Source: an uncultured Dehalococcoidia bacterium (GTDB taxonomy: Bacteria > Chloroflexota > Dehalococcoidia > Tepidiformales > Tepidiformaceae). From it: 64,000 nt of DNA. Position 1 is the stretch's first letter, and every line of letters begins with the position of its first letter. The translations under genes and the position numbers were made by a program. Below the pieces are notes generated by a model. The model had not been told where the DNA came from. It did no database searches and saw nothing but the letters and a program-made list of their open reading frames with translations. This document shows positions 1 through 64,000 of this stretch, piece after piece. The DNA lies in contig CALLPC010000003.1 in NCBI GenBank assembly GCA_938015525.1, forward strand, positions 62,001 through 126,000, in the 5' to 3' direction.

Positions 1-639
1 CTGGAGTTCGTCGGGGGCCGGGGGTTCGCCGGGGCCAGGGGCGCAGTAGCTGACATGAAGCCGCTCGCAGGTCTCGCCGACCAGCCGGCCGAATTCGTCA
101 CACCGGCGGCGTGATTCGGCAGCGACCCGGGGCGGGAGGGGCAGGCCGAGGGGCATCGGGCCCCGGACACCGAGGGCAACTTCTTCATGGCGGATGATGC
201 GGCGGATGGCCTCTTCGACCCGGCGGGCGCAGTCATCGGGTGCGAAGTAGTAGGCGTAGCCGAGGGTGCCGAGGGCGGCCCGCCGGAGGCCGCGGAAGAG
301 TCGGTTGTGGGCAATCGCTGGGATGGCCGAGGCGCGGCGGCCGAGCCTGCCGAGGGGACCGCCCAGCGGGAGGCGGGAGTGCTGAAGACGGAGCGGGGCG
401 GAGGGGAACGCGACCCAGAAGGAGGCGACGGCGAGGAAGACGGCATCGGGCCGTTCGCGCTCGACCCAGCGTTCGATGACGTCGGCGTAGGCTTCGTTCG
501 GCCAGGCGGATTTGAGGACCGTTTCGACCGGTTCGCCGATGGCGGCGGCAAGGCGTTCCTGGACGATGTGCCAGGAGCGCTCGTGGGGCTGGAGGGGGCC
601 GTAGACGTCGTCGGAGGTGCCGATGCGGAGGAGCTTCAC
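1..639 (-). CDS. Hypothetical protein, 3' end cut by window edge
   Basis: The gene starts at GTG 637-639 and stays open to base 1, giving 213 codons, so its C-terminus lies outside the window. The protein opens KLLRIGTSDDVYGPL and has central stretches such as ERPDAVFLAVASFW and LGVRGPMPLGLPLPP. An opening strand followed by a G-T-S-D loop and a later D-A-V-F-L-A-V strand recalls SGNH/GDSL-type hydrolases, but I cannot place the catalytic residues, so function is unassigned. The GTG start is supported by a TACAGT hexamer (647-652) 7 nt upstream, which matches the leaderless layout of this genome. It runs away from the methyltransferase at 668-1378, which lies upstream on the same strand. Confidence 0.7.
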   Translation of the reverse strand, partial: MKLLRIGTSDDVYGPLQPHERSWHIVQERLAAAIGEPVETVLKSAWPNEAYADVIERWVERERPDAVFLAVASFWVAFPSAPLRLQHSRLPLGGPLGRLGRRASAIPAIAHNRLFRGLRRAALGTLGYAYYFAPDDCARRVEEAIRRIIRHEEVALGVRGPMPLGLPLPPRVAAESRRRCDEFGRLVGETCERLHVSYCAPGPGEPPAPDELQ

Positions 640-667
640 GGGAAGGACTGTACACCTGGGCGGGAGA

Positions 668-699
668 TTAGAGGTGAGAGGTTGGAGGTTGGAGGTGGA
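668..699. repeat. Dispersed G-rich repeat, copy A
   Basis: The + strand reads as tandem GAGGT/TTGGAGG units. It forms the 3' end and stop codon of the methyltransferase gene. Related copies sit near 19555, 24565, 30971, 34121, 58053 and 62823, all with the G-rich strand on +. Confidence 0.55.
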
Positions 700-1378
700 A
701 GACGAAGAGGGCGTGGCCCTGTTCGCCGCGTTCGTAGGCCTGGACGAGGTAGGCGACGAGGTCGAGCTGGCGGAGGTAGGTGCGGGTGCCGTAGCGGCCT
801 TCGAAGTAGGGGCGGCGACGGACGAGCTCAGCCTCGGCGGTGCGCCAGGTGTGGGCGGCCTCGGCAGATAGCGGGCGGTGGGCGACCAGCCGCCAGCCGG
901 CCTGCTCCCAGTCGGCGATGAAGGCATCGAGGCCGCCGCGGGCATCGGAGGGTGCCTCGCAGCAAAGGCAGAGGGTGGCGCCCGGGGCGGCGATGCGGTT
1001 GAACTCGTGGTAGGCGAGTTCGGTGTCGAGCGCCCAGATACTGTCGAACGCGGCATCGCGGAAGGGGAGGCGGCGGTTATCGGCGGCGACCCACTGGACG
1101 GTGCGGCCGCCGGGGAGCTCCCGGCCGGCGGCGAGGAAATCGGGATTCAGGTCGCTGGCGATGGCGCGGCAGCCGGTCTCGGCGGCGGCGAGGCGGGCGG
1201 CGGCCCCGACGAAGGCGCCGGCATCGAGCATCCTCCGGCCGGGGGCGAGCCGGGCGTGCTTCAGGAGCCAGCGGGTGGTTTCGAGGCCGCCGACGTGGTT
1301 GTGTTCGCCGAGGAGGTCGATCCACCAGGCGGCGTAGTCATCGGCGAGGCGCTGGAGGGCGGGGTGGGGGGCGGGCAC
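668..1378 (-). CDS. SAM-dependent class I methyltransferase
   Basis: A protein of about 236 aa with a Rossmann methyltransferase core. Motif I is seen in RRMLDAGAFVGAAARLAA, the acidic end of strand 2 in AIASDLNPDFLAAGR, and a later WVAADNRRLPFRDAAFDSIWALD segment supplies motifs II-III. The substrate cannot be told from the sequence. I chose GTG 1376-1378 because TATCCT lies at 1385-1390, exactly 6 nt before it; reading further upstream gives only low-complexity residues and would overlap the divergent gene at 1445. The last ten residues and the TAA stop are encoded inside a copy of the dispersed G-rich/C-rich repeat (668-699), so the native C-terminus may have been altered by it. Confidence 0.8.
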   Translation of the reverse strand: MPAPHPALQRLADDYAAWWIDLLGEHNHVGGLETTRWLLKHARLAPGRRMLDAGAFVGAAARLAAAETGCRAIASDLNPDFLAAGRELPGGRTVQWVAADNRRLPFRDAAFDSIWALDTELAYHEFNRIAAPGATLCLCCEAPSDARGGLDAFIADWEQAGWRLVAHRPLSAEAAHTWRTAEAELVRRRPYFEGRYGTRTYLRQLDLVAYLVQAYERGEQGHALFVFHLQPPTSHL

Positions 1379-1384
1379 GAGTCG

Positions 1385-1390
1385 AGGATA
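1385..1390 (-). promoter_or_regulatory. -10 box TATCCT, leaderless promoter for 668-1378
   Basis: TATCCT on the - strand ends 6 nt before the GTG start at 1378, so transcription should begin at or next to the start codon. Confidence 0.6.
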
Positions 1391-1432
1391 TCGGAGCCCC
1401 GGGCTGGAGGGGAGGGAAGGCAGGGGATCGTG

Positions 1433-1438
1433 TAGGCT
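1433..1438 (+). promoter_or_regulatory. -10 box TAGGCT, leaderless promoter for 1445-1816
   Basis: TAGGCT is followed by 6 nt and then ATG 1445. No Shine-Dalgarno can be placed in that space. Confidence 0.6.
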
Positions 1439-1444
1439 GGGAGT

Positions 1445-1816
1445 ATGGCCGAGCAGTACGCAGCACGGGATACCCGGACGGGACTGGAGGTGGCGGTGAC
1501 GGGCGAGTTCCCGCCGCACCCGGATGACCGGGTCCGGATTGCGCGGACGACGACGCTGTTCACGCGGCTGATGTCAACCATCCTGTCGACGCCGAACGAG
1601 ACGGAGCGGCGGGAGCGGTTCCTGGCGATCGAGACGCAGCTGGAGCTGGCGGATGCGCTCATCCGGCAGGACATGGAAGAGGTGCAGGGGCTGATGCGGA
1701 AGACGCTGGAGCGGATGGGCATCACGCCGGAGCAGATGGATGAGATGGCGCGGAAGATTCTCGAGCAGCTGCGGGAGCGGGGCGACTTCGATTTTCCGCC
1801 GTCGCTCGATTCATAA
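1445..1816 (+). CDS. Small helical hypothetical protein
   Basis: A protein of 123 aa that I do not recognise. The N-terminal 40 residues are mixed. From about residue 45 it is strongly helical and charged, with NETERRERFLAIETQLELAD, then a heptad-like LIRQDMEEVQGLMRKTLERMG and a C-terminal EQMDEMARKILEQLRERG. This looks like an oligomerising helical hairpin. There are no membrane segments, signal peptide or cysteines. Its promoter is leaderless and divergent from the methyltransferase, and it is followed by the convergent GNAT gene with a 20-bp gap. Confidence 0.75.
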   Translation: MAEQYAARDTRTGLEVAVTGEFPPHPDDRVRIARTTTLFTRLMSTILSTPNETERRERFLAIETQLELADALIRQDMEEVQGLMRKTLERMGITPEQMDEMARKILEQLRERGDFDFPPSLDS

Positions 1817-1836
1817 CCGGCACGGCCGCGGGCGGG

Positions 1837-2529
1837 TCAGGGGAGGATGGCGGGGTCGTCCCAGCCGGGCGGGGCATCGGGTGCCCAGCTGATGCCGAGG
1901 AGGCTATCGCCGCGGGTGCGGTCGACGGGGCGAAAGAGCTCCCACTCCTCGGGGGACGCTTCGATTTCGATGATGGGCCAGCCGATGGGCGCGCCGGTAC
2001 CTCGGCAGACGAAGGTTTCCGGGTCGAATTCTCGCGTGCCGTAGGCGGCGGCGATGGCGGCGCCGACGGCCTGCTGCCAGGGGGTGGGGACGATGCCGCG
2101 GCGGGGCACGACGGTGGGGTTGGCGGACATGGTGCGGAAGCTGGCAGGGTGGGCCATGCGGCCGGCGGAGAGCCAGCGCGGGGCGGGCGGCAGCTCGCGG
2201 GCGGAGAGCACGGCCTGTTCGAGCCGGCGGAAGAGGCCCTGGCGGCGGAACGCGGGGTCGACGCAGCAGAGGCCGGCGAGGCGGACCGGCTGGCCCGGGA
2301 GGCGGGGGAGGTCGAGGACGCGGGGCTCGCCGAGGGCGAAGCCGGCCGGCCGGCCCCCGGGGTCGCGGGCGATGGCGGCGAAGGCGAGGACGTGGAGGGA
2401 TTTTTCGAGGTAAGCGGCGTTGGCCTCGCGGTAGTTCTGGCGGAAGAGGGAGAGGATGGCATCGCGGTCGGCCGGGCGGAGGTCGGCGGTCGGCGTGACG
2501 GCGATGGTGAGGTCGGCGGCGGAGGTCAT
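1837..2529 (-). CDS. GNAT-family N-acetyltransferase-like protein
   Basis: A protein of 230 aa starting at ATG 2529 (TSAADLTIAVTPTADLR). It has the GNAT layout: N-terminal strand-helix, a central ARDPGGRPAGFALGEPRV, then the acetyl-CoA loop LCCVDPAFRRQGLFRRLEQ, which carries the R/Q-x-x-G-x-G/L pattern of motif A. The C-terminal third (IGWPIIEIEASPEEWELFRP) is not typical and may give substrate specificity. The acceptor is unknown. A TACCCT hexamer lies 10 nt upstream of the start (2540-2545). It is divergent from the crotonase gene at 2613. Confidence 0.7.
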   Translation of the reverse strand: MTSAADLTIAVTPTADLRPADRDAILSLFRQNYREANAAYLEKSLHVLAFAAIARDPGGRPAGFALGEPRVLDLPRLPGQPVRLAGLCCVDPAFRRQGLFRRLEQAVLSARELPPAPRWLSAGRMAHPASFRTMSANPTVVPRRGIVPTPWQQAVGAAIAAAYGTREFDPETFVCRGTGAPIGWPIIEIEASPEEWELFRPVDRTRGDSLLGISWAPDAPPGWDDPAILP

Positions 2530-2612
2530 GGCGGCGGCGAGGGTAGAGCGGCGGCAGGGGCTCCGCAAGGCGGCGGCCGGGCGGTAGGATGCGGGGCGGA
2601 GGTATTCGAACG

Positions 2613-3410
2613 ATGACGGTACGCTACGAAACGGATGGACCGATTGCGGTGGTGACGATCGACCGGCCGGAGGTGCGGAATGCGGTTGACCGGGCGACGG
2701 CGGCCGAGCTTGCTGCGGCGTTCCGCCGCTTCGAGGCGGATGAGGGGCTGGCGGTGGCGGTGCTGACGGGGGCGGGCGGGACGTTCTGCGCGGGGGCGGA
2801 CCTGAAAGCCGTGGCGGAGCGGCGGGGGAACGTCGTCCGGGAGGAGGGGGACGGGCCGATGGGGCCGACGCGGATGCGGCTTTCGAAGCCGGTGATCGCG
2901 GCGGTCGAGGGGTATGCGGTGGCCGGCGGGCTGGAGCTGGCGCTCTGGTGCGACCTGCGGGTCGCGGCGCGGGATGCGGTCTTCGGGGTGTTCTGTCGGC
3001 GCTGGGGCGTCCCGCTCATCGACGGGGGGACGGTTCGGCTGCCGCGGCTGATTGGGGAGAGCCACGCGATGGACCTGATCCTGACGGGGCGCGGAGTGAG
3101 CGGGGAGGAGGCGCGGATGATGGGGCTGGCGAACCGGCTGGTGGAGCCCGGCCAGGCGCTGGAGGCGGCGAAGGACCTCGCGCGGCAGCTGGCGGCGTTT
3201 CCGCAGGCGTGTCTGCGGAGCGACCGGCAGTCGGCGCGGGAGCAGTGGGACCTGCCGTTCGAAGAGGCGATGCGGAACGAAGTGCGGCTGGGGATGGCAG
3301 TCATCGCCTCGGGGGAGGCGCATGAGGGGGCTGCCCGGTTCGCTGGGGGCGCGGGGCGGCACGGCTCGTTCGCGGAGTTCGGGGGAGAGGACCAGGGCGC
3401 CGGGCGCTAG
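2613..3410 (+). CDS. Enoyl-CoA hydratase/isomerase (crotonase) family protein
   Basis: A protein of 265 aa with the crotonase fold: DGPIAVVTIDRPEVRNAVD at the N-terminus, the first oxyanion-hole loop GGTFCAGADLKAVAER near residue 60, and the second, VEGYAVAGGLELALWCDLR, near 105. The usual catalytic glutamate pair of true enoyl-CoA hydratases is not obvious: RRWGVPLIDGGTVRLPR carries Leu/Asp where Glu is expected. The reaction could therefore be isomerisation or another CoA-thioester chemistry. The start is ATG 2613 with a GGAGG Shine-Dalgarno at 2598-2602 and a TAGGAT -10 at 2585-2590. The 3' end overlaps the YceI relic on the other strand by 4 bp. Confidence 0.85.
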   Translation: MTVRYETDGPIAVVTIDRPEVRNAVDRATAAELAAAFRRFEADEGLAVAVLTGAGGTFCAGADLKAVAERRGNVVREEGDGPMGPTRMRLSKPVIAAVEGYAVAGGLELALWCDLRVAARDAVFGVFCRRWGVPLIDGGTVRLPRLIGESHAMDLILTGRGVSGEEARMMGLANRLVEPGQALEAAKDLARQLAAFPQACLRSDRQSAREQWDLPFEEAMRNEVRLGMAVIASGEAHEGAARFAGGAGRHGSFAEFGGEDQGAGR

Positions 3411-3595
3411 GCGCCGCGGAGGAGTTCGACGTCGGCTGCGATGCGGACCTCGTCGCCGACGAGCCAGCCGCGACCCTCGAGCGGGGCGTTCCCGGTGAGG
3501 CCGAACTCCTGGCGGTCCAGCCTGCGGGCGGCGGTGAGCGGCATGACGATTTCGCTGAAGGGGTTTCTCGCGGGGCCGTGGACTTCGGATTCGAA
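3407..3595 (-). pseudogene. YceI-family lipid-binding protein, C-terminal remnant
   Basis: The - strand encodes FESEVHGPARNP, then LTAARRLDRQEFGLTGNAP and RGWLVGDEVRIAADVELLR before a TGA. This matches the closing strands of YceI proteins (R-x-D-F-G-L, then V-G-D-E-V-x-I-x-x-D). A full YceI domain is roughly 170-190 residues; only about 62 remain. Upstream of 3595 the frame becomes Arg/Pro/Ala-rich filler without the HS-x-V-x-F opening of the family, and the region is occupied by the + gene at 3716. I read this as a 5'-deleted relic. Confidence 0.6.
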
Positions 3596-3715
3596 GGCGG
3601 CGGGGCGGGGCGTGCGGCGGGTGGAGCGGTCGGGGGTGAGCCGGCTGCCGTCAGCTCGCGGGGGAGCGGCGGTGCGGGCAGAATGGGCGGCGTGGGCAGC
3701 TGGCCGTGGGGCCGG

Positions 3716-4009
3716 ATGGCGGACGAATGCGATGTCCACCTCGTGCCAATCGTGAGCCCGGAGGGGTGCGTGTACTGCCGCCGGTTCCTGGCGGAGGCGC
3801 CGCCGGGGGAGGCGATGGGCGAGGCGGCACGGCTGGAGGAGCTGGAGCAGTGGCTGCTGGCGGGGCTTTCGGTGCCGGCGGAGCTGCTCTACCGGCGCAT
3901 CGAGGAGCTGGTGGGGCGGCGCATCAGCCTCGCGGAGCTGGAGGACCCGGATGTGCTGCTGCGGCGGGCGCGGGGGCCGCGCCGGGGGTGGGCGTGGGAG
4001 GACTGGTAG
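3716..4009 (+). CDS. Small hypothetical protein with CxxC
   Basis: A protein of 97 aa from ATG 3716; an alternative ATG at 3683 adds 11 residues, and neither start has a clear Shine-Dalgarno. It begins MADECDVHLVPIVSPEG, followed by CVYCRRF (a CxxC that could bind metal or be redox-active), a helical ARLEELEQWLLAGL, YRRIEELVGRRISLAELED, and ends in GWAWEDW. I do not recognise the family. It is followed after 7 bp by a strong hairpin shared with the convergent carotenoid oxygenase gene. Confidence 0.65.
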   Translation: MADECDVHLVPIVSPEGCVYCRRFLAEAPPGEAMGEAARLEELEQWLLAGLSVPAELLYRRIEELVGRRISLAELEDPDVLLRRARGPRRGWAWEDW

Positions 4010-4016
4010 GCGCGGT

Positions 4017-4068
4017 CCGGCCCGGTCGCCGGTGCGGGAGGGGGCACCTGCACGGGGGACCGGGCCGG
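4017..4068. terminator. Bidirectional hairpin between convergent genes
   Basis: An 11-bp perfect stem (4017-4027 with 4058-4068) closes a GC-rich loop with an inner GGTGC/GCACC pairing. No U-tract follows on either side. It sits between the stops at 4009 (+) and 4093 (-). Confidence 0.6.
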
Positions 4069-4092
4069 CCAGGGGAGGGGTGCGCCGGGGTG

Positions 4093-5559
4093 CTATTTCT
4101 GGGCCTGGATGCGGTCCTCGCTGATCCAGGCGCCGTGGAAGCCGTAGGGCACGCGCTGGGGCAGGGGGACGCGGGCGACGGGCGGGGCTTCGAAGTCCTG
4201 CGCGTTGATCATGACGAATTCGGAGCCGCCGGTGGTGTAGTCGTAGACGTAGGTGACGACGTAGCCGTCGTCCTCTGCGGTGGCGCCGGGCCGCGGGACG
4301 AAGACGCCTTCGCCGCCGTAGCGGCCTTTGCCGTGGTAGTGGACCCAGTGGCGCCCGGTCTGGAGGTCGTACTTGATGATGGCGTCGGATTCGGGCATGC
4401 CGTTGCCGGCCTCGAAGCGGGCGGTATAGCCGTAGCGGGCCTGGTAGGCGATGAGTCCGTCGTTGACGCGGGGGAAGTCGCTGACCTGGTCGTCGAGGGG
4501 CTCTTCCTTGACGGCGCCGGTCTGCAGGTCGAAGCGCCAGCGGTAGAGGACCTGGGAGGCGTCTTCGCGGATGAGGCGGCGGTCTTCGGGGTTGGGGGCG
4601 ACGGAGGAGTCGAGGGCGCCGAGGTCGACGTCCTGCATGCGGCAGGCGTCGAGGACGATTTCGGTGCCGGATTCGAAGGCGTTGAGGGTGTGGAAGACGT
4701 AGCAGGGCGAGGTTTCGAACCAGCGGACCTGGTCACCGGTGGCGTGCCGGGGGAGGATGCCGAAGCGGGCGGGGAGGTCCCTGTTGAAGTAGAGGGGGGA
4801 CTCGCCGGACATCGCGCGCTGCATGTCGAAGACGAGGGGGAGGTCCATGAAGATGGAGTAGTGCTCGGTGACGGCGAAGTCGTGCATCATGACGCCGCGG
4901 GGGAGCTCGATGGGGGTGGTGAGGACGATTTCGCCTTCGGGGCTGACGACGGAGTACTGGAGGTAGGGGACTTTGGCGCCGCCCTTGGCGAGGTCGAAGC
5001 CCATCATGTTGTAGCCGAAGAAGAGCATTTCCCCGGTTTTTTCATCGACCTTGGGATGGGCGGTGAAGGCGTGGAGGAGGCGGCCGTTGTAGGTGTAGGT
5101 GCCGAGGGTTTCGAGGCCGGGGAGTTTGATGTGGTGGGGGTCGCCGGCTTCCCAGAGGGCGAAGAGGCGGCCGTCGTGCCAGACGAGGGCGGTGTTGCCG
5201 GTATTGCCGCGGGAAGGGCCGTTGGGGTTATCGAGTTCGGGCTGGCCGAGGCCGCTGCCCCAGAGGGCGCGGCCGGCGGCTTTTTCCCGCCGGTAGGCCT
5301 CGGTCTGGACGTAGCGGTTGCGGTAGGAGACGCGGCCGTCCTCGATGCGGACGCCGTGGAGCATGCCGTCGCCGCCGAACCAGTGGTAGCTCTTGATGAC
5401 GTCGAACTGGGGGTTGGGGCCGTTGCGGACGAACATGCCCTCGATGCCGGGCGGGAGCTCACCGATGACGGGGAGGTTTTCGGCGGTGACTTCTTCGCGG
5501 ACGGGGGCGAAGTTGCCCTCGAGGAAGGGGCTGGTGACGCGGTTTTCGGCCATGACCAT
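4093..5559 (-). CDS. Carotenoid (apocarotenoid/stilbene) cleavage oxygenase
   Basis: A protein of 488 aa of the RPE65/CCD/lignostilbene dioxygenase family, a non-haem Fe(II) seven-bladed propeller that cleaves double bonds with O2. It has the family opening LPPGIEGMFVRNGPNPQFD, YHWFGGDGMLHGVRIEDG, and iron-binding His candidates in HAFTAHPKVD, GVMMHDFAVTEHYSIF, PCYVFHTLNAFE and the C-terminal VPYGFHGAWI. Length is typical. The start is ATG 5559 with GAGGTG upstream; a second ATG two codons later is equally usable. Control: TATACT at 5620-5625 and an AT-rich near-palindrome at 5591-5610 between promoter and gene suggest repressor control. Whether the substrate is a carotenoid or an aromatic stilbene cannot be told. 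Confidence 0.9.
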   Translation of the reverse strand: MVMAENRVTSPFLEGNFAPVREEVTAENLPVIGELPPGIEGMFVRNGPNPQFDVIKSYHWFGGDGMLHGVRIEDGRVSYRNRYVQTEAYRREKAAGRALWGSGLGQPELDNPNGPSRGNTGNTALVWHDGRLFALWEAGDPHHIKLPGLETLGTYTYNGRLLHAFTAHPKVDEKTGEMLFFGYNMMGFDLAKGGAKVPYLQYSVVSPEGEIVLTTPIELPRGVMMHDFAVTEHYSIFMDLPLVFDMQRAMSGESPLYFNRDLPARFGILPRHATGDQVRWFETSPCYVFHTLNAFESGTEIVLDACRMQDVDLGALDSSVAPNPEDRRLIREDASQVLYRWRFDLQTGAVKEEPLDDQVSDFPRVNDGLIAYQARYGYTARFEAGNGMPESDAIIKYDLQTGRHWVHYHGKGRYGGEGVFVPRPGATAEDDGYVVTYVYDYTTGGSEFVMINAQDFEAPPVARVPLPQRVPYGFHGAWISEDRIQAQK

Positions 5560-5590
5560 GGGAATGGGCACCTCGTGAAGGGGCGGAGCT

Positions 5591-5610
5591 CTATTCAAAT
5601 ATTTGAACAG
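5591..5610. promoter_or_regulatory. AT-rich inverted-repeat operator
   Basis: A 20-bp inverted repeat whose inner 14 bp, TTCAAATATTTGAA (5594-5607), is perfect; outside it one pair mismatches (5593/5608) and two match. It lies just downstream of the -10 box of the carotenoid oxygenase gene. AT-rich arms of this type are used by ArsR/SmtB-type and some other winged-helix repressors. Confidence 0.6.
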
Positions 5611-5619
5611 GTCGGGGGC

Positions 5620-5625
5620 AGTATA
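5620..5625 (-). promoter_or_regulatory. -10 box TATACT of the carotenoid oxygenase gene
   Basis: TATACT on the - strand places the start point near 5613, so the inverted repeat would be at the start of the transcript. A TTGACA lies only 8 bp upstream, too close for a standard -35. Confidence 0.5.
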
Positions 5626-5673
5626 CGGCACGGTGTCAAGGGGAGGGGGAAGGCGCCGAGGAGCGTGTGCTCG

Positions 5674-5679
5674 TAGAAT
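5674..5679 (+). promoter_or_regulatory. -10 box TAGAAT of the SDR-aldolase operon
   Basis: TAGAAT precedes a roughly 30-nt leader with an AGGAG Shine-Dalgarno just before ATG 5716. Confidence 0.5.
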
Positions 5680-5715
5680 CGGCGGCACACTGGAGCACGG
5701 ACAGGAGTTCAGGAG

Positions 5716-6495
5716 ATGGGTCTGGAAGGACGGGTAGCGCTGGTGACGGGCGGCGGGCGTGGCATCGGGCGGGCGATTTCGCTGGCCCTCGCGGCGGATG
5801 GGGCGGCGGTGGCGGTGAACTACCGGCGGGATGAGGAGGCGGCCCGGGAGACGGTGGCGGAAGTCGAGCGGATGGGCGGCCGGGCGAAGATGTACCGGGC
5901 GTCGGTGGATGATTTCGAGCAGGACCGGACGATGGTGGAGCAGGTGGTGGCCGATTTCGGGTACATCGATATCCTGGTGAACAATGCCGGGATTGCGAGC
6001 CGCGGCCTGAGCGTGGCGGATACGGACCCGGCGGAGATGGAGCGGGTGGTGCGGACGCATGCGTTCGGGCCGCACTACCTCTCGAAGCTGGTACTGCCGA
6101 GCATGCGGACGCGGCCGCGGGGGGACATCATCATGATTTCGAGCGTGGCGGCGCGGATGCTGGGGCCGAACGGTGCGCCCTACAACATGGGGAAGGCGGC
6201 GATGGAGGCGCTGGCGATGACGCTCTACAAGGAGGAGCGGCGGTACAACATCCGGGTGAACATCGTGGCGCCGGGGCTGACGGAGACGGAGATGGGGAGC
6301 CGGCTCGCCCGGGCGACGCAGGGGGTGCAGAGCCTGCGGGAGATCGACGAGCGGTCGCCGTTCGGGCGGGTATGCCAGCCGGAGGACGTGGCGAAGGTGG
6401 TGCGGTTCCTGGTGAGCGACGATGCGTTCTACCTGACGGGCCAGCGGATCGAGGTGGACGGCGGGGGAACGGCGGCGCTCCCGAACCTGTTCTGA
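5716..6495 (+). CDS. Short-chain dehydrogenase/reductase
   Basis: A protein of 259 aa, a classical SDR: cofactor loop VTGGGRGIGRAISLA near residue 10, NYRRDEE after strand 2 (Arg suggests NADP preference), LVNNAGIASRG, catalytic Ser in IIMISSVAARM and the Y-x-x-x-K pair in GAPYNMGKAAMEA, ending LTGQRIEVDGGG. It resembles FabG-like 3-oxoacyl reductases, but family members accept many alcohols, so the substrate is open. It heads a two-gene operon with the class II aldolase 11 bp downstream, suggesting a sugar or hydroxy-acid pathway step. It has a clear AGGAG Shine-Dalgarno. Confidence 0.9.
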   Translation: MGLEGRVALVTGGGRGIGRAISLALAADGAAVAVNYRRDEEAARETVAEVERMGGRAKMYRASVDDFEQDRTMVEQVVADFGYIDILVNNAGIASRGLSVADTDPAEMERVVRTHAFGPHYLSKLVLPSMRTRPRGDIIMISSVAARMLGPNGAPYNMGKAAMEALAMTLYKEERRYNIRVNIVAPGLTETEMGSRLARATQGVQSLREIDERSPFGRVCQPEDVAKVVRFLVSDDAFYLTGQRIEVDGGGTAALPNLF

Positions 6496-6506
6496 GGTGG
6501 GGCCGG

Positions 6507-7058
6507 GTGGCGGGCGTGCCGGAGCGGGTGCTGGCGACGATGCAGGAGGTGGGGCAGGACCTCTACCGGCTGGGGCTCGTCTCGAGCCACGGGGGGAACC
6601 TGAGCATCCGCGACGGGGCGGGGATGTGGATTACGGGGACGGGGACGATGCTGGGACGGCTGCGTGAGCGCCACATTGCGTTCGTCCGGGCCGACGGCAC
6701 GCACGCGGGGCCGCCGCCCTCGAGCGATACGGTGCTGCATTCGACGATTTACGCGATGACGGGTGCGGGGGCGGCGGCGCACGCGCACCCGCGGTACGCG
6801 GTGGCGCTGAGCTTCGACATGGACCGCTTCGTGCCGGTCGATTTCGAGGGGCAGCACTTCCTGAAGGCGGTGCCGGTCATCCCGCAGGGGCCGAACCAGG
6901 TCGCGCAGCTGGCAGCGGCGCTGCAGGAGGCGGTGGTCGTGCTCCTGCGGGGGCACGGCGCCTACGCGCGCGGGGCGACTCTCTGGGAGGCGCTCCACTG
7001 GCTGACGGCGCTGGAGGAGAGCGCGCAGGTGGCGTGGCTGGCCGGGCGGCGGGGGTAG
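6507..7058 (+). CDS. Class II aldolase/adducin family protein
   Basis: A protein of 183 aa related to L-fuculose-phosphate aldolase and ribulose-5-phosphate 4-epimerase, which use Zn2+ to stabilise an enediolate. Visible landmarks are SSHGGNLSIRDG (phosphate/substrate loop), SSDTVLHSTIYAM, the metal-binding pair in AAAHAHPRYAVAL and a third His in LLRGHGAYARG. The enzyme is somewhat shorter than typical members (about 210 aa). The start is GTG 6507, 8 nt after a GAGGTG; GTG 6516 is possible. It is translationally close to the SDR, which could act on the aldehyde or hydroxy product. Confidence 0.8.
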   Translation: MAGVPERVLATMQEVGQDLYRLGLVSSHGGNLSIRDGAGMWITGTGTMLGRLRERHIAFVRADGTHAGPPPSSDTVLHSTIYAMTGAGAAAHAHPRYAVALSFDMDRFVPVDFEGQHFLKAVPVIPQGPNQVAQLAAALQEAVVVLLRGHGAYARGATLWEALHWLTALEESAQVAWLAGRRG

Positions 7059-7066
7059 CGCGGGGG

Positions 7067-7900
7067 CTACTGGCGGCGGACGGCGCCGGGGATACCGCTC
7101 GGGTCGATGCGCATGCCGAACAGCTCCTGATTGTGGCTGTGGGCGAGCTGGTGGAGGTTGAAGACGGCGAGCATCGCCTGCCACTGGCCCTGGGCTTCGA
7201 GGGTCTGGTTGACGGCTTCCTTGGCGAGCTTGAGGGCGAAGGAGGGCTTTTCGGCGATCTTCTGGGCGAGCTGGAGGGTGAACGACTCGAGCTCTTCCCG
7301 GGGGACGACGTGGTTGACCATGCCGAGGCGGTGGGCCTCCTGGGCGGTGACCCAGTCGGCGGTGAAGAGCATCTCCTTGGCTTTGCGGGCGCCGAGCTCC
7401 CAGGGGTGGGCGAAGTATTCGACGCCGCAGACGCCCATCTGGACGACGGGGTCGGAGAACATGGCGTCGTCGCTGGCGACGATGAGGTCGCAGACCCAGG
7501 CGAGCATGAGGCCGCCGGCGATGCACTTGCCCTGGACCTGGGCGATGGTGGGCTTGGGGATGTTGCGCCAGCGGCGGCACATGCCGAGGTAGATCTCTTC
7601 TTCGACGGCCATGTAGCCTTCGGCGCCTTTCTTGCCGAATTCGCGCCAGGTACCGACGGTGGGGAAGCTGGAGAGGGGCGGGCCGCCGCCGCGGAGGTCG
7701 TGGCCGGCGGAGAAGTGGGGGCCGGCGCCGGCGAGGATGATGACCTTGACGGATTCGTCGGCGGCGGCGGTGTCGAAGGCGGCGTTGAGGTCGTAGGTGA
7801 GCTGGTAGTTCTGGGCGTTGCGGGCTTCGGGGCGGTTCTGGGTGATGCGGGCGACGCCGGGCGCGGGGAGTTCGTAGAGGACGGTTTCGAAGTCGGGCAC
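7067..7900 (-). CDS. Enoyl-CoA hydratase-related (crotonase) protein
   Basis: A protein of 277 aa from GTG 7900, which is preceded by a GGAGG. Crotonase landmarks: ITQNRPEARNAQNYQLTYDL, oxyanion loop SAGHDLRGGGPPLSS (with an insertion rich in Gly/Pro), and GKCIAGGLMLAWVCDLIVA with ASDDAMFSDP. The expected first catalytic Glu region reads VVQMGVCGVEYF and is atypical, so this may be a CoA-thioester hydratase or hydrolase variant. It is the second, clearly distinct crotonase of the window. It is convergent with the aldolase gene 8 bp away. TACAAT at 7933-7938 is a good -10. Confidence 0.8.
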   Translation of the reverse strand: MPDFETVLYELPAPGVARITQNRPEARNAQNYQLTYDLNAAFDTAAADESVKVIILAGAGPHFSAGHDLRGGGPPLSSFPTVGTWREFGKKGAEGYMAVEEEIYLGMCRRWRNIPKPTIAQVQGKCIAGGLMLAWVCDLIVASDDAMFSDPVVQMGVCGVEYFAHPWELGARKAKEMLFTADWVTAQEAHRLGMVNHVVPREELESFTLQLAQKIAEKPSFALKLAKEAVNQTLEAQGQWQAMLAVFNLHQLAHSHNQELFGMRIDPSGIPGAVRRQ

Positions 7901-7932
7901 GGGCTGCCTCCGGGCGGAGAGAGTTGGCCCGG

Positions 7933-7938
7933 ATTGTA
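7933..7938 (-). promoter_or_regulatory. -10 box TACAAT of the 7067-7900 gene
   Basis: TACAAT on the - strand, about 32 nt upstream of the GTG start, leaving a leader that contains a GGAGG. Confidence 0.45.
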
Positions 7939-7958
7939 CCGGTCGTACAGGAATCTGG

Positions 7959-8237
7959 TCAGGTGACCGAGGCCCAGGCCTGGAGTTTCTCGGCGAGGAG
8001 GCGGCGGACTTCGTCGGCGGCCCCGGCGGTGTAGGGGGCGAGCTCGGCGAGACGGGCCTCGCCGTAGGCGAGGGCGGCTTCGATGCTCGTGACGTCGTCG
8101 TTCTCGGCCGCTTCGATGAAGAGGGCGGAAGCGAGGATGGCGGGTTGGGCGGCGACGGCCTGGCGGGCGGCGTCTTCCGTTTCGAGGGGGCGCTGATAGA
8201 TGCGCGAGAGCTGGCGGAGGCGGGGGTCAGCGAGCAT
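7959..8237 (-). CDS. Hypothetical helical protein
   Basis: A protein of 92 aa starting at ATG 8237 (MLADPRLRQLSRIYQRPLE). It is all-helical and Ala-rich, with an acidic middle (FIEAAENDDVTSIEAALAYG) and RRLLAEKLQAWASVT at the end. I recognise no domain. It lies 32 bp downstream of the zinc-ribbon gene on the same strand and is probably cotranscribed. No cysteines or membrane segments. Confidence 0.65.
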   Translation of the reverse strand: MLADPRLRQLSRIYQRPLETEDAARQAVAAQPAILASALFIEAAENDDVTSIEAALAYGEARLAELAPYTAGAADEVRRLLAEKLQAWASVT

Positions 8238-8269
8238 GGTGCCAGGCCTCGACGCCTGCCAGGGGGCCG

Positions 8270-8629
8270 TTACTGGCGGGCGACTTCTTCGCGCGGGGGC
8301 TTGAGTTTGCTGTAGCAGTTCGAGCAGTAGACGGGACGCTCGCCGCGGGGGACGAAGGGGACTTCCGTCATCTGGCCGCACTCGGCGCAGGAGGCGGGGT
8401 GCATCTGGCGGGGCGTTTTGCCGCCGAAGCTGGCGAAGTTCCCGTAGCGCACGTACCCGTCGGCCTGTTCGAGGGAGCTCTGGCTGGAGCGGCGGGCCGA
8501 GCGGCAGGAGGGGCAGCGGGTGGGCTCGTTCATGAGGCCCTTGTTGGCGTAGAACTCCTGCTCCCCGGCAGTGAAGACGAAGATATTGCCGCAATCACGG
8601 CAGCTGATCTGCTTATCGGCAAACGCCAA
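8270..8629 (-). CDS. Zinc-ribbon protein with two CxxC-CxxC knuckles
   Basis: A protein of 119 aa. It opens LAFADKQISCRDCGNIFVFT and continues GEQEFYANKGLMNEPTRCPSC, giving the first CxxC...CxxC ribbon. A second ribbon is formed by SCAECGQMTEVPF and PVYCSNCYSKL. These are typical of small zinc-ribbon proteins seen across Chloroflexota and other phyla, of unknown function and possibly nucleic-acid binding. I chose TTG 8629 because AGGAG lies 6 nt before it and because family members begin at this point with Met-Ala-Phe-Ala-Asp. TACCAT at 8671-8676 is a candidate -10. Confidence 0.8.
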   Translation of the reverse strand: MAFADKQISCRDCGNIFVFTAGEQEFYANKGLMNEPTRCPSCRSARRSSQSSLEQADGYVRYGNFASFGGKTPRQMHPASCAECGQMTEVPFVPRGERPVYCSNCYSKLKPPREEVARQ

Positions 8630-8670
8630 GCTCGACTCCTGGAATCCGCAGGCTGCGGGTCTCACTTCCA

Positions 8671-8676
8671 ATGGTA
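8671..8676 (-). promoter_or_regulatory. Candidate -10 box TACCAT for the zinc-ribbon gene
   Basis: TACCAT on the - strand lies about 40 nt before the TTG start. A TTGCCT lies 15 bp further upstream. Confidence 0.35.
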
Positions 8677-8723
8677 GCAGGTCGGCCGGCGAGGCAAAGG
8701 TATGGGTGCGGCGCGGGCCGGCT

Positions 8724-9140
8724 TCAGGCGCGGCGGGTGACGCCGGAGACGCGCTGGGGGTGGACGCGGATGATGACGCGGCCATCGGCGCGGAGGCGCT
8801 CTTCGAAGCCGGGGGGCGGCGACCAGGCGGGGTCGCGGCGCATGGCCCGGTTGATGAGGGTGTGGCCGGGGACGAGGTCGCCGCGCTGGATGGTGGCGCG
8901 GCCTTCGACGGTGACGAAGCGGTGGGGGGCGCCTTCGTCGAGGGCGGTGAGGGCGATGCGGGGGTCGCGGGCGAGGGTGCGCGCCTTGAGGCGGTCGGCG
9001 GTGGTGCTGAAGATGAGGGTATCGCCATCGACGGCGTAGAAAACGACTGAGCTGGCGGGGGAGCCGTCGGCGCGGAGGGTGGTGACGACGGCCCAGCGCC
9101 ACTGGCGGAGGAGGGCGTCCTGGTCGGGGGTGCCAATCAT
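8724..9140 (-). CDS. PPOX-class F420/FMN-dependent oxidoreductase
   Basis: A protein of 138 aa with the split-barrel flavin fold of pyridoxamine-phosphate-oxidase-like proteins. RWAVVTTLRADGSPASSVVFYAVDG is the first hairpin, and DRLKARTLARDPRIALTALDEG contains the K-x-x-x-L-x-R-x-P-R-I pattern typical of the F420-binding PPOX subgroup. VTVEGRATIQ follows, and the end is RVHPQRVSGVTRR. The substrate is unknown. The start is ATG 9140 with GGGAGG upstream. It lies 35 bp downstream of the alpha/beta hydrolase gene at 9176-9973 and is likely in one operon with it. Confidence 0.8.
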   Translation of the reverse strand: MIGTPDQDALLRQWRWAVVTTLRADGSPASSVVFYAVDGDTLIFSTTADRLKARTLARDPRIALTALDEGAPHRFVTVEGRATIQRGDLVPGHTLINRAMRRDPAWSPPPGFEERLRADGRVIIRVHPQRVSGVTRRA

Positions 9141-9175
9141 CGGGCGGGTGCCTCCCGGGGGTGTGGTGCAGGCGG

Positions 9176-9973
9176 TCAGCCTGCGCGGCGAAGGAAGTCG
9201 ATGACGAGGGCGTTGAACGCGGGGGCCCGTTCGAAATAGACGGAGTGGCCGGCGGCGGGGATGGTGGTGAACTCGCCGCGGGGGAGGGCGCGGGCGAAGG
9301 CCTGGACGGCGGCGGGCGGGATGACGATGTCTTCTTCGCCGGCGAGGCAGAGGACGGGGAACTGGAGGGGGCCGAGGTCGTCCGGGGTGACTGTCCGGAG
9401 CTCGCCGAGCTGGCGGCGGAGCGCGTCCTTGTCGAGGTCGACGGCGAGGGCATCGATGCCGCGGTAGAGGTGGTGGAGGGCGGGCTGTTCGCGGGCCATC
9501 CGTTCGCCGGCGGCGGGGTGGATGCCGCGGGCGAGGAGGTCCGCCTCGGTGCCCGGGGGTTTGGCGGCCCAGGCGGCGGCCGTCTCGGGGGACCAGAAGC
9601 CGCCGTGGGTGTCGCACATGACGAGGGCGCGGACGCGGTCGGGGTGGGCGAGGGCGAAGGCGAGGCAGGTCCAGCCGCCCATGGACTGGGCGATGAGGCG
9701 GACGGGCTGGCCGGGGGCGGCGGTCTCGAGGATGGCGGCGAGGTCGTCGGCGAAGGCGCGGGCGCCGGGTTCGGGGGCGGCCTGGGCGGATGGGGCGAAG
9801 CCGCGGTGGGCGAAGGCGAGGCAGCGGTAGCCGGCATCGAGGAAGGCTGGCACCTGCTGCCACCAGGAGAGGTGGTTGCCGCCGAGGCCGTGGGCGAAGA
9901 CGACGAGAGGGGCGGCGGCGGGGCCGTGGAGGTCGTAGAAGATGCGGGCGCCGGGGCGTTCGAGCCAGGGCAT
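9176..9973 (-). CDS. Alpha/beta hydrolase
   Basis: A protein of 265 aa. Fold landmarks: LVVFAHGLGGNHLSWW (oxyanion HG), the nucleophile elbow LIAQSMGGWTCLAFAL with Ser in S-M-G-G, acid candidate in CLAGEEDIVIPP, and the catalytic His in TIPAAGHSVYFERAPAFN. It is closest in style to 3-oxoadipate enol-lactonase-like esterases, but the substrate is not fixed by sequence. The start ATG 9973 has TAGAAT (9981-9986) 7 nt upstream, a leaderless arrangement. It is divergent from another alpha/beta hydrolase at 10060. Confidence 0.85.
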   Translation of the reverse strand: MPWLERPGARIFYDLHGPAAAPLVVFAHGLGGNHLSWWQQVPAFLDAGYRCLAFAHRGFAPSAQAAPEPGARAFADDLAAILETAAPGQPVRLIAQSMGGWTCLAFALAHPDRVRALVMCDTHGGFWSPETAAAWAAKPPGTEADLLARGIHPAAGERMAREQPALHHLYRGIDALAVDLDKDALRRQLGELRTVTPDDLGPLQFPVLCLAGEEDIVIPPAAVQAFARALPRGEFTTIPAAGHSVYFERAPAFNALVIDFLRRAG

Positions 9974-9980
9974 GGCGGGG

Positions 9981-9986
9981 ATTCTA
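9981..9986 (-). promoter_or_regulatory. -10 box TAGAAT, near-leaderless promoter
   Basis: TAGAAT on the - strand with 7 nt to ATG 9973. Confidence 0.55.
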
Positions 9987-10059
9987 CGCCGGAAGGCGCG
10001 TTGGGGCGGATGGCCCTATGATGCTGCCGAAGTTCCCTGGGCCCGAGGTCGAGCCGCGT

Positions 10060-10863
10060 ATGCCGTACGTTCCCACGCGCGACATCATCACCTATTACGA
10101 GGAGGCGGGCTCCGGCGAGCCGCTCGTGCTCATCCGGGGGCTGGGGAGCGACCTGCAGGCGTGGGCGCCGCACGTGCCGCTGCTGGCGAAGCACTTCCGG
10201 GTGATCGTCTATGACAACCGGGGCGCCGGGCGCACGGGGGCGCCGGACAAGCCGTACAGCATCGCGGGGATGGCGGACGACCTCGCGGCGCTCCTCGACG
10301 AGCTGCGGGTGGAGAAGGCGCATGTGCTCGGCTATTCGATGGGCGGGATGGTCGCGCAGGAGTTCGCGCTGCGGCACGCGGGGCGGCTGGAGAAGCTGGT
10401 CCTGCTGGCGACGTCGGCGAAACCGGATGGCTACGTGCGGGCCGTGCTGGAGTCGTTCATCACCATCCGGCGGACGAACATCTCGCGGGAGGGCTTCGTG
10501 CGGGCGCTGGCGCCGTACCTGTACACGGCGGAGCTGTTCGACGACGAGGACCGGTACGAGCGGGCGATTGCGGCGAGCGTTCAGAACCCGTACGCACAGC
10601 AGGACCACGCGTTCCTTCGGCAGGCGCAGGCGATCCTGGCGCACGATGCGAGCGGGCGGGTCGGCGGCATCAAGGCGGCGACGCTGGTGGTGACGAACCC
10701 GGGCGACATCCTGATTCCGCCGCGGCACGGGGAGGCGCTGGCGAAGGCGATTCCCGGGGCACAGCTGAAGATGCTGGACGGCGCGCACGCGGGGGTGACG
10801 GAGTACCCGGTGGAGCACTGCCGGGCGTTCCTCGAGTTCCTCGGGGCGGCGGTCACGGCCTGA
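10060..10863 (+). CDS. Alpha/beta hydrolase
   Basis: A protein of 267 aa from ATG 10060 (MPYVPTRDIITYYEEAGSG); in-frame ATGs at 10018 and 10021 give longer, less conserved starts. Landmarks: LVLIRGLGSDLQAW, FRVIVYDNRGAGRTG, nucleophile elbow HVLGYSMGGMVAQEFAL, acid VVTNPGDILIPP and the catalytic His in DGAHAGVTEYPVEH. It resembles dienelactone/3-oxoadipate-lactonase-like hydrolases. TATGAT at 10017-10022 is a probable -10, giving a short leader with a GAGGT. Its immediate divergent neighbour is a paralogous hydrolase. Confidence 0.85.
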   Translation: MPYVPTRDIITYYEEAGSGEPLVLIRGLGSDLQAWAPHVPLLAKHFRVIVYDNRGAGRTGAPDKPYSIAGMADDLAALLDELRVEKAHVLGYSMGGMVAQEFALRHAGRLEKLVLLATSAKPDGYVRAVLESFITIRRTNISREGFVRALAPYLYTAELFDDEDRYERAIAASVQNPYAQQDHAFLRQAQAILAHDASGRVGGIKAATLVVTNPGDILIPPRHGEALAKAIPGAQLKMLDGAHAGVTEYPVEHCRAFLEFLGAAVTA

Positions 10864-10911
10864 GGGGACGGCAGGGGCCGGGGCACTGCGGCGGGGGCTG
10901 TCGCCGGCTGG

Positions 10912-10941
10912 TTGCAAGGTTGAGCGGGTTCGTCGTATTGT
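10912..10941 (+). promoter_or_regulatory. Sigma70-type promoter of rho
   Basis: TTGCAA at 10912-10917 and TATTGT at 10936-10941 are separated by 18 bp. The predicted start near 10948 leaves an untranslated leader of about 158 nt (to 11105), unusual in this window where short or absent leaders dominate. I see no clear hairpin terminator in the leader. Confidence 0.5.
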
Positions 10942-11105
10942 GATGACGCTGGAAGGGACGGCGCCACGCGGGTTGGCGTATTCCAGCTCCCCACACGTCC
11001 AGGCTTCAGCACGAGCCCATCGCGGCAACCCAACGACCGCCACTGCAGCGTCAGCCCATACGACCGGTTCCTCGGGCGCCATCAGACACGCACACGGGAA
11101 GACCC

Positions 11106-13079
11106 TTGCAAGAGATCGAAGCCAACGACCTGATTTCCACGACGGAAGCTCACGCCAGTGAGAACGGCCATGCACCGGAGGCGCCGACGCCGCGGCGCCG
11201 GGCCGCGCGCGCGCGCAAGACGGAGCCGCCGCCGGAGGCCGCGGAGGTGACCATCGACGCCGCGGGCCCCGAGAGCGAGCCGGCGGCAACGCCCCCGCCG
11301 GCCGGGACGGCGAAGCCCGACGAGGCCCCGGCGCCGCGACGGCGGGTGCGAAGCCGGGCGGCGGCTGCCACGGAAACGGGCGGGGCTGACGCGCCGCCCC
11401 CGGGCGACGCGGGGAGCGTGGCAGCCGGTCCTGCAGTCCAGGCTGCGCCGCCAGCGGGGGATGAGCACGCGGCGAAGGCGGAGGGGCCAGCTTCCGAGGG
11501 TGCGTCACTCGAGTCGCCGCCTTCCCCCGAGCCGCAGCGGACGCGCATCTTCCGGAGGGAAGCCGCGCAGGGGAGCCCGGCAGCGCCGGAGGTGTTCGTT
11601 CGGCGGGAGCAGCCGCAGCCGCAGGGCCAGAGCCGGCAGGAGCGCGAGGCAGCGGCCCGCAGGGAGCGGCGCTGGCGGGAGCGGGAGAACCGGAACGACC
11701 GCGGCTGGCGGGACCGCGAGTTCCGGGAGCGGGACTTCGCCCGGGAACGGCTGGAGCGTGAGCTGGAACGGGAGATTGCGCGGGAGGAGCGTGCACAGGG
11801 CGGCGCTCCGCCGCTGAACATCGCGGAGCTGGAGCAGAAGAGCCGCGACGAGCTCATCGCAATTGCGCAGGAGATGGGGCTGGAGGACGTCTACGCACTC
11901 CGGAAGAGCGACCTGGTCTTCCGGCTGCTCCAGGCACAGGCCGAGGCGCGGGGGAACGTCTTCAGCGGCGGGTTCCTGGAGGTGAGCGACGACGGGAACT
12001 ACGGCTTCCTCCGCGGGCCATCGATGCTGCCCGGGCCGAACGATATCTACGTTTCGCAGTCGCAGCTGCGGCGGTTTGCGCTGCGGCCTGGTGATTATGT
12101 CACCGGGCAGGTACGGCACCCGAAGGACAACGAGAAGTACTACGGGCTGCTGAAGGTGGAGGCCGTGAACGGGATGGACCCGGAGACGGCGAAGCGGCGG
12201 CCGCACTTCGAGAACCTGACGGCGATTTTCCCGTATCAGCAGCTGAAGCTGGAGACGACGCCGGACAACCTGACGCACCGGATCATCGACCTGATTGCGC
12301 CGATCGGGCGCGGGCAGCGCGGGCTGATCGTCTCGCCGCCAAAAGCGGGGAAGACGATGCTGCTGAAAAACATCGCGAACGGGATTTCGACGAACTACCC
12401 GGACGTGCACCTGATGGTGCTGCTCATCGGCGAGCGGCCGGAGGAAGTGACGGACATGCAGCGGAGCGTGCGCGGCGAGGTGATCAGCTCGACGTTCGAC
12501 GAGCCGGTGGAAGACCACACCCGGGTGGCGGAGATGGCGCTGGAGCGTGCGAAGCGGCTGGTGGAAGGGGGGAAGGACGTGGTGATCCTGCTGGACTCGA
12601 TCACGCGGCTGACGCGGGCGTACAACCTGGCGCTGCCGCCGAGCGGGCGGACGCTCTCGGGCGGGGTGGACCCGATCGCGCTCTATCCGCCGAAGCGGCT
12701 GTTCGGGGCGGCGCGGAAGTGCGAGGAGGGGGGTTCGCTGACGATCCTGGCGACCTGCCTCGTGGATACGGGTTCGCGGATGGACGAGGTGGTGTTCGAG
12801 GAGTTCAAGGGCACGGGGAATATGGAGCTGCGGCTCGACCGGCGGCTCGCGGAGCGGCGGTACTACCCGGCGATCGACATCCAGGCTTCGAGCACGCGGC
12901 GCGAAGAGCTGCTGCTGGATGAGAAAACTTTGAAGGGTGTCTGGCTCGTGCGCCGGATGACGGCTATGATTTCGCAGAACTCGCCGAACCAGCTCGAAGC
13001 GACCGAGAGGCTGCTCGAGCGGCTCGCGCGGACGAACAACAATGAGGAGTTTCTCGCCAGCCTGAAATCGGACCTGTAG
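11106..13079 (+). CDS. rho: Transcription termination factor Rho
   Basis: A protein of 657 aa, an ATP-dependent hexameric RNA translocase that ends transcription. The Rho core begins near residue 237 ([20 protein letters not shown]), followed by the RNA-binding cold-shock-like domain ([16 protein letters not shown]) and the RecA-like motor: P-loop [11 protein letters not shown] near 409-418, [29 protein letters not shown] and the R-loop region [13 protein letters not shown]. The first 236 residues are an added low-complexity segment: Ala/Pro/Glu-rich, then Arg/Glu-rich ([20 protein letters not shown]), similar in kind to the extensions of actinobacterial Rho. The start TTG 11106 lacks a good Shine-Dalgarno, so the true start may differ slightly. 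Confidence 0.95.
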
Positions 13080-13096
13080 GGGAAACCCGTAAGGGT

Positions 13097-13154
13097 CCTG
13101 CTCCCCGGCATTCAGAGGCCGCCGGGATAGCCAGGAAAGGAGGAGAGGAGCAGG
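13097..13154 (+). ncRNA. Structured leader between rho and the M23 peptidase gene
   Basis: CCTGCTCC (13097-13104) pairs with GGAGCAGG (13147-13154) and encloses a CCGGC/GCCGG hairpin. A second hairpin with a TTCG loop follows at about 13149-13167. This could be the end of the rho transcript or a regulatory leader for the cell-wall hydrolase. I do not recognise a known riboswitch core. Confidence 0.3.
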
Positions 13155-13215
13155 CTTCGGCTGTGCTCAGCCCGCGCCGGCGGTTCGCTCCCGCGGCGCG
13201 CCAGCACAACGGCTT

Positions 13216-14436
13216 ATGGGCATCGAAGGAACCCGCGCGCGTTCGCACGCGCACGCCAGGCGCCACGGGCGGTTCACGGTCCACGCAGCAGTCGTGGTGC
13301 TGGCGCTTCTCGCTGTCCTCGCCGCTGCGCGGTTCCCGGCCAGCTCCTCGGCATCGGCACAGGCACCTGTCCCGACCTTCAGCTTTTCGGGCGTTGCGAC
13401 AGCGGCGCAGCGGCCGGGTGTGGCGGTCTTCAGGCCGGCAGCGACGACGCAGACGCTCGGCTCGGTGGTGGCGGTCGCATCGCGGACGGAAACGCTTTCG
13501 ACGCGGGCAGTCGGGGGGATATCGCCCGTGCAGTCCCTCTCGGCCGGCGTGACGGCGGCGGCAGCCGCTTCCGGCGAGGTGGGCGCGGGCATCAAGCCGC
13601 TGGCGGACATCATCGACCCGCGCAGCCCGATCGTGGAGTACGAGACCCAGGCCGGGGATACGGTCTCGGGGGTGGCGGCGAAGTTCGGGATTTCGATGCA
13701 GACGCTGCTCGACAACAACCCGACGGTGCGGAACCCGAACCTGCTCCCGAAGGGGCTGATCCTGATCGTGCCGCGGAAGGACGGCATTCTCCACAGGGTG
13801 GGGTACGGCGAGACGGTCGATGCGATCGTGAAGCAGTACGACAACATCACGGCCGAGACGGTGATCTCGTACAAGCCGAACAACATCACGGACCCGAACA
13901 ACCTGGAAGCCGGCAAGATGCTCCTGCTGGTCGGTGCGACGATCAAGCCGCCGCCGCCGCCACCGCCGCCGCCGCAGCGGCCGTCCACGCCATCGACGCC
14001 GCAGGGGCCGTCTGCGGGCGGGGCGCCGGCGCCGAGCTCGGGCGGGATTTTCAAGAACTTCCCGCTGGCGGCATGGCGGGGGGTGAGCGACCCGTTCGGG
14101 ACGCCGCGCGGCGGCTCCTCGTACCACACCGGTATCGACCTCGACCTGTACGGCTTCGGGCCTTCGCCGCTGTTCGCGGTCTGCGACGGGGTGGTCAGCC
14201 GGACGGAGTACCTGACATACAGCTACGGCTACTACGTGGTGATCGATTGCGGCGGCGGGTGGACGGTGCTCTATGCGCACATGAGCCAGATCGACGTGGT
14301 GCCGGGCCAGGCGGTGAGTGCGGGTCAGACGATCGGCCTGACCGGTCTGACGGGGTTCACGACGGGCCACCACCTGCACTTCGAAATCCGGTACAACGGC
14401 GGCTACGTCGACCCGGCGCTCTACCTCGATTTCTGA
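13216..14436 (+). CDS. Secreted LysM-M23 peptidoglycan endopeptidase
   Basis: A protein of 406 aa. A signal/anchor segment (residues 21-39, TVHAAVVVLALLAVLAAARF) follows a basic N-terminus. Two LysM-like repeats bind glycan (about 141-186, ETQAGDTVSGVAAKFGIS; about 192-238, YGETVDAIVKQYDN), then a polyproline linker (245-253) and the M23 zinc peptidase domain (about 285-406). The metal ligands are visible as H304-x3-D308 in YHTGIDLD and H386-L-H388 in GHHLHFEIR, with the general-base H355 in YAHMS. It should cut peptide cross-links in the wall or act as an activator of such enzymes. It follows rho by 136 bp with a structured leader. Confidence 0.9.
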   Translation: MGIEGTRARSHAHARRHGRFTVHAAVVVLALLAVLAAARFPASSSASAQAPVPTFSFSGVATAAQRPGVAVFRPAATTQTLGSVVAVASRTETLSTRAVGGISPVQSLSAGVTAAAAASGEVGAGIKPLADIIDPRSPIVEYETQAGDTVSGVAAKFGISMQTLLDNNPTVRNPNLLPKGLILIVPRKDGILHRVGYGETVDAIVKQYDNITAETVISYKPNNITDPNNLEAGKMLLLVGATIKPPPPPPPPPQRPSTPSTPQGPSAGGAPAPSSGGIFKNFPLAAWRGVSDPFGTPRGGSSYHTGIDLDLYGFGPSPLFAVCDGVVSRTEYLTYSYGYYVVIDCGGGWTVLYAHMSQIDVVPGQAVSAGQTIGLTGLTGFTTGHHLHFEIRYNGGYVDPALYLDF

Positions 14437-14478
14437 CGGCGGCTGCGCGGCTGACCTGACCGGCACGGCCGGGTGCGG

Positions 14479-14484
14479 TAGGCT
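14479..14484 (+). promoter_or_regulatory. -10 box TAGGCT, leaderless promoter for 14491-14976
   Basis: TAGGCT followed by 6 nt and ATG 14491, the same arrangement and hexamer as at 1433. Confidence 0.6.
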
Positions 14485-14490
14485 CGGGGT

Positions 14491-14976
14491 ATGCCTGCCT
14501 ATCAGCCCGATGACCTGGACCTGATCGAACGCGCGCTGCTCGGGGTGCTGTCCGTGGGCCTGCCGCCTTCGCGTGCAGCGGGGAGCGATACGTTCCGGGT
14601 GGACCACGTGACGGCCGTGGTGGTGAGCCTGGCGACGACGGGCGAGCGGGGTGCGCACCTGGCCGAAGACGGTGTGCGGGTGACCGCGGAGTTCCGCGCG
14701 CGGCTGCGCGCGGCGGTGGATTCGTTGATGGCAAAGGGGCTGGTGATGCGGCAGGCTGCCGGGATGCCGGCGGCGGCCGGCGGCTACGAATCGGGGCTGC
14801 AGCTGGACCTCGTGGACCCGGATGAGCACCCGGTCGTGCTGGACCGGTACCTTTCGCAGCTGTGCATGGAGCACCTGTTTACTATCCCGGCGGTGTACCC
14901 GTATCTGATGGAACGGTATTCCGCGAGCGGGGAGGTGTGGCGGCGGCTGCGCGAAGGCGGGTACGCGCGGGATTAG
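14491..14976 (+). CDS. Hypothetical protein
   Basis: A protein of 161 aa with no recognised domain. It opens MPAYQPDDLDLIERALLGVL, has a central stretch ADSVTAEFRARLRAAV-like helix (FRARLRAAVDSLMAKGLVMR) that could belong to a winged helix, an acidic LQLDLVDPDEHPVVLDRYLS and an aromatic end (TIPAVYPYLMERYSASGEVW). No signal peptide and one Cys. Its TAG stop shares bases with the TAA stop of the convergent ClC gene, a 4-bp overlap at 14973-14976. Confidence 0.65.
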   Translation: MPAYQPDDLDLIERALLGVLSVGLPPSRAAGSDTFRVDHVTAVVVSLATTGERGAHLAEDGVRVTAEFRARLRAAVDSLMAKGLVMRQAAGMPAAAGGYESGLQLDLVDPDEHPVVLDRYLSQLCMEHLFTIPAVYPYLMERYSASGEVWRRLREGGYARD

Positions 14977-17000
14977 CCCGCGGGGGCCTCGCCGGGCGGG
15001 GCGAGGAGGGCGTGGAGCGCGGCACGGGCGCGCTGGGTGTAGGTGATGGTGAGGCGGTCGCCGGGGAGGAGGATGAGTTCGCCGCGGGGGACGAGCGCCT
15101 GGCCGTCGCGTTCGACGACGGCGACGCGGGCCCCGGCGGGGAAGGCGGTGTCGGCGAGGCGGCGGTGGGCGAGCGGCGAGCCGGGGGAGAGAACGACGTC
15201 GAGCGCATCGATGGTGTCGGAGAGTGTGCCGAGGGGACGGGTCTGCTGGGATGCGGCACGGCGGTAGGCGCGGAGCAGGGAGCGGGCATCGACCTGGCCG
15301 ATGACGGGGGCGCCTTCGATGGTCGGGTCGACGACGGGGAGCCAGCGGCGTTCGTGCTCGGCGAGGGCATCGAGGGCGCGGTCGAGCGGCCAGTCGGCCT
15401 GGACGACTGCAGGGAGCGGCGCGGCTGCCGCGGCGACGGTGGCGACGTTGCTGGATTCGAGGCGGCTGGCGGGGAGTTCGGCGAGGCGGCCATCTTCGAG
15501 GGTCGTGACGGCGTAGCGGGCGGCGGCGTGGAGCCGTTCGCGGGCCTCGGCGAGGGGCAGGCCGGGCGGGAGGACGGGAACGGGGATGACGGCCTGGCGG
15601 ACGGGGAGGGCGGAGAGGAGGGGGAAGGCGAAGCGGTGGCGGTGGGCGGGAGAGTCGGCCCGCGTCGGGAGCTGTTGGCGATAGATGGTCTCGTCGCCGA
15701 CCACGAGGGTGGCGACGGCGACGGCGGCCATGGCTGGGGCGAGGAGGGAGAGGTTGCCGGTCATCTCAGCGACCATGAGGAGCATGGCGAGGGGGACGTG
15801 GGCGATAGCGCCGAACATGGCCGTCATGCCGATGATGACGAAGGGGCCGGGTTCGGCGGGGAAGCCGGGGAGGTCGCGGCCGAGCCGCCAGCAGGCGGCG
15901 CCGAGGAGTCCGCCGATGACCATGCCGGGGCCGAAGATGCCGCCGGAGCCGCCGGAGCCGACGGTAAGCGAGGTGGTGAGGATTCGGATGAAGGGGAGGG
16001 CGAGGAGGAGCCATGGGGAGAACTGCATGATGCCTTCGGGGGTGAACGCCTGCTGGACCCAGCCGTATCCGACGTGGATGGCCTCCGGGGTGAGGATGCC
16101 GATGCTGCCGACGATGGCGCCGGCGAGGGCCGGCCTGCTCCAGGGCGGCAGCGGGAGGCGGTGGAAGAGGGCTTCGGTGCCGTAGAAGGCCCGGGCGAAC
16201 GCGATGCCGGTGAGACCGGCGAGGAGGCCGAGGAGGGCGTAGTAGGGCAGCTCGCCGGGGTGGGAGAAGGAGAAGCCGCCGGCGCCGCCGAAGATTGGGG
16301 TGAAATCGGTGTAGGAGCCGAAGATGGCGTAGGCCGTGATGGAGGCGATGAGGTTGAGGAGGATGACGTCGGCTTCGAAGTCGTGGCGGTAGAGGACTTC
16401 GGCGGCCATCATGGCGCCACCGAGGGGTGCGCGGAAGATGGCGCCGATGCCGGCGGCGATACCGGCGACGAGTGCGCGCCGGCGCTCGGCGGGCTCGAGG
16501 CCGAGGCGGGCGGCGATGAGGGAGCCGAAGCCGGCGCCGACCTGGGCGTTCGGGCCCTCGGGGCCGGCGGCCCCGCCGGTGCCGATGATGAGAGCGGAGG
16601 CGAAGAGCTTGACGGGGACGACCTGCCAGCGGACACGGCCGGCATCGAGGTGGAAAGCGCGGATGGCGTTATCGGTGCCGTGGCCGGCGGCCTCGGGGGC
16701 GAACCGGGCGACGAGCAGACCGGCGGTGAGGCCGCCGAATGCGAGGAGGAGGGGGAGGGCCCAGGGGCGTTCGGGGCCGCTCCGCTCGAGGGTGCCTTCG
16801 CCGAGGGGCATCGGCGGGCGGTAGCCGGCGATGCCGCCGAGGAGGTGGTCGGTGAAGAAGGTGATGAGTTCGTAGAAGGCGATGGAGCCGAGCCCGGCGA
16901 CGACGCCGATGAGGACGCCGAGCCAGATGACGCGGGAGAGGCGGCGGGAGGGGAGGAAGGGCGAGCCCGTGCCCTGGGCGGCGCTCCTGCGGGCGGCCAT
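14973..17000 (-). CDS. ClC-family chloride channel/antiporter with CBS and TrkA-C tail
   Basis: A protein of 675 aa from ATG 17000, which has TACGAT 6 nt upstream (17007-17012). Residues 1-430 are the ClC membrane core, starting LSRVIWLGVLIGVVAGLG. The anion-filter segment is GTGGAAGPEGPNAQVGAGFG, whose Glu corresponds to the gating glutamate of exchangers; GSGGSGGIFGPGMVIGG and MFGAIAHVPLAMLLMVAEM follow. Residues about 455-590 resemble a CBS pair (PVLPPGLPLAEARERLHAA; VQADWPLDRALDALAEHERR). The last 70 residues (AHRRLADTAFPAGARVAVVER ... LLPGDRLTI) match a TrkA-C domain, suggesting ligand or nucleotide control. It exports or imports Cl- or another anion across the plasma membrane. Confidence 0.9.
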   Translation of the reverse strand: MAARRSAAQGTGSPFLPSRRLSRVIWLGVLIGVVAGLGSIAFYELITFFTDHLLGGIAGYRPPMPLGEGTLERSGPERPWALPLLLAFGGLTAGLLVARFAPEAAGHGTDNAIRAFHLDAGRVRWQVVPVKLFASALIIGTGGAAGPEGPNAQVGAGFGSLIAARLGLEPAERRRALVAGIAAGIGAIFRAPLGGAMMAAEVLYRHDFEADVILLNLIASITAYAIFGSYTDFTPIFGGAGGFSFSHPGELPYYALLGLLAGLTGIAFARAFYGTEALFHRLPLPPWSRPALAGAIVGSIGILTPEAIHVGYGWVQQAFTPEGIMQFSPWLLLALPFIRILTTSLTVGSGGSGGIFGPGMVIGGLLGAACWRLGRDLPGFPAEPGPFVIIGMTAMFGAIAHVPLAMLLMVAEMTGNLSLLAPAMAAVAVATLVVGDETIYRQQLPTRADSPAHRHRFAFPLLSALPVRQAVIPVPVLPPGLPLAEARERLHAAARYAVTTLEDGRLAELPASRLESSNVATVAAAAAPLPAVVQADWPLDRALDALAEHERRWLPVVDPTIEGAPVIGQVDARSLLRAYRRAASQQTRPLGTLSDTIDALDVVLSPGSPLAHRRLADTAFPAGARVAVVERDGQALVPRGELILLPGDRLTITYTQRARAALHALLAPPGEAPAG

Positions 17001-17006
17001 GGGGGA

Positions 17007-17012
17007 ATCGTA
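17007..17012 (-). promoter_or_regulatory. -10 box TACGAT, leaderless promoter of the ClC gene
   Basis: TACGAT on the - strand ends 6 nt before ATG 17000. Confidence 0.55.
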
Positions 17013-17054
17013 CGCGGACCGGGGGTGCGGCGGCACGGTGCAGGTGCGCAAACG

Positions 17055-17082
17055 GGGGCCGGCCGTGGTGGCGGCCGGCCCC
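17055..17082 (-). terminator. Hairpin after the AOR gene
   Basis: GGGGCCGGCC (17055-17064) pairs perfectly with 17073-17082 around an 8-nt loop. It lies 28 nt past the AOR stop and before the ClC start on the same strand, so it separates the two transcription units. No U-tract. Confidence 0.6.
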
Positions 17083-17110
17083 GGGACGGGATGTGCGCGA
17101 GCCGGGCGGG

Positions 17111-18925
17111 TCAGACGATTTCGAGCTCGCGGAGCTTTTCTTCGGTGACGACGCCGTCCTTCCAGCCGCGGACGCGGTAGTACTCCTCGAGCATGCGGTC
17201 GAGTTCGCAGACCTGGCCCAGGGAGCCTTTCGCGTTGGAGGGTTCTTCGAGGAACCGCTTCGGGAGGGTATCGGAGCCTTCGCGGAAGCCGGCGAGGTTG
17301 TTGTAGTAGCGCTCGAGGTTGTAGATGCGTTCGCCGGCCTTGAGGACGTCATCGGGGCCGAAGGCGTCGATGCCGGTCATGACGCGGTACTGCTCGGCGT
17401 ACTCTTCGGGGCCCTCGGCGAAGGCGGAGAACTTGCAGAGGTCGAGGGAGTCGCTGAAGGCGTGGAGGTCCTGGAGGAGTTTGAGGAGTTCGCCTTTGCC
17501 CTGCCAGGCGAGGGGGTCGGTTTTGAGGCCGATGACGCCGAGTTCGGAGGCGGGGCTGTAGCCGCGGAGGTGGCAGGCGCCGCGGTTGGAGGTGGCGTAG
17601 CCGAGGCCCATGCCCTTGAGGCCGCGGGGGTCATAGGCGGGCGTGGCCTGGCCTTTGACGGTCATGGCGAGCTCGGGGTGGCCGATGGAGCGGGCGAACG
17701 GTTCGATGCCATCGGCGAGGCGGGCGCCGATGCCTTCGCGGAAGGCGACCTGGCGCATCACCTCGATCATGCGGTCGCGGTCGCCCCAGGCGATGCCTTC
17801 GCCCGCGGGGATGTACTCGCGCTGGGTGGCTTCCATGAGGCAGGAGAGGGCCTGGCCGATTTCGATGGCGTCGTAGCCCCAGTCGTTGGCGCGGTCGATC
17901 ATGAAGGCGACCGAGGCGACGTCGTCGTTGCCGCAATTGGCGCCGAGAGACCAGGCCGGTTCGTATTCGAGGGACTCCATCTTCACCCGGTAGGGGCCCT
18001 CGGTGATTTCGACTTCTTTTTTGCAGGCGACGGGGCACGCGTGGCAGGTGGGGTCGTCGATGAGGTAGTGCTCTTTGACGTATTCGCCGGAGATTTTTTC
18101 GGCGCTCTCGAAGGAGGTGTCCTGGCTGTTGCGTGCGCCGAGGGCGCCGATGGTGTTGGTGACGTTCATGAGGACGTTGGTGCCGTAGACGGAGAGGCCG
18201 CCCTTGCGGGGGGAGGTGATGTTGGCCTCGTCCATGATTTTCTTGAGGGCGTTGCTGTGGGCGGTGCGCCAGGCTTCGCGGTCGGCGGCGCGGGGGTAGT
18301 TGCGGGCGGCTTTGATGACGACGGCCTTGAGCTTCTTGGCGCCGCCCACGCAGCCGGTGCCGCCGCGGCCGGAGGCGCGGTCGTGCTCGTTGATCCAGCT
18401 GGCGAACCGGACGGTGTTTTCGCCGGCCTGGCCGATGGCGATGACGCTGAGGTCGTCTTCGCCGTGGCGCGCTTTGAGGGTGGCGATCGTCTCGTGGACG
18501 CCCTTGCCCCAGAGCTCGGAGGCGTCACGGAGCTCCACGGTCCCGTCGTGGACGTAGGCGTAGACGGGCGTGGGGGAGACGCCTTTGAAGACGAGGCCAT
18601 CGAAGCCGGCCCAGCGGAGGCGGGCGGCGCTCCAGCCGCCCTGGTGGCTATCGGTGACGGTGCCGGTGAGGGGGCTCCTGGTGACGATGGCGAGGCGGCC
18701 GCTCATGGAGGCTTCGGTGCCGGTGAGGGGGCCGTTCATGAAGCAGAGGACGTTGTCGGGACCGAGGGGGTCGACGTTGGGGCCGGCCTCGAAGACGTAG
18801 CGGACGCCGACGCCGCGGGCGCCGATGTATTTCCGCGCCCAGTCTTCGGGGATGGGGGCGTAGCTGACAGTGCCTGAGCTCAGGTCGACGGTGCCGACGC
18901 GGCCGGCGTAGCCACCGAGTGCCAT
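17111..18925 (-). CDS. Aldehyde:ferredoxin oxidoreductase (tungsten/pterin family)
   Basis: A protein of 604 aa, the normal size for AOR. These enzymes oxidise aldehydes to acids and reduce ferredoxin using a tungsto-bispterin and one [4Fe-4S]. The N-terminal domain (YAGRVGTVDLSSGTVSYAPI, RGVGVRYVFEAGPNVDPLGP) and pterin loops (RGGTGCVGGAKKLKAVVIK) are intact. The cluster ligands are C294, C297, C301 (in CHACPVACKK) and C497 (LDLCKFS). DPRGLKGMGLGYATSNRG is the second pterin site. A Shine-Dalgarno AGGAGG and TATACT (18965-18970) precede ATG 18925. No accessory AorB or tungstate transporter is in the window. The physiological aldehyde is unknown. Confidence 0.93.
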   Translation of the reverse strand: MALGGYAGRVGTVDLSSGTVSYAPIPEDWARKYIGARGVGVRYVFEAGPNVDPLGPDNVLCFMNGPLTGTEASMSGRLAIVTRSPLTGTVTDSHQGGWSAARLRWAGFDGLVFKGVSPTPVYAYVHDGTVELRDASELWGKGVHETIATLKARHGEDDLSVIAIGQAGENTVRFASWINEHDRASGRGGTGCVGGAKKLKAVVIKAARNYPRAADREAWRTAHSNALKKIMDEANITSPRKGGLSVYGTNVLMNVTNTIGALGARNSQDTSFESAEKISGEYVKEHYLIDDPTCHACPVACKKEVEITEGPYRVKMESLEYEPAWSLGANCGNDDVASVAFMIDRANDWGYDAIEIGQALSCLMEATQREYIPAGEGIAWGDRDRMIEVMRQVAFREGIGARLADGIEPFARSIGHPELAMTVKGQATPAYDPRGLKGMGLGYATSNRGACHLRGYSPASELGVIGLKTDPLAWQGKGELLKLLQDLHAFSDSLDLCKFSAFAEGPEEYAEQYRVMTGIDAFGPDDVLKAGERIYNLERYYNNLAGFREGSDTLPKRFLEEPSNAKGSLGQVCELDRMLEEYYRVRGWKDGVVTEEKLRELEIV

Positions 18926-18964
18926 GGATAAACGCCTCCTATTGCTGCGATTCAGGCTGGTGGG

Positions 18965-18970
18965 AGTATA
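18965..18970 (-). promoter_or_regulatory. -10 box TATACT of the AOR gene
   Basis: TATACT on the - strand gives a leader of about 30 nt containing AGGAGG before ATG 18925. Confidence 0.5.
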
Positions 18971-19088
18971 GATCGGCGGCGCAAGGGGGTAGGTGCGCGG
19001 CGCGGGCGTTCTTTACGCGGGCGTGCCGGCCCAAACCCGGTGGGGAGCGGAGGTAGCGCGCGGACGGCGGCGCCGGCACACTGCGGAC

Positions 19089-19547
19089 ATGCGGCTGACG
19101 CGGTTCTTCGGCCGGGGGCGCGGGGATGGATGGCTGCGGCCGGTGCCGCCGGCAGAAGTGACGGTGCGGGCGGTTGGCTACGTCCGAAGCCCGGTACGGC
19201 GGCCGCGGCCGCACGGCTGGGCGAACGTGGAGAGCGTCATCGCGTTCGAGCCGGGTCACGAGAGGCGGCTGGAGGGGCTGGAGCGATTCAGCCACCTCGT
19301 CGTGGTGTTCTACCTCGACCTGGCGGCGAACGCGCCGGAGAAGCCGGAGCAGCTGGACCTGGGCGGCGGCCGGCGGGCGGGGATTTTCGCGACGCGGAGC
19401 CAGCTGCGCCCGAACCACCTCGGGGTTTCGGTCGTGGAGCTGCTCGGGCGGGAGGGGCTGGAGGTGCGGGTGCGAGGTCTCGATGCCATCGACGGCACGC
19501 CGGTGCTGGATGTGAAGCCGTACCTGCCGGAGTACGACAGGAGGTAG
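19089..19547 (+). CDS. trmO: tRNA (N6-threonylcarbamoyladenosine37-N6)-methyltransferase TrmO
   Basis: A protein of 152 aa of the TsaA/TrmO family, which uses SAM to methylate t6A37 in some tRNAs. Family landmarks are present: VRAVGYVRSPVRRPRPHGW, VIAFEPGHERRLEGLERFSH, the key segment FATRSQLRPNHLGVSVVELL (RSP-x-RPN-x-G-type), and the end LDVKPYLPEYD. An N-terminal extension (RLTRFFGRGRGDGWLRP) is not part of the domain. A weak -10-like CACACT (19077-19082) lies 6 nt before the start ATG. It is convergent with the LysM lipoprotein gene, with repeat copy B between them. Confidence 0.85.
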   Translation: MRLTRFFGRGRGDGWLRPVPPAEVTVRAVGYVRSPVRRPRPHGWANVESVIAFEPGHERRLEGLERFSHLVVVFYLDLAANAPEKPEQLDLGGGRRAGIFATRSQLRPNHLGVSVVELLGREGLEVRVRGLDAIDGTPVLDVKPYLPEYDRR

Positions 19548-19554
19548 GGGTCGG

Positions 19555-19586
19555 GGAGGTTGGAGGCTGGGAGCGGGGAGCGGGGG
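19555..19586. repeat. Dispersed G-rich repeat, copy B
   Basis: The + strand shows GAGGTTGGAGGCTGGGAGC followed by GGGGAGCGGGGG. It directly abuts the stop codon of the - strand LysM gene, whose transcript would read through the C-rich complement. Confidence 0.6.
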
Positions 19587-19916
19587 TCAGGGGGAGGGGA
19601 TGCGGAGCTCCTGGCCGGGGTAGATGAGGTCGGGGTTGGTGAGGGCGTTGGCGGCGGCGAGCGCTTCGACGGTCACGCCGAAGCGCTCGGCGATGGCGCC
19701 GAGGGTGTCGCCTGGCTGGACGGTGTAGATGCCGGGGTTCGGGGTCGGGGACGGGGTGGCCGCGGGGACAGGAGGCGGTGATGGGGGTTGTGTCCCGGGC
19801 GGCGTGCCGGTAGCGGTGCCGGTCGGGGGCTGGTCGCTGCCGCCGGGGCCGCCGCCTCCGCCGCAACCGGCCGCGATGAACGCGGCGAGGATGAGGCCGG
19901 CGAGCGCGGTACGCAT
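19587..19916 (-). CDS. LysM-domain lipoprotein
   Basis: A protein of 109 aa starting at ATG 19916. RTALAGLILAAFIAAGCGGG is a lipoprotein signal with lipobox A-A-G-C at about residue 19. A Thr/Pro/Gly-rich spacer follows, then a single C-terminal LysM: YTVQPGDTLGAIAERFGVTV and AANALTNPDLIYPGQELRIP. It is predicted to be anchored in the membrane and to bind peptidoglycan or another glycan. It carries no catalytic domain, so it may be a wall tether or adaptor. The upstream 390 bp contain the HxlR relic. Confidence 0.85.
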   Translation of the reverse strand: MRTALAGLILAAFIAAGCGGGGGPGGSDQPPTGTATGTPPGTQPPSPPPVPAATPSPTPNPGIYTVQPGDTLGAIAERFGVTVEALAAANALTNPDLIYPGQELRIPSP

Positions 19917-20004
19917 CGAACCCTCCACGGGGCCCCCGCGACGAAGCCTAGGCCATCGTGTGATGGGCTGTAAACAGGGAGTGCCGCGCGGGTCCCGGGC
20001 GGTC

Positions 20005-20285
20005 CCGGCGGCGGTGCGTTCGAGCTCGCGGCCGTTTCCCGGGCGGCGGTCGTCGATGCGGGCGGGGTGCTGGGGCGAAACGGGGCCGCTGACAGTGCGC
20101 CTGCCCGGGGTTCCCGGCGCTGCCGGGCGAGGAGCGGACCGGGGAAGCCGGACAGGGCAGTGAGGATGGCGGAAAAGCGGCTGGAGCCGGCGAGGGGGGA
20201 GCGGATGATGGCACCGTCCCGGCGGCGGCCGAGGAGTTCGACGGCGTGGCGGGAGGCCGGGCTGCACGCGCTTGCGGGGGCTCGT
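20005..20285 (-). pseudogene. HxlR-family transcription regulator, decayed
   Basis: On the - strand, bases 20266 down to about 20120 encode CSPASRHAVELLGRRRDG, then AIIRSPLAGSSRFSAILTAL and SGFPGPLLARQRRE. This follows the HxlR winged-helix pattern (Cys-Pro, E-L-L-G-x-R-W, I-I-R-x-L-x-x-G, R-F-x-x-I, P-G-x-S-x-x-L-L). A one-base frameshift later, PARIDDRRPGNGRELERTAA matches the HxlR wing and C-terminal helix (P-A-R-I-x-Y-x-L-T-x-x-G-R-E-L). The W is lost and the helix-capping Ser is replaced. No start codon and frame cover the whole domain. The 425-bp gap between 19917 and 20341 holds this relic and nothing else I can see. Confidence 0.55.
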
Positions 20286-20341
20286 GCCCGCCTGGTGGCG
20301 CCGCAAGGATGCCGCCGGCAGGGGGCCTGCCGGCCGCGCGG

Positions 20342-20719
20342 TCAGGTTTGGGTCAGTTTGGTGATGAGGGCCTGGAGCTCCTGGAGGTCGAACGGCTTGG
20401 AAAGGAAATGGCGCCCTTCGCGGGTGAGATCGTCGCGGGGGTAGCCGCTCATGACGGCGACGGGGGTGCCGGGGGCGAGGCGGTCGAGCTCCCGGAGGGC
20501 GGCTTCGCCGCCGATGCCGGGCATGGTGAGGTCGAGGAGGATGCAGGCGAAATGCTCGCCGGCCTCGAGCAGGCGGATAGCCTCTTCGCCGGAACGGACG
20601 GCGACGGTGTCGTACTGCCAGAGGGCGAGGGCGCGGGTGAGCATGCTCCGGACGGCGTCTTCGTCATCGATGATGAGGATGCGGGGGCGGCCCGGTGAAG
20701 GGGAGACCATATGTTCCAC
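20342..20719 (-). CDS. Single-domain response regulator (receiver only)
   Basis: A protein of 125 aa; start GTG 20719, or ATG 20710, which trims three residues. It is a complete CheY-like receiver: acidic pocket in ILIIDDEDAVRSML (D18, D19), phospho-acceptor D63 in CILLDLTMPGIGGEAA, the switch Ser in VAVMSGYP and K108 in HFLSKPFDLQELQ. There is no output domain. It resembles receiver domains attached to hybrid PAS histidine kinases, including the one at the C-terminus of the 58251 kinase. No kinase gene is adjacent, so it is an orphan that probably acts by phosphorelay or protein-protein contact. Confidence 0.9.
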   Translation of the reverse strand: MEHMVSPSPGRPRILIIDDEDAVRSMLTRALALWQYDTVAVRSGEEAIRLLEAGEHFACILLDLTMPGIGGEAALRELDRLAPGTPVAVMSGYPRDDLTREGRHFLSKPFDLQELQALITKLTQT

Positions 20720-20779
20720 GGTACCCGACGGGCGGCGTCATTTCCAGTTGCTGTTGGGTAAATTCAGGATTTCACAAGT

Positions 20780-21358
20780 TCAGGAGGTCATGCCGCCGAG
20801 ACCGACGAGGGCGCGGCCGTGTTCGACTTCGCCCATGTGGCGGAGGCCGTGCTGGTAGACGAAGCACTCGAGGACGTCGAGACGGCGGAGGGGTGCGCCG
20901 GGGCCGATGACGAGGGCGCAGAAGATGTGCTGCATGTTGGGCGGGAGCTGCGGGAGGACGGTCTCGGCGAGGCGGTCGGCGGTGAGCGTCTCGAGGACGC
21001 GGCCGGTGCGAGCGATGACTTCGGCCTGGTAGGTTTTCCAGGCCTCGAGGTCGGCGATGCGCTGGTGCTCCATCTGGGCGACGGTTTCTTCGCGCCCGAG
21101 GGCATCGACGGCGACGCCGGTCTTCGCGGCCCAGCCGCCCTGCTGCCAGAGCGGCGGTTCGCCGAGGAAGATGGCGCTGATGGACTGGTCCTGGGCGCGG
21201 AGGTAGTGGGTAAAGCTGAACGCGATGGGGAGGACGCCGGGGCGTTCGTGGTGGTTGAGCTGCTCGAGGGTCATATCGCTGATGGCGCGCTCCCAGAGGA
21301 GGTTCATCGCGCGGATGCGGTTGCGGAGGGAGGCAACGAACATCTCGTCGTGGCTCAC
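20780..21358 (-). CDS. DinB-like putative metal-dependent four-helix protein
   Basis: A protein of 192 aa. It is a helical bundle with histidines spaced like DinB/YfiT proteins: FSFTHYLRAQDQSISAIF (helix 2 His), a C-terminal FVYQHGLRHMGEVEHGRALV containing the H-x3-H pair, and MEHQRIADLEAW between them. Such proteins use a His triad to bind metal, and some are thiol (bacillithiol/mycothiol) S-transferases. The exact reaction is unknown. Its ATG overlaps the stop of the upstream MBL gene by 4 bp (ATGA), so the two are translationally coupled. Confidence 0.7.
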   Translation of the reverse strand: MSHDEMFVASLRNRIRAMNLLWERAISDMTLEQLNHHERPGVLPIAFSFTHYLRAQDQSISAIFLGEPPLWQQGGWAAKTGVAVDALGREETVAQMEHQRIADLEAWKTYQAEVIARTGRVLETLTADRLAETVLPQLPPNMQHIFCALVIGPGAPLRRLDVLECFVYQHGLRHMGEVEHGRALVGLGGMTS

Positions 21359-22254
21359 GAGGCGGCTCCGGTCACGGGGATGCGTTCGGTATCGCGGGCG
21401 ACGCGGATGGGGCCGGTGAAGGCGGCTTCCATCCCGGCGGTGAAGCGGTCGAGTTCCGGGCCGGCGCTGGGGACCGGGGGGATGAGGTGGTCGAGGACGA
21501 GCTGACGGACACCGGCGCGGGCGGCGAGGCGAGCGACGTCGGCGACGTCGATGTGGTAGCTGGGGATGTCTTCGAAGAGGGAGGCCTGGAGGTCGCGGCC
21601 GATGGCGCGGAGGGCGCGGATGCGCTCTTCGAGCATGCGCGTGTTGAGCGCTTCGCAGACGAGCATGTCGGCGCCTTCTGCGGCGTGGAGGAGTGATTCG
21701 GTGAAGGTGGTGTCGCCGGAGAGGACGGCCGTGCGGCCATCGAAGCGGGCGCGGTAGCCGAAGGCGGGGACGACGGGGAAGTGGTCGACCTCGAACCGTT
21801 CGAGGACGAGGCCTTCCCGCTGGAAGAAGGGCTCGGGGCGCGAGGTGGGGGAGATTTCGGTGACTTCGACGAGGATGCCATCGGGGTGGAGCTTGTCGCC
21901 GTGGTGGGCGAGGCGGAAGCCGATATCACGGCGGAGGGCGTGGAGGAAGCCTTCGACCATTTCGCCGGTGCCTTCGGGGCCGTAGACGCGGAGCGGTGTG
22001 CGGGCCCCGGAGGTCCAGCGGAGGAAGAGGAAATCGGGGAAGTCGGTGATGTGGTCGGAGTGCATGTGGGTGAAGATTGCGGTGCCGATCTCCGATGGGA
22101 AGATGCCGGCGGCGAGGATTTTGCGGGCAGCGCCCCAGCCGCAATCGACGAGGACGTGCTGGCGGCCGGCGACGAGGACGTGGCCGGCGCCGCAGCGGTC
22201 GGGGCTGGGGAGGGGGCTGCCGGTGCCGAGGAAGACGACGTCGAACTGTTCCAT
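21355..22254 (-). CDS. Metallo-beta-lactamase fold hydrolase (RNase Z/arylsulfatase-like)
   Basis: A protein of 299 aa. Zn motif in AIFTHMHSDHITDFPDFLFL (H-x-H-x-D-H), N-terminal FLGTGSPLPSPDRCGAG like RNase Z, the bridging Asp in TAVLSGDTTFTES and a C-terminal His in LVLDHLIPPVPSAG. The lack of a long exosite insertion argues against a true tRNase Z; the Ser/Pro-rich GSPLP opening is seen in many uncharacterised MBL hydrolases. The leader has TAGAGT (22283-22288) and a GAAGGTGATT Shine-Dalgarno-like stretch. It forms a coupled pair with the DinB gene. Confidence 0.85.
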   Translation of the reverse strand: MEQFDVVFLGTGSPLPSPDRCGAGHVLVAGRQHVLVDCGWGAARKILAAGIFPSEIGTAIFTHMHSDHITDFPDFLFLRWTSGARTPLRVYGPEGTGEMVEGFLHALRRDIGFRLAHHGDKLHPDGILVEVTEISPTSRPEPFFQREGLVLERFEVDHFPVVPAFGYRARFDGRTAVLSGDTTFTESLLHAAEGADMLVCEALNTRMLEERIRALRAIGRDLQASLFEDIPSYHIDVADVARLAARAGVRQLVLDHLIPPVPSAGPELDRFTAGMEAAFTGPIRVARDTERIPVTGAAS

Positions 22255-22328
22255 TTTCTCGAATCACCTTCGGAATCGCGGCACTCTACCACGTCGTCGA
22301 AAGGGGCGTCCATTCGCTGGCGTGGGGG

Positions 22329-22334
22329 TAGGAT
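22329..22334 (+). promoter_or_regulatory. -10 box TAGGAT, leaderless promoter of the HAD gene
   Basis: TAGGAT followed by 6 nt and ATG 22341. Confidence 0.6.
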
Positions 22335-22340
22335 TGGGGC

Positions 22341-22979
22341 ATGAGCAGCAGGTACCGGGCAGCGATTTTCGATATCGGCGGGGTGCTGACCCACTCACCG
22401 GTGACGCGGATCAAGGAGTTCTGCCGGGAGCACGGCATCCCGGACGGGGTGCGGGTGGCGATTTTCGCGCCGGAGGATGGTCCGTGGTCGCGGTTCGAGC
22501 GGAGCGAAATCCCGCCGGAGGGGTTTGCGGAGCTGTTCGACCGGCACATCGCGGGGCTGGAGACGGCGGCCAGCGGGCGGTACTTCCTCGAATGGTTCTT
22601 CCAGGGGTTCGGGGAGCGGCCGGAGATGCTCGCGGTGGTGCGCCATTTGCGGGGACGGGTAAAGCTGGGGAGCATCACGAACAACGTGGCGCGGGAAGGG
22701 CCGGCCGAGCGGCGGACAAGTGGCATCGATGCGTACAGCCTGTTCGATGTGGTGGTGGAGTCGGCGGTCGTGGGGGTGCGAAAGCCGGAGCGGCGGATTT
22801 ACGAGATTGCCTGCGAGCGGCTCGGGGTCGAGCCGCCGGAGGCGGTCTTCCTCGACGACCTGGGAGCGAATCTGAAAGGTGCCCGGGCGCTGGGGATGCG
22901 CACGATCAAGGTGGACGAGACGACGCGGGCAATCGATGAGCTGGAAGAGGCGCTGGGCATCCCGCTGCCGCGCCTGTGA
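22341..22979 (+). CDS. HAD-IA family hydrolase (phosphatase/dehalogenase-like)
   Basis: A protein of 212 aa. HAD motif I is altered: AAIFDIGGVLTHSPVTRI has the nucleophile Asp but Gly where the second Asp of D-x-D usually sits, as in the acyl-CoA dehydrogenase-linked (epoxide hydrolase N-terminal/ACAD10-like) branch. Motif II lies in KLGSITNNVAREG, motif III Lys in GVRKPERRIYEIACERLGV, and motif IV is AVFLDDLGANLKGARALGM. It may be a phosphatase; loss of the second Asp makes classical activity uncertain. It heads a + strand run with two hydrolase or redox genes. Confidence 0.85.
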   Translation: MSSRYRAAIFDIGGVLTHSPVTRIKEFCREHGIPDGVRVAIFAPEDGPWSRFERSEIPPEGFAELFDRHIAGLETAASGRYFLEWFFQGFGERPEMLAVVRHLRGRVKLGSITNNVAREGPAERRTSGIDAYSLFDVVVESAVVGVRKPERRIYEIACERLGVEPPEAVFLDDLGANLKGARALGMRTIKVDETTRAIDELEEALGIPLPRL

Positions 22980-23015
22980 GGACGGGGACCGGCGCGGGGC
23001 GTAGGATGGCGGGGC

Positions 23016-23870
23016 ATGGAGCCGGAGTCGCGCTGGTACACCTCGCAGCGGCTGAAGCTGCACTACCTGACCTGGGGGGATGAAGGGAACCCGCCCCTGG
23101 TCCTGGTCCACGGCACGCGCGACCATGCGCGGTCCTGGGACCGGGTTGCACGGGCGCTGGCGGACCGGTACTGCGTGTACGCGCCGGACCTGCGGGGGCA
23201 CGGCGATTCGGACTGGGCTATCGGGGGGAACTACTCGATCATCGACTATGCGCTCGATATCCATGCACTCGGGGAGGCCATCGGCCGGGCGCCGTACGTG
23301 ATGATCGGGCACAGCCTCGGGGGCGGCGTGGCGCTGCAGTATGCGGGTGCCTTCCCGGAGAAGGTGACGCGGCTGGTGACGGTCGAGGGGCTGGGTGGTC
23401 TCGGCTGGCAGCGGGAGCGGCGGCCGGCACACCAGCGGATGCGGCAGTGGGTGGAGAGCATGCGGGAGCTGGAGCGCCGCCAGCCCCGGGCCTACGCGAC
23501 GCTGGAGGAGGCGACCCGGCGGATGATGGAGGCGAACCGGCATCTTTCGCCGGGGCTGGCACAGCACCTGACGGAGCACGGGGTACGGCGGGCGGAATCG
23601 GGGTATACGTGGAAGTTCGACAACTACACGCACGCCGGGTCGCCGTATGAGTTCAACATGGAGGACGCGCGCGACCTCTGGAACCAGATTCGCTGCCCGA
23701 TGCTGGTCATCTGGGGGCGGGAGAGCTGGGGGACGCGTCCCGGGGGGCCGCCCGACCTCTCGGCCTTCCACGACTACCGGGCGGTGGAGGTGGAGGGGGC
23801 CGGGCACTGGGTGCACCACGACCAGTTCGAGACGTTCATGGAGCACGTGCGTGCGTTCCTCGATTCGTAG
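23016..23870 (+). CDS. Alpha/beta hydrolase
   Basis: A protein of 284 aa. Landmarks: LVLVHGTRDHARSWDRVA, CVYAPDLRGHGDSDW, nucleophile elbow VMIGHSLGGGVALQYAG, acid LVIWGRESWGTRPG (Glu or a later Asp) and the catalytic His in VEGAGHWVHHDQFE. The middle lid (residues about 140-210) is Arg/Glu-rich. The substrate is unknown. TAGGAT (23002-23007) lies 8 nt before ATG 23016, a near-leaderless start. The 3' end overlaps the start of the DsbA-like gene by 20 bp. Confidence 0.85.
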   Translation: MEPESRWYTSQRLKLHYLTWGDEGNPPLVLVHGTRDHARSWDRVARALADRYCVYAPDLRGHGDSDWAIGGNYSIIDYALDIHALGEAIGRAPYVMIGHSLGGGVALQYAGAFPEKVTRLVTVEGLGGLGWQRERRPAHQRMRQWVESMRELERRQPRAYATLEEATRRMMEANRHLSPGLAQHLTEHGVRRAESGYTWKFDNYTHAGSPYEFNMEDARDLWNQIRCPMLVIWGRESWGTRPGGPPDLSAFHDYRAVEVEGAGHWVHHDQFETFMEHVRAFLDS

Positions 23871-24561
23871 GCTGGCGCTGGCCGCCGGCGCGGCGGTCGT
23901 GGCGGGGGCCCTCACGGCGGCCTGCGGCGGCGACGGGGATGGCTCGCCTGGCGGCGGGGCCTCGAGCCCGACGGCACCGGCAGACCGGGCTGCAGCGCTC
24001 GAGGCTCGGGCAGTGCCGGCCGGGCTTGCCGACGGCCTGCGGCTGGGCCGGGCGGATGCGCCGACGGTCATCGAGATGTACGCGGATTTCGGCTGCCCGC
24101 ACTGCCTTGACTTTACGGTGAACGTGGAGCCCCGGCTGGTGGAGGAGTACGTCGTGCCCGGGAGGGCGGCGCTCGTCTACCGGTTCCTGCCGCTGCGGGA
24201 CCTGACGGCGGGGCCGGCCATCGCGGCCTGGTGCGCGGCGGAGCAGAACCGGTTCTGGGAGTACCACAACCTCCTGTTTGCGGCGCAGGCGCGGGCGGCG
24301 AACGGCGGCCGGCCTTCGCTGGGCGAGTCGTTCATTTTCGACGGGCTGCGGGCGATGGCGGCGCGGGCGGGGCTGGAGATGGCGGCCTGGGAGGCGTGCA
24401 TCGGCAGCTCGGCGCCGGTCGACGCCATCGTTGCCGACATGGCGGAAGCCGCGCGGCTCGGTATCGCCGGGACGCCGACGTTCGTGATCGGCGGGACGGT
24501 TTACCAGAACCCGGGCACGTGGGCGGAGTGGCGGAAGGTGCTGGCGGAGGCGGTGCGGTAG
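23851..24561 (+). CDS. DsbA-family thioredoxin-fold lipoprotein
   Basis: A protein of 236 aa from GTG 23851. A short basic N-terminus and LALAAGAAVVAGALTAACGG form a lipoprotein signal; the lipobox is T-A-A-C near residue 27. After a Gly/Ser/Ala linker, VIEMYADFGCPHCLDF carries the redox C-P-H-C motif, the same dipeptide as DsbA. The helical insertion follows, and AGTPTFVIGGTVYQN gives the cis-Pro loop. It should act outside the membrane as a thiol oxidase or reductase for secreted proteins. The start overlaps the upstream hydrolase gene. Confidence 0.85.
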   Translation: MRSSIRRLALAAGAAVVAGALTAACGGDGDGSPGGGASSPTAPADRAAALEARAVPAGLADGLRLGRADAPTVIEMYADFGCPHCLDFTVNVEPRLVEEYVVPGRAALVYRFLPLRDLTAGPAIAAWCAAEQNRFWEYHNLLFAAQARAANGGRPSLGESFIFDGLRAMAARAGLEMAAWEACIGSSAPVDAIVADMAEAARLGIAGTPTFVIGGTVYQNPGTWAEWRKVLAEAVR

Positions 24562-24564
24562 GGA

Positions 24565-24590
24565 CGAGGTGAGCGGTTGGAGGTCATGGG
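24565..24590. repeat. Dispersed G-rich repeat, weak copy F
   Basis: GAGGTGAGCGGTTGGAGGTC on +, in the 95-bp gap between the DsbA-like and ScpB genes. It is a degenerate version of the repeat; the rest of the gap is featureless GC-rich DNA. Confidence 0.35.
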
Positions 24591-24656
24591 GACCGCCGGC
24601 GGGGCGTCGAACCTGGCCGCCGGGCCGTTTCGGGGCCGGGGTGCCGGGAGGCGGGC

Positions 24657-25220
24657 TCAGATCTCGGCGTTGACGATTTCAGGTTCGGGTACCTCGGGGA
24701 GGGGCGGGAGGTCGCGGGGGCTGCTGATGCCGAAGTGCTCGAGAAAGCGGATGGTGGTGCGGTAGAGCTTCGGGCGCCCGGGGCCGTCGCCGATGCCGGC
24801 CTGTTCGATGAGGCCGCGCTGCTCGAGGAGGGCGACGTGGCGGTCGCTGTTGACGCCGCGGATGGCTTCGACCTCGGCGCGGCTGCAGGGCTGGCGGTAG
24901 GCGATGATGGTGAGGGTTTCGAGCGCGGCGCGGCTGAGCCGCTGGCCGGGGGCGGCGCCGAGGAGGGCTTCGACGTAGGGGGCGTACTCGGGGGCGGCGC
25001 CGAGGCGGTACTTCTGGCCGTCTTCGATGAGGCGGAGGCCGCGGGCCTGGTAATCGGCGGCGAGCTGGGCGAGGGCCTTGCGGACGGCGGCTTCGCTGAC
25101 ACCGGCGGCGCGGGCGAGCGCACTGAGCGGCTGCGGCTCGTCGGCGACGAAGAGGAGCGCCTCGAGCACCCAGGGGAGCTCGTTGGGAGAGGGGGGCCGG
25201 TTCGCCGCCCGGTCACTCAT
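24657..25220 (-). CDS. scpB: Segregation and condensation protein B
   Basis: A protein of 187 aa, the winged-helix kleisin-associated subunit of the SMC-ScpAB condensin. Family signatures: WVLEALLFVADEPQPLSALA, the first winged helix to RLIEDGQKYRLGAAPEYAPY, then LSRAALETLTIIAYRQPCSR and EVEAIRGVNSDRHVALLEQR with GRPKLYRTTIRFLEHFGISS. The C-terminal DLPPLPEVPEPEIVNAEI is the usual acidic Pro-rich tail. scpA is not adjacent. It is the last gene of the mtaB-amaP-scpB operon and overlaps amaP by 8 bp. Confidence 0.95.
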   Translation of the reverse strand: MSDRAANRPPSPNELPWVLEALLFVADEPQPLSALARAAGVSEAAVRKALAQLAADYQARGLRLIEDGQKYRLGAAPEYAPYVEALLGAAPGQRLSRAALETLTIIAYRQPCSRAEVEAIRGVNSDRHVALLEQRGLIEQAGIGDGPGRPKLYRTTIRFLEHFGISSPRDLPPLPEVPEPEIVNAEI

Positions 25221-25923
25221 CGGGGCGGCGCTCGGGAGCGGGGGTTTCGGGCGGTTCGGTGCCGCGGGCAGCGGGGAAGATGGGCGCGGGCGGTGCAGCC
25301 TGGCCGCCGGCGGGCGGCGGGGGGCCCGGCGCGTAGGCCGGCTGCCGGGGCACCATGCCGGCCGGGCGGGCAGCGAGCTCGTCGTAGGTCATGCGGATGG
25401 CCGGGCGGCGCACGCTGGTGACGCCGACCTGTTCGCGGAGGACGGCGTGGACGGTATCGACTATGACTTTCGTGGCGATGGCGATGCTGACGCTGGGCTC
25501 GATGGTGGCGTCGATGCGGCTTTCGACGGCACCGGAGCGGACGTCGACGTGGGGTTCGGCGCGGCGCACCTCGGGCAGGGCCTGGAGCGCATCGCGGAGG
25601 ATGGCTTCGAGGGTAGCGGCAGAGATTTCGACGATGCCGCCGTCCTCCTGCCGCAGGGCGAGCACGCCGCCGGAGCGGGGGGAGCGGCTGCGCCAGACGG
25701 CCGCGAGGAGCGAGAGGAAGGCGATGACGGCGACGAGCGCGACGAGGGCGGCGAAGACGGCCCGGGCGGTATCGCTGGAGGTGACGAAGGCCTGGAGGTT
25801 GAAGCTGCGGACCTGGATGTCGAGTTTTTTGTCCTGGTTCCAGGCGAGGGCGAAGAGGCCCCCGCAGGCGGCGAGGAGGAGGACACTGTAGATGGCCAGC
25901 AGGAGCCTCCGGACGGCGTTCAT
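25213..25923 (-). CDS. Alkaline-shock membrane anchor (AmaP-like) protein
   Basis: A protein of 236 aa. Two N-terminal membrane helices (about 6-26, LLLAIYSVLLLAACGGLFAL; about 55-75, VFAALVALVAVIAFLSLLAA) are followed by a cytoplasmic domain (GGIVEISAATLEAILRDALQ ... SVSIAIATKVIVDTVHAVLR) that resembles Asp23/AmaP proteins, and a Pro/Ala-rich tail. Known family members tether Asp23 to the membrane in the cell-envelope stress response. No Asp23 gene is seen here. Its ATG overlaps the mtaB stop (ATGA at 25920-25923), so it is translationally coupled to that gene. Confidence 0.75.
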   Translation of the reverse strand: MNAVRRLLLAIYSVLLLAACGGLFALAWNQDKKLDIQVRSFNLQAFVTSSDTARAVFAALVALVAVIAFLSLLAAVWRSRSPRSGGVLALRQEDGGIVEISAATLEAILRDALQALPEVRRAEPHVDVRSGAVESRIDATIEPSVSIAIATKVIVDTVHAVLREQVGVTSVRRPAIRMTYDELAARPAGMVPRQPAYAPGPPPPAGGQAAPPAPIFPAARGTEPPETPAPERRPDE

Positions 25924-27203
25924 GGTGCCTCCGCGGGGAAAGTTCCCCGCACGCCGTCATGGTACACCTCGCCGAGTTCGACGGGCGTTACGCGGTTGCG
26001 GAGGTTCGTGCCCCGGGCGTAGACGGGGATGTAGTTGTCGGTGTGGCCGAACCACTCGCCGGCCTTCTCCTCTTCCCAGAGCACCGGGCGGGTGGTGCCC
26101 CGGTGCTCGCGGCGGAAGGCGCGGGAGAGTTCGTCGGCGAGGGCGAGGAGGCGGGCCATCCGCTCCTTTTTGACCGCGGGCGGGAGCTGCCCGGGCAGGC
26201 GAGCGGCGGCGGTGCGGCTTCGCTGGGAGTAGGGGAAGGCGTGGATGCGGGCGAAGCCGACTTCGCGGCAGAGGGCGAGGGTCGCATCGAAGTCGGCGTC
26301 GGTTTCACCGGGGAAGCCGGCGATGACGTCGGTGGTGATGGCGGCGGCAGGGACGGCGGCGCGGATGCGCTCGGCGGCCTCGAGGAACTGGCGGGCGGAG
26401 TAGCGGCGGCGCATGGCGGCGAGGACGGTGTCGCTGCCGGACTGGAGGGCGAGGTGGAAGTGGGGCATCAGCCGGGGGTCCTGCCAGAGGGCGAGGAGCT
26501 CGGGCGTGATGTCCTGGGGCTGGAGGGAGCTGAAGCGGAGGCGGAGGGCGTCGGTGCGCTCGAGGACGCCCGAGACCAGGTGGTGGGGGCGGAGCGGGGG
26601 GTCGAGGTCGCGGCCCCAGGCGCCGAGCTGGGTGCCGGTGATGACGACCTCGCGGGCGCCGGCCTCGACGGCGCGCTGGACCTCGGCGGCGACAGTCCCG
26701 ATGGAGCGGCTCTCCTCGCGTCCGCGGGTACGGGGGACGATGCAGAAGGCGCAGACGTCGTTGCAGCCTTCCTGGGCCTTGACGAACGCGCGGGTGAGGC
26801 CCGGTACGGGCGGCGCGGGTTCGACGGCGGGCGCTGCGGGCGGGGTCGGGGAGGCATCGCCGGTGAGGAAGGCGACGAGCGCGGCCTTGTCGGCGTCGCG
26901 GGTGCCGGCGACGAAGTCGGCGCCGAGGTCACGGACGGCGTCGAAGCCGGCGGACTGGGGGTAACAGCCGGTGACGGCGACGCGGGCCGCCGGGGCGAGG
27001 CGGCGCATGGCGCGGATGAGTTTGCGGGACTTGGCGTCGGCGACGTGGGTGACGGAGCAGGTGTTGATGACGTAGGCGTCGGCCTCGCAGACGTGGTCGA
27101 CGACGTCGTAGCCGGCACGGCGGAGGCCGGCGGCGATTTCCCCGGAATCGGCGAGGTTGAGTTTGCAGCCGAGGGTGAGGACGGCGGCGACCGGGCGGGT
27201 CAT
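25920..27203 (-). CDS. mtaB: tRNA threonylcarbamoyladenosine methylthiotransferase MtaB
   Basis: A protein of 427 aa, a radical-SAM enzyme that converts t6A37 to ms2t6A37. The N-terminal MTTase domain carries cluster ligands in LTLGCKLNLADSGE, VINTCSVTHVADAKSR and VAVTGCYPQSAG. The radical-SAM cluster motif is EGCNDVCAFCIVPRTRG (C-x3-C-x2-C), and a C-terminal TRAM-like segment ends VELGEVYHDGVRG. C-L-x3-D-S spacing and the MtaB-type TQLGAWGRD support MtaB over MiaB. The start ATG 27203 is favoured because TACCCT (27210-27215) lies exactly 6 nt upstream; an ATG at 27221 would place the -10 box inside the gene. It sits in the same region as trmO, which acts on the same t6A37 base. Confidence 0.92.
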   Translation of the reverse strand: MTRPVAAVLTLGCKLNLADSGEIAAGLRRAGYDVVDHVCEADAYVINTCSVTHVADAKSRKLIRAMRRLAPAARVAVTGCYPQSAGFDAVRDLGADFVAGTRDADKAALVAFLTGDASPTPPAAPAVEPAPPVPGLTRAFVKAQEGCNDVCAFCIVPRTRGREESRSIGTVAAEVQRAVEAGAREVVITGTQLGAWGRDLDPPLRPHHLVSGVLERTDALRLRFSSLQPQDITPELLALWQDPRLMPHFHLALQSGSDTVLAAMRRRYSARQFLEAAERIRAAVPAAAITTDVIAGFPGETDADFDATLALCREVGFARIHAFPYSQRSRTAAARLPGQLPPAVKKERMARLLALADELSRAFRREHRGTTRPVLWEEEKAGEWFGHTDNYIPVYARGTNLRNRVTPVELGEVYHDGVRGTFPAEAP

Positions 27204-27209
27204 AGCTTC

Positions 27210-27215
27210 AGGGTA
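27210..27215 (-). promoter_or_regulatory. -10 box TACCCT, leaderless promoter of mtaB-amaP-scpB
   Basis: TACCCT on the - strand ends 6 nt before ATG 27203. Confidence 0.55.
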
Positions 27216-27266
27216 CGGCATGCGGCCGCCTGCGCGCCCGGGCCGCGGGCGTGCGAAACTCGGGGC

Positions 27267-28046
27267 ATGGCGCGCCTCCGCCCGAAGCCGAACAGCACGC
27301 CGGACGATATCGCGTTCGGGGTGAACGCGGTGGCGATGGCGCTGGAGACGGGGCACGCGAAGTCGCTGCTGTTCTACCGGGAGACGACGAACGCGCGGGT
27401 CCTGGGGCTGGCGGAGCGGGCGCGGGCGGCGGGGCTGCGGGTGGAGGGGGTCGGGGCGGAGCGGCTCGATGAGCTGACCGGGGACGGGGTGCACCAGGGG
27501 GTGGTGGCCCGGGTGCGGCCCGTGGAGCCGGTCGACCTGAAGGCGGTGGCCCGGGCGGCCGGGCCGCGGTCGCTCGTGCTCCTGCTGGACCGGGTGACGG
27601 ACCCGCAGAACGTAGGAGCAATCCTGCGGACGGCGGTGGCGGTGGGGGCTGATGCGGTCGTGCTGCCGTTGCGGCGGGGCGCGCTCATTACGCCGGGGGT
27701 GCACCGGGCGAGCGCGGGCCTGAGCTTCGTGGCGCCGGTGGCCGCGCCGCAGAACCTCGCGCAGGCCGTGCGAACGCTGAAGGAGGCGAATTACTGGGTG
27801 GCAGCGGCCGATGCGGGGGAGGGGAGCGAGCCGGCGACGGCGTTCGACTGGCCGGGCCGGACGGCGCTCATCGTGGGGAGCGAGGGGGAGGGGGTGGGCG
27901 CGCTGCTGCTCCGGGAGAGCGATTTCCGGGTGGCGCTGCCGATGGACCCGCGGGTCGAGTCGCTCAACGTGGCGGTGGCGACGGGTGCACTGGCGTACCT
28001 GTGGCGGCGGCAGCACCCGTTTGCGGCGCCGGGGCCCGGGGGCTGA
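27267..28046 (+). CDS. rlmB: 23S rRNA 2'-O-ribose methyltransferase RlmB/TrmH-like
   Basis: A protein of 259 aa of the SPOUT (SpoU) superfamily. An N-terminal L30e-like RNA-binding domain (IAFGVNAVAMALETGHAKSL ... VHQGVVARV) precedes the knotted catalytic domain with motif 1 LLDRVTDPQNVGAILRTAVA, motif 2 ALIVGSEGEGVGALL and motif 3 ESLNVAVATGALAYL. It methylates a ribose in rRNA (G2251 in E. coli) or tRNA; the gene symbol is by family resemblance. The final 83 bp overlap the 3' end of the convergent MFS gene. A weak GAAACT lies 6 nt before the start. Confidence 0.88.
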   Translation: MARLRPKPNSTPDDIAFGVNAVAMALETGHAKSLLFYRETTNARVLGLAERARAAGLRVEGVGAERLDELTGDGVHQGVVARVRPVEPVDLKAVARAAGPRSLVLLLDRVTDPQNVGAILRTAVAVGADAVVLPLRRGALITPGVHRASAGLSFVAPVAAPQNLAQAVRTLKEANYWVAAADAGEGSEPATAFDWPGRTALIVGSEGEGVGALLLRESDFRVALPMDPRVESLNVAVATGALAYLWRRQHPFAAPGPGG

Positions 28047-29241
28047 GGGCGGGCGGCCGGGTGAGGAGGAGGAGCGCCAGGGCGGAGGTGGATGCGGCCA
28101 GCATGCCCCCCGCGAGCGCGCCCGGGCCGGGCTCGAGGGCAGCGCTGAAGGCGATGCTCGCGGCCGAGGCGAGGGCCATCTGGATGAACCCCATCACGGC
28201 AGACGCGAGGCCGGCGGTCTCCGGGAACTCGCCGAGGGCAGTCGCTGTCGCGGCGGGGCGGGCCATGCCGTTGCCGGCGAGGATGACGAAAGCGGGGAGG
28301 ACGGTGGCGGGGAGGCTCCTGGCGCCGGCCACGGCGAAGGCGGCCATGACGGCGGCCGCGAGCCAGCCCATCGACGCGGCGAGGAGGACGATGCGGCCGG
28401 GCGGCCACCGGCTGCTGAGCCGCCGACAGGCGGCCGCACCGGCCATGATGCCGAAGGAGACGAACCCGAAGCAGAGACCGAAAACGACCGGGCTGGCGCC
28501 GAGGCTCTCGACGAGGACGAAGGAGCTGGTGGAGATGAACAGCAGCTGCCCGGCGAAGAGGAGGCCCATGAGCAGTGCGGCGGTGATGAACGTGCGGGAG
28601 CGGAAGAGGCGACGGTAGCTGGCGGCCTGCCGGGAGAGGGCGAGGGCGGACGGGTCGGGAGAGCGGTTCGTCTCGGGGATGAGCGCGGCGAAGGCGGCGG
28701 CGAGAGTGAGCCCGATGGCAGCCTGGAGCGCGAAAACGAGCCGCCACGAGGCGTGCTGCTGGATGAGGCCGCCGACGACCGGGGCGACCATCGGGCCGAG
28801 GGCGATGGAGAGGGTGATGAGGGCGAGGACGCCGATGGCGCGCTCGCGCCGGTACGTATCGATGACGACGGCGTTGGCGATGGCGGGGCCGGCGCCGCCG
28901 CCGAGGCCCTGGAGGATGCGCCCGAGGAGGAGCACCGGGATACTCGGCGCCGCGAGGCAGAGGATGCTGCCGGCGACGAAGAGCGCGAGGCCGGCGAGGA
29001 GGGCTGGGCGGCGGCCGGCCCGGTCGGAGCATGGACCCCAGAAGAGCTGGGCCCCGGCGAAGGCGAAGATGAACAGGGTGACCGCGAGGGAGAGCGTGCC
29101 GGTCCCGGTTTCGAATTCCCGGGACATGGAGGGCATGGAAGGGAGGAAGACGTCGACGGCGATGGGGGCGAGCGCAGCGATGCCGACGAGCACGGCGGTG
29201 GCGGCCGGGCGCTCGACGGGGGAGGCGGCCGGCGCTTGCAT
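27964..29241 (-). CDS. MFS drug-resistance transporter, Bcr/CflA type
   Basis: A protein of 425 aa with 12 predicted membrane helices. The first helix ends APIAVDVFLPSMPSMSREFE (the D1-like motif of Bcr/CflA pumps), and motif A is GPCSDRAGRRPALLAGLAL. LLLGRILQGLGGGAGPAIAN and TLSIALGPMVAPVVGGLIQ are also diagnostic. It is a proton-coupled exporter, probably of a drug or metabolite. ATG 29241 has TACCAT 7 nt upstream. The C-terminus (SPRAPAPQTGAAAATG and beyond) is encoded antisense to rlmB and is not hydrophobic, so it may be a late extension. Confidence 0.88.
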   Translation of the reverse strand: MQAPAASPVERPAATAVLVGIAALAPIAVDVFLPSMPSMSREFETGTGTLSLAVTLFIFAFAGAQLFWGPCSDRAGRRPALLAGLALFVAGSILCLAAPSIPVLLLGRILQGLGGGAGPAIANAVVIDTYRRERAIGVLALITLSIALGPMVAPVVGGLIQQHASWRLVFALQAAIGLTLAAAFAALIPETNRSPDPSALALSRQAASYRRLFRSRTFITAALLMGLLFAGQLLFISTSSFVLVESLGASPVVFGLCFGFVSFGIMAGAAACRRLSSRWPPGRIVLLAASMGWLAAAVMAAFAVAGARSLPATVLPAFVILAGNGMARPAATATALGEFPETAGLASAVMGFIQMALASAASIAFSAALEPGPGALAGGMLAASTSALALLLLTRPPALSPRAPAPQTGAAAATGTPVHPSPPPR

Positions 29242-29248
29242 CCGGGGG

Positions 29249-29254
29249 ATGGTA
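29249..29254 (-). promoter_or_regulatory. -10 box TACCAT, near-leaderless promoter of the MFS gene
   Basis: TACCAT on the - strand with 7 nt to ATG 29241. Confidence 0.5.
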
Positions 29255-29346
29255 CAGGCAGGAACCGGGCACGAACAGCCGGGAACGACCGCAAGCGCGC
29301 GTACGCTACCCTGTGGAGTGTGCCGGGGAGGGCGAGGGGATACCCG

Positions 29347-30576
29347 ATGAAGTACAGGTTCGCGGGCGCGATGCTGGTTGCGGCTTCCGTGATGGCGGCG
29401 GGCGGGTGCCGGGGCGACTCGCCCCCGGGAGGAGCCACGGCGGAGCCGGGGGTGACCGTTGGCTCCGAGCTGCCAGGGACGGCGACGCCGGGGTCGAGGC
29501 CACTGCCCGGGGGGCCGCTCGTAGTGGTGGCGGCCGAGGTGGGTGGCGAGGAAACCCGGGAGCGGCGGTACCCGGTGCTGGAGGTGGTGAGCTTCGACGC
29601 GGGCTCGGGCGAGGAGGTCGGGCGGTTCCGGGTCGGCGGGAGCGACGATTTCATCGTCCCGGGGATGGTGTTCCTCATCGGCCGGGAGGTCGTGACGGTC
29701 GGGGAGGGGCGGGTGACGCGGTGGACGCTGGACGGGCGGCAGCTGGCGACGGTGGTGAGATGGGCGGAGGACCAGCGGCCGACGACGGCGGCGGTTTCGC
29801 ACGACGGGCGGCTGCTGGCGGTGGGGTGGGAGTCGGCGACGTTTGACCGGGAGCGCGGGGGGCTGCTGGTGGTCGAGCTTGCCACGGGGCGGGTGGTGCG
29901 GGAGTGGGGGATGGACGTGTGGGGGCCGCTGGTCGGGGCGTGGCCGGCGCCCGTTGCCTGGCACGCTGATGATGGCGGGCTCGAGCTGTTCGGCTACGCT
30001 CACCGGGAGGGACCCGGGCAGTTCGCCTCGGTGCGGCTCGATGGAACGATGGAGGCGCGCGGGGCGCGGGTCGCGGAGGTGGAGCCGGGCGGCCGGGTGG
30101 TCGCGCTTGCCGAGGGCGGCTGGACGCTGGGATGTGAGGCGCTCGGCCTGGCCGCACGGGAGCTGCGGTTCGCCGAGCCGGTCGGCGGGGAGGAGCTGGG
30201 GCGGGCGCGGGTGGACGGGTTCGTGCTCTCGCCGGTACGGTTCTCGCCTGCGGCCGATGCCGCGGTCCTGATGGCGTTTCCGCTCGCCACGGGCAGCGAG
30301 CCCGGGACGGAGTGTTTCCGGGCAGGGCCGAGCGACCTCCTGCTGTTTTCCCTGGCGACGGGGAAGCTCGAGCGGCTGCAGGACCCGGCCGCGGTGGCCG
30401 GGAGCTGGAACGACCGGCTGCTGCCGGCCGTCGATTGCCCGGGCCAGGCGGGCGAGCTGGAGGCAGCCCGGGAGCCGACGCGGACGGTGTACTGCCCGGA
30501 GGGGGCCGCAGTTCGCATCGGCGGCCGGGAGGTGCTGCGGGCGCCCGCGCTGCGGCTGCTGGGCGTGGCGCGCTGA
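29347..30576 (+). CDS. Lipoprotein, probable beta-propeller
   Basis: A protein of 409 aa. KYRFAGAMLVAASVMAAGGC is a lipoprotein signal with lipobox A-G-G-C at residue 21. After a Thr/Pro/Gly linker the protein shows repeated blade-like strands such as GPLVVVAAEVGG, PVLEVVSFDAGSGEEVGRFR, GEGRVTRWTLDGRQLATVVR and HDGRLLAVGWESATFD, typical of a WD40/YVTN-like propeller without enzymatic residues. The function is unknown; it could bind a ligand outside the membrane. An in-frame GTG at 29320 lies 7 nt after TACCCT (29307-29312), so translation may begin nine codons earlier, but the lipoprotein start at 29347 is better. Confidence 0.75.
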   Translation: MKYRFAGAMLVAASVMAAGGCRGDSPPGGATAEPGVTVGSELPGTATPGSRPLPGGPLVVVAAEVGGEETRERRYPVLEVVSFDAGSGEEVGRFRVGGSDDFIVPGMVFLIGREVVTVGEGRVTRWTLDGRQLATVVRWAEDQRPTTAAVSHDGRLLAVGWESATFDRERGGLLVVELATGRVVREWGMDVWGPLVGAWPAPVAWHADDGGLELFGYAHREGPGQFASVRLDGTMEARGARVAEVEPGGRVVALAEGGWTLGCEALGLAARELRFAEPVGGEELGRARVDGFVLSPVRFSPAADAAVLMAFPLATGSEPGTECFRAGPSDLLLFSLATGKLERLQDPAAVAGSWNDRLLPAVDCPGQAGELEAAREPTRTVYCPEGAAVRIGGREVLRAPALRLLGVAR

Positions 30577-30614
30577 GCCCGGGGTCCGCTGCATGACAGG
30601 CAACGGAGAGCGGG

Positions 30615-30620
30615 TATGAT
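30615..30620 (+). promoter_or_regulatory. -10 box TATGAT, leaderless promoter for 30627-30977
   Basis: TATGAT followed by 6 nt and ATG 30627. Confidence 0.6.
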
Positions 30621-30626
30621 GCGCGC

Positions 30627-30977
30627 ATGACCGAGCAAGGTCCGGGGCAATCCCCGGGGATGGCGGAGCTGCTGGCGCAGTTCCAGAAGATGAACGAGCA
30701 GTTCATGGCGGCGTGGGGGACGACGCTGGAGAGTGCGATGGCCTCGGCGGCCGGCCAGGAGGCGACGAAGGAGGCGCAGCAGGCGTACGTGGCGACCCGG
30801 GCGGCGCTAGCGCGGGCAGCGCGGGAGGCGTGGGGGCCGCTCATCGAGGCGGCGGGGGCGGTGCCACTTTCGGAGTTCCAGCGGCTGGCGGACCAGGTGC
30901 AGCTCATCCTGGAGCGGCTGGATGCGATCGATGACCGGCTGGAGGAGATTGCGGCGCTGCTGCGGGGAAGAGGTTAG
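30627..30977 (+). CDS. Coiled-coil protein, possible PHA-synthase partner (phasin/PhaE-like)
   Basis: A protein of 116 aa. An amphipathic helix GMAELLAQFQKMNEQFMAAW is followed by Ala-rich helices (ATKEAQQAYVATRAALARAA) and a C-terminal coiled coil LADQVQLILERLDAIDDRLE. This composition resembles phasins and the C-terminal part of PhaE, the small subunit of class III PHA synthases, and a PhaC gene lies 3.5 kb away at 34153. The link is inference: similarity of helical proteins is weak evidence. It has no signal peptide. It is followed directly by repeat copy C. Confidence 0.55.
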   Translation: MTEQGPGQSPGMAELLAQFQKMNEQFMAAWGTTLESAMASAAGQEATKEAQQAYVATRAALARAAREAWGPLIEAAGAVPLSEFQRLADQVQLILERLDAIDDRLEEIAALLRGRG

Positions 30978-31006
30978 AGGTTGGAGGTGGGAGCGGGGAG
31001 CGGGGT
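30971..31006. repeat. Dispersed G-rich repeat, copy C
   Basis: The best-preserved copy: GGTTAGAGGTTGGAGGTGGG followed by two GAGCGGGG units. It overlaps the stop codon of the + gene and abuts the stop codon of the - strand DinB gene. Confidence 0.65.
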
Positions 31007-31537
31007 TCAGGTGGGGAGGCCGGGGCCCTGGCTGGCCCAGGCGTGGTGCATGCGGGCGTGGTCGGCGTTGGCGGCGAGGATGCCGCCGATGGTGCCGTCG
31101 GCCCAGGGGGCACCGGGGATCTTCTCGCGGAGCTGGTCGTCGGTGAGCTCTGCGAGGAGGGCGAGGGTCTCGGCACGCGTGGCGAGGCTGATGCGAACGA
31201 GGTCGTCGAGCGGCTTCCCGCGGTGTTCATCGGCCCATGCTTCGGTCCACTGGTGGATGCCGGCCATGACCTCGTCGCGGGACTGGGGCGTGCCGCCAGG
31301 GCGGAGGCGCCGTGGGAGGGCGGGCTCGCCGCGCAGGTGACGGCGGATCATGTCGTTCCAGGTGCGTTCGATGAGGGTGGTGTGGATGAAGTGGTCGGCG
31401 AAGGACCACCATTTCCCGGGGTCGTGTTCGGAGCGTGTGCGGGGGGCGTGGAGCGCTTCGGGGGGCATGGCTGCGAGCGTCTCGAGGAGCCATGCCCGGT
31501 CGCGGCTGAGGTTGATTTCGATGTCGATGCGGTTCAC
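31007..31537 (-). CDS. DinB-family four-helix protein
   Basis: A protein of 176 aa from GTG 31537 with a GGGAGG 8 nt upstream. Metal-ligand His candidates fit the DinB pattern: WWSFADHFIHTTLIERTWN in helix 2 and AANADHARMHHAWASQGPG near the C-terminus. DinB/maleylpyruvate-isomerase-like proteins bind Zn or Ni and often handle small thiols; the substrate is not known. It lies 25 bp downstream of the PLP-decarboxylase gene and probably shares its transcript with lysC. Confidence 0.75.
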   Translation of the reverse strand: MNRIDIEINLSRDRAWLLETLAAMPPEALHAPRTRSEHDPGKWWSFADHFIHTTLIERTWNDMIRRHLRGEPALPRRLRPGGTPQSRDEVMAGIHQWTEAWADEHRGKPLDDLVRISLATRAETLALLAELTDDQLREKIPGAPWADGTIGGILAANADHARMHHAWASQGPGLPT

Positions 31538-31562
31538 GGCGGGGGCCTCCCGGGGTTAGTGG

Positions 31563-32801
31563 TCAGGTATAGGTCGCGCGGGCGGTGTCGGTGGCGGGGG
31601 CGGAGCGCGCGGTTTCGACGGCGCGTGCGGCGGTCTCGGCGTATTCGGCGGCGAACGGTTCGTGGATGGGGGTCGCCATGACGTGGATGCCGTCGGGTGC
31701 CGTGGTGCGGCCGGCGACCCAGCCCTCGCGGGCCATGGCGGCGGCGACCCGGCCCATGCTGACGCCCGGGACGGCCCAGGCGAAGGCGTAGAGGGGCGGC
31801 TGGCCGTGGATGGTGAGCCCGGGGATGCGGGCGCGGAGGCCGGATTCGATGGCGGCCCGGGCGCGCATGCTGGCGGCGGCGAGCTGGCGGTAGCCCTCCC
31901 GCCCGAGGAACTGGAAGGCCGCCCAGGCGGCGGCGATAGCGCCGCCCGGGCGGGTGCCGGTGAAGGTAAGGCTGGTGTAGGTGCCGCTCGGCCAGTCGTC
32001 GAAGGTGTAGCGGGCAAATTCGCGGTGGGCCTCGCTGCGGAAGAGGAGGGTCGAGGCCGGCTTGGCGGCGAACCCGGATTTGTGAAGGTCGGCGGAGACG
32101 GAGGTGACGCCGTCGAGTTCGAAGGCGAAGGGCGGGACCGGGTAGCCGAGTTCGCGGACGAAGGGGCCGAGGATGCCGCCGACGCAGGCGTCGACGTGGA
32201 GCCAGAGGCCGTGGTCGCGAGCGACGGCCGCGAGCTCTTCGATGGGGTCGATGACGCCGAGGGAGTAGGCGGGGGCCGAGGCGTAGAGGCCGATGGTGTC
32301 GGCATCGAGGGCGGCGCGGATGGCTGCGGGGTCGGCGCGGTAGTCGGGGCCGACGGGGATGCGGCGGACACGGAGGCCGAGGTAGTGGGCGGCCTTGTCG
32401 AGGGCGGGGTGGGCTGAGCGGGGTGCGAGGATGGCGGGGCATTCGATGGCGGGGCGGGTGGCCCGGGCCCATTCCCGCATGGCGTAGGCGGCGAGGAAGA
32501 TGCTCTCGGTGCCGCCGCTGGTGAAGATGCCGGGCGTTCCGGGGCCTCCGCCGAGGAGGTCGGCGACGGATTCGAGGACGTCGGCTTCCATGCGGGCGAG
32601 GCTGGGGAAGGCGCGGATGCCGAGGCCGTTTTCGACGAAGAACATGCCGAAGGCCTCGCGGAGGACGTGTTCGAGTTCGTCGGAGGCGTACCAGACGTAG
32701 GCGCCGTGGCGGCCGTGGCGCCAGTCGAGGTCGCGGGCGCGGGCGGTCTCCATCTCGGCGGCGATGTCGGGCCAGGGACGGCCGCGTTCGGGTATCGGCA
32801 T
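31563..32801 (-). CDS. PLP-dependent group II decarboxylase / sphingosine-phosphate lyase-like enzyme
   Basis: A protein of 412 aa with the fold-type I decarboxylase layout: GIFTSGGTESIFLAAYAMRE (phosphate-binding loop), cofactor Asp-Ala in LWLHVDACVGGILGPF and the Schiff-base Lys in VSADLHKSGFAAKPAS. The sequence order resembles MfnA-type tyrosine/aspartate decarboxylases and S1P-lyase-like bacterial enzymes. Lying 58 bp after lysC in the same direction, an aspartate alpha-decarboxylase (beta-alanine for CoA) is an attractive guess, but the substrate cannot be read from sequence. Confidence 0.8.
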   Translation of the reverse strand: MPIPERGRPWPDIAAEMETARARDLDWRHGRHGAYVWYASDELEHVLREAFGMFFVENGLGIRAFPSLARMEADVLESVADLLGGGPGTPGIFTSGGTESIFLAAYAMREWARATRPAIECPAILAPRSAHPALDKAAHYLGLRVRRIPVGPDYRADPAAIRAALDADTIGLYASAPAYSLGVIDPIEELAAVARDHGLWLHVDACVGGILGPFVRELGYPVPPFAFELDGVTSVSADLHKSGFAAKPASTLLFRSEAHREFARYTFDDWPSGTYTSLTFTGTRPGGAIAAAWAAFQFLGREGYRQLAAASMRARAAIESGLRARIPGLTIHGQPPLYAFAWAVPGVSMGRVAAAMAREGWVAGRTTAPDGIHVMATPIHEPFAAEYAETAARAVETARSAPATDTARATYT

Positions 32802-32859
32802 GGGCGGCTCCCGAGGGTGGGTGGCCGCAGTCTACGCGGCCGGCCGTGAGGCGGGGAGG

Positions 32860-34089
32860 TCAGGGGGTATCGGCGTCGGGTTTTTCGAGTTCGAACGCGT
32901 CGTGGAGGGCGCGGACGGCGTCGTGGACGCGGTCGGCGGCGATGATGCAGGTGAGGCGGATTTCGGAGGTGGAGATGAGCTCGATGTTGATGCCGGCATC
33001 GTAGAGGGCGCGGAACATGCGTGCGGCGTAGCCGGGCGCGGTCTGGATGCCGACGCCGACGATGGAGACTTTGCCGAGGGTGGCATCGGAGGTCCATTCG
33101 GGGGCGCCGACGCGGGCGCAGATCTCGGGCATGAGCTGCTCGGCTCGGCGGAGGTCGGCGCGGGAGACGGTGAAGGAGAGGTCGGTGAGGTCGGCTTCGG
33201 AGGCGTTCTGGACGATGGTGTCGACGCTGATGCCGGCCTCGGCGAGGGGTTCGAAGATGTTGGCGGCGATGCCGGGCCGGTCGGGGACGCGGCGGACGGT
33301 GATCTTGGCGACGTCGAGGTCGTGGGCGATGCCGCGGACGCGGTTCCGTTCTTCCAATTCTGCCTCCCCCCGGATGAGGGTGCCGGGTGCTTCGACCATG
33401 CTGGAGGTGACGAGGATGGGGACGTTGTAGACGGAAGCGAGCTCGACGGCGCGGTTGTGCATGACCTGGGAGCCCTGGGTGGCGAGCTCGAGCATCTCTT
33501 CGTAGGCGATGTCTTTGAGTTTGCGAGCGGTGGGGACGATGCGGGGGTCGGCGGTGTAGATGCCCTCGACGTCTTTACAGTTTTCGCAGAGGTCGGCGCC
33601 GAGGGCGATGGCGAGGGCGACGGCGGTGGTGTCGCTGGCGCCGCGGCCGAGGGTGAAGATCTCCTGGTGTTCGTTGACGCCCCAGTAGCCGGCCACGACG
33701 GGGACGCGGCCGGCGGCGAGCTCGGCGCGGACGCGGTCGGCTTCGACGCGGGAGATGCGGCCCTGGTAGTGGCGGCCCTGGGCGATGATGCCGGCCTGCT
33801 GGCCGGTGAGGCCGACGGCCTCCTGGCCGAGGGATTTGAGGGCCATGGCGAGGAGGGCGACGCTGACCTGTTCGCCGGTGGAGAGGAGCATGTCGAGCTC
33901 GCGGGGGTCGGGGTCCGGGGCGACCTGGAGAGCGAGGTCGATGAGGTCGTCGGTGGCGGAGCCCATGGCGGAGACGACGGCGACGACCTGGTCGCCCTGG
34001 TGGACGCGACGGATGATGCGGCCGGCGACGTGGCGGATCCGTTCGGCGTCGGCGACTGAGGTTCCGCCGTACTTTTGGACGACGAGCAC
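32860..34089 (-). CDS. lysC: Aspartate kinase
   Basis: A protein of 409 aa that phosphorylates L-aspartate, the first step to Lys, Thr, Met and diaminopimelate. The ATP/Asp-binding opening VVQKYGGTSVADAERIR, SMGSATDDLIDLA, the amino-acid-binding LGRGASDTTAVALAIALGAD and DVEGIYTADPRIVPTARKLK are all present. Two C-terminal ACT domains (KITVRRVPDRPGIAANIFEP; VSIVGVGIQTAPGYAARMFR) are expected to bind feedback inhibitors. Size and order are those of a monofunctional LysC alpha subunit. GTG 34089 lies 6 nt after TACCCT (34096-34101). The PLP decarboxylase and DinB genes follow. Confidence 0.95.
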   Translation of the reverse strand: MLVVQKYGGTSVADAERIRHVAGRIIRRVHQGDQVVAVVSAMGSATDDLIDLALQVAPDPDPRELDMLLSTGEQVSVALLAMALKSLGQEAVGLTGQQAGIIAQGRHYQGRISRVEADRVRAELAAGRVPVVAGYWGVNEHQEIFTLGRGASDTTAVALAIALGADLCENCKDVEGIYTADPRIVPTARKLKDIAYEEMLELATQGSQVMHNRAVELASVYNVPILVTSSMVEAPGTLIRGEAELEERNRVRGIAHDLDVAKITVRRVPDRPGIAANIFEPLAEAGISVDTIVQNASEADLTDLSFTVSRADLRRAEQLMPEICARVGAPEWTSDATLGKVSIVGVGIQTAPGYAARMFRALYDAGINIELISTSEIRLTCIIAADRVHDAVRALHDAFELEKPDADTP

Positions 34090-34095
34090 GGGGGT

Positions 34096-34101
34096 AGGGT
34101 A
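34096..34101 (-). promoter_or_regulatory. -10 box TACCCT, leaderless promoter of lysC
   Basis: TACCCT on the - strand ends 6 nt before GTG 34089. Confidence 0.55.
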
Positions 34102-34120
34102 GGACGGGCGGGGGATACGC

Positions 34121-34152
34121 AGAAGAGGCTGGAGGTGGGAGCGGGGAACGGT
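34121..34152. repeat. Dispersed G-rich repeat, copy D
   Basis: GAGGCTGGAGGTGGGAGCGG then GGAACGGTTCA on +, abutting the stop codon of the - strand PhaC gene. Confidence 0.55.
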
Positions 34153-35199
34153 TCAGTCGTGGGTGCGGAGCCACTCGGCGAGGGCGGGCCAGACCTGGCC
34201 GCGGGCGCGGCGGCCGGCGATGACGCTGATGTGGCCGCCTTCGAGTTCGAGGAACTGTTTGTCGGTGCTGCTGACGGCGTCGATGAGGGCGCGGGCGCTG
34301 GCGGCGGGGACGATGTCGTCGTTGGTGGCTCCGATGCAGAGGATGGGGGCGGTGATGCGGCGGAGGTCGACGGGCTGGCCCATGATGCGGAGTTCGCCGC
34401 GGAGGAGTTCGTTGCGCTGGTAGAAGTGGCGTACCCATTGGCGGAAGAACTGCTTGGGGAGCGGGACCCATTCGCTGGCCCAGCGGTTCATGGCTTTGTA
34501 GCCCTCGAGCCACCGGGGGTTGGCGGCGTTCTGGAGGAGGGATTTGGCCTGCTGGATATCGCCGAGGGGGTTGAGCATTTTGAAGCCGGTGCGGATGAAC
34601 TCGGCGGGCATGAGGTCGAACGTTTCGACGACGGCATCGACGTCGAAGCGGTCCTCGTCGGTGATGCGGGGGAATTCGCCGATGGAGAAGTCGATGGGGC
34701 CGACCATGGCGAGGAAGTTCCTGGCCGGGAGGGCCGGGTCGAAGGCGAGGGAGGCGGCCGTGAGGGGGACGCCCATGCAGTAGCCGAAGACGGTCGCGGC
34801 ATCGGCACGGGCGTGGCGGAGGGCCTGGCGGAGGAGGGAGGGGATCATGTCGGCGATGATGTCGTCGAGGCCGAGGTCGCGGTCTTCGGGGCCGAAGATG
34901 CCCCAATCGACCAGGTAGAAGGGGACGCCCTCGGCGGAGAGGAACTCGGCGAAGGATTCGCCGGGGCGGAGGTCGAAGATGTAGGGCCGGGAGATGCCGA
35001 GGTACGGGAAGAGGACGAGGGGGGTGCGGAGGCGGGGGCCGCCGGCGGGCGGGTAGTAGAAGAGGCGGGCTTTGCCGCGGAAACCGACGAGGACCCGGCG
35101 GGACTGGGCGACCGGGGCAGGTGCGCCAAGGGCGCTGCGGAGGCCCTGGGCAAGGCGGAGGAGTTCGTTATCGGATTCGAAGACGGATGCCTGCGCCAT
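34153..35199 (-). CDS. phaC: Class III poly(3-hydroxyalkanoate) synthase-like protein
   Basis: A protein of 348 aa, the size of class III PhaC, which polymerises (R)-hydroxyacyl-CoA. The cysteine lipase box is ATVFGYCMGVPLTAAS (C141), the acid is in CIGATNDDIVPAAS and the catalytic His in LELEGGHISVIAGRRA. PhaC-typical PLVLFPYLGISRPYIFDLRP, FYLVDWGIFGPEDRDLGLDD and the C-terminal VWPALAEWL are present. Class III enzymes need a PhaE partner; the nearest candidate is the coiled-coil protein at 30627. ATG 35199 has TATACT (35207-35212) 7 nt upstream. Confidence 0.88.
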   Translation of the reverse strand: MAQASVFESDNELLRLAQGLRSALGAPAPVAQSRRVLVGFRGKARLFYYPPAGGPRLRTPLVLFPYLGISRPYIFDLRPGESFAEFLSAEGVPFYLVDWGIFGPEDRDLGLDDIIADMIPSLLRQALRHARADAATVFGYCMGVPLTAASLAFDPALPARNFLAMVGPIDFSIGEFPRITDEDRFDVDAVVETFDLMPAEFIRTGFKMLNPLGDIQQAKSLLQNAANPRWLEGYKAMNRWASEWVPLPKQFFRQWVRHFYQRNELLRGELRIMGQPVDLRRITAPILCIGATNDDIVPAASARALIDAVSSTDKQFLELEGGHISVIAGRRARGQVWPALAEWLRTHD

Positions 35200-35206
35200 G
35201 CGCGGG

Positions 35207-35212
35207 AGTATA
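35207..35212 (-). promoter_or_regulatory. -10 box TATACT, near-leaderless promoter of phaC
   Basis: TATACT on the - strand with 7 nt to ATG 35199. Confidence 0.55.
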
Positions 35213-35241
35213 CGCGCCCTGCGCAAGGGGCATGATAACGG

Positions 35242-36279
35242 TCAGAACTGGCACTCGGGGAGCGCCTGGAAGAGGTCGTCGAGGCCTTCGGGGTCGTAGT
35301 CCTGGAGCCGGTCGAAGGTGGCGGCGGCCTCGGAGAAGAGCTGGTCGGTGAGGCTGGCGAGGCGGTCGGACTCGGCCATCGCCTGGTCGATCGAAGTGAA
35401 GCGGATGGAGCGGGCTTCGCGGGTGAGCCGTTCCATGGCGGCGAGGAGGTCGTCGCTGCCGTCGAGGAAGACCTGGTGGATGGCCTTGCCATCCCTGACG
35501 GGCGGGGGGGAGAGCTGGCTGATGGCGCGCTTCAGGGCGCGGGTATCGGCGAGGCCCTGTTCGAAGAAGTCGACGAGGATGCGTTCGACTTCGGGGATGG
35601 TGGTGGCGGAATCTACGGCCCGGTTGAGGCGGTTGGCGCCGGATTCGAGGGCACCGATCCAGGTCGAGAGGGCCGTGCAGATGCCGGCGACCCAGGCCTC
35701 CTTCTCCGCCTCGGAGGCGGCGCCGGTGTTGAAGAGGGTGCGGGCGCAGGGCGGGTCGTCATCGATGGCGGCGATGAGGTCGTTGACCTCCGGGTGGTCC
35801 CTGGCGACGGCCTCGAGCCTGGGGCGGAAGTCGGGCTGGCCGACTGCGTCGGCGATTTTGCGGAATTCGGTGAGGAAGTCGGCCCGGTCGGGGATGGCGG
35901 CGACGCGTTGTTCGATGTCGTCGGTGCGCCTGGTGTTCTCGGCGAACTGCTTTTGGAAGGCATCGACGACCTGTTTGCCGCCGTCGATATCGGGCTGGCC
36001 GAGGTCGGCGAAGGCGGTGCGGAAGGCCTCCTGGGCGTCGCGCTGGCGGGCGATGGAGTCAGAGAAGGCGGCCTTGGCGGCCTTCGTATCGGCGAGGTCG
36101 GCGGTGTCGAGGGCGTTGCCGGCAGCGGTGGAGGCGCGCTCGAAATCGGCGGCGGCTTTGCAGAGGCCTTCGACCCACCGGTCGAGGGAGAGCTTCTTCG
36201 TGGAATCGCCGCAGGAGGAAGCGAGGAGGGCGAGGGGGAGCAGGGCCACGGCGGCCAGCCGGAGGGCTCGAGCGTGCAA
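35242..36279 (-). CDS. Helical lipoprotein of unknown function
   Basis: A protein of about 345 aa. The signal is LRLAAVALLPLALLASSCGD with lipobox A-S-S-C; I placed the start at TTG 36279, a few codons before it, but this start is uncertain and an ATG at 36378 would also read through. The mature part is almost all amphipathic helix (KLSLDRWVEGLCKAAADFER; DSIARQRDAQEAFRTAFADL; AAATFDRLQDYDPEGLDDLF), built from similar helical blocks with three scattered Cys. It looks like an extracytoplasmic helical-bundle binding protein. It lies downstream of the DegT gene on the same strand. Confidence 0.7.
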   Translation of the reverse strand: MHARALRLAAVALLPLALLASSCGDSTKKLSLDRWVEGLCKAAADFERASTAAGNALDTADLADTKAAKAAFSDSIARQRDAQEAFRTAFADLGQPDIDGGKQVVDAFQKQFAENTRRTDDIEQRVAAIPDRADFLTEFRKIADAVGQPDFRPRLEAVARDHPEVNDLIAAIDDDPPCARTLFNTGAASEAEKEAWVAGICTALSTWIGALESGANRLNRAVDSATTIPEVERILVDFFEQGLADTRALKRAISQLSPPPVRDGKAIHQVFLDGSDDLLAAMERLTREARSIRFTSIDQAMAESDRLASLTDQLFSEAAATFDRLQDYDPEGLDDLFQALPECQF

Positions 36280-36340
36280 CGGATACCTCGCGGCCGAACC
36301 GGGCCGTCTATCGCATTGTTCGGCCGGCGGGGGGCAACAC

Positions 36341-37495
36341 TCAAGCGGGGGAGCGGAGAATTTCGAGCAGGTGTTCACAGACGATGTCGACGTCGGCGTC
36401 GGTCATGGCCGGGAACATGGGGAGGCTGATGGCTCCTTCGAAGATGCGCTCGGCGACGGGGAAGTCGCCGGGCTGGTAGCCGAGGCTGCGGTAGGCGGTG
36501 TGATAGTGGAGGGGGATGAAGTGGACGGAGGTGCCGATGCCGCGCTCGGCGAGGCGGCGGATGACTTCGTCGCGGGGAACGGGGGAGCGGCGGGTATCGA
36601 CGCGGACCATGAAGAGGTGCCAGGCGTGGCGGTTCGCCTCGTCGAAGGCGGGCAGGGTGAGGAGGGGCTCGTCGCGGAGGTTGGCGAGGTAGCGCATGGC
36701 GATGCGGGTGCGGGCTTCGGTGAGGCGGTCGAGTTTTGCGAGCTGGCGGCGGCCGAGGGCAGCGGCGAGGTCGGTGAGGTTGTCCTTGAAGCCGAACTCG
36801 ACGACGTCATAGCGCCAGCTGCCGCCGGCGTCGTAGCGGTTCCAGGCGTCCCTGGTCATGCCGTGGAGGGTGAGGATGCGGACGCGGTCGGAGAGGGCCT
36901 GGTCGGCGGTGGCGAGGGCGCCGCCTTCGCCGGTGGTGATGTTCTTGGTGGCGTAGAAGCTGAAGGCGGTGGCATCGCCGATGGAGCCGATGGGGCGGCC
37001 GCGGTAGGCGGCGCCGATGGCGTGGGCGGCATCTTCGAGGACGCGGATGCCGCGGGGGCGGGCGATGGCGAGGATGGCCTCCATCTCGCAGGGTTCGCCG
37101 GCGAAGTGGACGGGGATGACGGCGCGGGTGCGTGGCGTGATGGCGCGCTCGAAGGCTTCGGGGTCGAGGTTGGCGTCGCGCTCGCGGACGTCGACGATGA
37201 CGGGGCGGGCGCCGGTGTGGACAACGACGGTGGCGGTGGCGGAGAAGGTGTAGGCGGGGACGATGACTTCGTCGCCGGGGCCGATGTCCCAGGCGCGGAG
37301 GCAGAGGTGGAGGGCGGCGGTGCAGGAGTTGACGGCGTTGACGAAGGGGGCGCCGCAGGCGGCGGCGAGTTCGCGTTCGAATTCGCGGACGTTGGGGCCG
37401 CTGGTGAGCCAGCCGCTGCGCAGGGTTTCGACGACGGCGGCGATGTCGTCGTCGTCGATGGCGGGGCGGAAGAAGGGGATGCGCAGTTCGGCCAT
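36341..37495 (-). CDS. DegT/DnrJ/EryC1 PLP-dependent sugar aminotransferase
   Basis: A protein of 384 aa. N-terminal IPFFRPAIDDDDIAAVVETL, substrate loop SGPNVREFERELAAACG, NSCTAALHLCLRAW, the PLP Asp in RVLEDAAHAIGAAYRGRPIG and the Schiff-base Lys in FSFYATKNITTGEGGALATA mark a DegT/ArnB-type enzyme that transaminates a nucleotide-linked keto sugar for surface glycans. A C-terminal HYHTAYRSLGYQPGDFPVAE and SLPMFPAMTD are family features. ATG 37495 lies 6 nt after TACACT (37502-37507). A glycosyltransferase and a hexapeptide acyltransferase occur 2-3 kb away. Confidence 0.92.
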   Translation of the reverse strand: MAELRIPFFRPAIDDDDIAAVVETLRSGWLTSGPNVREFERELAAACGAPFVNAVNSCTAALHLCLRAWDIGPGDEVIVPAYTFSATATVVVHTGARPVIVDVRERDANLDPEAFERAITPRTRAVIPVHFAGEPCEMEAILAIARPRGIRVLEDAAHAIGAAYRGRPIGSIGDATAFSFYATKNITTGEGGALATADQALSDRVRILTLHGMTRDAWNRYDAGGSWRYDVVEFGFKDNLTDLAAALGRRQLAKLDRLTEARTRIAMRYLANLRDEPLLTLPAFDEANRHAWHLFMVRVDTRRSPVPRDEVIRRLAERGIGTSVHFIPLHYHTAYRSLGYQPGDFPVAERIFEGAISLPMFPAMTDADVDIVCEHLLEILRSPA

Positions 37496-37501
37496 GGTGG
37501 G

Positions 37502-37511
37502 AGTGTAGGAT
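37502..37511. promoter_or_regulatory. Overlapping divergent -10 boxes (TACACT - / TAGGAT +)
   Basis: TACACT (37502-37507, -) and TAGGAT (37506-37511, +) share the TA at 37506-37507. The first serves the DegT gene without a leader. The second gives the epoxide hydrolase gene a roughly 26-nt leader with GGGAGG. Confidence 0.55.
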
Positions 37512-37543
37512 ACGGCCCGGTAGCTACCAGCAGGGAGGCGCAC

Positions 37544-38506
37544 GTGGCCGACATTCGGCACCGGTACATCGAGACGAACGGCATCCGCATGCATGTCGCG
37601 GAGGCGGGGGACGGCTTCCCGGTGGTGTTCTGCCACGGGTTCCCGGAGCTGTGGTATTCGTGGCGCCACCAGCTGCACGCAGTGGCCGATGCGGGCTACC
37701 GGGGAATCGCGCCGGATATGCGGGGGTACGGGGAGACGGACGCGCCGGCGGACCCGGGGGAGTACACGATGAGGGTGCTCTGCGGGGATATGGCGGGGCT
37801 TTTGGATGCGCTGGGGCTGGAACGAGCCGTGTTCGTGGGGCACGACTGGGGCGGGGCGGTGGTGTGGCAGATGGCGCTGCGCTACCCGGAGCGGGTGGCG
37901 GGGGTGGTCGGGCTGAACACGCCGTATGCGCCGCCTTCGAACCGGCGGACGACGGAGGCGCTGCGCGACTACCACGGGCTGACGGACGCGACGTTCTACA
38001 TGCGGTACTTCCTGCGGCCGGGGGTGGCGGAGGCGGAGCTGGAGGCGGACGTGGAGCGGACGTTCCACAAGGTGTTCATGGACTGGACGCGGGCGGAGGA
38101 TTTCACGACGTTCATGACGGTGGGGGGCGACGGCAGCGGGGTGCTGGCGCGGATTCCCGATGACCGGCGGTCGTTCCTCCCGGAGGAGGAGCTCGCGGTG
38201 TACGTGGAGACGTACCGGCGGACAGGGTTCCGGGGCGGGCTGAACTGGTACCGGGGCGCGGACCTGAACGCGGAGGAGGCTGATGCACCGCGGGGGCCGC
38301 AGCTGCACGTGCCGGCGATGATGGTGACGGCGGCGAACGACACGATCCTGAAGCCGGAGATGGCGGCGGCGATGCCGGCGCTCATCCCGGGCATCCGGAT
38401 GGAGCACCTGGAGCGGTGCGGGCACTGGACGCAGCAGGAGCGGCCTGCGGAGGTGAACCGGCTGCTGCTGGAGTTCCTCGAGGGGCTCGGCCTCCGGCAA
38501 GCGTGA
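37544..38506 (+). CDS. Epoxide hydrolase (alpha/beta fold)
   Basis: A protein of 320 aa from GTG 37544, preceded by GGGAGG. The soluble epoxide hydrolase signatures are H-G-F-P-E in VVFCHGFPELWYSWRHQ and the nucleophile Asp (D101) in VFVGHDWGGAVVWQMALRYP. Lid tyrosines are candidates in LTDATFYMRYF and GLNWYRGADL, and the catalytic His lies in LERCGHWTQQERP. The enzyme opens epoxides by an ester intermediate. With an HDWGG elbow it could also be a haloalkane dehalogenase-like enzyme, but the H-G-F-P motif favours epoxide hydrolase. Confidence 0.9.
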   Translation: MADIRHRYIETNGIRMHVAEAGDGFPVVFCHGFPELWYSWRHQLHAVADAGYRGIAPDMRGYGETDAPADPGEYTMRVLCGDMAGLLDALGLERAVFVGHDWGGAVVWQMALRYPERVAGVVGLNTPYAPPSNRRTTEALRDYHGLTDATFYMRYFLRPGVAEAELEADVERTFHKVFMDWTRAEDFTTFMTVGGDGSGVLARIPDDRRSFLPEEELAVYVETYRRTGFRGGLNWYRGADLNAEEADAPRGPQLHVPAMMVTAANDTILKPEMAAAMPALIPGIRMEHLERCGHWTQQERPAEVNRLLLEFLEGLGLRQA

Positions 38507-38509
38507 GGG

Positions 38510-38599
38510 TCAGAGCCGGGGGGCGGCGCGGAAGCGGCGCCGGAACCAGCGGGGGCGGCGCCAGCGGCGGACGGGGAACAGGAAGCGGAACACGGGCAT
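38510..38599 (-). CDS. Micro-ORF: Arg/Trp/Phe-rich 29-residue peptide
   Basis: ATG 38599 to TGA 38510-38512 encodes MPVFRFLFPVRRWRRPRW followed by 11 further residues. It has 11 Arg, 5 Phe and 2 Trp and no acidic residue. It is 71 bp after the ArsR stop on the same strand, with a weak GAGG just before the ATG. Such composition is that of a cationic amphipathic peptide, but a short G/C-only reading frame in a GC-rich genome will often look Arg-rich, so coding status is unproven. The rest of the 38507-38670 gap is featureless. Confidence 0.3.
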   Translation of the reverse strand: MPVFRFLFPVRRWRRPRWFRRRFRAAPRL

Positions 38600-38670
38600 C
38601 GGCCTCGCGCGGGGGTTTCACCCGGGGTAATGGCGCGGGGCGGGCAAAAGGTGACGCGGGGCTCCCCCGG

Positions 38671-39009
38671 TCAGGGGCAGCAGCGGGCTTCCCGCTCCTC
38701 GACCGCCCCGGCGGGGGGGCAGCAGAGGTCGTAGCAGAAGCGGGCGAGCCAGCGGATGGCTTCGGGGTCGAGGCAGTAGCAGGCGCCGGGGCCTTCGACG
38801 TCGCCCCGGACGATGCCGGCCTCTTTGAGCACTTTGAGGTGCTGGGAGACGGTGGACTGGGCGAGGGGGAGGGCGGCGACGAGGTCGCTGACGCAGGCGG
38901 CGCGGCGGGCGAGTTCGCTCACGATGGCGACGCGCGCCGGGTTGCCGAGGGCGCGGAAGATGGCGGCCGCGCGCTCTTCGTCGGCGGAGAGGGTGGGGAT
39001 GGCTTTCAT
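38671..39009 (-). CDS. ArsR/SmtB-family metalloregulator-like repressor
   Basis: A protein of 112 aa. The winged helix is classical: RAAAIFRALGNPARVAIVSE, then ACVSDLVAALPLAQSTVSQH (recognition helix) and LKVLKEAGIVRGD, with wing residues GPGACYCLD. Cysteines are concentrated at the wing and C-terminus (CYC, FCYDLCCPP and a final CC), which suggests metal or thiol sensing, although the ELCVCDL alpha-3 site of arsenic sensors reads AACVSDL. It probably represses by binding AT-rich inverted repeats. It sits 37 bp after the glycosyltransferase gene and has TACCAT (39020-39025) 10 nt before its ATG, so it may have its own promoter. Confidence 0.88.
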   Translation of the reverse strand: MKAIPTLSADEERAAAIFRALGNPARVAIVSELARRAACVSDLVAALPLAQSTVSQHLKVLKEAGIVRGDVEGPGACYCLDPEAIRWLARFCYDLCCPPAGAVEEREARCCP

Positions 39010-39046
39010 GGTGAGGGGTATGGTAGCGCGGCGGGCGGCGGGGGCA

Positions 39047-39982
39047 TCAACGGGCGAGGAGAAGGCGGAGGCGCTCGTCGATGTCGCGGAGGGGAGCGCC
39101 GCGGCCGAACCGGTCGAGGAGGCGGCGGCGGCCTTCGAGGTTGGGGCCGAGGGTGCCGGCCTGGTGACGTTCGAGAAGGCGGCGGAGCGCGGTGCTGACG
39201 GCATCGAAGCCGCTGGCCTGGATGGCGCCATCCATCGGGTAGGTCCAGATGACGTAGCGGCCGCGGGCGAGGGCCTCGGCGGCCATGAAGGACTGCCCGT
39301 CGTGGGTGGTGAGGCGGATGAGGACGGTGACCTCGCGGTAAAGCGCGTCCATGTCGTCGACCCAGCCGCGGGCTTCGAGGTTGGGCGGCAGCGGGCCGGG
39401 CAGCGTCTCCGGCGGTGAAGGGATGAGGATGAACCGGATGCCGGGGAAGGCGCCGGGCAGGCGGGACATCGTGTGCCAGTCGAAGACTTCCCGGTCGAAG
39501 CTGTCGACGGGGTAATAGAGGAGGACGGTGAAGGGGGCGGGGAGGGGCGGCGGCTCGTGCTCCGGGAGGGGGATGGGGAGGGCGACGTAGTCGGCGCGGA
39601 TGCCGGCCTGGCGGAGCTCTTCGCCGAGCCAGGGGGCGTCGCACCAGTGGATGGCGCGCTCGGCGAGGCGGGCGGAAGCCTGGCGGCGGCGATGCGCCTC
39701 GAGGGCGAGCTGGACATCGGTGCCGACCCAGTGGATGACGATGGGGCGGCGGCGGACGAGGGTGAGGAGGTGCTGGGGGGAGCGGCGGTCGAGCCGGCTG
39801 CCGATGAGGTAGATGATGTCGGCGCGGGCGACGGCAGCGGCGACGCGCGCCCAGCCGAAGGGGCTGCGCCCGGGGTGGGGGAGGTAGCGGGCACGCCAGC
39901 CGATGGAGGTGAGGTCGGCGGCGAGCCGGCGGCCGAAGTAGGGGAGGCCGAGGACGAGGACGCGGCCGCGGCGCTCGCTCAT
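39047..39982 (-). CDS. Glycosyltransferase-like protein (GT-B fold)
   Basis: A protein of 311 aa. The N-terminal domain opens RGRVLVLGLPYFGRRLAADL and includes ADIIYLIGSRLDRR and PIVIHWVGTDVQLALEAHRR. The C-terminal half has FTVLLYYPVDSFDREVFDW and a GT4-type nucleotide-sugar region VTVLIRLTTHDGQSFMAAEA, where the expected E-x7-E is partly kept (E in MAAEALARGRYVIW). It is shorter than GT4 enzymes. It is coupled by a 4-bp ATGA overlap to the acyltransferase gene upstream, pointing to surface glycan assembly or modification. Confidence 0.75.
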   Translation of the reverse strand: MSERRGRVLVLGLPYFGRRLAADLTSIGWRARYLPHPGRSPFGWARVAAAVARADIIYLIGSRLDRRSPQHLLTLVRRRPIVIHWVGTDVQLALEAHRRRQASARLAERAIHWCDAPWLGEELRQAGIRADYVALPIPLPEHEPPPLPAPFTVLLYYPVDSFDREVFDWHTMSRLPGAFPGIRFILIPSPPETLPGPLPPNLEARGWVDDMDALYREVTVLIRLTTHDGQSFMAAEALARGRYVIWTYPMDGAIQASGFDAVSTALRRLLERHQAGTLGPNLEGRRRLLDRFGRGAPLRDIDERLRLLLAR

Positions 39983-40572
39983 GCGGGCGGTTCACCGGCG
40001 CGGCGAGCGCGGGGGGCGAGGAGAACCGCGCCGGGCGGGACGTCGCGGTCGACGAGGGCGTGGGCGCCGATGGTGGCCGCTTCGCCTATGGTGACGCCGT
40101 GGAGGACGGTGGCGCCGATGCCGAGGTAGGCGCCGCGGCCGATGCGGACCGGGGCCTGTTCGCGCGGGCGGCGCTCGCGGAGGGGGCCGGGGCCGACGTC
40201 GAGGTGGGTGATGATGCTGGCGCGCATGGCGAGGGTGGCCTCGTCGTCGATGGTGACGCGGTCGGCGAGGTCGATGAGGACGCCGGTGCCGAGGTGGACG
40301 CGGTCGCCGAGGCAGAGGTTCCGGAAGTCGGGGCTGGCGTTGACGATGTGGAGGGGGCCGTGGATGGAGACGTCGCGGCCGACGCGGGCACCGAAGCAGC
40401 GGAGGAGCTCTTCGTGGTGGGTGACGGTCGTGCGGAGCTCCATGGCGATGCCTTCGATGCCATCGCGGAGGTAGCGGGCGCGCCAGCGTGCCCGGCGGAG
40501 TGGTGCGAGGCCGGCGCGGAGGGGGCGGCCGATGGGGCGGAGCGTGCTGCGGAGGGCGCTGAGGGCCGGCAT
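39979..40572 (-). CDS. Hexapeptide-repeat (left-handed beta-helix) acyltransferase
   Basis: A protein of 197 aa from ATG 40572. Hexapeptide repeats include VGRDVSIHGPLHI, LGDRVHLGTGVLIDLADRV and GRGAYLGIGATVLHGVTIGE, then AATIGAHALVDRDVPPGAV, the standard coil pattern of LbH O-/N-acetyltransferases that use acetyl-CoA. An N-terminal Arg-rich stretch (RSTLRPIGRPLRAGLAPLRR) precedes the helix and could contact a membrane. It likely modifies a sugar in partnership with the coupled glycosyltransferase. Two TTTAC units in its leader (near 40594-40611) are the only AT-rich motif there. Confidence 0.85.
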   Translation of the reverse strand: MPALSALRSTLRPIGRPLRAGLAPLRRARWRARYLRDGIEGIAMELRTTVTHHEELLRCFGARVGRDVSIHGPLHIVNASPDFRNLCLGDRVHLGTGVLIDLADRVTIDDEATLAMRASIITHLDVGPGPLRERRPREQAPVRIGRGAYLGIGATVLHGVTIGEAATIGAHALVDRDVPPGAVLLAPRARRAGEPPA

Positions 40573-40714
40573 GGAGGGCCTCACGGGCGGGCTGTAAACT
40601 ATCCGTAAACAGTGCGGCGGGCCCCCGCAGGGCGGGGATTTTTGGGTTGCCCGCATAATCTTCGCCGCCTACGCTGCTAGCTGCGAGTGTATTCCCGCTC
40701 CCCAGTGAGGCGAC

Positions 40715-41155
40715 ATGAAGCGAGCGATTCTCCCGGTGATTGGTACCGTCGCGGTTGCGATGGCTGCGATTCCTGCGCTGGTGGCGGCCCAGGGTGCGCC
40801 GCCCTCGCCGCCGGCAACGTTCTATGGTTCGGTGCCATCGGGTGTGGGCCCGGGCCAGGCGGTCCTGGCGATCGTGTCGAGCGGCGGGAGTTCGCAGACG
40901 TGCGGGGTCGGCCAGACCATCGCCGACGGCTCCGGGGTGGTGTACGCGGTGGACGTCATCGCCGACAGTCAGCTGGCCGGCTGCGGCGCGCCCGGGCGGA
41001 CGGTGCAGTTCTACTTCGTGGGGAACCGCCAGATGGCGACGGACACGGCCACCTGGAGCGGGGCCGGCCCGGCGCAGCGGAACCTGACGGGGCTGGGGCC
41101 GCAGCTGACGCCGCGCAATATCGGCCCGCAGGTGGCGAAGGACGGCACCAACTAG
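40715..41155 (+). CDS. Secreted protein with two-cysteine beta domain
   Basis: A protein of 146 aa. A signal peptide (KRAILPVIGTVAVAMAAIPA, cleaved near LVAAQG) precedes one domain: FYGSVPSGVGPGQAVLA, then TCGVGQTI, VVYAVDVIAD, GCGAPGRTVQFYFVGNRQMA and TATWSG. The pattern F-x-G-x-V...C-G...Y-x-V-D-V...C-G-x2-G-x2-V-x-F-Y...W...L is shared with the neighbour at 41169 and with the protein at 62903, so this looks like one secreted beta-sandwich family, probably with a disulfide. Function unknown. It is followed 13 bp later by its paralogue. Confidence 0.75.
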   Translation: MKRAILPVIGTVAVAMAAIPALVAAQGAPPSPPATFYGSVPSGVGPGQAVLAIVSSGGSSQTCGVGQTIADGSGVVYAVDVIADSQLAGCGAPGRTVQFYFVGNRQMATDTATWSGAGPAQRNLTGLGPQLTPRNIGPQVAKDGTN

Positions 41156-41168
41156 CGATACTCGGGAG

Positions 41169-41666
41169 ATGACGATGCGGCGCCGCGGCAGGGCGCTCCG
41201 GCCGGTTCTCCCCGCCGGGCTGCTCGTCGCGGCGCTCGTGTTCACGGCCGTTTCGGAGGCGCAGGAGCCGCCCGGGCCGCCGGATTTTGCGTGGCCGTAC
41301 GGCATCGTGGAGGCCGACGGGGCGAATCTCGACCCGGCGGTCCAGCCGGTCGTTGCGCTGGTGAACGGGAAGGCCTGCGGCGAGGGCATGACGCAGGTGG
41401 CGGCGGCGGGGCCGGGTACGCCGGCATCGGACGTGGGAAGGACGGTCTACGTGGTGGATGTGCTTGCGGACGGGAGTCGACCGGGGCAGCGGCCGGGGTG
41501 CGGCAGCCCGGGGCTGCCCATCCGGCTGTGGTTCCCGGCGGTGCGCCGGTTCGCGCTGCAGGAGCCGAGCTTCGCGCCGGGCGGCCAGCGGGTCGACGTG
41601 GAGCTGGGGCCGGTGCTGCCGTTCCGGCTTTCCGCCCTGCTGGCGGCCTCGGACGGGGTGAACTGA
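41169..41666 (+). CDS. Secreted paralogue of the 40715 protein
   Basis: A protein of 165 aa; start ATG 41169, alternative ATG 41175. An Arg-rich N-terminus leads into the hydrophobic signal PAGLLVAALVFTAVSEAQEP. The domain repeats the pattern of 40715: FAWPYGIVEADG, KACGEGMTQVA, RTVYVVDVLADGS, PGCGSPGLPIRLWFPAVRRF and the final DVELG. It is more diverged, with an insertion between the first Cys and the Y-x-V-D-V strand. It is probably cotranscribed with 40715 and exported. No catalytic residues are recognised. Confidence 0.7.
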   Translation: MTMRRRGRALRPVLPAGLLVAALVFTAVSEAQEPPGPPDFAWPYGIVEADGANLDPAVQPVVALVNGKACGEGMTQVAAAGPGTPASDVGRTVYVVDVLADGSRPGQRPGCGSPGLPIRLWFPAVRRFALQEPSFAPGGQRVDVELGPVLPFRLSALLAASDGVN

Positions 41667-41683
41667 GGCCCCCGGGGCCGCGG

Positions 41684-42625
41684 CTACGCGCTGCCGGTGA
41701 GGAAGCGGCGGGGGACGTCGCGGAGCATGGTGTCGATGGTCTCCGGGGGGACGCCGTCGCGGAGGAGGGCGGGCACGGCGACGGTGGAGACGAAGAGGTA
41801 GCGGGTGGGCCCCTGCGGCGGGGGCGGCTGCTGGCCTTTGACGATGGGCATCGGGGCGTAGTCGTGGCCGAGCATGAGGCGGTCGGCCCAGCCGCGGTCG
41901 ATGAGGGCTTTGACGGTGGCGTTGCGCTGCTCCCAGGTGGGGCGGCCGGGAGCGCCGGGGTAGCGGTCCATGGAGAGGAAGACGCCGCGCTGGAGGAGGC
42001 GTTCGAGGTACGCGACATCGGTGGTATCGGCGCTGTGGCCGATGGCGACGCGGTCCATCTGGACGCCTTCTTCTTCGAAGATGCGGACCTGCTGCCAGCC
42101 GACTTCTTCGGGGGCCCACTGGTGGGTGGAGATGGGGATGCCGGTGCGTTTGCAGGCGCGGGCCGCGCCGCGGAGGACGCGCTCGGCTTCGGGGGTGACG
42201 CCGCCCATGTCGTTGGCGACTTTGATGACGCCGGCGCGGATATCGGTGGTGCCGATGCCGACTTCGATTTCGTGGACGAAGATGTCGGCGATTTCATCGG
42301 GGTCGCGAGTCCAGAAGGAGCGGGGGATATCGCGCCAGATGCCGGTGGCAGCGACGACGTTGATGCGGGCTTCGCGGGCGACGTCGCGGACGAACTGGAC
42401 GTCGCGGCCGAGGTCGGGGGTGGTGAGGTCGATGATGGTGCCGATACCGCCTTCGCGGGCTTCGCGGAGTTCACGGATGGTGTTCTGGCGGGTGGCTTCC
42501 CAGTCGAACCGCCAGGGGTAGTGGTGGTTGTCTTCGCCCATGCCGACGAGGATGTGTTCGTGGCTGAGGGTGACGCCGAGGGCGGCCGCATCGACGGGGC
42601 CGAGGACGGTCTGGACGGTTGCCAT
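41684..42625 (-). CDS. Phosphotriesterase-family amidohydrolase (lactonase-like)
   Basis: A protein of 313 aa, a TIM-barrel binuclear metal hydrolase. Metal ligands: H-x-H in TLSHEHILVGMGED, the carbamylated Lys in RAGVIKVANDMGG, His in PISTHQWAPEEVGW and AIGHSADTTDV, and the Asp in LMLGHDYAPMPIV. It resembles PTE-like lactonases/resiniferatoxin-binding homologues, which hydrolyse lactones and sometimes organophosphates. The DIxPEExVR-like regions agree with PLL/PTE types. ATG 42625 has CAGAAT (42633-42638) 7 nt upstream. It is convergent with the secreted paralogue pair. Confidence 0.88.
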   Translation of the reverse strand: MATVQTVLGPVDAAALGVTLSHEHILVGMGEDNHHYPWRFDWEATRQNTIRELREAREGGIGTIIDLTTPDLGRDVQFVRDVAREARINVVAATGIWRDIPRSFWTRDPDEIADIFVHEIEVGIGTTDIRAGVIKVANDMGGVTPEAERVLRGAARACKRTGIPISTHQWAPEEVGWQQVRIFEEEGVQMDRVAIGHSADTTDVAYLERLLQRGVFLSMDRYPGAPGRPTWEQRNATVKALIDRGWADRLMLGHDYAPMPIVKGQQPPPPQGPTRYLFVSTVAVPALLRDGVPPETIDTMLRDVPRRFLTGSA

Positions 42626-42632
42626 GGGCGGG

Positions 42633-42638
42633 ATTCTG
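42633..42638 (-). promoter_or_regulatory. -10 box CAGAAT, near-leaderless promoter
   Basis: CAGAAT on the - strand with 7 nt to ATG 42625. Confidence 0.4.
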
Positions 42639-42761
42639 CCGCGGCGGGGCCGGGGTGTCGAGGGTTGGGCGGCCTGACAGGCGGGGCGGAACCGGCTACA
42701 CTCCCGGCCACACCGGGATGGCGCCGGCCGGCGCCATGTGCCCTGCCCTGGAGGTGACGCG

Positions 42762-43196
42762 ATGCCTGAGTTTCCTTCGGTCGAGTGGTTCCGCGCGGCG
42801 GCCGACCTGCTGAATGCCTCGGACAGCTTCAAGCGGCTGGGGACGTGCGATGCGGAGATGGGGGTGCAGGTGGGAGACCGCTTCTTCGAGATTGACTTCG
42901 AAGCGTTCGAAGTGAAGGACGTGAAAGAGATCGATGCGAAACGGGCGGAGGAGCTGGATTTCGTGCTGGTGCAATCGCCGGAGGCGTGGCGGGAGATGAT
43001 CGAGGATATCCAGCGGAACGGGCGGGCGACGCACGAGTACACGCTGAATTCGCTTGACCTGCGGAGCGCGGAGGAGTTCGCGCGGGGGAAGGATTATCAC
43101 CGGCGGGATACGTTCTACCGGTTCAACCAGACGTTCCAGGAGTACTTCGACATGGCGGCGAAGATCCCGACGACGTTCCCGGCGGGGGTCGCCTAG
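42762..43196 (+). CDS. SCP2-like sterol/lipid-carrier family protein
   Basis: A protein of 144 aa. EWFRAAADLLNASDSFKRLG opens the fold, followed by a strand pair (MGVQVGDRFFEIDFEAFEVK) and DAKRAEELDFVLVQSPEAWR, then MIEDIQRNGRATHEYTLNSL. This arrangement matches SCP2-type domains that bind a lipid or CoA ester in a hydrophobic tunnel. A GGAGG (42750-42754) precedes ATG 42762. The gene is followed by a DinB gene 25 bp away but that gene has its own leaderless promoter. Confidence 0.65.
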   Translation: MPEFPSVEWFRAAADLLNASDSFKRLGTCDAEMGVQVGDRFFEIDFEAFEVKDVKEIDAKRAEELDFVLVQSPEAWREMIEDIQRNGRATHEYTLNSLDLRSAEEFARGKDYHRRDTFYRFNQTFQEYFDMAAKIPTTFPAGVA

Positions 43197-43209
43197 GCAG
43201 CTGGCGTTC

Positions 43210-43215
43210 TATGAT
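43210..43215 (+). promoter_or_regulatory. -10 box TATGAT, leaderless promoter for 43222-43737
   Basis: TATGAT followed by 6 nt and GTG 43222. This placement decides the start. Confidence 0.55.
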
Positions 43216-43221
43216 GGCCGC

Positions 43222-43737
43222 GTGGACGGCCCGGTTTCGCTCGAACTGATCCGCTTTACGGCGGAGTTCCATGACTGGGCGAACGGCCGCATCCTGCGGG
43301 CGGCGGAGGCGGCCGGCGAGGCGGCGGCGAGGGCGCGCATCCCGGGGAGCTACGGGGACGGTTCGCTGCACGCCCTGCTGGCGCACCTGGTGGCCTCGGA
43401 GCGGCACTGGCTTCGGCGGTGGCTGGGGGACGCGGAGGCGAAACTGGACGGGCCGGGGACGTGGCCGACGGTCGCGGCGGTCCGGGCGGCCTGGGAAGGG
43501 CACCGTGAGGAGCGGGCGCGGTTCTTCGCGGAGCTGGACGAGGCGCAGCTGCTGGCGGTCTGCCGGTATCGGCGGAATCAGCCGCCGGTGCCGGACGAGC
43601 GGCCGCTCTGGCAGCTGATTCTCCACGTATTCAACCACTCGACGCACCACCGTGCGGAGGCGGCCGCGCTGCTGACCGCGGCGGGGTATCCGCCGGAGAG
43701 CGTGGACATGATCGACTACATCCGGCGGAACGGCTGA
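43222..43737 (+). CDS. DinB-family four-helix protein
   Basis: A protein of 171 aa from GTG 43222. The DinB His triad is visible: FTAEFHDWANGRILRAAE (helix 1), LLAHLVASERHWLRRWLG (helix 2) and LILHVFNHSTHHRAEAAALL (helix 4, H-x3-H). The last segment is a textbook DinB motif. Such proteins bind a divalent metal; most are uncharacterised, and some transfer or conjugate low-molecular-weight thiols. It is the third DinB-like gene of the window, and the three are only distantly similar. Confidence 0.85.
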   Translation: MDGPVSLELIRFTAEFHDWANGRILRAAEAAGEAAARARIPGSYGDGSLHALLAHLVASERHWLRRWLGDAEAKLDGPGTWPTVAAVRAAWEGHREERARFFAELDEAQLLAVCRYRRNQPPVPDERPLWQLILHVFNHSTHHRAEAAALLTAAGYPPESVDMIDYIRRNG

Positions 43738-43747
43738 CGGAGGCGGC

Positions 43748-44917
43748 TCAGAGGAGGTCGCTGGGGACGGCGGTGACGGAGAGGATGGGCGGGAGGGTGC
43801 CGGGGAGGCGGACCCAGGATTCGCCCCATTCGCGGCCGTAGTAGACCTCGCCGTTGGTGGTGCCGAGGTAGACGCCCTCGGGGTCGATGCCGTCGGTGTC
43901 CATGGCGTCGCGGTAGACGCTCTGGTAATCGTGGGGGCCGGGGAGGCCGCGGGTGAGGCGCTCCCAGGTGGCGCCGGCGTCAGCGGTGCGGTAGACGGCG
44001 AACTGGCCGTTGACGACGCGGAAGTTGTCGGCCTCCATTTCGAGGGGGACGACGAAGACGGCGTCGCGGCCCTGCTTGGTGACGGCGAGGGGGAAGCCGT
44101 GGAAGGAGGGGAGGCCGCGGGTGACGTCGTGCCACTGGCGGCCGCCGTCGTCGGAGCGGAAGACGCCGACGTGGCCCTGGCCCCAGAGGCGGTCGGGGTG
44201 CTTGGGGTCGAGGCGGAGGCGGTGGAATTCGTTGGCGGCGAGCGGGTCGACGCCCTCCGGGGCGGGGAACTGGTCGGCCATCTCGGGGAACATCTCGTTG
44301 ATTTTTTCGAACATCTCCCGGACTTCGGGGCTGGTGGCGATGGCGGTGTGCCAGCGGGGCTCCCAGGTCCGGCCGCCGTCTTCGCTGCAGTAGCAGCCGC
44401 CGGCGGCGATGTTGACGAAGATGCGGTTGGGGGTGCGGGGGTCGAGCTCGATGGCGGTGAGGGCGGACTGGCCGCCGCCGGTCATGTACCAGAACTTCCG
44501 GTCGGGGAGACGGTTGAGCTCGTCGACGGGCTCCCAGGTTTCGCCCCAGTCGGCGGAGCGGAAGAGGCCGGCGGGCTGGGTGCCGGCCCAGGTGATGCCG
44601 GGCGCGGCGGGGTGGCCGGCGGTGATGCCCCAGACGTTGTCGATGGTGATGCCCATGTCCTGGGGGAAACCGAGGCCGGGGGAGCGCTGCTCCCAGGTCT
44701 GGCCGCCGTCGTCGCTGCGGGCGATGGAGCGGCCCCAGGCCCAGTGGTTGGCGGCGAGGAGGAGGCGCGCGGGGCGCCGGCGGGCATCGACGGCGGCCTG
44801 GTAGACGGAGGTGCCCTTGAGCATCGGGGGCGAGAGCTCCCAGCGTTCGCGGGAGGGGTCGGAGCGGTAGATGAAGAAGGCTTTGCGGGTGCCGACGAGG
44901 AGGGTGGTGCCGGGCAT
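43748..44917 (-). CDS. BNR/sortilin-like repeat glycosidase-fold protein
   Basis: A protein of 389 aa starting at ATG 44917 (PGTTLLVGTRKAFFIYRSDP). Asp-box/BNR repeats mark propeller blades: SDDGGQTWEQRSPG, SADWGETWEPVDE, SEDGGRTWEPRWH, SDDGGRQWHDVTRG, TADAGATWERLTRG. These are typical of sialidase-fold/VPS10-type proteins; no sialidase Arg triad or acid-base pair is evident, so a glycosidase role is unproven. It lacks a signal peptide. AGGAGACC precedes the start. It is transcribed from the strong promoter at 45093-45119, which also covers a relic ORF. Confidence 0.75.
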   Translation of the reverse strand: MPGTTLLVGTRKAFFIYRSDPSRERWELSPPMLKGTSVYQAAVDARRRPARLLLAANHWAWGRSIARSDDGGQTWEQRSPGLGFPQDMGITIDNVWGITAGHPAAPGITWAGTQPAGLFRSADWGETWEPVDELNRLPDRKFWYMTGGGQSALTAIELDPRTPNRIFVNIAAGGCYCSEDGGRTWEPRWHTAIATSPEVREMFEKINEMFPEMADQFPAPEGVDPLAANEFHRLRLDPKHPDRLWGQGHVGVFRSDDGGRQWHDVTRGLPSFHGFPLAVTKQGRDAVFVVPLEMEADNFRVVNGQFAVYRTADAGATWERLTRGLPGPHDYQSVYRDAMDTDGIDPEGVYLGTTNGEVYYGREWGESWVRLPGTLPPILSVTAVPSDLL

Positions 44918-44975
44918 GTGATGGTCTCCTTCCTGCCCCGGCGAGGGCGCGGCTGCAGACGTGTACGCGGGCGGG

Positions 44976-45062
44976 CTAGGGCGCGGAGGGGGTTTCACAC
45001 CGGGCGGCGGCCTCCTCAGCGCGGGATTCGAGCCAGAGATGGGGAATGAGGCGGGCGGACAT
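44976..45062 (-). pseudogene. PhnB/VOC-family protein, N-terminal remnant
   Basis: ATG 45062 begins MSARLIPHLWLESRAEEAA followed by ARCETPSAP and a TAG. The opening I-P-x-L-W-x-x-x-x-A-E-E-A-A is the first strand-helix of PhnB/3-demethylubiquinone methyltransferase-like VOC proteins. The remaining 110 or more residues of the family are missing; instead the BNR gene follows. The promoter at 45093-45119 is intact, so it now transcribes this fragment and then the BNR gene. Confidence 0.5.
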
Positions 45063-45092
45063 GGCTGGCCTCCGGGCGCGGAATGGAGGAAA

Positions 45093-45137
45093 AGTATAGC
45101 AAGGCTTTTTTGCCGTCAACTGTGCGGAACGTATACT
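45093..45137. promoter_or_regulatory. Divergent promoter pair with overlapping -35 boxes
   Basis: Minus strand: TTGACG (45114-45119) and TATACT (45093-45098), 15-bp spacer. Plus strand: TTGCCG (45110-45115) and TATACT (45132-45137), 16-bp spacer, with 6 nt to ATG 45144 (leaderless). The two -35 boxes share bases 45114-45115. Confidence 0.65.
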
Positions 45138-45143
45138 GCGCCC

Positions 45144-46184
45144 ATGGCCGGGGAGAGGGTGCTGGTGGATGCCGGCGGCATCGAGGTGCCGGTCTCGAAC
45201 CCGGGGAAGGTGTTCTTCCCGGCGACCGGGCTGACGAAGCTGGAGCTGGTGCGGTACTACCTCGCAGTGGGCGAGGGGGCGCTGCGGGGGGTGGCGAACC
45301 GGCCGATGGTGCTGAAGCGGTTCGTGGATGGCGCCGGGGCGCCGCCGTTCTTCCAGAAGCGGGCGCCGCCGCGGCTCCCGCCCTACGTCCGGACGGCCCG
45401 GGTGATGTTCCCGAGCGGCCGGTGGACGAATCTGCCGGTCGTCGACAGCCTGGCGGGGCTCGCCTGGGCGGTGAACCTCGGCTGCATCGACCTGAATCCG
45501 TGGCCGGTGCGCGCGGACGATACGGAGCACCCCGACGAGTTGCGGTTCGACCTGGACCCGACGCCGGGGGCGGGCTTCGGGCAGGTGAAGGAGGCGGCGC
45601 TGCTCGTGGGCGAGCTGCTGCGGGAGTTTGGGCTGGAGGGCTACCCGAAGACGTCGGGGAGCCGGGGCATCCACGTCTACGTTCGTATCCTGCCGCGATG
45701 GGAGTTCACGGCCGTGCGCCGGGCGGCGCTGGCGCTGGGCCGGGAGGCGGAGCGGCGGGCGCCCGGGCTGGTGACGACGGCGTGGTGGAAGGAGGAGCGG
45801 CACGGGGTGTTCATCGATTACAACCAGAACGCGCGCGACCGCACCGTGGCGTCGGCCTATTCGGTGCGGCCGACGCCGAACGCGCAGGTTTCGATGCCGG
45901 TGACGTGGACGGAGCTGCCGGGCGCGGAGCCGGCGGCGTTCACCGTGGCGACGGTGCCGGCACGGTTTGCGGAGCGGGGTGACGCGATGGCGGGAATCGA
46001 TGCGCGGGCGTATTCGCTGGAGCCGCTGCTGGCACTGGCGGCGGAGCAGGAGCGGGCGGGCCTCGGCGATGCACCGTACCCGCCGCACTTCCCGAAGGCG
46101 CCGGGCGAACCGAAGCGGGTGCAGCCCTCGCGGGCGCGGAAGGCGGGAGGCGGGGGCCAAGGCGCACCTGAGACGCGGTATTGA
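45144..46184 (+). CDS. LigD-type NHEJ DNA polymerase/primase domain protein
   Basis: A protein of 346 aa, an archaeo-eukaryotic primase-type domain as in LigD-Pol/PolDom of bacterial non-homologous end joining. It has VPVSNPGKVFFPATGLTKLE and the metal-binding D-x-D in ELRFDLDPTPGAGFGQVKEA, then LEGYPKTSGSRGIHVYVRIL and ARDRTVASAYSVRPTPNAQV, all diagnostic. It fills gaps and can add nucleotides at broken ends. It is a stand-alone polymerase: no ligase or phosphoesterase domain is fused, and no Ku gene is in the window. ATG 45144 is leaderless with a full -35/-10. Confidence 0.92.
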   Translation: MAGERVLVDAGGIEVPVSNPGKVFFPATGLTKLELVRYYLAVGEGALRGVANRPMVLKRFVDGAGAPPFFQKRAPPRLPPYVRTARVMFPSGRWTNLPVVDSLAGLAWAVNLGCIDLNPWPVRADDTEHPDELRFDLDPTPGAGFGQVKEAALLVGELLREFGLEGYPKTSGSRGIHVYVRILPRWEFTAVRRAALALGREAERRAPGLVTTAWWKEERHGVFIDYNQNARDRTVASAYSVRPTPNAQVSMPVTWTELPGAEPAAFTVATVPARFAERGDAMAGIDARAYSLEPLLALAAEQERAGLGDAPYPPHFPKAPGEPKRVQPSRARKAGGGGQGAPETRY

Positions 46185-46226
46185 CAGGGTGGGACTGCGA
46201 AATCAGAATGCGGCGGGAGGCGATTC

Positions 46227-46667
46227 GTGAAGGCATGCACAATGCCCCGGTGTGTGCAGCGGCTGGCTGCCCCGGCGCTCCTTTTGAGCCTCCTCCCGAT
46301 GGTGGCGTTCTTCGGGCACTGGCCCGAGATGTCGTTCGCGGTGCCTGGCACCGGGCTCGAGCTGCGGGTTCCCTTCAGCGGGCCGCCGCCGGGCGCAGGG
46401 GGCGGTCACGCGCACACTGACGGGGCGGCGCACAGCCACGGCGATGACCACGAAGCGCACTGCCACGCATCGGCCGCGAGCTGCGCGGAGACGCGGGTGG
46501 GCGGGGCGGCGCCCGTGACGATGCTGCTCGAGACGGTCCTCCTGCTGCTCGGGACCGGGGCATGGGTCGCGGTCCGCGCGCGGGAGCGGGACGGGCTGCG
46601 GCCAGCAATGCTCGACATGACTGACCCCCCGCCGCGAGGTTCGTCCCTGGCCCTGCGTCCGGTTTGA
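46227..46667 (+). CDS. His-rich two-helix membrane protein
   Basis: A protein of 146 aa from GTG 46227 (GGGAGG 7 nt upstream); ATG 46242 is a possible shorter start. Residues about 12-30 (LAAPALLLSLLPMVAFFGHW) and about 97-118 (APVTMLLETVLLLLGTGAWV) are membrane helices. Between them lies an extracellular-looking loop with seven His and an HAHTDGAAHSHGDDHEAHCH cluster plus two Cys, which fits Zn, Ni or Cu binding. The C-terminal tail is cytoplasmic and Arg/Pro-rich. I do not recognise the family. It begins a same-strand run with 46722 and 47560. Confidence 0.65.
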   Translation: MKACTMPRCVQRLAAPALLLSLLPMVAFFGHWPEMSFAVPGTGLELRVPFSGPPPGAGGGHAHTDGAAHSHGDDHEAHCHASAASCAETRVGGAAPVTMLLETVLLLLGTGAWVAVRARERDGLRPAMLDMTDPPPRGSSLALRPV

Positions 46668-46673
46668 CCTTGC

Positions 46674-46694
46674 CCCGGGCCGGTGCGGCCCGGG
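46674..46694 (+). terminator. Hairpin between the His-rich and Cys-containing genes
   Basis: CCCGGGCCG pairs with CGGCCCGGG around a GTG loop. No U-tract follows. It may stop some transcripts or stabilise the mRNA between the two genes. Confidence 0.5.
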
Positions 46695-46721
46695 AGCGTT
46701 CGCTACCAGGGAGTGATTGCG

Positions 46722-47567
46722 ATGCAACCGCAGGTTTCATCCGCCGCGCATGGCGGGTGCGGCCCGGCGTGGGAATCGCTCATCCGCGATGCCGAGCGGA
46801 TGACCACGATTTCACCGGGCGAATTGCTGCCGATCTTCCAGGGGATGATGCGGGAGGGCTGCCGGCTCTGCCCGCGGGAGCAGACCCGTATCTGCCAGTT
46901 CGAAGAGAAGCCGTTCAACGTGGTGGCCCACGAGGTCGTGCGGCCGCTGTTCGGGATGCCGTGGGAGTTCAAGGCCGAGGACCTGGTCGCGGGCGGTGCG
47001 AGCGACGGTACCGTGCCGGTCGAGGCGCTCGCCGCGGTCATCCGGGAGGTCGAGGCGGTTGCCCGGGAGAACGGGCACGAGGCCGTGACGCTGCTCGACT
47101 ACTCGGTCGCGATGGGGCGGCTGGCGCGGGCGGCGGGGTACGTCCCGCCCGGTGAAGTCGACCCGCGCTTCGCCGGGCTCACGGCGGGGATCGAGGAGCG
47201 GCGGCTGGAGCTCATCGCGGCGGGGAAGAAGGATTCGCAGGCGCGGGCGGCGGCGTTCCGGGCGAACGCGGCGGCCGCGGCCCGGAATGCGGAGACGATC
47301 CGGGCGGCGCTGCCGTACGAGGCGCCGGTGCACGACCTGCTGGCAGGGAGACCGCTGCACTGGTGCAGCCACCTGCCGCACCTGTTCAGCCGGATGATGC
47401 TCCGGCTGGGGTATACGGATGAGGACCTGCTGCCGATGGTCGAGGCTGCGGAGGCGGTCGCCCGGGAGCGGAACCACCCGGGCGTGACCCCGCGGGACGC
47501 AGAGACGGCGCTCGCCCGGGCGGCAGCGGCGGCGCTGGCTGTACAGGGAGGTATCGAGCATGACTGA
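46722..47567 (+). CDS. Unrecognised Cys-containing protein with internal duplication
   Basis: A protein of 281 aa. An N-terminal segment holds C13 (HGGCGP) and C47, C50 and C58 (EGCRLCPREQTRICQFEE), a possible metal or Fe-S site. Two copies of a helical module follow: residues about 98-138 (IREVEAVARENGHEAVTLLD) and about 231-273 (VEAAEAVARERNHPGVTPRD), sharing V/A-E-A-V-A-R-E-x-x-H-x-x-V-T-x-x-D. This resembles the short helical pairs seen in protochlorophyllide-reductase-associated and other PCP_red-like domains, but I cannot assign it. A GGGAGTGATT Shine-Dalgarno precedes ATG 46722. It overlaps the next gene by 8 bp. Confidence 0.55.
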   Translation: MQPQVSSAAHGGCGPAWESLIRDAERMTTISPGELLPIFQGMMREGCRLCPREQTRICQFEEKPFNVVAHEVVRPLFGMPWEFKAEDLVAGGASDGTVPVEALAAVIREVEAVARENGHEAVTLLDYSVAMGRLARAAGYVPPGEVDPRFAGLTAGIEERRLELIAAGKKDSQARAAAFRANAAAAARNAETIRAALPYEAPVHDLLAGRPLHWCSHLPHLFSRMMLRLGYTDEDLLPMVEAAEAVARERNHPGVTPRDAETALARAAAAALAVQGGIEHD

Positions 47568-48024
47568 AGCTGAGACGGTGACCTGGCCGGCGGAGCTGGT
47601 GACGCGCATCCAGGCGGTCCTGGACCGGTCGGCGGCGACGGCCGGCCCGGAGGTGGCGCGGGTGTTCGCCCGCCCGGACTGGCGGCTGAGCGCGGAGCAG
47701 TTCCTCGAGATGTGGCGGGCGCAGCGCTGGTGCACGATCGCCTCGGTGGGGCCGAACGGCCAGCCGCACATCGCCGTGATCCACGCGGACTTCCAGCCGG
47801 ACGGCCGCCTGACGATGCGGATGTTCACGGGCTCGGTGCGGGCGCGGGACATCGCGGCGAACCCGCGGGTGGCGCTCTCGAAGAACCTCGATGGCGCCGT
47901 CGCGATGGTGTACGGGACGGCCCGGCCGGTCCCGGGGACGGAGGCGGTGCGGCACGAATCGGAGACGGTGGAGGTCGAAATCGACATCCGCCGGATTTAT
48001 GCGATGAAACCGCAGATGGGCTGA
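47560..48024 (+). CDS. Pyridoxamine-phosphate-oxidase-like (FMN-binding split-barrel) protein
   Basis: A protein of 154 aa. EQFLEMWRAQRWCTIASVGP and NGQPHIAVIHADFQPDGRLT are the first strands of a PNPOx-like fold, followed by RMFTGSVRARDIAANPRVAL (a basic segment that contacts flavin phosphate in the family) and VAMVYGTARPVPG. True PNP oxidases are about 220 aa; the short form suggests a general flavin reductase or haem/flavin-binding protein. Its ATG (with GGGAGG 8 nt upstream) lies inside the previous gene, indicating translational coupling with the Cys-containing protein. Confidence 0.75.
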   Translation: MTEAETVTWPAELVTRIQAVLDRSAATAGPEVARVFARPDWRLSAEQFLEMWRAQRWCTIASVGPNGQPHIAVIHADFQPDGRLTMRMFTGSVRARDIAANPRVALSKNLDGAVAMVYGTARPVPGTEAVRHESETVEVEIDIRRIYAMKPQMG

Positions 48025-48065
48025 CCGGCAGGCAGCCTGGCCAACGCTGACAACGACGACATTCC

Positions 48066-48092
48066 GCCCGGCCGCCGCGGCGGCGGCCGGGC
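48066..48092 (+). terminator. 12-bp hairpin before the ABC substrate-binding gene
   Basis: GCCCGGCCGCCG pairs fully with CGGCGGCCGGGC around CGG. It is 42 nt after the 48024 stop and 22 nt before ATG 48114, so it can terminate the upstream unit or stabilise the downstream leader. Confidence 0.6.
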
Positions 48093-48113
48093 ATCCCGAG
48101 AGGTTTGCAGGAC

Positions 48114-49766
48114 ATGATGGAACGCGAACGTTCGCTCGAACGGCGCCTGTCGCGGCGCCACCTCCTCGCGGCTGCGGGGACGACGACGGCCGGGCTCGCC
48201 GCCTTCGCGGCGGTGGGCTGCGGCTCGGACGATGACGACGATACGGGCGGTGCGGGGACGACCCCGGGCGGGACGCAACCGGCGGGCGCCCCGGCAGGGA
48301 GCCCGACGCCGCGGCGCGGCGGGACGCTCCGGATGAACCAGACCGGGGACATCGTGCTGAACGGCGGCTACCCGTGGGTGGTCGCGCCGACGAACCGGAT
48401 TCTGCCCTGGCTGGTGCACGAGCCGCTGCTGCGCTACCGGAAGGACGTCACGAAGCCGGAGTTCGTGCTGGTCGACCAGTTCGAGTACAGCGGGGACCGG
48501 ACGAAGCTGACGGTGCGGCTGAAGCCCGGGGTGACCTTCCACGACGGGTCGCCGCTGACGGTAGAGGACGTCTTCTTCAGCATCGACTTCTCGCTGGACG
48601 CGAAGAAGTTCGGGGTGACCGTCGCGGGGACGCCGAGCGTGCTGGCGAAGGCGATCAAAGAGCGGAAGAAGCTGGACGAGCGGACGATGGAGTTCACGTT
48701 CGACCGGCCGCGCTGGGACATGACGGGGTACTTCGCCAGCCTGAACATCCACAAGGAGGCGACGCTGCCGAAGATGCTGGCGGGCGAGGGGCTGAACGGC
48801 ACCGGCCCGTACGCGCTGGAGAAGTGGACGCCGGGGACGTCGCTCATCTTCGTGCCGAACCGGAACTGGCACCTGCACGAGCAGGAGGGCGGCCCGTACC
48901 TCGACCGGGTGGAGGCGCGGATCTTCACGGATGAGACGGCCGCCGCGACGGCGTTCGAGGCGAGGGAGCTGGACATCGCCTTCCGGCTGCCTGGGGCGGA
49001 CGCGAAGCGGTTCCGGGACCGGGTTCGGAAGGCGCCGCGCATCGGCGGGCTGTTCCTCGGGATGGTCGTGAAGAACCCGCAGCTGGCAGACCCGCGGGTG
49101 CGGCAGGCGGTGTTCTGGGCGGTCGACCGGGAGCGGATCGCGAAGGAGGTCGGCGAGGGGTTCTACGCGGCGACGGCGCAGATCTGGCCGGAGTATTCGC
49201 CGGCGTACGACCCGGAGCTCGACAAACCGTACTACGACCCGGAGAAGGCGAAGGCGCTGCTGCGGCAGGCGGGGTTCAGCCAGGGTGCGCCGCTGGTGGT
49301 CCCGTACACCCAGCGGAGCGAGGCGAGCGTGCTGATCGTGAAGGAGAACCTGAAGGCGGTCGGCATCGAGATTGCGCCGAAGCTGATGGAGACGGCGGCG
49401 TTCATCGCGGCGACGCGGCAGCGGCAGCACACGGACATGTTCGTGGCGGGGATGAACTTCTCGGACCCGGTGCCGGCGTCGGCGCTGCAGAACAACTTCA
49501 ACGTGGCGATCCCGAACCAGATGTACCAGGAGAGCCCGGAGCTGAAGGACATCCTGGCGAAGATCGGGACGGTGGACCCGCTGGGACCGGAGGCGAAGGA
49601 GCTGTACCGGCGGTTCAACCGGCTCTGGCTGGAGGACCCGTGGATTTCGCCGCTGGAGCCTTCCGGGGCGCTGGACGTGGTGAGCGACGCCGTGCGGGGG
49701 TTCGATGAGTACTTCATCATGCCGCTGCAGGCACCGAATTTCGGGCGCATCTGGCTGAAGGCCTAG
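48114..49766 (+). CDS. ABC transporter substrate-binding lipoprotein (family 5, Opp/Dpp/Nik)
   Basis: A protein of 550 aa. A twin-arginine-like RRLSRRHLLAAAGTTTAG precedes a lipobox (A-A-V-G-C, AAVGCGSDDDDD), so it should be a Tat- or Sec-exported lipoprotein. Domain landmarks of cluster C binding proteins: VDQFEYSGDRTKLTVRLKPG, VTFHDGSPLTVEDVFFSIDF, NPQLADPRVRQAVFWAVDRE and IWPEYSPAYDPELDKPYYD. Typical ligands are di-/oligopeptides, nickel or opines; the sequence does not say which. Two permease genes follow but no ATPases. GAGAGG lies 11 nt upstream. Confidence 0.92.
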   Translation: MMERERSLERRLSRRHLLAAAGTTTAGLAAFAAVGCGSDDDDDTGGAGTTPGGTQPAGAPAGSPTPRRGGTLRMNQTGDIVLNGGYPWVVAPTNRILPWLVHEPLLRYRKDVTKPEFVLVDQFEYSGDRTKLTVRLKPGVTFHDGSPLTVEDVFFSIDFSLDAKKFGVTVAGTPSVLAKAIKERKKLDERTMEFTFDRPRWDMTGYFASLNIHKEATLPKMLAGEGLNGTGPYALEKWTPGTSLIFVPNRNWHLHEQEGGPYLDRVEARIFTDETAAATAFEARELDIAFRLPGADAKRFRDRVRKAPRIGGLFLGMVVKNPQLADPRVRQAVFWAVDRERIAKEVGEGFYAATAQIWPEYSPAYDPELDKPYYDPEKAKALLRQAGFSQGAPLVVPYTQRSEASVLIVKENLKAVGIEIAPKLMETAAFIAATRQRQHTDMFVAGMNFSDPVPASALQNNFNVAIPNQMYQESPELKDILAKIGTVDPLGPEAKELYRRFNRLWLEDPWISPLEPSGALDVVSDAVRGFDEYFIMPLQAPNFGRIWLKA

Positions 49767-49783
49767 CCAGTCCTGTCGCTGGG

Positions 49784-49821
49784 GGCCGCGCGGGTCTCCC
49801 TCCCCTCTCGCCCGCGCGGCC
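49784..49821 (+). terminator. Intercistronic hairpin between binding protein and permease
   Basis: GGCCGCGCGGG (49784-49794) pairs with 49811-49821 around a 16-nt pyrimidine-rich loop. Such hairpins after binding-protein genes keep the upstream mRNA more abundant than the permease mRNA. Confidence 0.6.
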
Positions 49822-49844
49822 TTCCCCGGGAGGAGGTGCCGAAG

Positions 49845-50783
49845 ATGGCGCTGTTCGTGGTTCGGCGGCTCGCGGCGAGCCTGCCGCTGCTGTTCGCGGC
49901 TTCGCTGCTGGTGTTCGGCGCGCTGGACCTGGTGCCCGGTGACCCGGCGGAGCTGATTGCTGGAGAAGATGCCCGCCCGGAGCGGGTGGCGGAGATCCGG
50001 GCGGAGCTCGGGCTGGACCGGCCGCTGCTGGTACGGTACGGCGAGTGGCTGGCGGGGCTCGCCAGGGGCGACCTGGGGACGTCGATTTCGCGGGGGATGC
50101 CGGTGCGGCAGCTGGTCGGGGCGGCGCTGCCGCCGACGCTGGAGCTGGCCGTGGCGGCCTACTTGCTGGCGCTGGCGCTGGGCATCCCCCTGGGGGTGGT
50201 GCAGGCGGCAGCCGGCGGCCGGGTCGACGGGGCGCTGGCGGTGGCCGTCTCGGTGGTGATTTCGGTGCCGTCGTTCGTGGTTGGGACGCTGCTGCTCTGG
50301 CTGTTCGCTATCGGGCTCGGCTGGCTCCCGGCCTCGGGGCGGGTGCCGGTGCTGGAGGACCCGGTCGGCGGGCTGCGTTCGCTGGCGCTGCCGGCGGTGA
50401 CGCTGGCGGTGGCGATGGGGGCGGTGCTGGCCAGGTTCACCCGGTCGAGCCTGGCGGGGGTGCTCTGCCAGGAGTACATCCGGGCGGCGCGGGCGAAGGG
50501 GCTGGCGGAGCGGACGGTGCTCTTTCGGCACGGGCTGCGGAATGCGCTGGTGCCGGTCACGACGATTGCTGCCCTGCAGGTGGGGCAGCTGCTCACCGGG
50601 ACGATCGTGATCGAGCAGGTGTTCACGCGGCCGGGGGTCGGCTACCTGGCGGTGACGGCGATTCGCCAGCGTGACGTGCCGGTCGTGCAGGGGGTCGTGC
50701 TGGTGTTCGTGCTGGTGTTCGTGCTGGTAAACCTGGCGGCGGACATCGCAGCCGGGCTGGCAGACCCGAGGTTGCGGCGATGA
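49845..50783 (+). CDS. ABC transporter permease, DppB/OppB type
   Basis: A protein of 312 aa from ATG 49845 (AGGAGG 8 nt upstream). Six membrane helices; N-terminal VRRLAASLPLLFAASLLVFG and VPGDPAELIAGEDARPERVA, followed by the DppB-like LDRPLLVRYGEWLAGLARGD. The ATPase-contact EAA-like loop is CQEYIRAARAKGLAERTVLF followed by RHGLRNALVPV. The C-terminus holds FTRPGVGYLAVTAIRQRDVP. It is the first membrane subunit of a di/oligopeptide/nickel importer and is translationally coupled to the next permease (ATGA at 50780-50783). Confidence 0.92.
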   Translation: MALFVVRRLAASLPLLFAASLLVFGALDLVPGDPAELIAGEDARPERVAEIRAELGLDRPLLVRYGEWLAGLARGDLGTSISRGMPVRQLVGAALPPTLELAVAAYLLALALGIPLGVVQAAAGGRVDGALAVAVSVVISVPSFVVGTLLLWLFAIGLGWLPASGRVPVLEDPVGGLRSLALPAVTLAVAMGAVLARFTRSSLAGVLCQEYIRAARAKGLAERTVLFRHGLRNALVPVTTIAALQVGQLLTGTIVIEQVFTRPGVGYLAVTAIRQRDVPVVQGVVLVFVLVFVLVNLAADIAAGLADPRLRR

Positions 50784-51613
50784 GCGGGCGGACGGGCAGG
50801 GCGCTTGCCCGCGACTGGCGGTGCTGGCTGGCGCTGGGGCTGCTGGCGGCGCTCGGGGCGCTGACCGTCATCGCGTGGGCGACGCTGCCGGGCCCGGTGG
50901 AGCAGACGGCGCCCGGCCGGCTATTGGGGCCTTCGCTTGCGCACCCGCTGGGGACGGACGAGCTGCGGCGGGACGTGGCTGCGCGGACGTTTGCCGGGCT
51001 GCGGGGGTCGGCGGTCGTCCTGGCGGCGGCGGTGGTGCCGGGGGCGCTGGCGGGGGCGGCGCTGGGGATGGCGGCGGGGGTCATTGGGCGGTGGTTCGAT
51101 GGGCTGGTGATGCGGCTGGTCGACGTCTGGCTGGCGTTCCCGGGGCTATTGCTGGCGCTCGGTATCCTGGCGGTGACGGGCCCGGGGAAGACGGGCGTGG
51201 GGCTGACGCTGTTCCTCTTCATGGTCCCATCGTTCGCGCGGCTGGCGCGGGGACAGGCGCGGGCGGAGATGACGCGGGACTACGTGCTCGCGGCGCGGGC
51301 GCTGGGGGCCTCGACGCCGCGGATTGCGGTGGTGCACGTGGTGCGGAATGCGTGGGAGCCACTGGCGACGCACCTGGCCCTGATGCTGGGGGTGGCGTTT
51401 TTCATCGAGGCGGCGCTGAGCTTCCTCGGGCTGGGGGTGCAGGCGCCGGAGCCGTCGCTCGGGGGGATGGTGAATGCGTCGCGGCAGTACCTGCGGGAGG
51501 CGCCGTTCTATCTCATCGGGCCGGCGGCGGTGCTGACGGCCGTGGTGCTGAGCCTGAACCTACTGGTGGATGCCGTGCAGGACGCGGCGAGCGGGGGGCT
51601 CAGGCGCCGATGA
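50780..51613 (+). CDS. ABC transporter permease, DppC/OppC type
   Basis: A protein of 277 aa. N-terminal RALARDWRCWLALGLLAALG, LGPSLAHPLGTDELRRDVAA (DppC-type HPLGTDxxGRD), then helices and the EAA-like loop MTRDYVLAARALGASTPRIA followed by VVHVVRNAWEPL. The end has EAALSFLGLGVQAPEPSLGG. It pairs with 49845 to form the membrane channel. No dppD/dppF-type ATPase genes follow: the next gene is convergent YCII at 51600, overlapping this one by 14 bp. Confidence 0.92.
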   Translation: MSGRTGRALARDWRCWLALGLLAALGALTVIAWATLPGPVEQTAPGRLLGPSLAHPLGTDELRRDVAARTFAGLRGSAVVLAAAVVPGALAGAALGMAAGVIGRWFDGLVMRLVDVWLAFPGLLLALGILAVTGPGKTGVGLTLFLFMVPSFARLARGQARAEMTRDYVLAARALGASTPRIAVVHVVRNAWEPLATHLALMLGVAFFIEAALSFLGLGVQAPEPSLGGMVNASRQYLREAPFYLIGPAAVLTAVVLSLNLLVDAVQDAASGGLRRR

Positions 51614-51869
51614 CGACGTGCCAGGGCTCGATGCGGTGAGCGGTGACGAGGCCGTTGAGGACGTAGGGGTCGCGGAGGACGAAGTCGGCAGCGGCGTCGG
51701 GGTCGCTGAAGACGATGAGTGCGCCGCGGACGGGGTCGCCGATGGCGCCGGCGAGGCGGAGGCGGCCGGCTTCGTGGTACTCGCGGATGAGGGCGAGGTG
51801 GGCGGGCCGATGGGGCTCGCGCCGCTCGAGGATATCGGGGACGTAGTCGTAGCTAAGGACGTGGAGCAT
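51600..51869 (-). CDS. YCII-related small protein
   Basis: A protein of 89 aa with the YciI/DGPF ferredoxin-like fold: MLHVLSYDYVPDILERREPH, RPAHLALIREYHEAGRLRLA, GAIGDPVRGALIVFSDPDAA and DFVLRDPYVLNGLVTAHRIE. The His-Asp pair of YCII proteins (H near the first helix, D in DPYV) is kept; function is generally unknown, possibly a lyase or small-molecule binding. Its 3' end overlaps the permease gene by 14 bp. TAGCAT lies 9 nt before the ATG. Confidence 0.85.
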   Translation of the reverse strand: MLHVLSYDYVPDILERREPHRPAHLALIREYHEAGRLRLAGAIGDPVRGALIVFSDPDAAADFVLRDPYVLNGLVTAHRIEPWHVVIGA

Positions 51870-51904
51870 CGCGGGCGCATGCTACCGCGCGGTGCGGCGG
51901 TCAG

Positions 51905-52450
51905 CTACGGGGCTGCTGCGCTCCAGGGGTCGAGGCCCTCGGCCTCGGTCTGCCACATTTTGCGGCCGTCGTAGCTGCGGATGCGTTCGATATCGACGCG
52001 CATGACGGCGCGCTCGGGGCTGTCGAAGCGGGCGAACTCGCGCTGGTAGACGTCCTCGGGGACCGTGCGGCGGCCGCCGGCGGTGATGAGTTCGTGGATG
52101 AAGCGGCGGACGGATTCGCGGTCATGGAAGAAGGTGACGCGGCCGCGGACGGTGACCTGCTTGAACCAGTCGGCGGGGTCGAAGATGGAGAGGGAGATGG
52201 CGGGGTTTCGCTCGAGGGCGCGGTACTTATCGCGGTTGGGGGTGGAGGTGATCCAGATGTGGTCGTCGTACCAGCAGTACGACATCTGGGCGACGACGGG
52301 TTCGCAGGATTTGGTGACCCAGGCGACGGCGGCGCGGGAGGACTCGCGGAGGATGCGCTGGATTTCGGCGTCGTCGAGGGTAAAGGGTTCGATGTACTGG
52401 CGGCTCCACCAGACGGGGCGGGCGCTGCCGGGGGCGGAGTCGGCGGACAT
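51905..52450 (-). CDS. Pyridoxamine 5'-phosphate oxidase-family protein
   Basis: A protein of 181 aa from ATG 52450. RILRESSRAAVAWVTKSCEP and VVAQMSYCWYDDHIWITSTP are the split-barrel strands, NRDKYRALERNPAISLSIFD is the flavin-phosphate segment and TVRGRVTFFHDRESVRRFIH follows. It is of the PPOX type with a C-terminal extension (RMWQTEAEGLDPW-like end). Cofactor may be FMN or F420. It lies 35 bp upstream of the YCII gene on the same strand and is the fourth flavin split-barrel region counted with 8724 and 47560. Confidence 0.8.
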   Translation of the reverse strand: MSADSAPGSARPVWWSRQYIEPFTLDDAEIQRILRESSRAAVAWVTKSCEPVVAQMSYCWYDDHIWITSTPNRDKYRALERNPAISLSIFDPADWFKQVTVRGRVTFFHDRESVRRFIHELITAGGRRTVPEDVYQREFARFDSPERAVMRVDIERIRSYDGRKMWQTEAEGLDPWSAAAP

Positions 52451-52578
52451 GGGCAGCCTCGGGATTTTGGCCTGGCGGCCAAGATGCTGGCCGGGATGGT
52501 GAGGAAACCGGGGGGAAGGTGTCAAGGGGGCAGGCGGGGAGCCGGGCGGGGCGGTTCGCCCGGGATGACAGGTTCGGG

Positions 52579-52584
52579 TAGAAT
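52579..52584 (+). promoter_or_regulatory. -10 box TAGAAT of the acyl-CoA synthetase gene
   Basis: TAGAAT precedes a roughly 38-nt leader that ends in GGAG 6 nt before ATG 52629. The remainder of the 52451-52628 gap shows nothing else. Confidence 0.5.
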
Positions 52585-52628
52585 CGGCGGCCACAAGGGT
52601 GTCCCTACGTTTTTTCCACGGAGTCTGA

Positions 52629-54218
52629 ATGAATACGATCGAATTCCTGCAGATCACGTCGTCAGTCGTCCCGGACCGGGAGGCGCTGGTGGATTTCGAC
52701 GGGAATGGCGGGGGCAAGCGGCTGACCTACGCCGAGATGTACCGGCAGGTCTGCAAGCTGGCGAACGCGTTCCAGGGCCTCGGGGTCGGGAAGGGCGACC
52801 ACGTCGCCATCATGGCGGTGAACAGCGCCGACTTCGTCATCAGCTACTACGCGACGGCGATGGTGGGCGCGACTTTCGTACCGCTGAACTACCGGGCGAA
52901 GGATGAAGAGCTCACCTACATGGTGAACGTAAGCGAGACGAAGGTGCTGCTGGTCTCGGACCGGTATCGGGAGCTGGTGGAGCGGATTCGGCCAACGCTG
53001 ACGACGGTGCAGCACTACGTGAGCCTCGGCGGGGCAGCGGACGGCTACCTGCGCTACGAGGAGCTTTTGGAGAGCGGAGCCGAGGACGAAATCTGGACGG
53101 AGGTCGACGACAAGGATGCGACGATCATCATCTTTACGTCGGGCACGACGGCGCAGCCGAAGGGTGTGCAGCTGACGTTCCTCGACATGACGGCGTACGT
53201 GACGAACCAGCCGCCGGCGGACCCGGAGACGCACGAGAAGCTGCTGGTCTCGGCGCCGTTCTTCCACGTGGCGGGGGCGACCTCGATGATGCTGGGGGTG
53301 TGGATGGGGCGGACGCTGGTGATTCTGCCGCAGTTTGCGCCGGAGCTGTGGCTGCAGGCGGTGCAGCAGGAGCGGGTGACGCACGCGTTCGTCGTCCCGA
53401 CGATGCTGAAGCGGATCATGGAGGTGCCGGAATTCGCGACGTACGACATCTCGTCGCTGAAGCAGATTACGTACGGGGCGGCGCCGATGCCGTACGAAGT
53501 GGTGCGGAAGGCGTGCGACATCTTCCCGCCGAAGGGTATTGGGCTGATCAACGCCTACGGGCAGACGGAATCGACGGCGACGCTGACGTTCCTCGGGCCG
53601 GAGGACCACGACCTGAGCACGGACACGGAAATCAAGGAACAGCGGCTCCGCTCGGTGGGAAAGCCGATGCCGGACGTGGAGCTGGCGATCATGGACGAAC
53701 GGAACCGGCCGCTGCCGCCGGGCGAGGAGGGCGAGATCTGCGTCCGCTCGGACCGCGTGATGAAGGGGTATTACAAGCAGGAGGATGCGACGGCCTCGGC
53801 GATCATCGACGGGTGGCTGCACACGGGCGACGTGGGGAAGCTGGACGAGGGCGGCTACCTGTACATCACGGGGCGGAAGAAGGACCTGATCATCCGCGGC
53901 GGGGAGAACATTTCGCCCGGGGAGATCGAGAACGTGCTCGAAGACCACCCGGCGATCGAGGAGGCAGCCGTCATCGGCGTGCCGGACGTGGAGTGGGGCG
54001 AGGTGGTGAAGGCGGTCGTGGTCCTGAAGCCGGGCGCGACGATCACGCCGGAGGAGATTACGGCCTACGCGAAGTCGCGCCTGGCGTCGTTCAAGGCGCC
54101 GCAGTATGTGGCGGTGGTGGATGAGCTGCCGCGGAACGTGATGGGGAAGGTGTTGAAGACGGACCTGCGGAAGCTGTACGGGACGCCGACGAATGACATC
54201 CCGGCGGGGAAGGCGTAG
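52629..54218 (+). CDS. Fatty-acid/carboxylate-CoA ligase (AMP-forming)
   Basis: A protein of 529 aa of the ANL superfamily, which activates a carboxylate via acyl-AMP. Landmarks: YAEMYRQVCKLANAFQGLGV, P-loop TIIIFTSGTTAQPKGVQLTF, LINAYGQTESTATLTF (A5), LHTGDVGKLDEGGYLYITGR (A7/A8), KKDLIIRGGENISPGEIENV and the catalytic-Lys region LPRNVMGKVLKTDLRKLYGT (A10). Chain length is not determinable; long-chain FadD-like use is plausible because EtfD follows. A strong hairpin terminator is 28 nt downstream. Confidence 0.93.
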   Translation: MNTIEFLQITSSVVPDREALVDFDGNGGGKRLTYAEMYRQVCKLANAFQGLGVGKGDHVAIMAVNSADFVISYYATAMVGATFVPLNYRAKDEELTYMVNVSETKVLLVSDRYRELVERIRPTLTTVQHYVSLGGAADGYLRYEELLESGAEDEIWTEVDDKDATIIIFTSGTTAQPKGVQLTFLDMTAYVTNQPPADPETHEKLLVSAPFFHVAGATSMMLGVWMGRTLVILPQFAPELWLQAVQQERVTHAFVVPTMLKRIMEVPEFATYDISSLKQITYGAAPMPYEVVRKACDIFPPKGIGLINAYGQTESTATLTFLGPEDHDLSTDTEIKEQRLRSVGKPMPDVELAIMDERNRPLPPGEEGEICVRSDRVMKGYYKQEDATASAIIDGWLHTGDVGKLDEGGYLYITGRKKDLIIRGGENISPGEIENVLEDHPAIEEAAVIGVPDVEWGEVVKAVVVLKPGATITPEEITAYAKSRLASFKAPQYVAVVDELPRNVMGKVLKTDLRKLYGTPTNDIPAGKA

Positions 54219-54245
54219 CGGGCCAGCGCACGGGCGAACCGGAGG

Positions 54246-54272
54246 AGCGCCCCGGCCCCCGGCCGGGGCGCT
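54246..54272 (+). terminator. 12-bp stem terminator after the CoA ligase gene
   Basis: AGCGCCCCGGCC pairs with GGCCGGGGCGCT around CCC; GTATTT follows, the most U-rich tail of any hairpin in the window. Confidence 0.75.
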
Positions 54273-54429
54273 GTATTTGGGTGAGCCTTTCCGGTGCCCG
54301 GGGCGTCCCCTGATGGGTCAGCGAACGGGGTTCGCACCGAAGGGGTGGCTCGGGTAGGATGCGGCTACATCGTGCGTGCCGGGGCACTGCCGGCGCGCAC
54401 CTTCGAAACCTGGTACGGGAACGCGTGGT

Positions 54430-56679
54430 ATGACGAACAGTTCGATGACCGGCAGTGGGGGAACGGGCCGGAGGGGAACACGGCTGCGCGGGAGCTGGGG
54501 CGGCATCGTCGTCCCGGTGGCGGTCCTGGCGGCGATTTCGGCCATCGAAACGGCCCGCACGACGGACGCCTCGCGCGAGGTGTTTTTCAACATCACGACG
54601 CCGTGGCTGATGTACTTCATCTTCACGGTTTCGATGGCGGTGATTTTCGGGGCGCTCCTGCAGCGGATGCGGGTGTGGCGGCTGGGGAAGCCGCACCGGG
54701 TGAACCAGAGCCTGAGCGGCCGGATTACGAACATGCTGACGCTCGGCGCAGGGACGAGCCGGGTGAAGAACGACCGGTTCGCGGGCGTGATGCACGGGTG
54801 CATCTACTCGAGCTTCGTGGTGCTGACGATCGTGACGATCCTGCTGGCGATCGACGACTACGCACCGATCGTCCTCGGGATGGACAAGGAGCACCTTTTC
54901 CTGACGGGCGGGACGTACCTGGTGTACTCGCTCGTGGGCGACGTGTTCGGGGTGGTCGGGCTCGTCGGCATCGGCATGGCGGTGTACCGGCGGTACGTTT
55001 CGCCGCCGGCGAAGCTGAACTGGGACCGGCGCGGGGCAGAGGACGCGATCATCGTGGGGCTGCTCGGGGTGGTGCTGTTCAGCGGGATCATCGTGGAGGG
55101 GCTGCGGCTCGGCGGCGACGAAATCCCGGCGGGGAACGAGTCGTGGTCGAGGTGGTCGCCGGCGGGGTACGTGGTGGCGAAGGCGCTGGGAGGTGTTTCG
55201 CCGGAGACGCTGCTGGACTTCCACGTGGCCTGGTGGTGGTTCCACGTGGTCGCGGCGTTCGGGCTGCTGACGCTGATGGCGCTGACGAAGTTCCGGCACA
55301 TCGCGCTGGCGCCGGTGAACGCGTTCTTCAAGCGGCCGACGACGCCGCTCTACCTGGAGCCGATGGGCGATATCGAGAAGCTCATCGAAGAAGGTGCGGG
55401 GCTGGGGGCCGGGCGGCTGCAGGATTTCACGTGGAAGACGCTGTTCGATGCGGATACGTGTGTGCGCTGCGGCCGCTGCACGGAGGTTTGCCCGGCGTAT
55501 ACGGCGGGGCAGCCGCTTTCGCCGATGGCGCTCATCCAGGACATCAAGACGTACATGAACCATGCGGGGCCGCTCATCCTGAAGGGGAAGAACCCGGAGG
55601 AGGAGTTGGAGCCGCTGGTGGGCGGCTACATCAAGGACGAGACGCTCTGGGCGTGCCGGACCTGCGGCGCCTGTATGCAGGAGTGCCCCGTCCTGGTAGA
55701 GCACGTGCCGCCGATCGTGGAGATGCGGCGGTACCTGGTGATGGAGCAGGCGCGGGTGCCGGCGACGGCGCAGGCGGCGCTCCAGAACCTGGAGCAGCGC
55801 GGCCACCCGTGGCGGGGGACGCAGCTGACGCGCGAGACCTGGATTGAGCAGCTGCGGGCGCAGGGCATCGATGTGCCGATTTACGACGGTTCGCAGGAGT
55901 ACCTGTACTGGGTCGGCTGCTCGGGCGCGCTCGTGGAGCGGAACATCCCGATTACGCAGGCGGTGACGAAGCTGCTGCTGGAAGCCGGCGTGAGCTTCGG
56001 CGTGCTCGGGCAGGCCGAGACGTGCAACGGGGACCCGGCCCGGCGGCTGGGGAATGAGTTCCTCTTCGCGACGATGGCGCAGGCGAATGCCGACGCGCTG
56101 AACGAGCTGGGCGTGAAGCGGGTGATCACGAGCTGCCCGCACTGCTTCAACACGTTCCGGAACGAGTACCCCGATTTCGGCGGGAAGTGGGAGGTGACGC
56201 ACCACGCGGACTTCCTGCAGTTCCTGCTGGCGAAGGGAGACCTGAAGCCGAAGGAGGGGAACGGCGCGACCATCACGGTGCACGACAGCTGCTACCTGGG
56301 CCGTGGGAACGGCATTTACGATACGCCGCGGCAGGTGCTGGAGGCGATCCCGGGGGCAAAGCTGGTGGAGATGCCGCGTTCGAAGGAGCGGGGGCTCTGC
56401 TGCGGTGCCGGCGGCGGGAACATGTGGCAGGAGGAGGCGGGCACGCGGGTGAACCACCTGCGGGCCGCCGAAGCGGCGAACACGGGGGCGAGCATCGTGG
56501 CGACGGCGTGCCCGTTCTGTATCCAGATGTTCGAGGACGGCATCCCCGCCGTGCAGCCCGACGAGGAGAAGCGGACCATCAAGGCGTTCGACATCGCCGA
56601 GCTGCTCGAGGTGAGCGTGCGGCCGACGGCCCGACCGCTGCGGGACGGGGAGGTGGAGGTGCCGCCGGGGGTCGTGTAG
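54430..56679 (+). CDS. etfD: EtfD-like ETF:menaquinone oxidoreductase (membrane Fe-S protein)
   Basis: A protein of about 749 aa. N-terminal membrane helices (GIVVPVAVLAAISAIE; TPWLMYFIFTVSMAVIFGAL; MHGCIYSSFVVLTIVTILLA; GTYLVYSLVGDVFGVVGLVG) carry His ligands for haem, including FHVAWWWFHVVAAFG. Two [4Fe-4S] motifs follow: CVRCGRCTEVCP (from residue 344) and CRTCGACMQECP (from 409). Two CCG-type domains end the protein (LYWVGCSGALVER; ITSCPHCFNTFRN; RGLCCGAGGGNMW; ATACPFCIQMF). This is the architecture of Rv0338c-like EtfD, which passes electrons from acyl-CoA oxidation via ETF to menaquinone. I chose ATG 54430; a GTG at 54376 adds 18 residues, and a TAGGAT at 54355-54360 is its likely -10. 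Confidence 0.85.
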   Translation: MTNSSMTGSGGTGRRGTRLRGSWGGIVVPVAVLAAISAIETARTTDASREVFFNITTPWLMYFIFTVSMAVIFGALLQRMRVWRLGKPHRVNQSLSGRITNMLTLGAGTSRVKNDRFAGVMHGCIYSSFVVLTIVTILLAIDDYAPIVLGMDKEHLFLTGGTYLVYSLVGDVFGVVGLVGIGMAVYRRYVSPPAKLNWDRRGAEDAIIVGLLGVVLFSGIIVEGLRLGGDEIPAGNESWSRWSPAGYVVAKALGGVSPETLLDFHVAWWWFHVVAAFGLLTLMALTKFRHIALAPVNAFFKRPTTPLYLEPMGDIEKLIEEGAGLGAGRLQDFTWKTLFDADTCVRCGRCTEVCPAYTAGQPLSPMALIQDIKTYMNHAGPLILKGKNPEEELEPLVGGYIKDETLWACRTCGACMQECPVLVEHVPPIVEMRRYLVMEQARVPATAQAALQNLEQRGHPWRGTQLTRETWIEQLRAQGIDVPIYDGSQEYLYWVGCSGALVERNIPITQAVTKLLLEAGVSFGVLGQAETCNGDPARRLGNEFLFATMAQANADALNELGVKRVITSCPHCFNTFRNEYPDFGGKWEVTHHADFLQFLLAKGDLKPKEGNGATITVHDSCYLGRGNGIYDTPRQVLEAIPGAKLVEMPRSKERGLCCGAGGGNMWQEEAGTRVNHLRAAEAANTGASIVATACPFCIQMFEDGIPAVQPDEEKRTIKAFDIAELLEVSVRPTARPLRDGEVEVPPGVV

Positions 56680-56708
56680 GGCGGTGCGCCGGTTCGTCGA
56701 ACGGTCTG

Positions 56709-56733
56709 CGGCCCCGGGGGTTTCCCGGGGCCG
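56709..56733 (+). terminator. Hairpin after etfD
   Basis: CGGCCCCGGG pairs with CCCGGGGCCG around a 5-nt loop, followed by TTCTGTG. It lies between the convergent etfD and fabF genes. Confidence 0.65.
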
Positions 56734-56772
56734 TTCTGTGCTCGCTCGGGCGGCGGCGGGCCAGCGCGGGGG

Positions 56773-58032
56773 CTAGGGCTCGTAGCGGACGATGGCGAGG
56801 CTGCTGTTCTGGCCGCCGAAGCCGAAGCTGTTCTTGAGGGCGGCGCGGACGGGGGCCTGGCGGGCGACGTTCGGGACGTAGTCGAGGTCGCACTCGGGGT
56901 CGGGGTGGTGGAGGTTGATGGTGGGGTGGATGGTGCCGGTTTCGATGGTCTTGATGGTGGCGACGGTTTCCATGCCGCCGGAGGCGCCGAGCCCGTGACC
57001 GATGAGGGACTTGGTGGCGCTGATGGCGATGCGGTAGGCGCCTTCGCCGAAGACGCGCTTGATGGCGCGGGTCTCGGCGATATCGCCGAGGGGGGTGCTG
57101 GTGGCGTGGGCGTTGATGTAATCGATCTCGCCGGGCTGGAGGCCGGCGTCGCGGAGCGCCTCGGCCATGGCTCGGGCGGCGCCTTCGCCATCGTCGGGCG
57201 GGGCGGCGACGTGGAAGGCGTCGTTGGTGCAGCCGAAGCCGGCGATCTCGGCGTAGACGCGGGCGCCGCGGGCGCGTGCGTGGGCTTCGGATTCGAGGAT
57301 GAGGGCGCCAGCCCCTTCACAGGGGACGAAGCCGTCACGGAGGGCATCGAAGGGGCGGGAGGCTTCTTCGGGGGGGCCGTCGTAGCTGGTGAGGGCGCGC
57401 ATGACGGAGAAACCGGCGAGGCCGAGTTCGGAGATCCCGGCTTCGCAGCCGCCGGTGACGACCACCTCGGCGCGGCCGGAGCGGATGAGCATGGCGGCTT
57501 CGCCGATGGCCTGGGTGCCGGCAGCACAGGCGGTGACGATCGTGCCGTTGTACCCGCGGAGGCCGAACTGGAGGGCGACCTGGGCGGCGGCCATGTTCCC
57601 GAGGGAGCGGGCGAAGAAGAGGGGGTCGATGCGCATGCCGCCGCGTTCGAAGAGTGTGCGGGCGGCTTCCTGGATATCGGGGTACCCGCCGCCGCCGTTG
57701 CCGATGAGGACGGCGAGGCGGTCGCGGTCCTCGGCATCGAGGTCGAGCCGGGCGTCGTCGATGGCCTGTGCGGCGGCGCCGACCATGAGCTGGCTGAAGC
57801 GCGCCATGCGGCGGGCGGCCTTGCGCTCGATGTAGCGGGTCGGGTCCCAGTCTTTGATTTCGCCCGCGAACTTGCAGGGGTAGCCGGCGGGGTCGACCAT
57901 CGTGAGGTGGCCGATGCCGGAGCGGCCGGCGACGAGGTTCTGCCAGAATTCTTCGACGGTCTGGCCGGCGGGGGTGATAGCGCCCAGGCCGGTGACGACG
58001 ACGCGGGTTCGCGAGCGCAGCGTATCGTTCAT
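56773..58032 (-). CDS. fabF: 3-oxoacyl-[ACP] synthase II (FabF-type)
   Basis: A protein of 419 aa that condenses malonyl-ACP with acyl-ACP. VVVTGLGAITPAGQTVEEFW opens the protein. The C-H-H triad is C169 in TACAAGTQAIGEAAM, His in YINAHATSTPLGDIAE and His in KSLIGHGLGASGGMETVA. Also present are PFDALRDGFVPCEGAGALIL and the C-terminal FGFGGQNSSLAIVRYEP. TACCAT (58040-58045) lies 7 nt before ATG 58032. It has no adjacent ACP or other fab genes. Confidence 0.95.
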   Translation of the reverse strand: MNDTLRSRTRVVVTGLGAITPAGQTVEEFWQNLVAGRSGIGHLTMVDPAGYPCKFAGEIKDWDPTRYIERKAARRMARFSQLMVGAAAQAIDDARLDLDAEDRDRLAVLIGNGGGGYPDIQEAARTLFERGGMRIDPLFFARSLGNMAAAQVALQFGLRGYNGTIVTACAAGTQAIGEAAMLIRSGRAEVVVTGGCEAGISELGLAGFSVMRALTSYDGPPEEASRPFDALRDGFVPCEGAGALILESEAHARARGARVYAEIAGFGCTNDAFHVAAPPDDGEGAARAMAEALRDAGLQPGEIDYINAHATSTPLGDIAETRAIKRVFGEGAYRIAISATKSLIGHGLGASGGMETVATIKTIETGTIHPTINLHHPDPECDLDYVPNVARQAPVRAALKNSFGFGGQNSSLAIVRYEP

Positions 58033-58039
58033 GTGGCGT

Positions 58040-58045
58040 ATGGTA
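58040..58045 (-). promoter_or_regulatory. -10 box TACCAT, near-leaderless promoter of fabF
   Basis: TACCAT on the - strand with 7 nt to ATG 58032. Confidence 0.5.
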
Positions 58046-58052
58046 ACGCGGC

Positions 58053-58104
58053 GGGGAGGTTGGGGGTTGGAGGTGAGGGGCTGGAGGCTGGAGCGGGGGT
58101 TTTT
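58053..58104. repeat. Dispersed G-rich repeat, copy E
   Basis: A long copy: GGGGAGGTTGGGGGTTGGAG continuing through GAGGGGCTGGAGGCTGGAGC to a TTTTT. It lies between divergent fabF and kinase genes rather than after a stop codon. Confidence 0.5.
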
Positions 58105-58163
58105 GGCCGTCCTGCGGGGGAAAAAGGCTGCCAGGTGAATGTTCGGGAACTCCCCGATACCGC

Positions 58164-58231
58164 GCGGGAAATCGCTCTACGTACGATGCGTGGGCTCGAT
58201 GAGGGCCATCCCGCCGCGGCGGGAAATCGCT
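58164..58231 (+). promoter_or_regulatory. Two 13-bp direct repeats upstream of the kinase gene
   Basis: GCGGGAAATCGCT occurs at 58164-58176 and again at 58219-58231, 55 bp apart (about five helical turns). A TACGAT (58182-58187) -10-like box lies between them. This is a candidate paired operator for the kinase gene. Confidence 0.5.
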
Positions 58232-58250
58232 GCGGCGCCGGGGGTTCTGC

Positions 58251-61200
58251 ATGGGGGAGAGTACGCCGGCCAGCTCGCCGGGGGACGGCGGGGGGCCGGC
58301 CGGCAGTTCACCGTGGACCTGGCGCGCCGGGGCCGGGAATGCCGGTTCGGTCGAGGAGGAGCTGGCGCGCTTCGCGGAGGTCGCCGCCCAGGCGCTCGGC
58401 GGCGATTGCGGGTACGTGGCGCTTGCACGGCGCGGCCGGCGGGCGTTCTGGTGGCCGCTGGACGGGGAGCGTTCGCCGGGCCGGTGGCCGTTCGACCACC
58501 GGCAGAGCGATACGGCGTTCGAACGCCTGCTGGCGGAGGAAGGCGGGGCAGTCTACGAAGACACGCTGGCCATCCCGCGGCCGACGCCGGGGCAGCGGGC
58601 GGCGGCCGCTGCGGGGGTCCGCTCGACGGTGCGGCTGCCGCTGACGGACGAGCGGGGCGAGCCGATGGGGTTCGTGCTCGTCGGTTCGCTGGAGCCGGGG
58701 CGGTTTTCGCGGGAGTCGCTGGGGAAGCTGTGGGAGGTGACGCAGGCGGCGATGCAGTCGCTGCGCCCCCGGCTGCTGCTCGAGCGGATGGATTTCGAGC
58801 GGGCGATCCGGGCGGCGGAGGCGGAGCTGCTGGCGATGGTGGCGTCGACCGAGGACGAAGGGGCGCTGCTCGCAGGGGCAGTCGAGGGAGTACGCGCGGC
58901 GGTCGGCGCGGATGCGGCGGTCGTGATGGTCGAAGGGGGGCCCGGGGGCGACTGGACGTTTCGCTCGGCCCCGCCGGGCCTGCTGACGCCCGCGCTCTGG
59001 GAGGAGGCGAGGTGTGCAGCGCTGGACCCTGGCAATCGGGCGATGGCGGAGCGGGCGGATGCCTCCGTATGGGTGCGGGAGTCGCTGGAGACAGCGGCGG
59101 AGCTGTTGCCGGCCGAGCGGTTCGCCCGGGAGGGGCTGGGGATGGGGTCGCTGGCGGCGGCGGTACGGGCGCATCGCTGGGGCGAGGGGCTCCAGCTGGC
59201 ACTCGCAGCGCTCCGGAGGGAGCCCTCGGCGTGGGCGGGAGAGGAGCGCGCCTTCCTCGGCCGGGTGGCGCGCGTCCTCGAGATTGGGGTGGAGCGGGTC
59301 AGGCGGGGGGAGCTTGCGGTGGCCCATGCGCTCAGCCTGGAGCGGCAGGCCGAGCTGCTGAGCGTAGGGTCGGAGCTCCTGGAGACGCTGTGGGAGGCGC
59401 GCGACCTCGCGCCGGCCTGCCAGGCGATCGCGGAGCGGCTGCGCCGGTATTTCGACGCCGACCACGTTGCGCTTGGAACGGTGGACCTCGAGCGGAGGGT
59501 GCGGGAGGTGCTGGGGATGAGCTCGGCGGTGATGCGCGCCGGCGAACTGCCGCCCGGGCTTTCGGAGGAGGACGCGGCGGCCTACCGTGCGGCGCTCGCG
59601 AGGCAGGGGGAGCCGGCCGGCGACATTTTTGCCAGCCCGGCGCCGAACCCGGGGACGCGCATCGGCTACGACCGGGGGCTGCGGTCGGGGATGCGGGTAC
59701 CGTTCGCGCTCTCGGACGGGACGGTTGGTCTCGTCACGGTGGGAAGCCGGGAGGCGGGCCGGTATACGGCCGCGGACGAGGAGCGGCTGATAGAGCTGGC
59801 CCGGCCGATGGCGGTCGCGATCGACCGGGTGCGGCTGCTGGGGCGGATGGCGGAGACCTCAGAACTGCTGGAGGCGAAGACGCGCATGCTGCTGGCGCTG
59901 GCGCCGGGGGCATCGATGCGGGAGGCCGGCGAGGTGTTCGTGCGCGAGGTGCGGCGGCTCTTCGGCGCGAGCCATGCGGTGGTCGTGACGACTGCCCCGG
60001 GCGACACGGCGGCGCTCTGCGCTTCGACCGACCACTTCGGTGATGAGGACCTGCAGCGGATGGCGGGGCTGCTGCGGCGGCAGCCGGCGGGCTGGCGCCA
60101 GCTGGTGGAAGCCGGCCCGGTGCTCATCGACGATGCCGCCGGCGCAGAGGATGCAGCAACACGCTGGCTCGCCGAGCACGGGCTGCGGAGCGTGATGCGG
60201 GCCCCGATACGGGATGGGGAGGGGGTGGCGCGGGGCATCGCGACGGTCGCGGCGGCCGCTCCCCGCCGCTGGGATGCGAGCGACCTCGCGCAGTTCGCGG
60301 AGCTGGCTGCGACGCTGGGGACGGTGCTGGAACGGGCGTTCTTGCTGGAGTCCGCGCGGGAGCAGGCGCGCCGCGCCCGGGCGATGCTCGAGGTGCTGAG
60401 CGCGCTTGGGTCGCACGAGCGGCTGGAGGAGCTGGCGGAGCACGCTGCGAGCGCGCTCCGCCGGCTGTACGGGGCGGACCACTGCGCGATCGGCGTCGTG
60501 GAGCGGGGGGTTGTGCGGCTGGCGGGCATCGATTCGCCTGTCGGCGCATGGGCGCCCGGGGCCGAGCTGCCGGTCGAGCAGGTGTTCGATGCCTGGCCGC
60601 CGGCGGGGCCGTTGGTGCACGTCATCGAGGACCTGCAAGCGGCCCCGCGGCTGACGACGACGTCGGAGGCGGCGCAGGCGGCGGGAATGCGCTCGAGCAT
60701 GCGGGTGGCGATCATGAACGGGGAGGGGGTCGGCGGTGTGGTGACGCTGGCCGCCCGCGAGCCCGGCCGGTTTTCGCGGTTCGATGCCGAGCAGCTGGCG
60801 GAAGCGGTGCAGCCGCTGGGCCTGGCGATCCGCTATTTCCAGAGCCGAGAGGAGCAGGCCCGGCGGACGGCGCGCCTGGAGGCGACGACGCGCATCCTCG
60901 CCCGGCTGAACGCCGGCGGCACGGCGGAGCGCATAGCCCAGCGGTTCCTCGCGGATTGCCGGGCGCTGTTCGGGGCCGAGCTCGGCATCGTGTACACCTT
61001 CGAACCGGGGCAGCCGGCGGCCCGCCGCCTCGCCGCGGATGCGTCCCGGCCGCCTCTCCTGGAGGTGGTCCCGGAGGAGGTCCCGGCCGGCCGGCCCTGG
61101 GCGGGCGCCCGGCAGCTGAGGCCGGAGGCGGTCGCGGATGCCCGGGAAGAGACCGCGCTCCACGCGGGGCACCGGGCGCTGCTGGAGGCCGGCCTGCTCT

Positions 61201-62819
61201 CGGTCATCCGGGCGCCGCTGGTCGTGCACGAATCGGTCCGCGGTTCGGTCGCGCTGTGGGCGGAGGGCACCGGCCGGTTCACGCCGGGGGATGCGGAGCT
61301 GCTGGATACGCTTGCCCGGCCGCTGGCGCTGGCGCTCGAGAAGGCGTCGGCGCTCGAGTCGCTGGCCGAGAGCGAGCTGAAGTACCGGTCGCTGGTGGCC
61401 CAGGCCGAGGAAGTCATCCTCACGGTGGATGCGGAGAGCCGGCGCATCCTCGATGCGAACCCGTTCGCGGCGCGGGTCCTGGGCTATTCGCAGCGGGAGC
61501 TCCAGGCGCTCCGCCTCGACGAGATTTGCATCGCGGACGAAGCCGAGCTGGCAGCGCTCCTGTCGCGCATCCATACCGACGGCGAGGTACACCTTGCCGA
61601 TGTCCGCTTTCGGAAGCGGGACGGCGGGCCGGTCGACGTCGAAATCGTAGCCTCGCTGGTGGCATACGGCGGGCGCGAGGCGGTGCTGCTGCTGGCGCGG
61701 GACGTCTCGGAGCGGAAGGCGCTGATGGCCCAGCTGATGCAGAGCCAGAAGATGGAGTCGCTCGGGACGATGGCCGGCGCCGTGGCGCACGACTTCAACA
61801 ACCTGCTGACGACGATCCTCGGGTTTGCGGGCCTGCTCAAGCGTTCACGGAACCTCGATGCCGACGAGCGCGAAAACCTGGCCCTCATCGAAGAGGCGGC
61901 CCGGAAGGCGGCCGACCTCACCGGGCGGCTCCTGGCGTTCGCGCGCGGCGGGCTGGTCCGCTTCGGGCAGGTCGACCTGCGGACGGTGGTCGAAGATACG
62001 CTCCAGCTGGCGGCGCCGACGCTGCATTCGCGCATCGCGGTGACGGTTTCGCTCCCGGACGAGCCGCTCCTGGTGGAAGGCGACGCCGGCCAGCTGCAGC
62101 AGGCGCTGACGAACATCATCCTGAACGCCCGCGATGTGATGCCGGAGGGGGGCCGCCTCGACGTCCGCGCCGGCGCGACGGGGCCGCTCGCCTGGGTGGA
62201 GGTCGCGGATACCGGCCCGGGGATGTCCGATGACGTGCGGATGCGGATTTTCGAGCCGTTCTACACGACGAAGCCGCCCGGCTCGGGGACGGGCCTCGGC
62301 ATGGCGATTACCTACGGCATCGTGCAGGGGCACCACGGCGATATCACCGTGGAGAGCGAGCCGGGCCGCGGCACGACCTTCACCCTCAGCTTCCCGCTCT
62401 GCAGCGCCGACGCCGCCCGCGCCGACCGGTTCTCGCCCGGCGAGGGCAACCTCATCCTCGTCGTGGACGATGACGCGATGGCCCGGCGCGCGCTGGCGGC
62501 GACGCTCGGCGAGCTCGGCTACAACGTCGTGGAGGCGCCCGGCGGCGCGACGGCAGTCGAAATCGTGCGGGCGCGCCCGGAGCGGTTCGCGGCCGTGCTG
62601 CTCGACCTGGTGATGCCCGGGATGACCGGCTCCGAGACGTTCCGGGCGCTGCGGGAGGTCCGGGCTGACCTCCCCGTCATCGTGTGTACGGGGTACGCGG
62701 CGGACGCGCACATCGATACGGACGTGAAGCGCCGCATCGCCGGGCTGGTTCAGAAGCCGTTTACCCCGGAGCGGCTGGCAAGGGCGCTGGAGGCGGCGGG
62801 GGTGAAGGGGTGGAGATGA
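58251..62819 (+). CDS. Hybrid sensor histidine kinase: six GAF, PAS, HisKA, HATPase, receiver
   Basis: A protein of 1522 aa, soluble, with no membrane segment. GAF domains lie at about 30-170, 185-345, 360-540, 545-705, 710-870 and 880-1035; repeated phrases such as VTVGSREAGRYTAADEERL and VTLAAREPGRFSRFDAEQL mark the ends of several. PAS is at about 1040-1160 (VDAESRRILDANPFAARVLG). The phospho-His is H1180 in GAVAHDFNNLLTTIL; N, G1 and G2 boxes are NIILNARDVMP, VADTGPGMSDD and GSGTGLGMAITYG. The receiver (about 1400-1520) has acceptor D1452 in VLLDLVMPGMTG. The HDFNN type resembles FixL/CckA-like kinases. ATG 58251 lacks a Shine-Dalgarno. No partner regulator is adjacent. Several GAF copies probably bind small ligands; which ones cannot be read. 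Confidence 0.92.
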   Translation: MGESTPASSPGDGGGPAGSSPWTWRAGAGNAGSVEEELARFAEVAAQALGGDCGYVALARRGRRAFWWPLDGERSPGRWPFDHRQSDTAFERLLAEEGGAVYEDTLAIPRPTPGQRAAAAAGVRSTVRLPLTDERGEPMGFVLVGSLEPGRFSRESLGKLWEVTQAAMQSLRPRLLLERMDFERAIRAAEAELLAMVASTEDEGALLAGAVEGVRAAVGADAAVVMVEGGPGGDWTFRSAPPGLLTPALWEEARCAALDPGNRAMAERADASVWVRESLETAAELLPAERFAREGLGMGSLAAAVRAHRWGEGLQLALAALRREPSAWAGEERAFLGRVARVLEIGVERVRRGELAVAHALSLERQAELLSVGSELLETLWEARDLAPACQAIAERLRRYFDADHVALGTVDLERRVREVLGMSSAVMRAGELPPGLSEEDAAAYRAALARQGEPAGDIFASPAPNPGTRIGYDRGLRSGMRVPFALSDGTVGLVTVGSREAGRYTAADEERLIELARPMAVAIDRVRLLGRMAETSELLEAKTRMLLALAPGASMREAGEVFVREVRRLFGASHAVVVTTAPGDTAALCASTDHFGDEDLQRMAGLLRRQPAGWRQLVEAGPVLIDDAAGAEDAATRWLAEHGLRSVMRAPIRDGEGVARGIATVAAAAPRRWDASDLAQFAELAATLGTVLERAFLLESAREQARRARAMLEVLSALGSHERLEELAEHAASALRRLYGADHCAIGVVERGVVRLAGIDSPVGAWAPGAELPVEQVFDAWPPAGPLVHVIEDLQAAPRLTTTSEAAQAAGMRSSMRVAIMNGEGVGGVVTLAAREPGRFSRFDAEQLAEAVQPLGLAIRYFQSREEQARRTARLEATTRILARLNAGGTAERIAQRFLADCRALFGAELGIVYTFEPGQPAARRLAADASRPPLLEVVPEEVPAGRPWAGARQLRPEAVADAREETALHAGHRALLEAGLLSVIRAPLVVHESVRGSVALWAEGTGRFTPGDAELLDTLARPLALALEKASALESLAESELKYRSLVAQAEEVILTVDAESRRILDANPFAARVLGYSQRELQALRLDEICIADEAELAALLSRIHTDGEVHLADVRFRKRDGGPVDVEIVASLVAYGGREAVLLLARDVSERKALMAQLMQSQKMESLGTMAGAVAHDFNNLLTTILGFAGLLKRSRNLDADERENLALIEEAARKAADLTGRLLAFARGGLVRFGQVDLRTVVEDTLQLAAPTLHSRIAVTVSLPDEPLLVEGDAGQLQQALTNIILNARDVMPEGGRLDVRAGATGPLAWVEVADTGPGMSDDVRMRIFEPFYTTKPPGSGTGLGMAITYGIVQGHHGDITVESEPGRGTTFTLSFPLCSADAARADRFSPGEGNLILVVDDDAMARRALAATLGELGYNVVEAPGGATAVEIVRARPERFAAVLLDLVMPGMTGSETFRALREVRADLPVIVCTGYAADAHIDTDVKRRIAGLVQKPFTPERLARALEAAGVKGWR

Positions 62820-62822
62820 GAA

Positions 62823-62846
62823 CGCAGGGAGCGGGGAGCCGGGGAG
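62823..62846. repeat. Dispersed G-rich repeat, short copy G
   Basis: GCAGGGAGCGGGGAGCCGGG on +, directly after the kinase stop; it keeps only the GAGCGGGGAGC half of the repeat. Confidence 0.4.
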
Positions 62847-62852
62847 ATAGAT

Positions 62853-62880
62853 GAGGGGCGCTGCGGGTGCAGCGCCCCTC
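62853..62880. terminator. Bidirectional 12-bp hairpin terminator
   Basis: GAGGGGCGCTGC pairs perfectly with GCAGCGCCCCTC around GGGT. It lies between the convergent kinase and 62903 genes. No U-tract. Confidence 0.7.
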
Positions 62881-62902
62881 GTGGTCCGGTGTCGGGCCGG
62901 GG

Positions 62903-63478
62903 TTAGCGGCTGCGGCGGGCTGCGGCGATGCCGCTGACGCCGAAGGCGAGGATGCCGAGGCCGGCGATGGCGAGGAGCCAGCTGGCCGAGGCGCCGCCGC
63001 CGGGAGCGGCGGTGTCGCCCGTCCGCGGGGGCCGCGGCGTCGGCGTCGGGGTGTTCGGCACCGGCGTCGGGGTCGTGTAGGTGAGGTTCAGCTGGTTCAG
63101 CTGGTAGTTCGCCCACGTGCCCGTCTCAGCGGCGCGCTTGCCGCCGATGTAGAACGTGACCACCGCGCCATCGACGCCGCAGTTCGGGTTCGCACCCGGG
63201 TCGAGGGCGGGGACATCGAGGACGTAGCGGGCCTGGCCGCCCTGCATGAAGACCTGGGTGACGCCGCAGGGGGCGTTCCCGATCCGGGCCTCGATGACCG
63301 TGCCGGCGGGCGCCGGCTGGCCGTCGATGGTGACCGTGCCGGCGAAGCGGGCCGGCGGGGCCGGCGGCGATTCCGCCGAGACGGTGGTGGCACCGAGGGT
63401 GCCGGATGCCGCGAGGAGGGCGATGCCGAGGACCGCAGCGAGCCATCCGCCAGCGAGCACCTTGAGAACGTTCGTCAT
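62903..63478 (-). CDS. Secreted two-cysteine domain protein with sortase-like C-terminus
   Basis: A protein of 191 aa from ATG 63478, with GGAG 7 nt upstream; GTG 63508 and ATG 63490 are other in-frame starts. The signal VLAGGWLAAVLGIALLAASG is followed by a domain of the 40715/41169 family: RFAGTVTIDGQPAPAG, APCGVTQVFM, ARYVLDVPAL, NCGVDGAVVTFYIGGKRAAE and TWANYQLNQLNLT. Then a Thr/Pro linker, PPRTGDTAAPGG, a hydrophobic helix SWLLAIAGLGILAFGVSGIA and an RRSR tail. The P-x-T-G, helix and positive tail recall LPXTG wall-sorting signals, so it may be wall-anchored; the exact LPXTG is not met. Confidence 0.75.
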   Translation of the reverse strand: MTNVLKVLAGGWLAAVLGIALLAASGTLGATTVSAESPPAPPARFAGTVTIDGQPAPAGTVIEARIGNAPCGVTQVFMQGGQARYVLDVPALDPGANPNCGVDGAVVTFYIGGKRAAETGTWANYQLNQLNLTYTTPTPVPNTPTPTPRPPRTGDTAAPGGGASASWLLAIAGLGILAFGVSGIAAARRSR

Positions 63479-63522
63479 GGTTTGCTCCATTCCTGTCTGT
63501 TCGGCCACATCAACCCCCGGGG

Positions 63523-63560
63523 GTGGTGACCGCCCCCCCGGGAGGGGGGACGGCCACCAC
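63523..63560 (-). terminator. Imperfect hairpin between 63572 and 62903 genes
   Basis: Arms of 6, 3 and 6 paired bases (GTGGTG/CACCAC, CCG/CGG and six C against six G), with single mismatches, close a 4-nt loop. It follows the stop of the 63572 gene on the - strand. Confidence 0.55.
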
Positions 63561-63571
63561 GGACCGGGGTG

Positions 63572-64000
63572 CTAGTTGATGTTGGTCGCGATAGTCCAGG
63601 TGACGGACGACGGACCGGTGATGGCGATCCAGTAGGCTTCGCCAGTCTTGAGGACGGTCAGGTCGTTCGCGCCGGGCACGTTCACGCCCGCCGGGAAGAA
63701 CCCGAGCCACTGCTGGGCCGCCGCGTTCCAGCCGTAGATGGCGGTGACGCTGGCGGAGATGTCGTTGCCGCCGGGGTTCTTGCCGGAGGAGCCGGTGCCC
63801 TTGATGGCGTCCATCACCGGGATGTCGTTGGCGCCAGCCCAGGTGATGAGGCTCCACCGGAAGGTGAGCGTGTAGCTCGTCGTCGACGAGAAGTCGATGA
63901 CCCGGTCGAACCCGATGTTCCCCTCGTCGTCCTTGGCGATGGTGAGCACGTTGGTGACGCCGAGGAGGCTGTTGGAGATCTTGATCCAGGCCTGGCACTC
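63572..64000 (-). CDS. Secreted repeat-domain protein, N-terminus outside window
   Basis: The 3' 142 codons of a - strand gene that continues past base 64000. The visible end reads IKISNSLLGVTNVLTIAKDD, then FSSTTSYTLTFRWSLITWAG, ANDIPVMDAIKG, AIYGWNAAAQQWLGFFPAGV and LTVLKTGEAYWIAITGPSSV. The W-x-L-I-T-W-A-G ... W-N-x-x-x-x-x-W-x-G-F-x-P ... L-x-x-L-x-x-G-x-A-Y-W-I pattern is, in my recollection, common in extracellular Chloroflexota proteins, often several times per chain. No enzyme motif. It is upstream of, and probably cotranscribed with, the sortase-like secreted protein. Confidence 0.7.
   Translation of the reverse strand, partial: ECQAWIKISNSLLGVTNVLTIAKDDEGNIGFDRVIDFSSTTSYTLTFRWSLITWAGANDIPVMDAIKGTGSSGKNPGGNDISASVTAIYGWNAAAQQWLGFFPAGVNVPGANDLTVLKTGEAYWIAITGPSSVTWTIATNIN

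Follow-up and report, generated by a model that had tools for sequence, protein, structure and literature searches.

Hexamers adjoining start codons in the window

The window, by which we mean the whole stretch of 64,000 nucleotides that was analysed, comes from a genome that we place in Tepidiforma, judging by its nearest relatives. The initial annotation had listed 18 start codons in it, each preceded at exactly 6 or 7 nt by a hexamer resembling a -10 element. All 18 hexamers were confirmed at these distances, 16 being strict TANNNT and two CANNNT. Sixteen of the 18 start codons were also picked by a motif-free gene caller, which scores coding potential with a small start-codon bonus and ignores the upstream sequence. 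The exceptions were 30627, where the caller preferred 30660, and the start at 639 on the minus strand, whose gene runs off the left edge of the window and was not called.

Seven hexamers lie on the plus strand, all of them 6 nt before the start codon. TAGGCT occurs twice, at 1433 to 1438 before the ATG at 1445 of a 123-residue protein and at 14479 to 14484 before the ATG at 14491 of a 161-residue protein, neither of which has a Pfam match; both hexamers are kept in Tepidiforma flava, as are the -10-like CACACT (19077 to 19082; ATG at 19089, TrmO N-terminal domain) and TATACT (45132 to 45137; ATG at 45144, LigD primase-polymerase domain). TAGGAT (22329 to 22334) precedes the ATG at 22341 of a HAD hydrolase, and its T. 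flava counterpart has a spacer of 7 nt. TATGAT at 43210 to 43215 precedes the GTG at 43222 of a DinB family gene and is not kept in T. flava, and a second TATGAT, at 30615 to 30620 before the ATG at 30627 of a gene with no Pfam match, is the weakest case; its motif-free start differs.

On the minus strand, five hexamers stand 6 nt before the start codon: TATCCT (1385 to 1390; GTG at 1378, methyltransferase domain, kept in T. flava), TACGAT (17007 to 17012; ATG at 17000, CLC channel family), TACCCT (27210 to 27215; ATG at 27203, UPF0004 and radical SAM domains, an MtaB-like gene, called MtaB below), TACCCT again (34096 to 34101; GTG at 34089, aspartokinase with AA_kinase and ACT domains), and TACACT (37502 to 37507; ATG at 37495, DegT aminotransferase family, kept in T. 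flava). Six more stand at 7 nt: TACAGT (647 to 652; GTG at 639), TAGAAT (9981 to 9986; ATG at 9973, alpha/beta hydrolase, kept in T. flava), TACCAT (29249 to 29254; ATG at 29241, MFS transporter), TATACT (35207 to 35212; ATG at 35199, PHB depolymerase C-terminal family, kept in T. flava), the -10-like CAGAAT (42633 to 42638; ATG at 42625, phosphotriesterase family, CANNNT kept in T. flava), and TACCAT (58040 to 58045; ATG at 58032, FabF-like beta-ketoacyl synthase). In T. flava the codon aligned with the transporter start at 29241 is not a start codon; by eye, TACGAT precedes an ATG located 9 nt farther upstream, at a spacing of 7 nt.

Five further candidates were found in the window. TAGGAT (23002 to 23007, plus strand) lies 8 nt before the ATG at 23016 of an alpha/beta hydrolase, and on the minus strand TAGCAT (51879 to 51884) lies 9 nt before the ATG at 51869 and TACCCT (2540 to 2545) 10 nt before the ATG at 2529 of a gene with no Pfam match; all three have the same spacing in T. 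flava. Also on the minus strand, TACCGT (20718 to 20723) lies 7 nt before a start at 20710 whose aligned T. flava codon is not a start, and TACCAT (39020 to 39025) lies 10 nt before the ATG at 39009 of an ArsR-family regulator, the T. flava counterpart having, by eye, TACGAT 11 nt before the ATG. Over the whole window, 15 of 63 genes had a strict TANNNT at a spacer of 6 or 7 nt, compared to about 0.4 expected from shuffled sequences (binomial p 6e-20).

Frequency over half of the genome and promoter-like setting

A genome-wide count against a shuffled control, which the initial annotation had proposed as a check, was carried out on about half of the genome (1096 genes on 1,188,665 bp, 48% of 2.49 Mb) with 50 dinucleotide shuffles as background, and the peak was present. 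At spacers of 3, 4, 5, 6, 7, 8, 9, and 10 nt, TANNNT was found before 1, 3, 2, 61, 36, 21, 13, and 6 genes, respectively, while the shuffles gave means of 2.8 to 3.6 per position. Since the counts at 8 and 9 nt also exceeded the shuffles, the peak spans 6 to 9 nt (131 matches in the 1096 genes versus about 13.7 expected, or some 3.4 per position); the annotated spacing of 6 to 7 nt was thus correct as to where the peak lies but too narrow as to the tolerated range.

An unsupervised three-class fit assigned 22.1% of the genes to a TA-led class, 64.0% to a Shine-Dalgarno class, and 13.9% to neither, with TA-class spacings of 6 (42%), 7 (31%), 8 (12%), and 9 nt (9%). The posterior for the TA class exceeded 0.8 in 191 genes, compared to 25, 28, and 40 in three shuffles, and no such TA motif emerged from the one refit on shuffled upstream sequences. 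With the parameters fixed, shuffles still placed 96 to 108 genes in the TA class, so that 22% may be too high and about 15% is the conservative share. Judged by their upstream sequences, some 15 to 22% of the genes look leaderless. Leaderless promoters would hence be widespread, as the initial annotation had it, in the sense of a large minority, Shine-Dalgarno initiation remaining the main mode.

The hexamer was strongly associated with gene arrangement. TA-led starts made up 93 of 342 divergent genes but only 6 of 279 co-directional genes with a gap of less than 10 nt (p 3e-20), and in ten relatives taken together the hexamer was found at 39 of 254 divergent and 2 of 95 operon-internal-type genes. 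The hexamer thus marks the first genes of transcription units and is rare inside operons. Its surroundings also resemble those of a promoter: TG directly upstream of it was found in 31 of 191 genes versus 8.3, and there was a weak -35 signal, with TTG beginning 23 nt before the hexamer (a 17-nt spacer, the usual length) in 9 of 191 versus a mean of 1.3. Upstream of 160 Shine-Dalgarno-led divergent genes, 145 TANNNT hexamers were counted within 120 nt; 91 of them stood at 24 to 53 nt, with a similarly weak -35. In the same interval, the 93 TA-led divergent genes had 6 such hexamers.

That Shine-Dalgarno sequences are scarce where the hexamer is present was borne out with motif-free starts: Shine-Dalgarno 4-mers occurred between -16 and -4 in 11 of 131 hexamer-bearing genes but in 488 of the 965 others, and GGAGG or AGGAG anywhere between -35 and -1 in 7 of 131 and 308 of 965, respectively. 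As the hexamer occupies the Shine-Dalgarno site, lack of space accounts for part of this mutual exclusion. The anti-Shine-Dalgarno tail of the 16S rRNA is intact in Tepidiforma.

A C immediately preceded the start codon in 79% of the 87 genes at spacer 6, compared to 49% of 592 genes of the Shine-Dalgarno class. Transcripts as a rule begin with a purine after a pyrimidine, and initiation of this kind would be expected to give such a difference. GTG starts, which are allowed in the leaderless genes of Actinobacteria, accounted for 21 of 61 genes at spacer 6 but only 4 of 70 at 7 to 9 nt (p 3e-5). The trend was not significant in the relatives (12 of 43 versus 6 of 53, p 0.06); leaving T. flava aside, the counts were 7 of 32 versus 5 of 44 (p 0.34).

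Conservation in orthologues and spread over the lineage

As judged from three genes and from the comparison with T. flava, hexamer and spacing are conserved between orthologues. The T. flava comparison covered contig C3, on which 97 starts could be aligned, including 31 of the TA class; 8 of the 31 were dropped because the hexamer was not recognisable at 5 to 10 nt or the start codon was unaligned. Among the remaining 23 genes the hexamer was scored as kept in 21 and as lost in 2, one of which has it at 11 nt. When no hexamer was demanded in T. flava, the TANNNT core bases were kept at 56 of 69 positions and flanking bases at 213 of 322 (p 0.015). The N positions, however, were kept just as the core was (57 of 69), so that the core does not stand out by its substitution rate and the comparison is weakly decisive.

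For MtaB we read 22 of 38 genomes, namely, our own, G156, and another 20 chosen from the better matches (68 to 92% identity), leaving out seven nearly full-length matches (57 to 69%) and fragments. The hexamer lay 6 to 9 nt upstream of the start in 21 of the 22, although the start itself varies from 4 to 10 codons before the conserved block; in 9 of these 21 there were alternative starts, of which the hexamer-bearing one was taken. In L283, an additional upstream ATG with a Shine-Dalgarno-like stretch was seen. For aspartokinase, the best 22 of 80 loci (67 to 98% identity) all had the hexamer at 6 to 9 nt, as TANNNT in 8 and as CANNNT in 14, while other blocks of four spacers gave 0, 0, 0, 1, and 0. 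Six poorer loci (52 to 58%), whose starts are uncertain, showed no evident counterpart of the hexamer. For FabF, 12 of the 13 members of the clade, our own genome included, had TANNNT at 6 to 9 nt; among the 20 sequences tabulated, none outside the clade had it 6 to 10 nt from a candidate start, except G031 at an alternative ATG.

Separate three-class fits to 80- to 140-kb samples of nine relatives were rejected as overfitted (TA shares of up to 46%; no genes called in UBA2991), and the survey of relatives was therefore based on counting strict TANNNT matches, the gene caller being given a second seed rule. All ten relatives sampled exceeded their own shuffles, whereas 8 of 9 outsiders did not. 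The peak was also seen in UBA2991 at 54.6% GC (11 versus 1.6 expected). G108, at 30% GC, gave 17 versus 13.6, TANNNT being common by chance at that composition. G076 gave 8 versus 3.0, with a shuffle maximum of 7, which speaks against a clean boundary, and G132 is a near relative without the signal. In the FabF tree, nine of the ten relatives fell into one clade with our genome; the tenth, G009, is absent from the tree because its best FabF match is a paralogue (49%). G002 is labelled there as rich in leaderless genes although it lies outside the ten-relative survey; its aspartokinase and FabF, and presumably its MtaB, were read.

Loss of the ribosomal protein bS21 as an enabling change was rejected, as bS21 was found in 21 of 21 Chloroflexota genomes searched, leaderless-rich or not. 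No bS21 match was found in the Thermus, Deinobacterium, and Corynebacterium controls, but the miss in Corynebacterium says little, since ribosomal protein S9 was missed there too. Because the sampled clade keeps bS21, its loss is not required, though such a loss would have been in keeping with the Thermus and Deinobacterium controls.

Probable leaderless expression, its alternatives, and known systems

Taken together, the data make it very probable that many Tepidiforma genes have a sigma-70 type -10 element, TANNNT, that ends 6 to 9 nt upstream of the start codon and gives rise to a leaderless mRNA. Leaderless transcription is strongly suggested; where precisely transcripts begin, which sigma factor acts, and how the ribosome enters are inferred. 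The housekeeping (sigma-70 type) promoter would be set so close to the gene that RNA polymerase initiates at, or a few nucleotides from, the A of ATG or the G of GTG, and the ribosome would have to load onto the start codon at the very 5' end of the mRNA, with no Shine-Dalgarno pairing. Other genes in the same genome seem to use a similar promoter farther upstream together with a Shine-Dalgarno sequence.

The hexamer does sit where ribosome-contacting signals are found, and a 2017 survey (PMC5397173), in the part accessible to us, held that AT-rich bias upstream of starts does not simply reflect leaderless promoters and may represent S1 sites. It is nevertheless very unlikely that the hexamer is a translation signal, AT-rich or bound by S1, of mRNAs that have leaders. 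Operon-internal genes also need translating, yet they almost entirely lack it; TTG and TG are enriched at the positions expected of a -35 and an extended -10; and in divergent genes led by a Shine-Dalgarno sequence the same hexamer mostly lies 24 to 53 nt upstream. There is likewise only a slim chance that these are ordinary promoters with leaders and Shine-Dalgarno sequences, the listed starts being mis-chosen and the true ones lying downstream. Some N-termini do vary among relatives, and the start at 30627 was not the motif-free choice, but the motif-free caller agreed with 16 of the 18, the MtaB hexamer follows its shifting start, and the FabF codons just after the ATG are alike in 11 relatives of at least 70% identity.

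A spacing fixed by in-frame stop codons, or arising by chance in a high-GC genome, has next to no probability. At a spacer of 6 nt the hexamer is in frame with the start, so that a leading TAG or TAA would be a stop codon; however, spacers of 7 and 8 nt, in the other frames, are also high, 3 and 12 nt, in the frame of 6, are at background, and the fitted motif has C or T as its third base in 65%. Spacer frames and third-base composition led us to reject the idea that stop codons produce the spacing, and UBA2991, at 54.6% GC, shows the same peak.

Returning to leaderless expression, a tentative scenario, plausible but somewhat short of probable, is that its wholesale use had a single origin, at the root of the Tepidiforma clade within Chloroflexota, with the anti-Shine-Dalgarno tail and bS21 kept, that single genes have since swapped modes (MtaB in L289, perhaps FabF in L144), and that GTG tolerates only a spacer of 6 nt, as if its G were the first transcribed base, while ATG tolerates 6 to 9 nt. 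If the GTG trend holds, the first transcribed base could be read from sequence alone. Start codons of Tepidiforma and its relatives could be corrected with the help of a -10 at 6 to 9 nt. The clade looks like a further bacterial lineage with leaderless expression as a main mode, for which a near relative without the signal has been sampled and named cultured species exist. In the literature, we found no report of leaderless-gene abundance in this Tepidiforma lineage.

Leaderless genes with TANNNT promoters are described for Deinococcus-Thermus in the accessible parts of Zhong et al. 2025 (PMC12340547) and Zheng et al. 2011 (PMC3160421). According to the former, the hexamer of Deinococcus radiodurans adjoins the open reading frame, no -35 is required, Shine-Dalgarno genes exist alongside, and about one-third of open reading frames are leaderless; mutations and reporters showed that bases 1, 2, and 6 are needed for expression. 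Insofar as those parts allow comparison, Tepidiforma has the same hexamer beside the open reading frame and coexisting Shine-Dalgarno genes, and its weak -35 may likewise not be required. It differs in its phylum, in its lower share of such genes, in being known from sequence alone, and in that bS21 was present in every Chloroflexota genome searched, unlike in the Thermus and Deinobacterium controls. In Actinobacteria, where leaderless genes averaged 19.2% in the 2011 survey (Zheng et al. 2011, PMC3160421), Streptomyces and Mycobacterium share with Tepidiforma a TANNNT -10 in high-GC genomes, the phylum again being different. The Chloroflexi of that survey had leaderless genes in 4 of 12 genomes, at 4.0 to 5.7% (4.7%), with a TAtaaT-like signal in medium-GC genomes; they belong to the same phylum and have the same class of signal, whereas the share here, counted by different methods, is three to five times higher and the signal has the TANNNT form. 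The mechanism is thus known from Actinobacteria and Deinococcota, while the lineage and the level at which it would operate here seem to be new.

Hexamer peak and leaderless share

The initial annotation had listed 18 TANNNT-like hexamers lying 6 or 7 nt before start codons on both strands of the window (bases 62001 to 126000 of contig C3 in this 2.49-Mb, 37-contig genome), and all 18 were found at those positions. In order to avoid a circular choice of starts, we wrote a gene caller that scores coding potential, adds a small bonus for start codons, and ignores upstream sequence. It called 1105 genes in 1,188,665 bp, of which 1096 were usable. Strict TANNNT occurred 61, 36, 21, and 13 times at spacers of 6, 7, 8, and 9 nt, respectively, while 50 dinucleotide shuffles gave about 3.4 per position; the count against a shuffled control proposed in the annotation, made over about half of the genome, revealed a peak at spacers 6 to 9, far above expectation.

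A broad second rise of TANNNT was seen 27 to 45 nt before starts. Among divergent genes led by a Shine-Dalgarno sequence (n = 160), 91 of the 145 TANNNT hexamers within 120 nt sat 24 to 53 nt before the start and had the weak -35 also seen in the candidate leaderless (TA) genes. Because of this placement and the shared -35, these distant hexamers look like leadered promoters of the same genome.

A three-class fit assigned 22.1% of genes to TA, 64.0% to Shine-Dalgarno, and 13.9% to neither. By best class, 249 of 1096 genes were TA, 191 of them with a posterior of >0.8. Since shuffles with fixed parameters (n = 3) also yielded TA genes (96, 98, and 108 by best class; 25, 28, and 40 at a posterior of >0.8), we estimate the leaderless share at about 15 to 22%. 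The motif-free start was retained in 209 of the 249 TA genes, with ATG in 78% and GTG in 22% of these.

Promoter element versus ribosome signal

TA genes made up 34% of divergent genes versus 5% of co-directional genes with gaps of <10 nt (93/342 versus 6/279 at a posterior of >0.8). The share was also low, 14%, at co-directional gaps of ≥100 nt, possibly owing to start errors. At motif-free starts, a Shine-Dalgarno 4-mer preceded 11 of 131 hexamer genes versus 488 of 965 others. A weak TTG was present at -35 distance from the hexamer, TG was enriched directly upstream of it, and C directly preceded the start codon in 79% of spacer-6 cases (n = 87). Judged by these sequence features, we consider that the hexamer is a promoter element and not a ribosome signal.

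Within the TA-led genes of this genome, GTG starts gathered at spacer 6 (21/61) and were scarce at 7 to 9 (4/70; P = 3e-5); the trend in relatives had the same direction and was not significant. With regard to translation, this genome, Tepidiforma flava, and KatS3mg064 share the 16S tail GGATCACCTCCTTT, a search of two other clade genomes found no 16S, and bS21 was present in 21 of 21 genomes searched.

Coupling of hexamer and start codon in orthologues

For the gene that we take to encode MtaB (start at 27203, minus strand), upstream regions were compared in 22 of 38 genomes (this one, G156, and 20 small regions). Between 4 and 10 codons separate the start codon from a conserved block downstream, and despite this shifting position TANNNT precedes the start by 6 to 9 nt in 21 of 22; more than one start was possible in 9 of these 21, where the hexamer-bearing one was chosen. 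The exception, L289 (G178), carries a strong Shine-Dalgarno stretch in place of the hexamer. For the FabF-like gene (start at 58032, minus strand), TANNNT stood at 6 to 9 nt in 12 of 13 clade members; the thirteenth, L144 (G008), has GGAGG; farther upstream it also carries a GTG that a hexamer precedes by 9 nt. In L289 and L144, the leaderless arrangement seems to have been replaced by a Shine-Dalgarno sequence, a natural switch of initiation mode.

Upstream of aspartokinase (GTG start at 34089, minus strand), all 22 relatives (L042 to L063; 67 to 98% identity) had a hexamer at 6 to 9 nt, TANNNT in 8 and CATCCT in 14, while other four-spacer blocks gave at most 1. CATCCT recurs unchanged in deep branches, frequently as part of a longer shared GGCGCATCCT, and is perhaps a constrained or regulated promoter. 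The comparison with T. flava used the TA genes of contig C3 for which a hexamer could be recognized and the start aligned (n = 23); 21 had kept the hexamer, and in 18 its spacing was unchanged. Taken together, the spacer peak, the placement at divergent genes, the scarcity of Shine-Dalgarno sequences, and the coupling in orthologues uphold the leaderless-promoter interpretation of the initial annotation, as far as sequence can indicate.

Long, nearly pure pyrimidine tracts of the CTCC type occur upstream of the aspartokinase promoter at 34089 (minus strand), in L042 (T. flava), and in L043 (KatS3mg064), perhaps as a mere result of strand asymmetry. The skew of G over C is very strong, 0.22 across the window plus 1.5 kb, despite genes on both strands; at third positions it is +0.33 in plus-strand and -0.63 in minus-strand genes. 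Sampled contigs of this genome ranged from -0.24 to +0.26, with one near 0, the T. flava stretch gave -0.20, and other clade samples were weaker.

Distribution and comparison with known systems

The nearest named matches of the aspartokinase, 98% identical, are those of T. flava and a Tepidiforma MAG (NCBI taxonomy: Chloroflexota, Tepidiformia). L044, titled Holophagae (90%), and L045, titled Anaerolinea (82%), are probably misnamed MAGs. In ten relatives, each represented by one 80- to 140-kb sample with 100 shuffles, strict TANNNT at 6 to 9 nt numbered 96 in 707 genes versus about 10 expected, and every relative exceeded its own shuffle maximum, most narrowly G010 and G009 (4 versus 3). Nine outsiders gave 40 in 506 genes versus about 31 expected, and eight of these single samples did not exceed their shuffle maximum, including G132, the nearest outsider in the FabF tree (1 in 61 genes; 1.1 expected), and G108, whose 30% GC makes the strict count uninformative. 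The ninth, G076, of the same class, exceeded its maximum by one (8 versus 7; mean, 3.0). Both surveys used single samples and covered a minority of the families of the class.

In the FabF tree, 11 rows labeled leaderless-rich (this genome, nine of the ten sampled relatives, and G002, labeled without a survey) formed one branch with 100/100 support. Wholesale leaderless expression may have been gained once at the base of the Tepidiforma clade; we hold this to be somewhat less probable than an even chance, slightly below our first estimate, since G076 makes the boundary less sharp and the tree lacks one of the sampled relatives.

Among the papers listed in our open-access literature search (Tepidiforma, Dehalococcoid, Chloroflexota), none was seen to describe leaderless genes as abundant in this clade. 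In the Shine-Dalgarno table of a 2024 survey (PMC10783764), the percentage entry for Tepidiformia is 50. Zhong et al. 2025 (PMC12340547) tested the element in Deinococcus radiodurans and also reports a scan across the bacterial domain, which may include this lineage; Chloroflexi are not named in the accessible main text. According to Zheng et al. 2011 (PMC3160421), leaderless genes occurred in 4 of 12 Chloroflexi at 4.0 to 5.7%, with averages of 19.2% in Actinobacteria and 39.4% in Deinococcus-Thermus. The leaderless mechanism itself is known, while the lineage and its level of leaderless use seem new.
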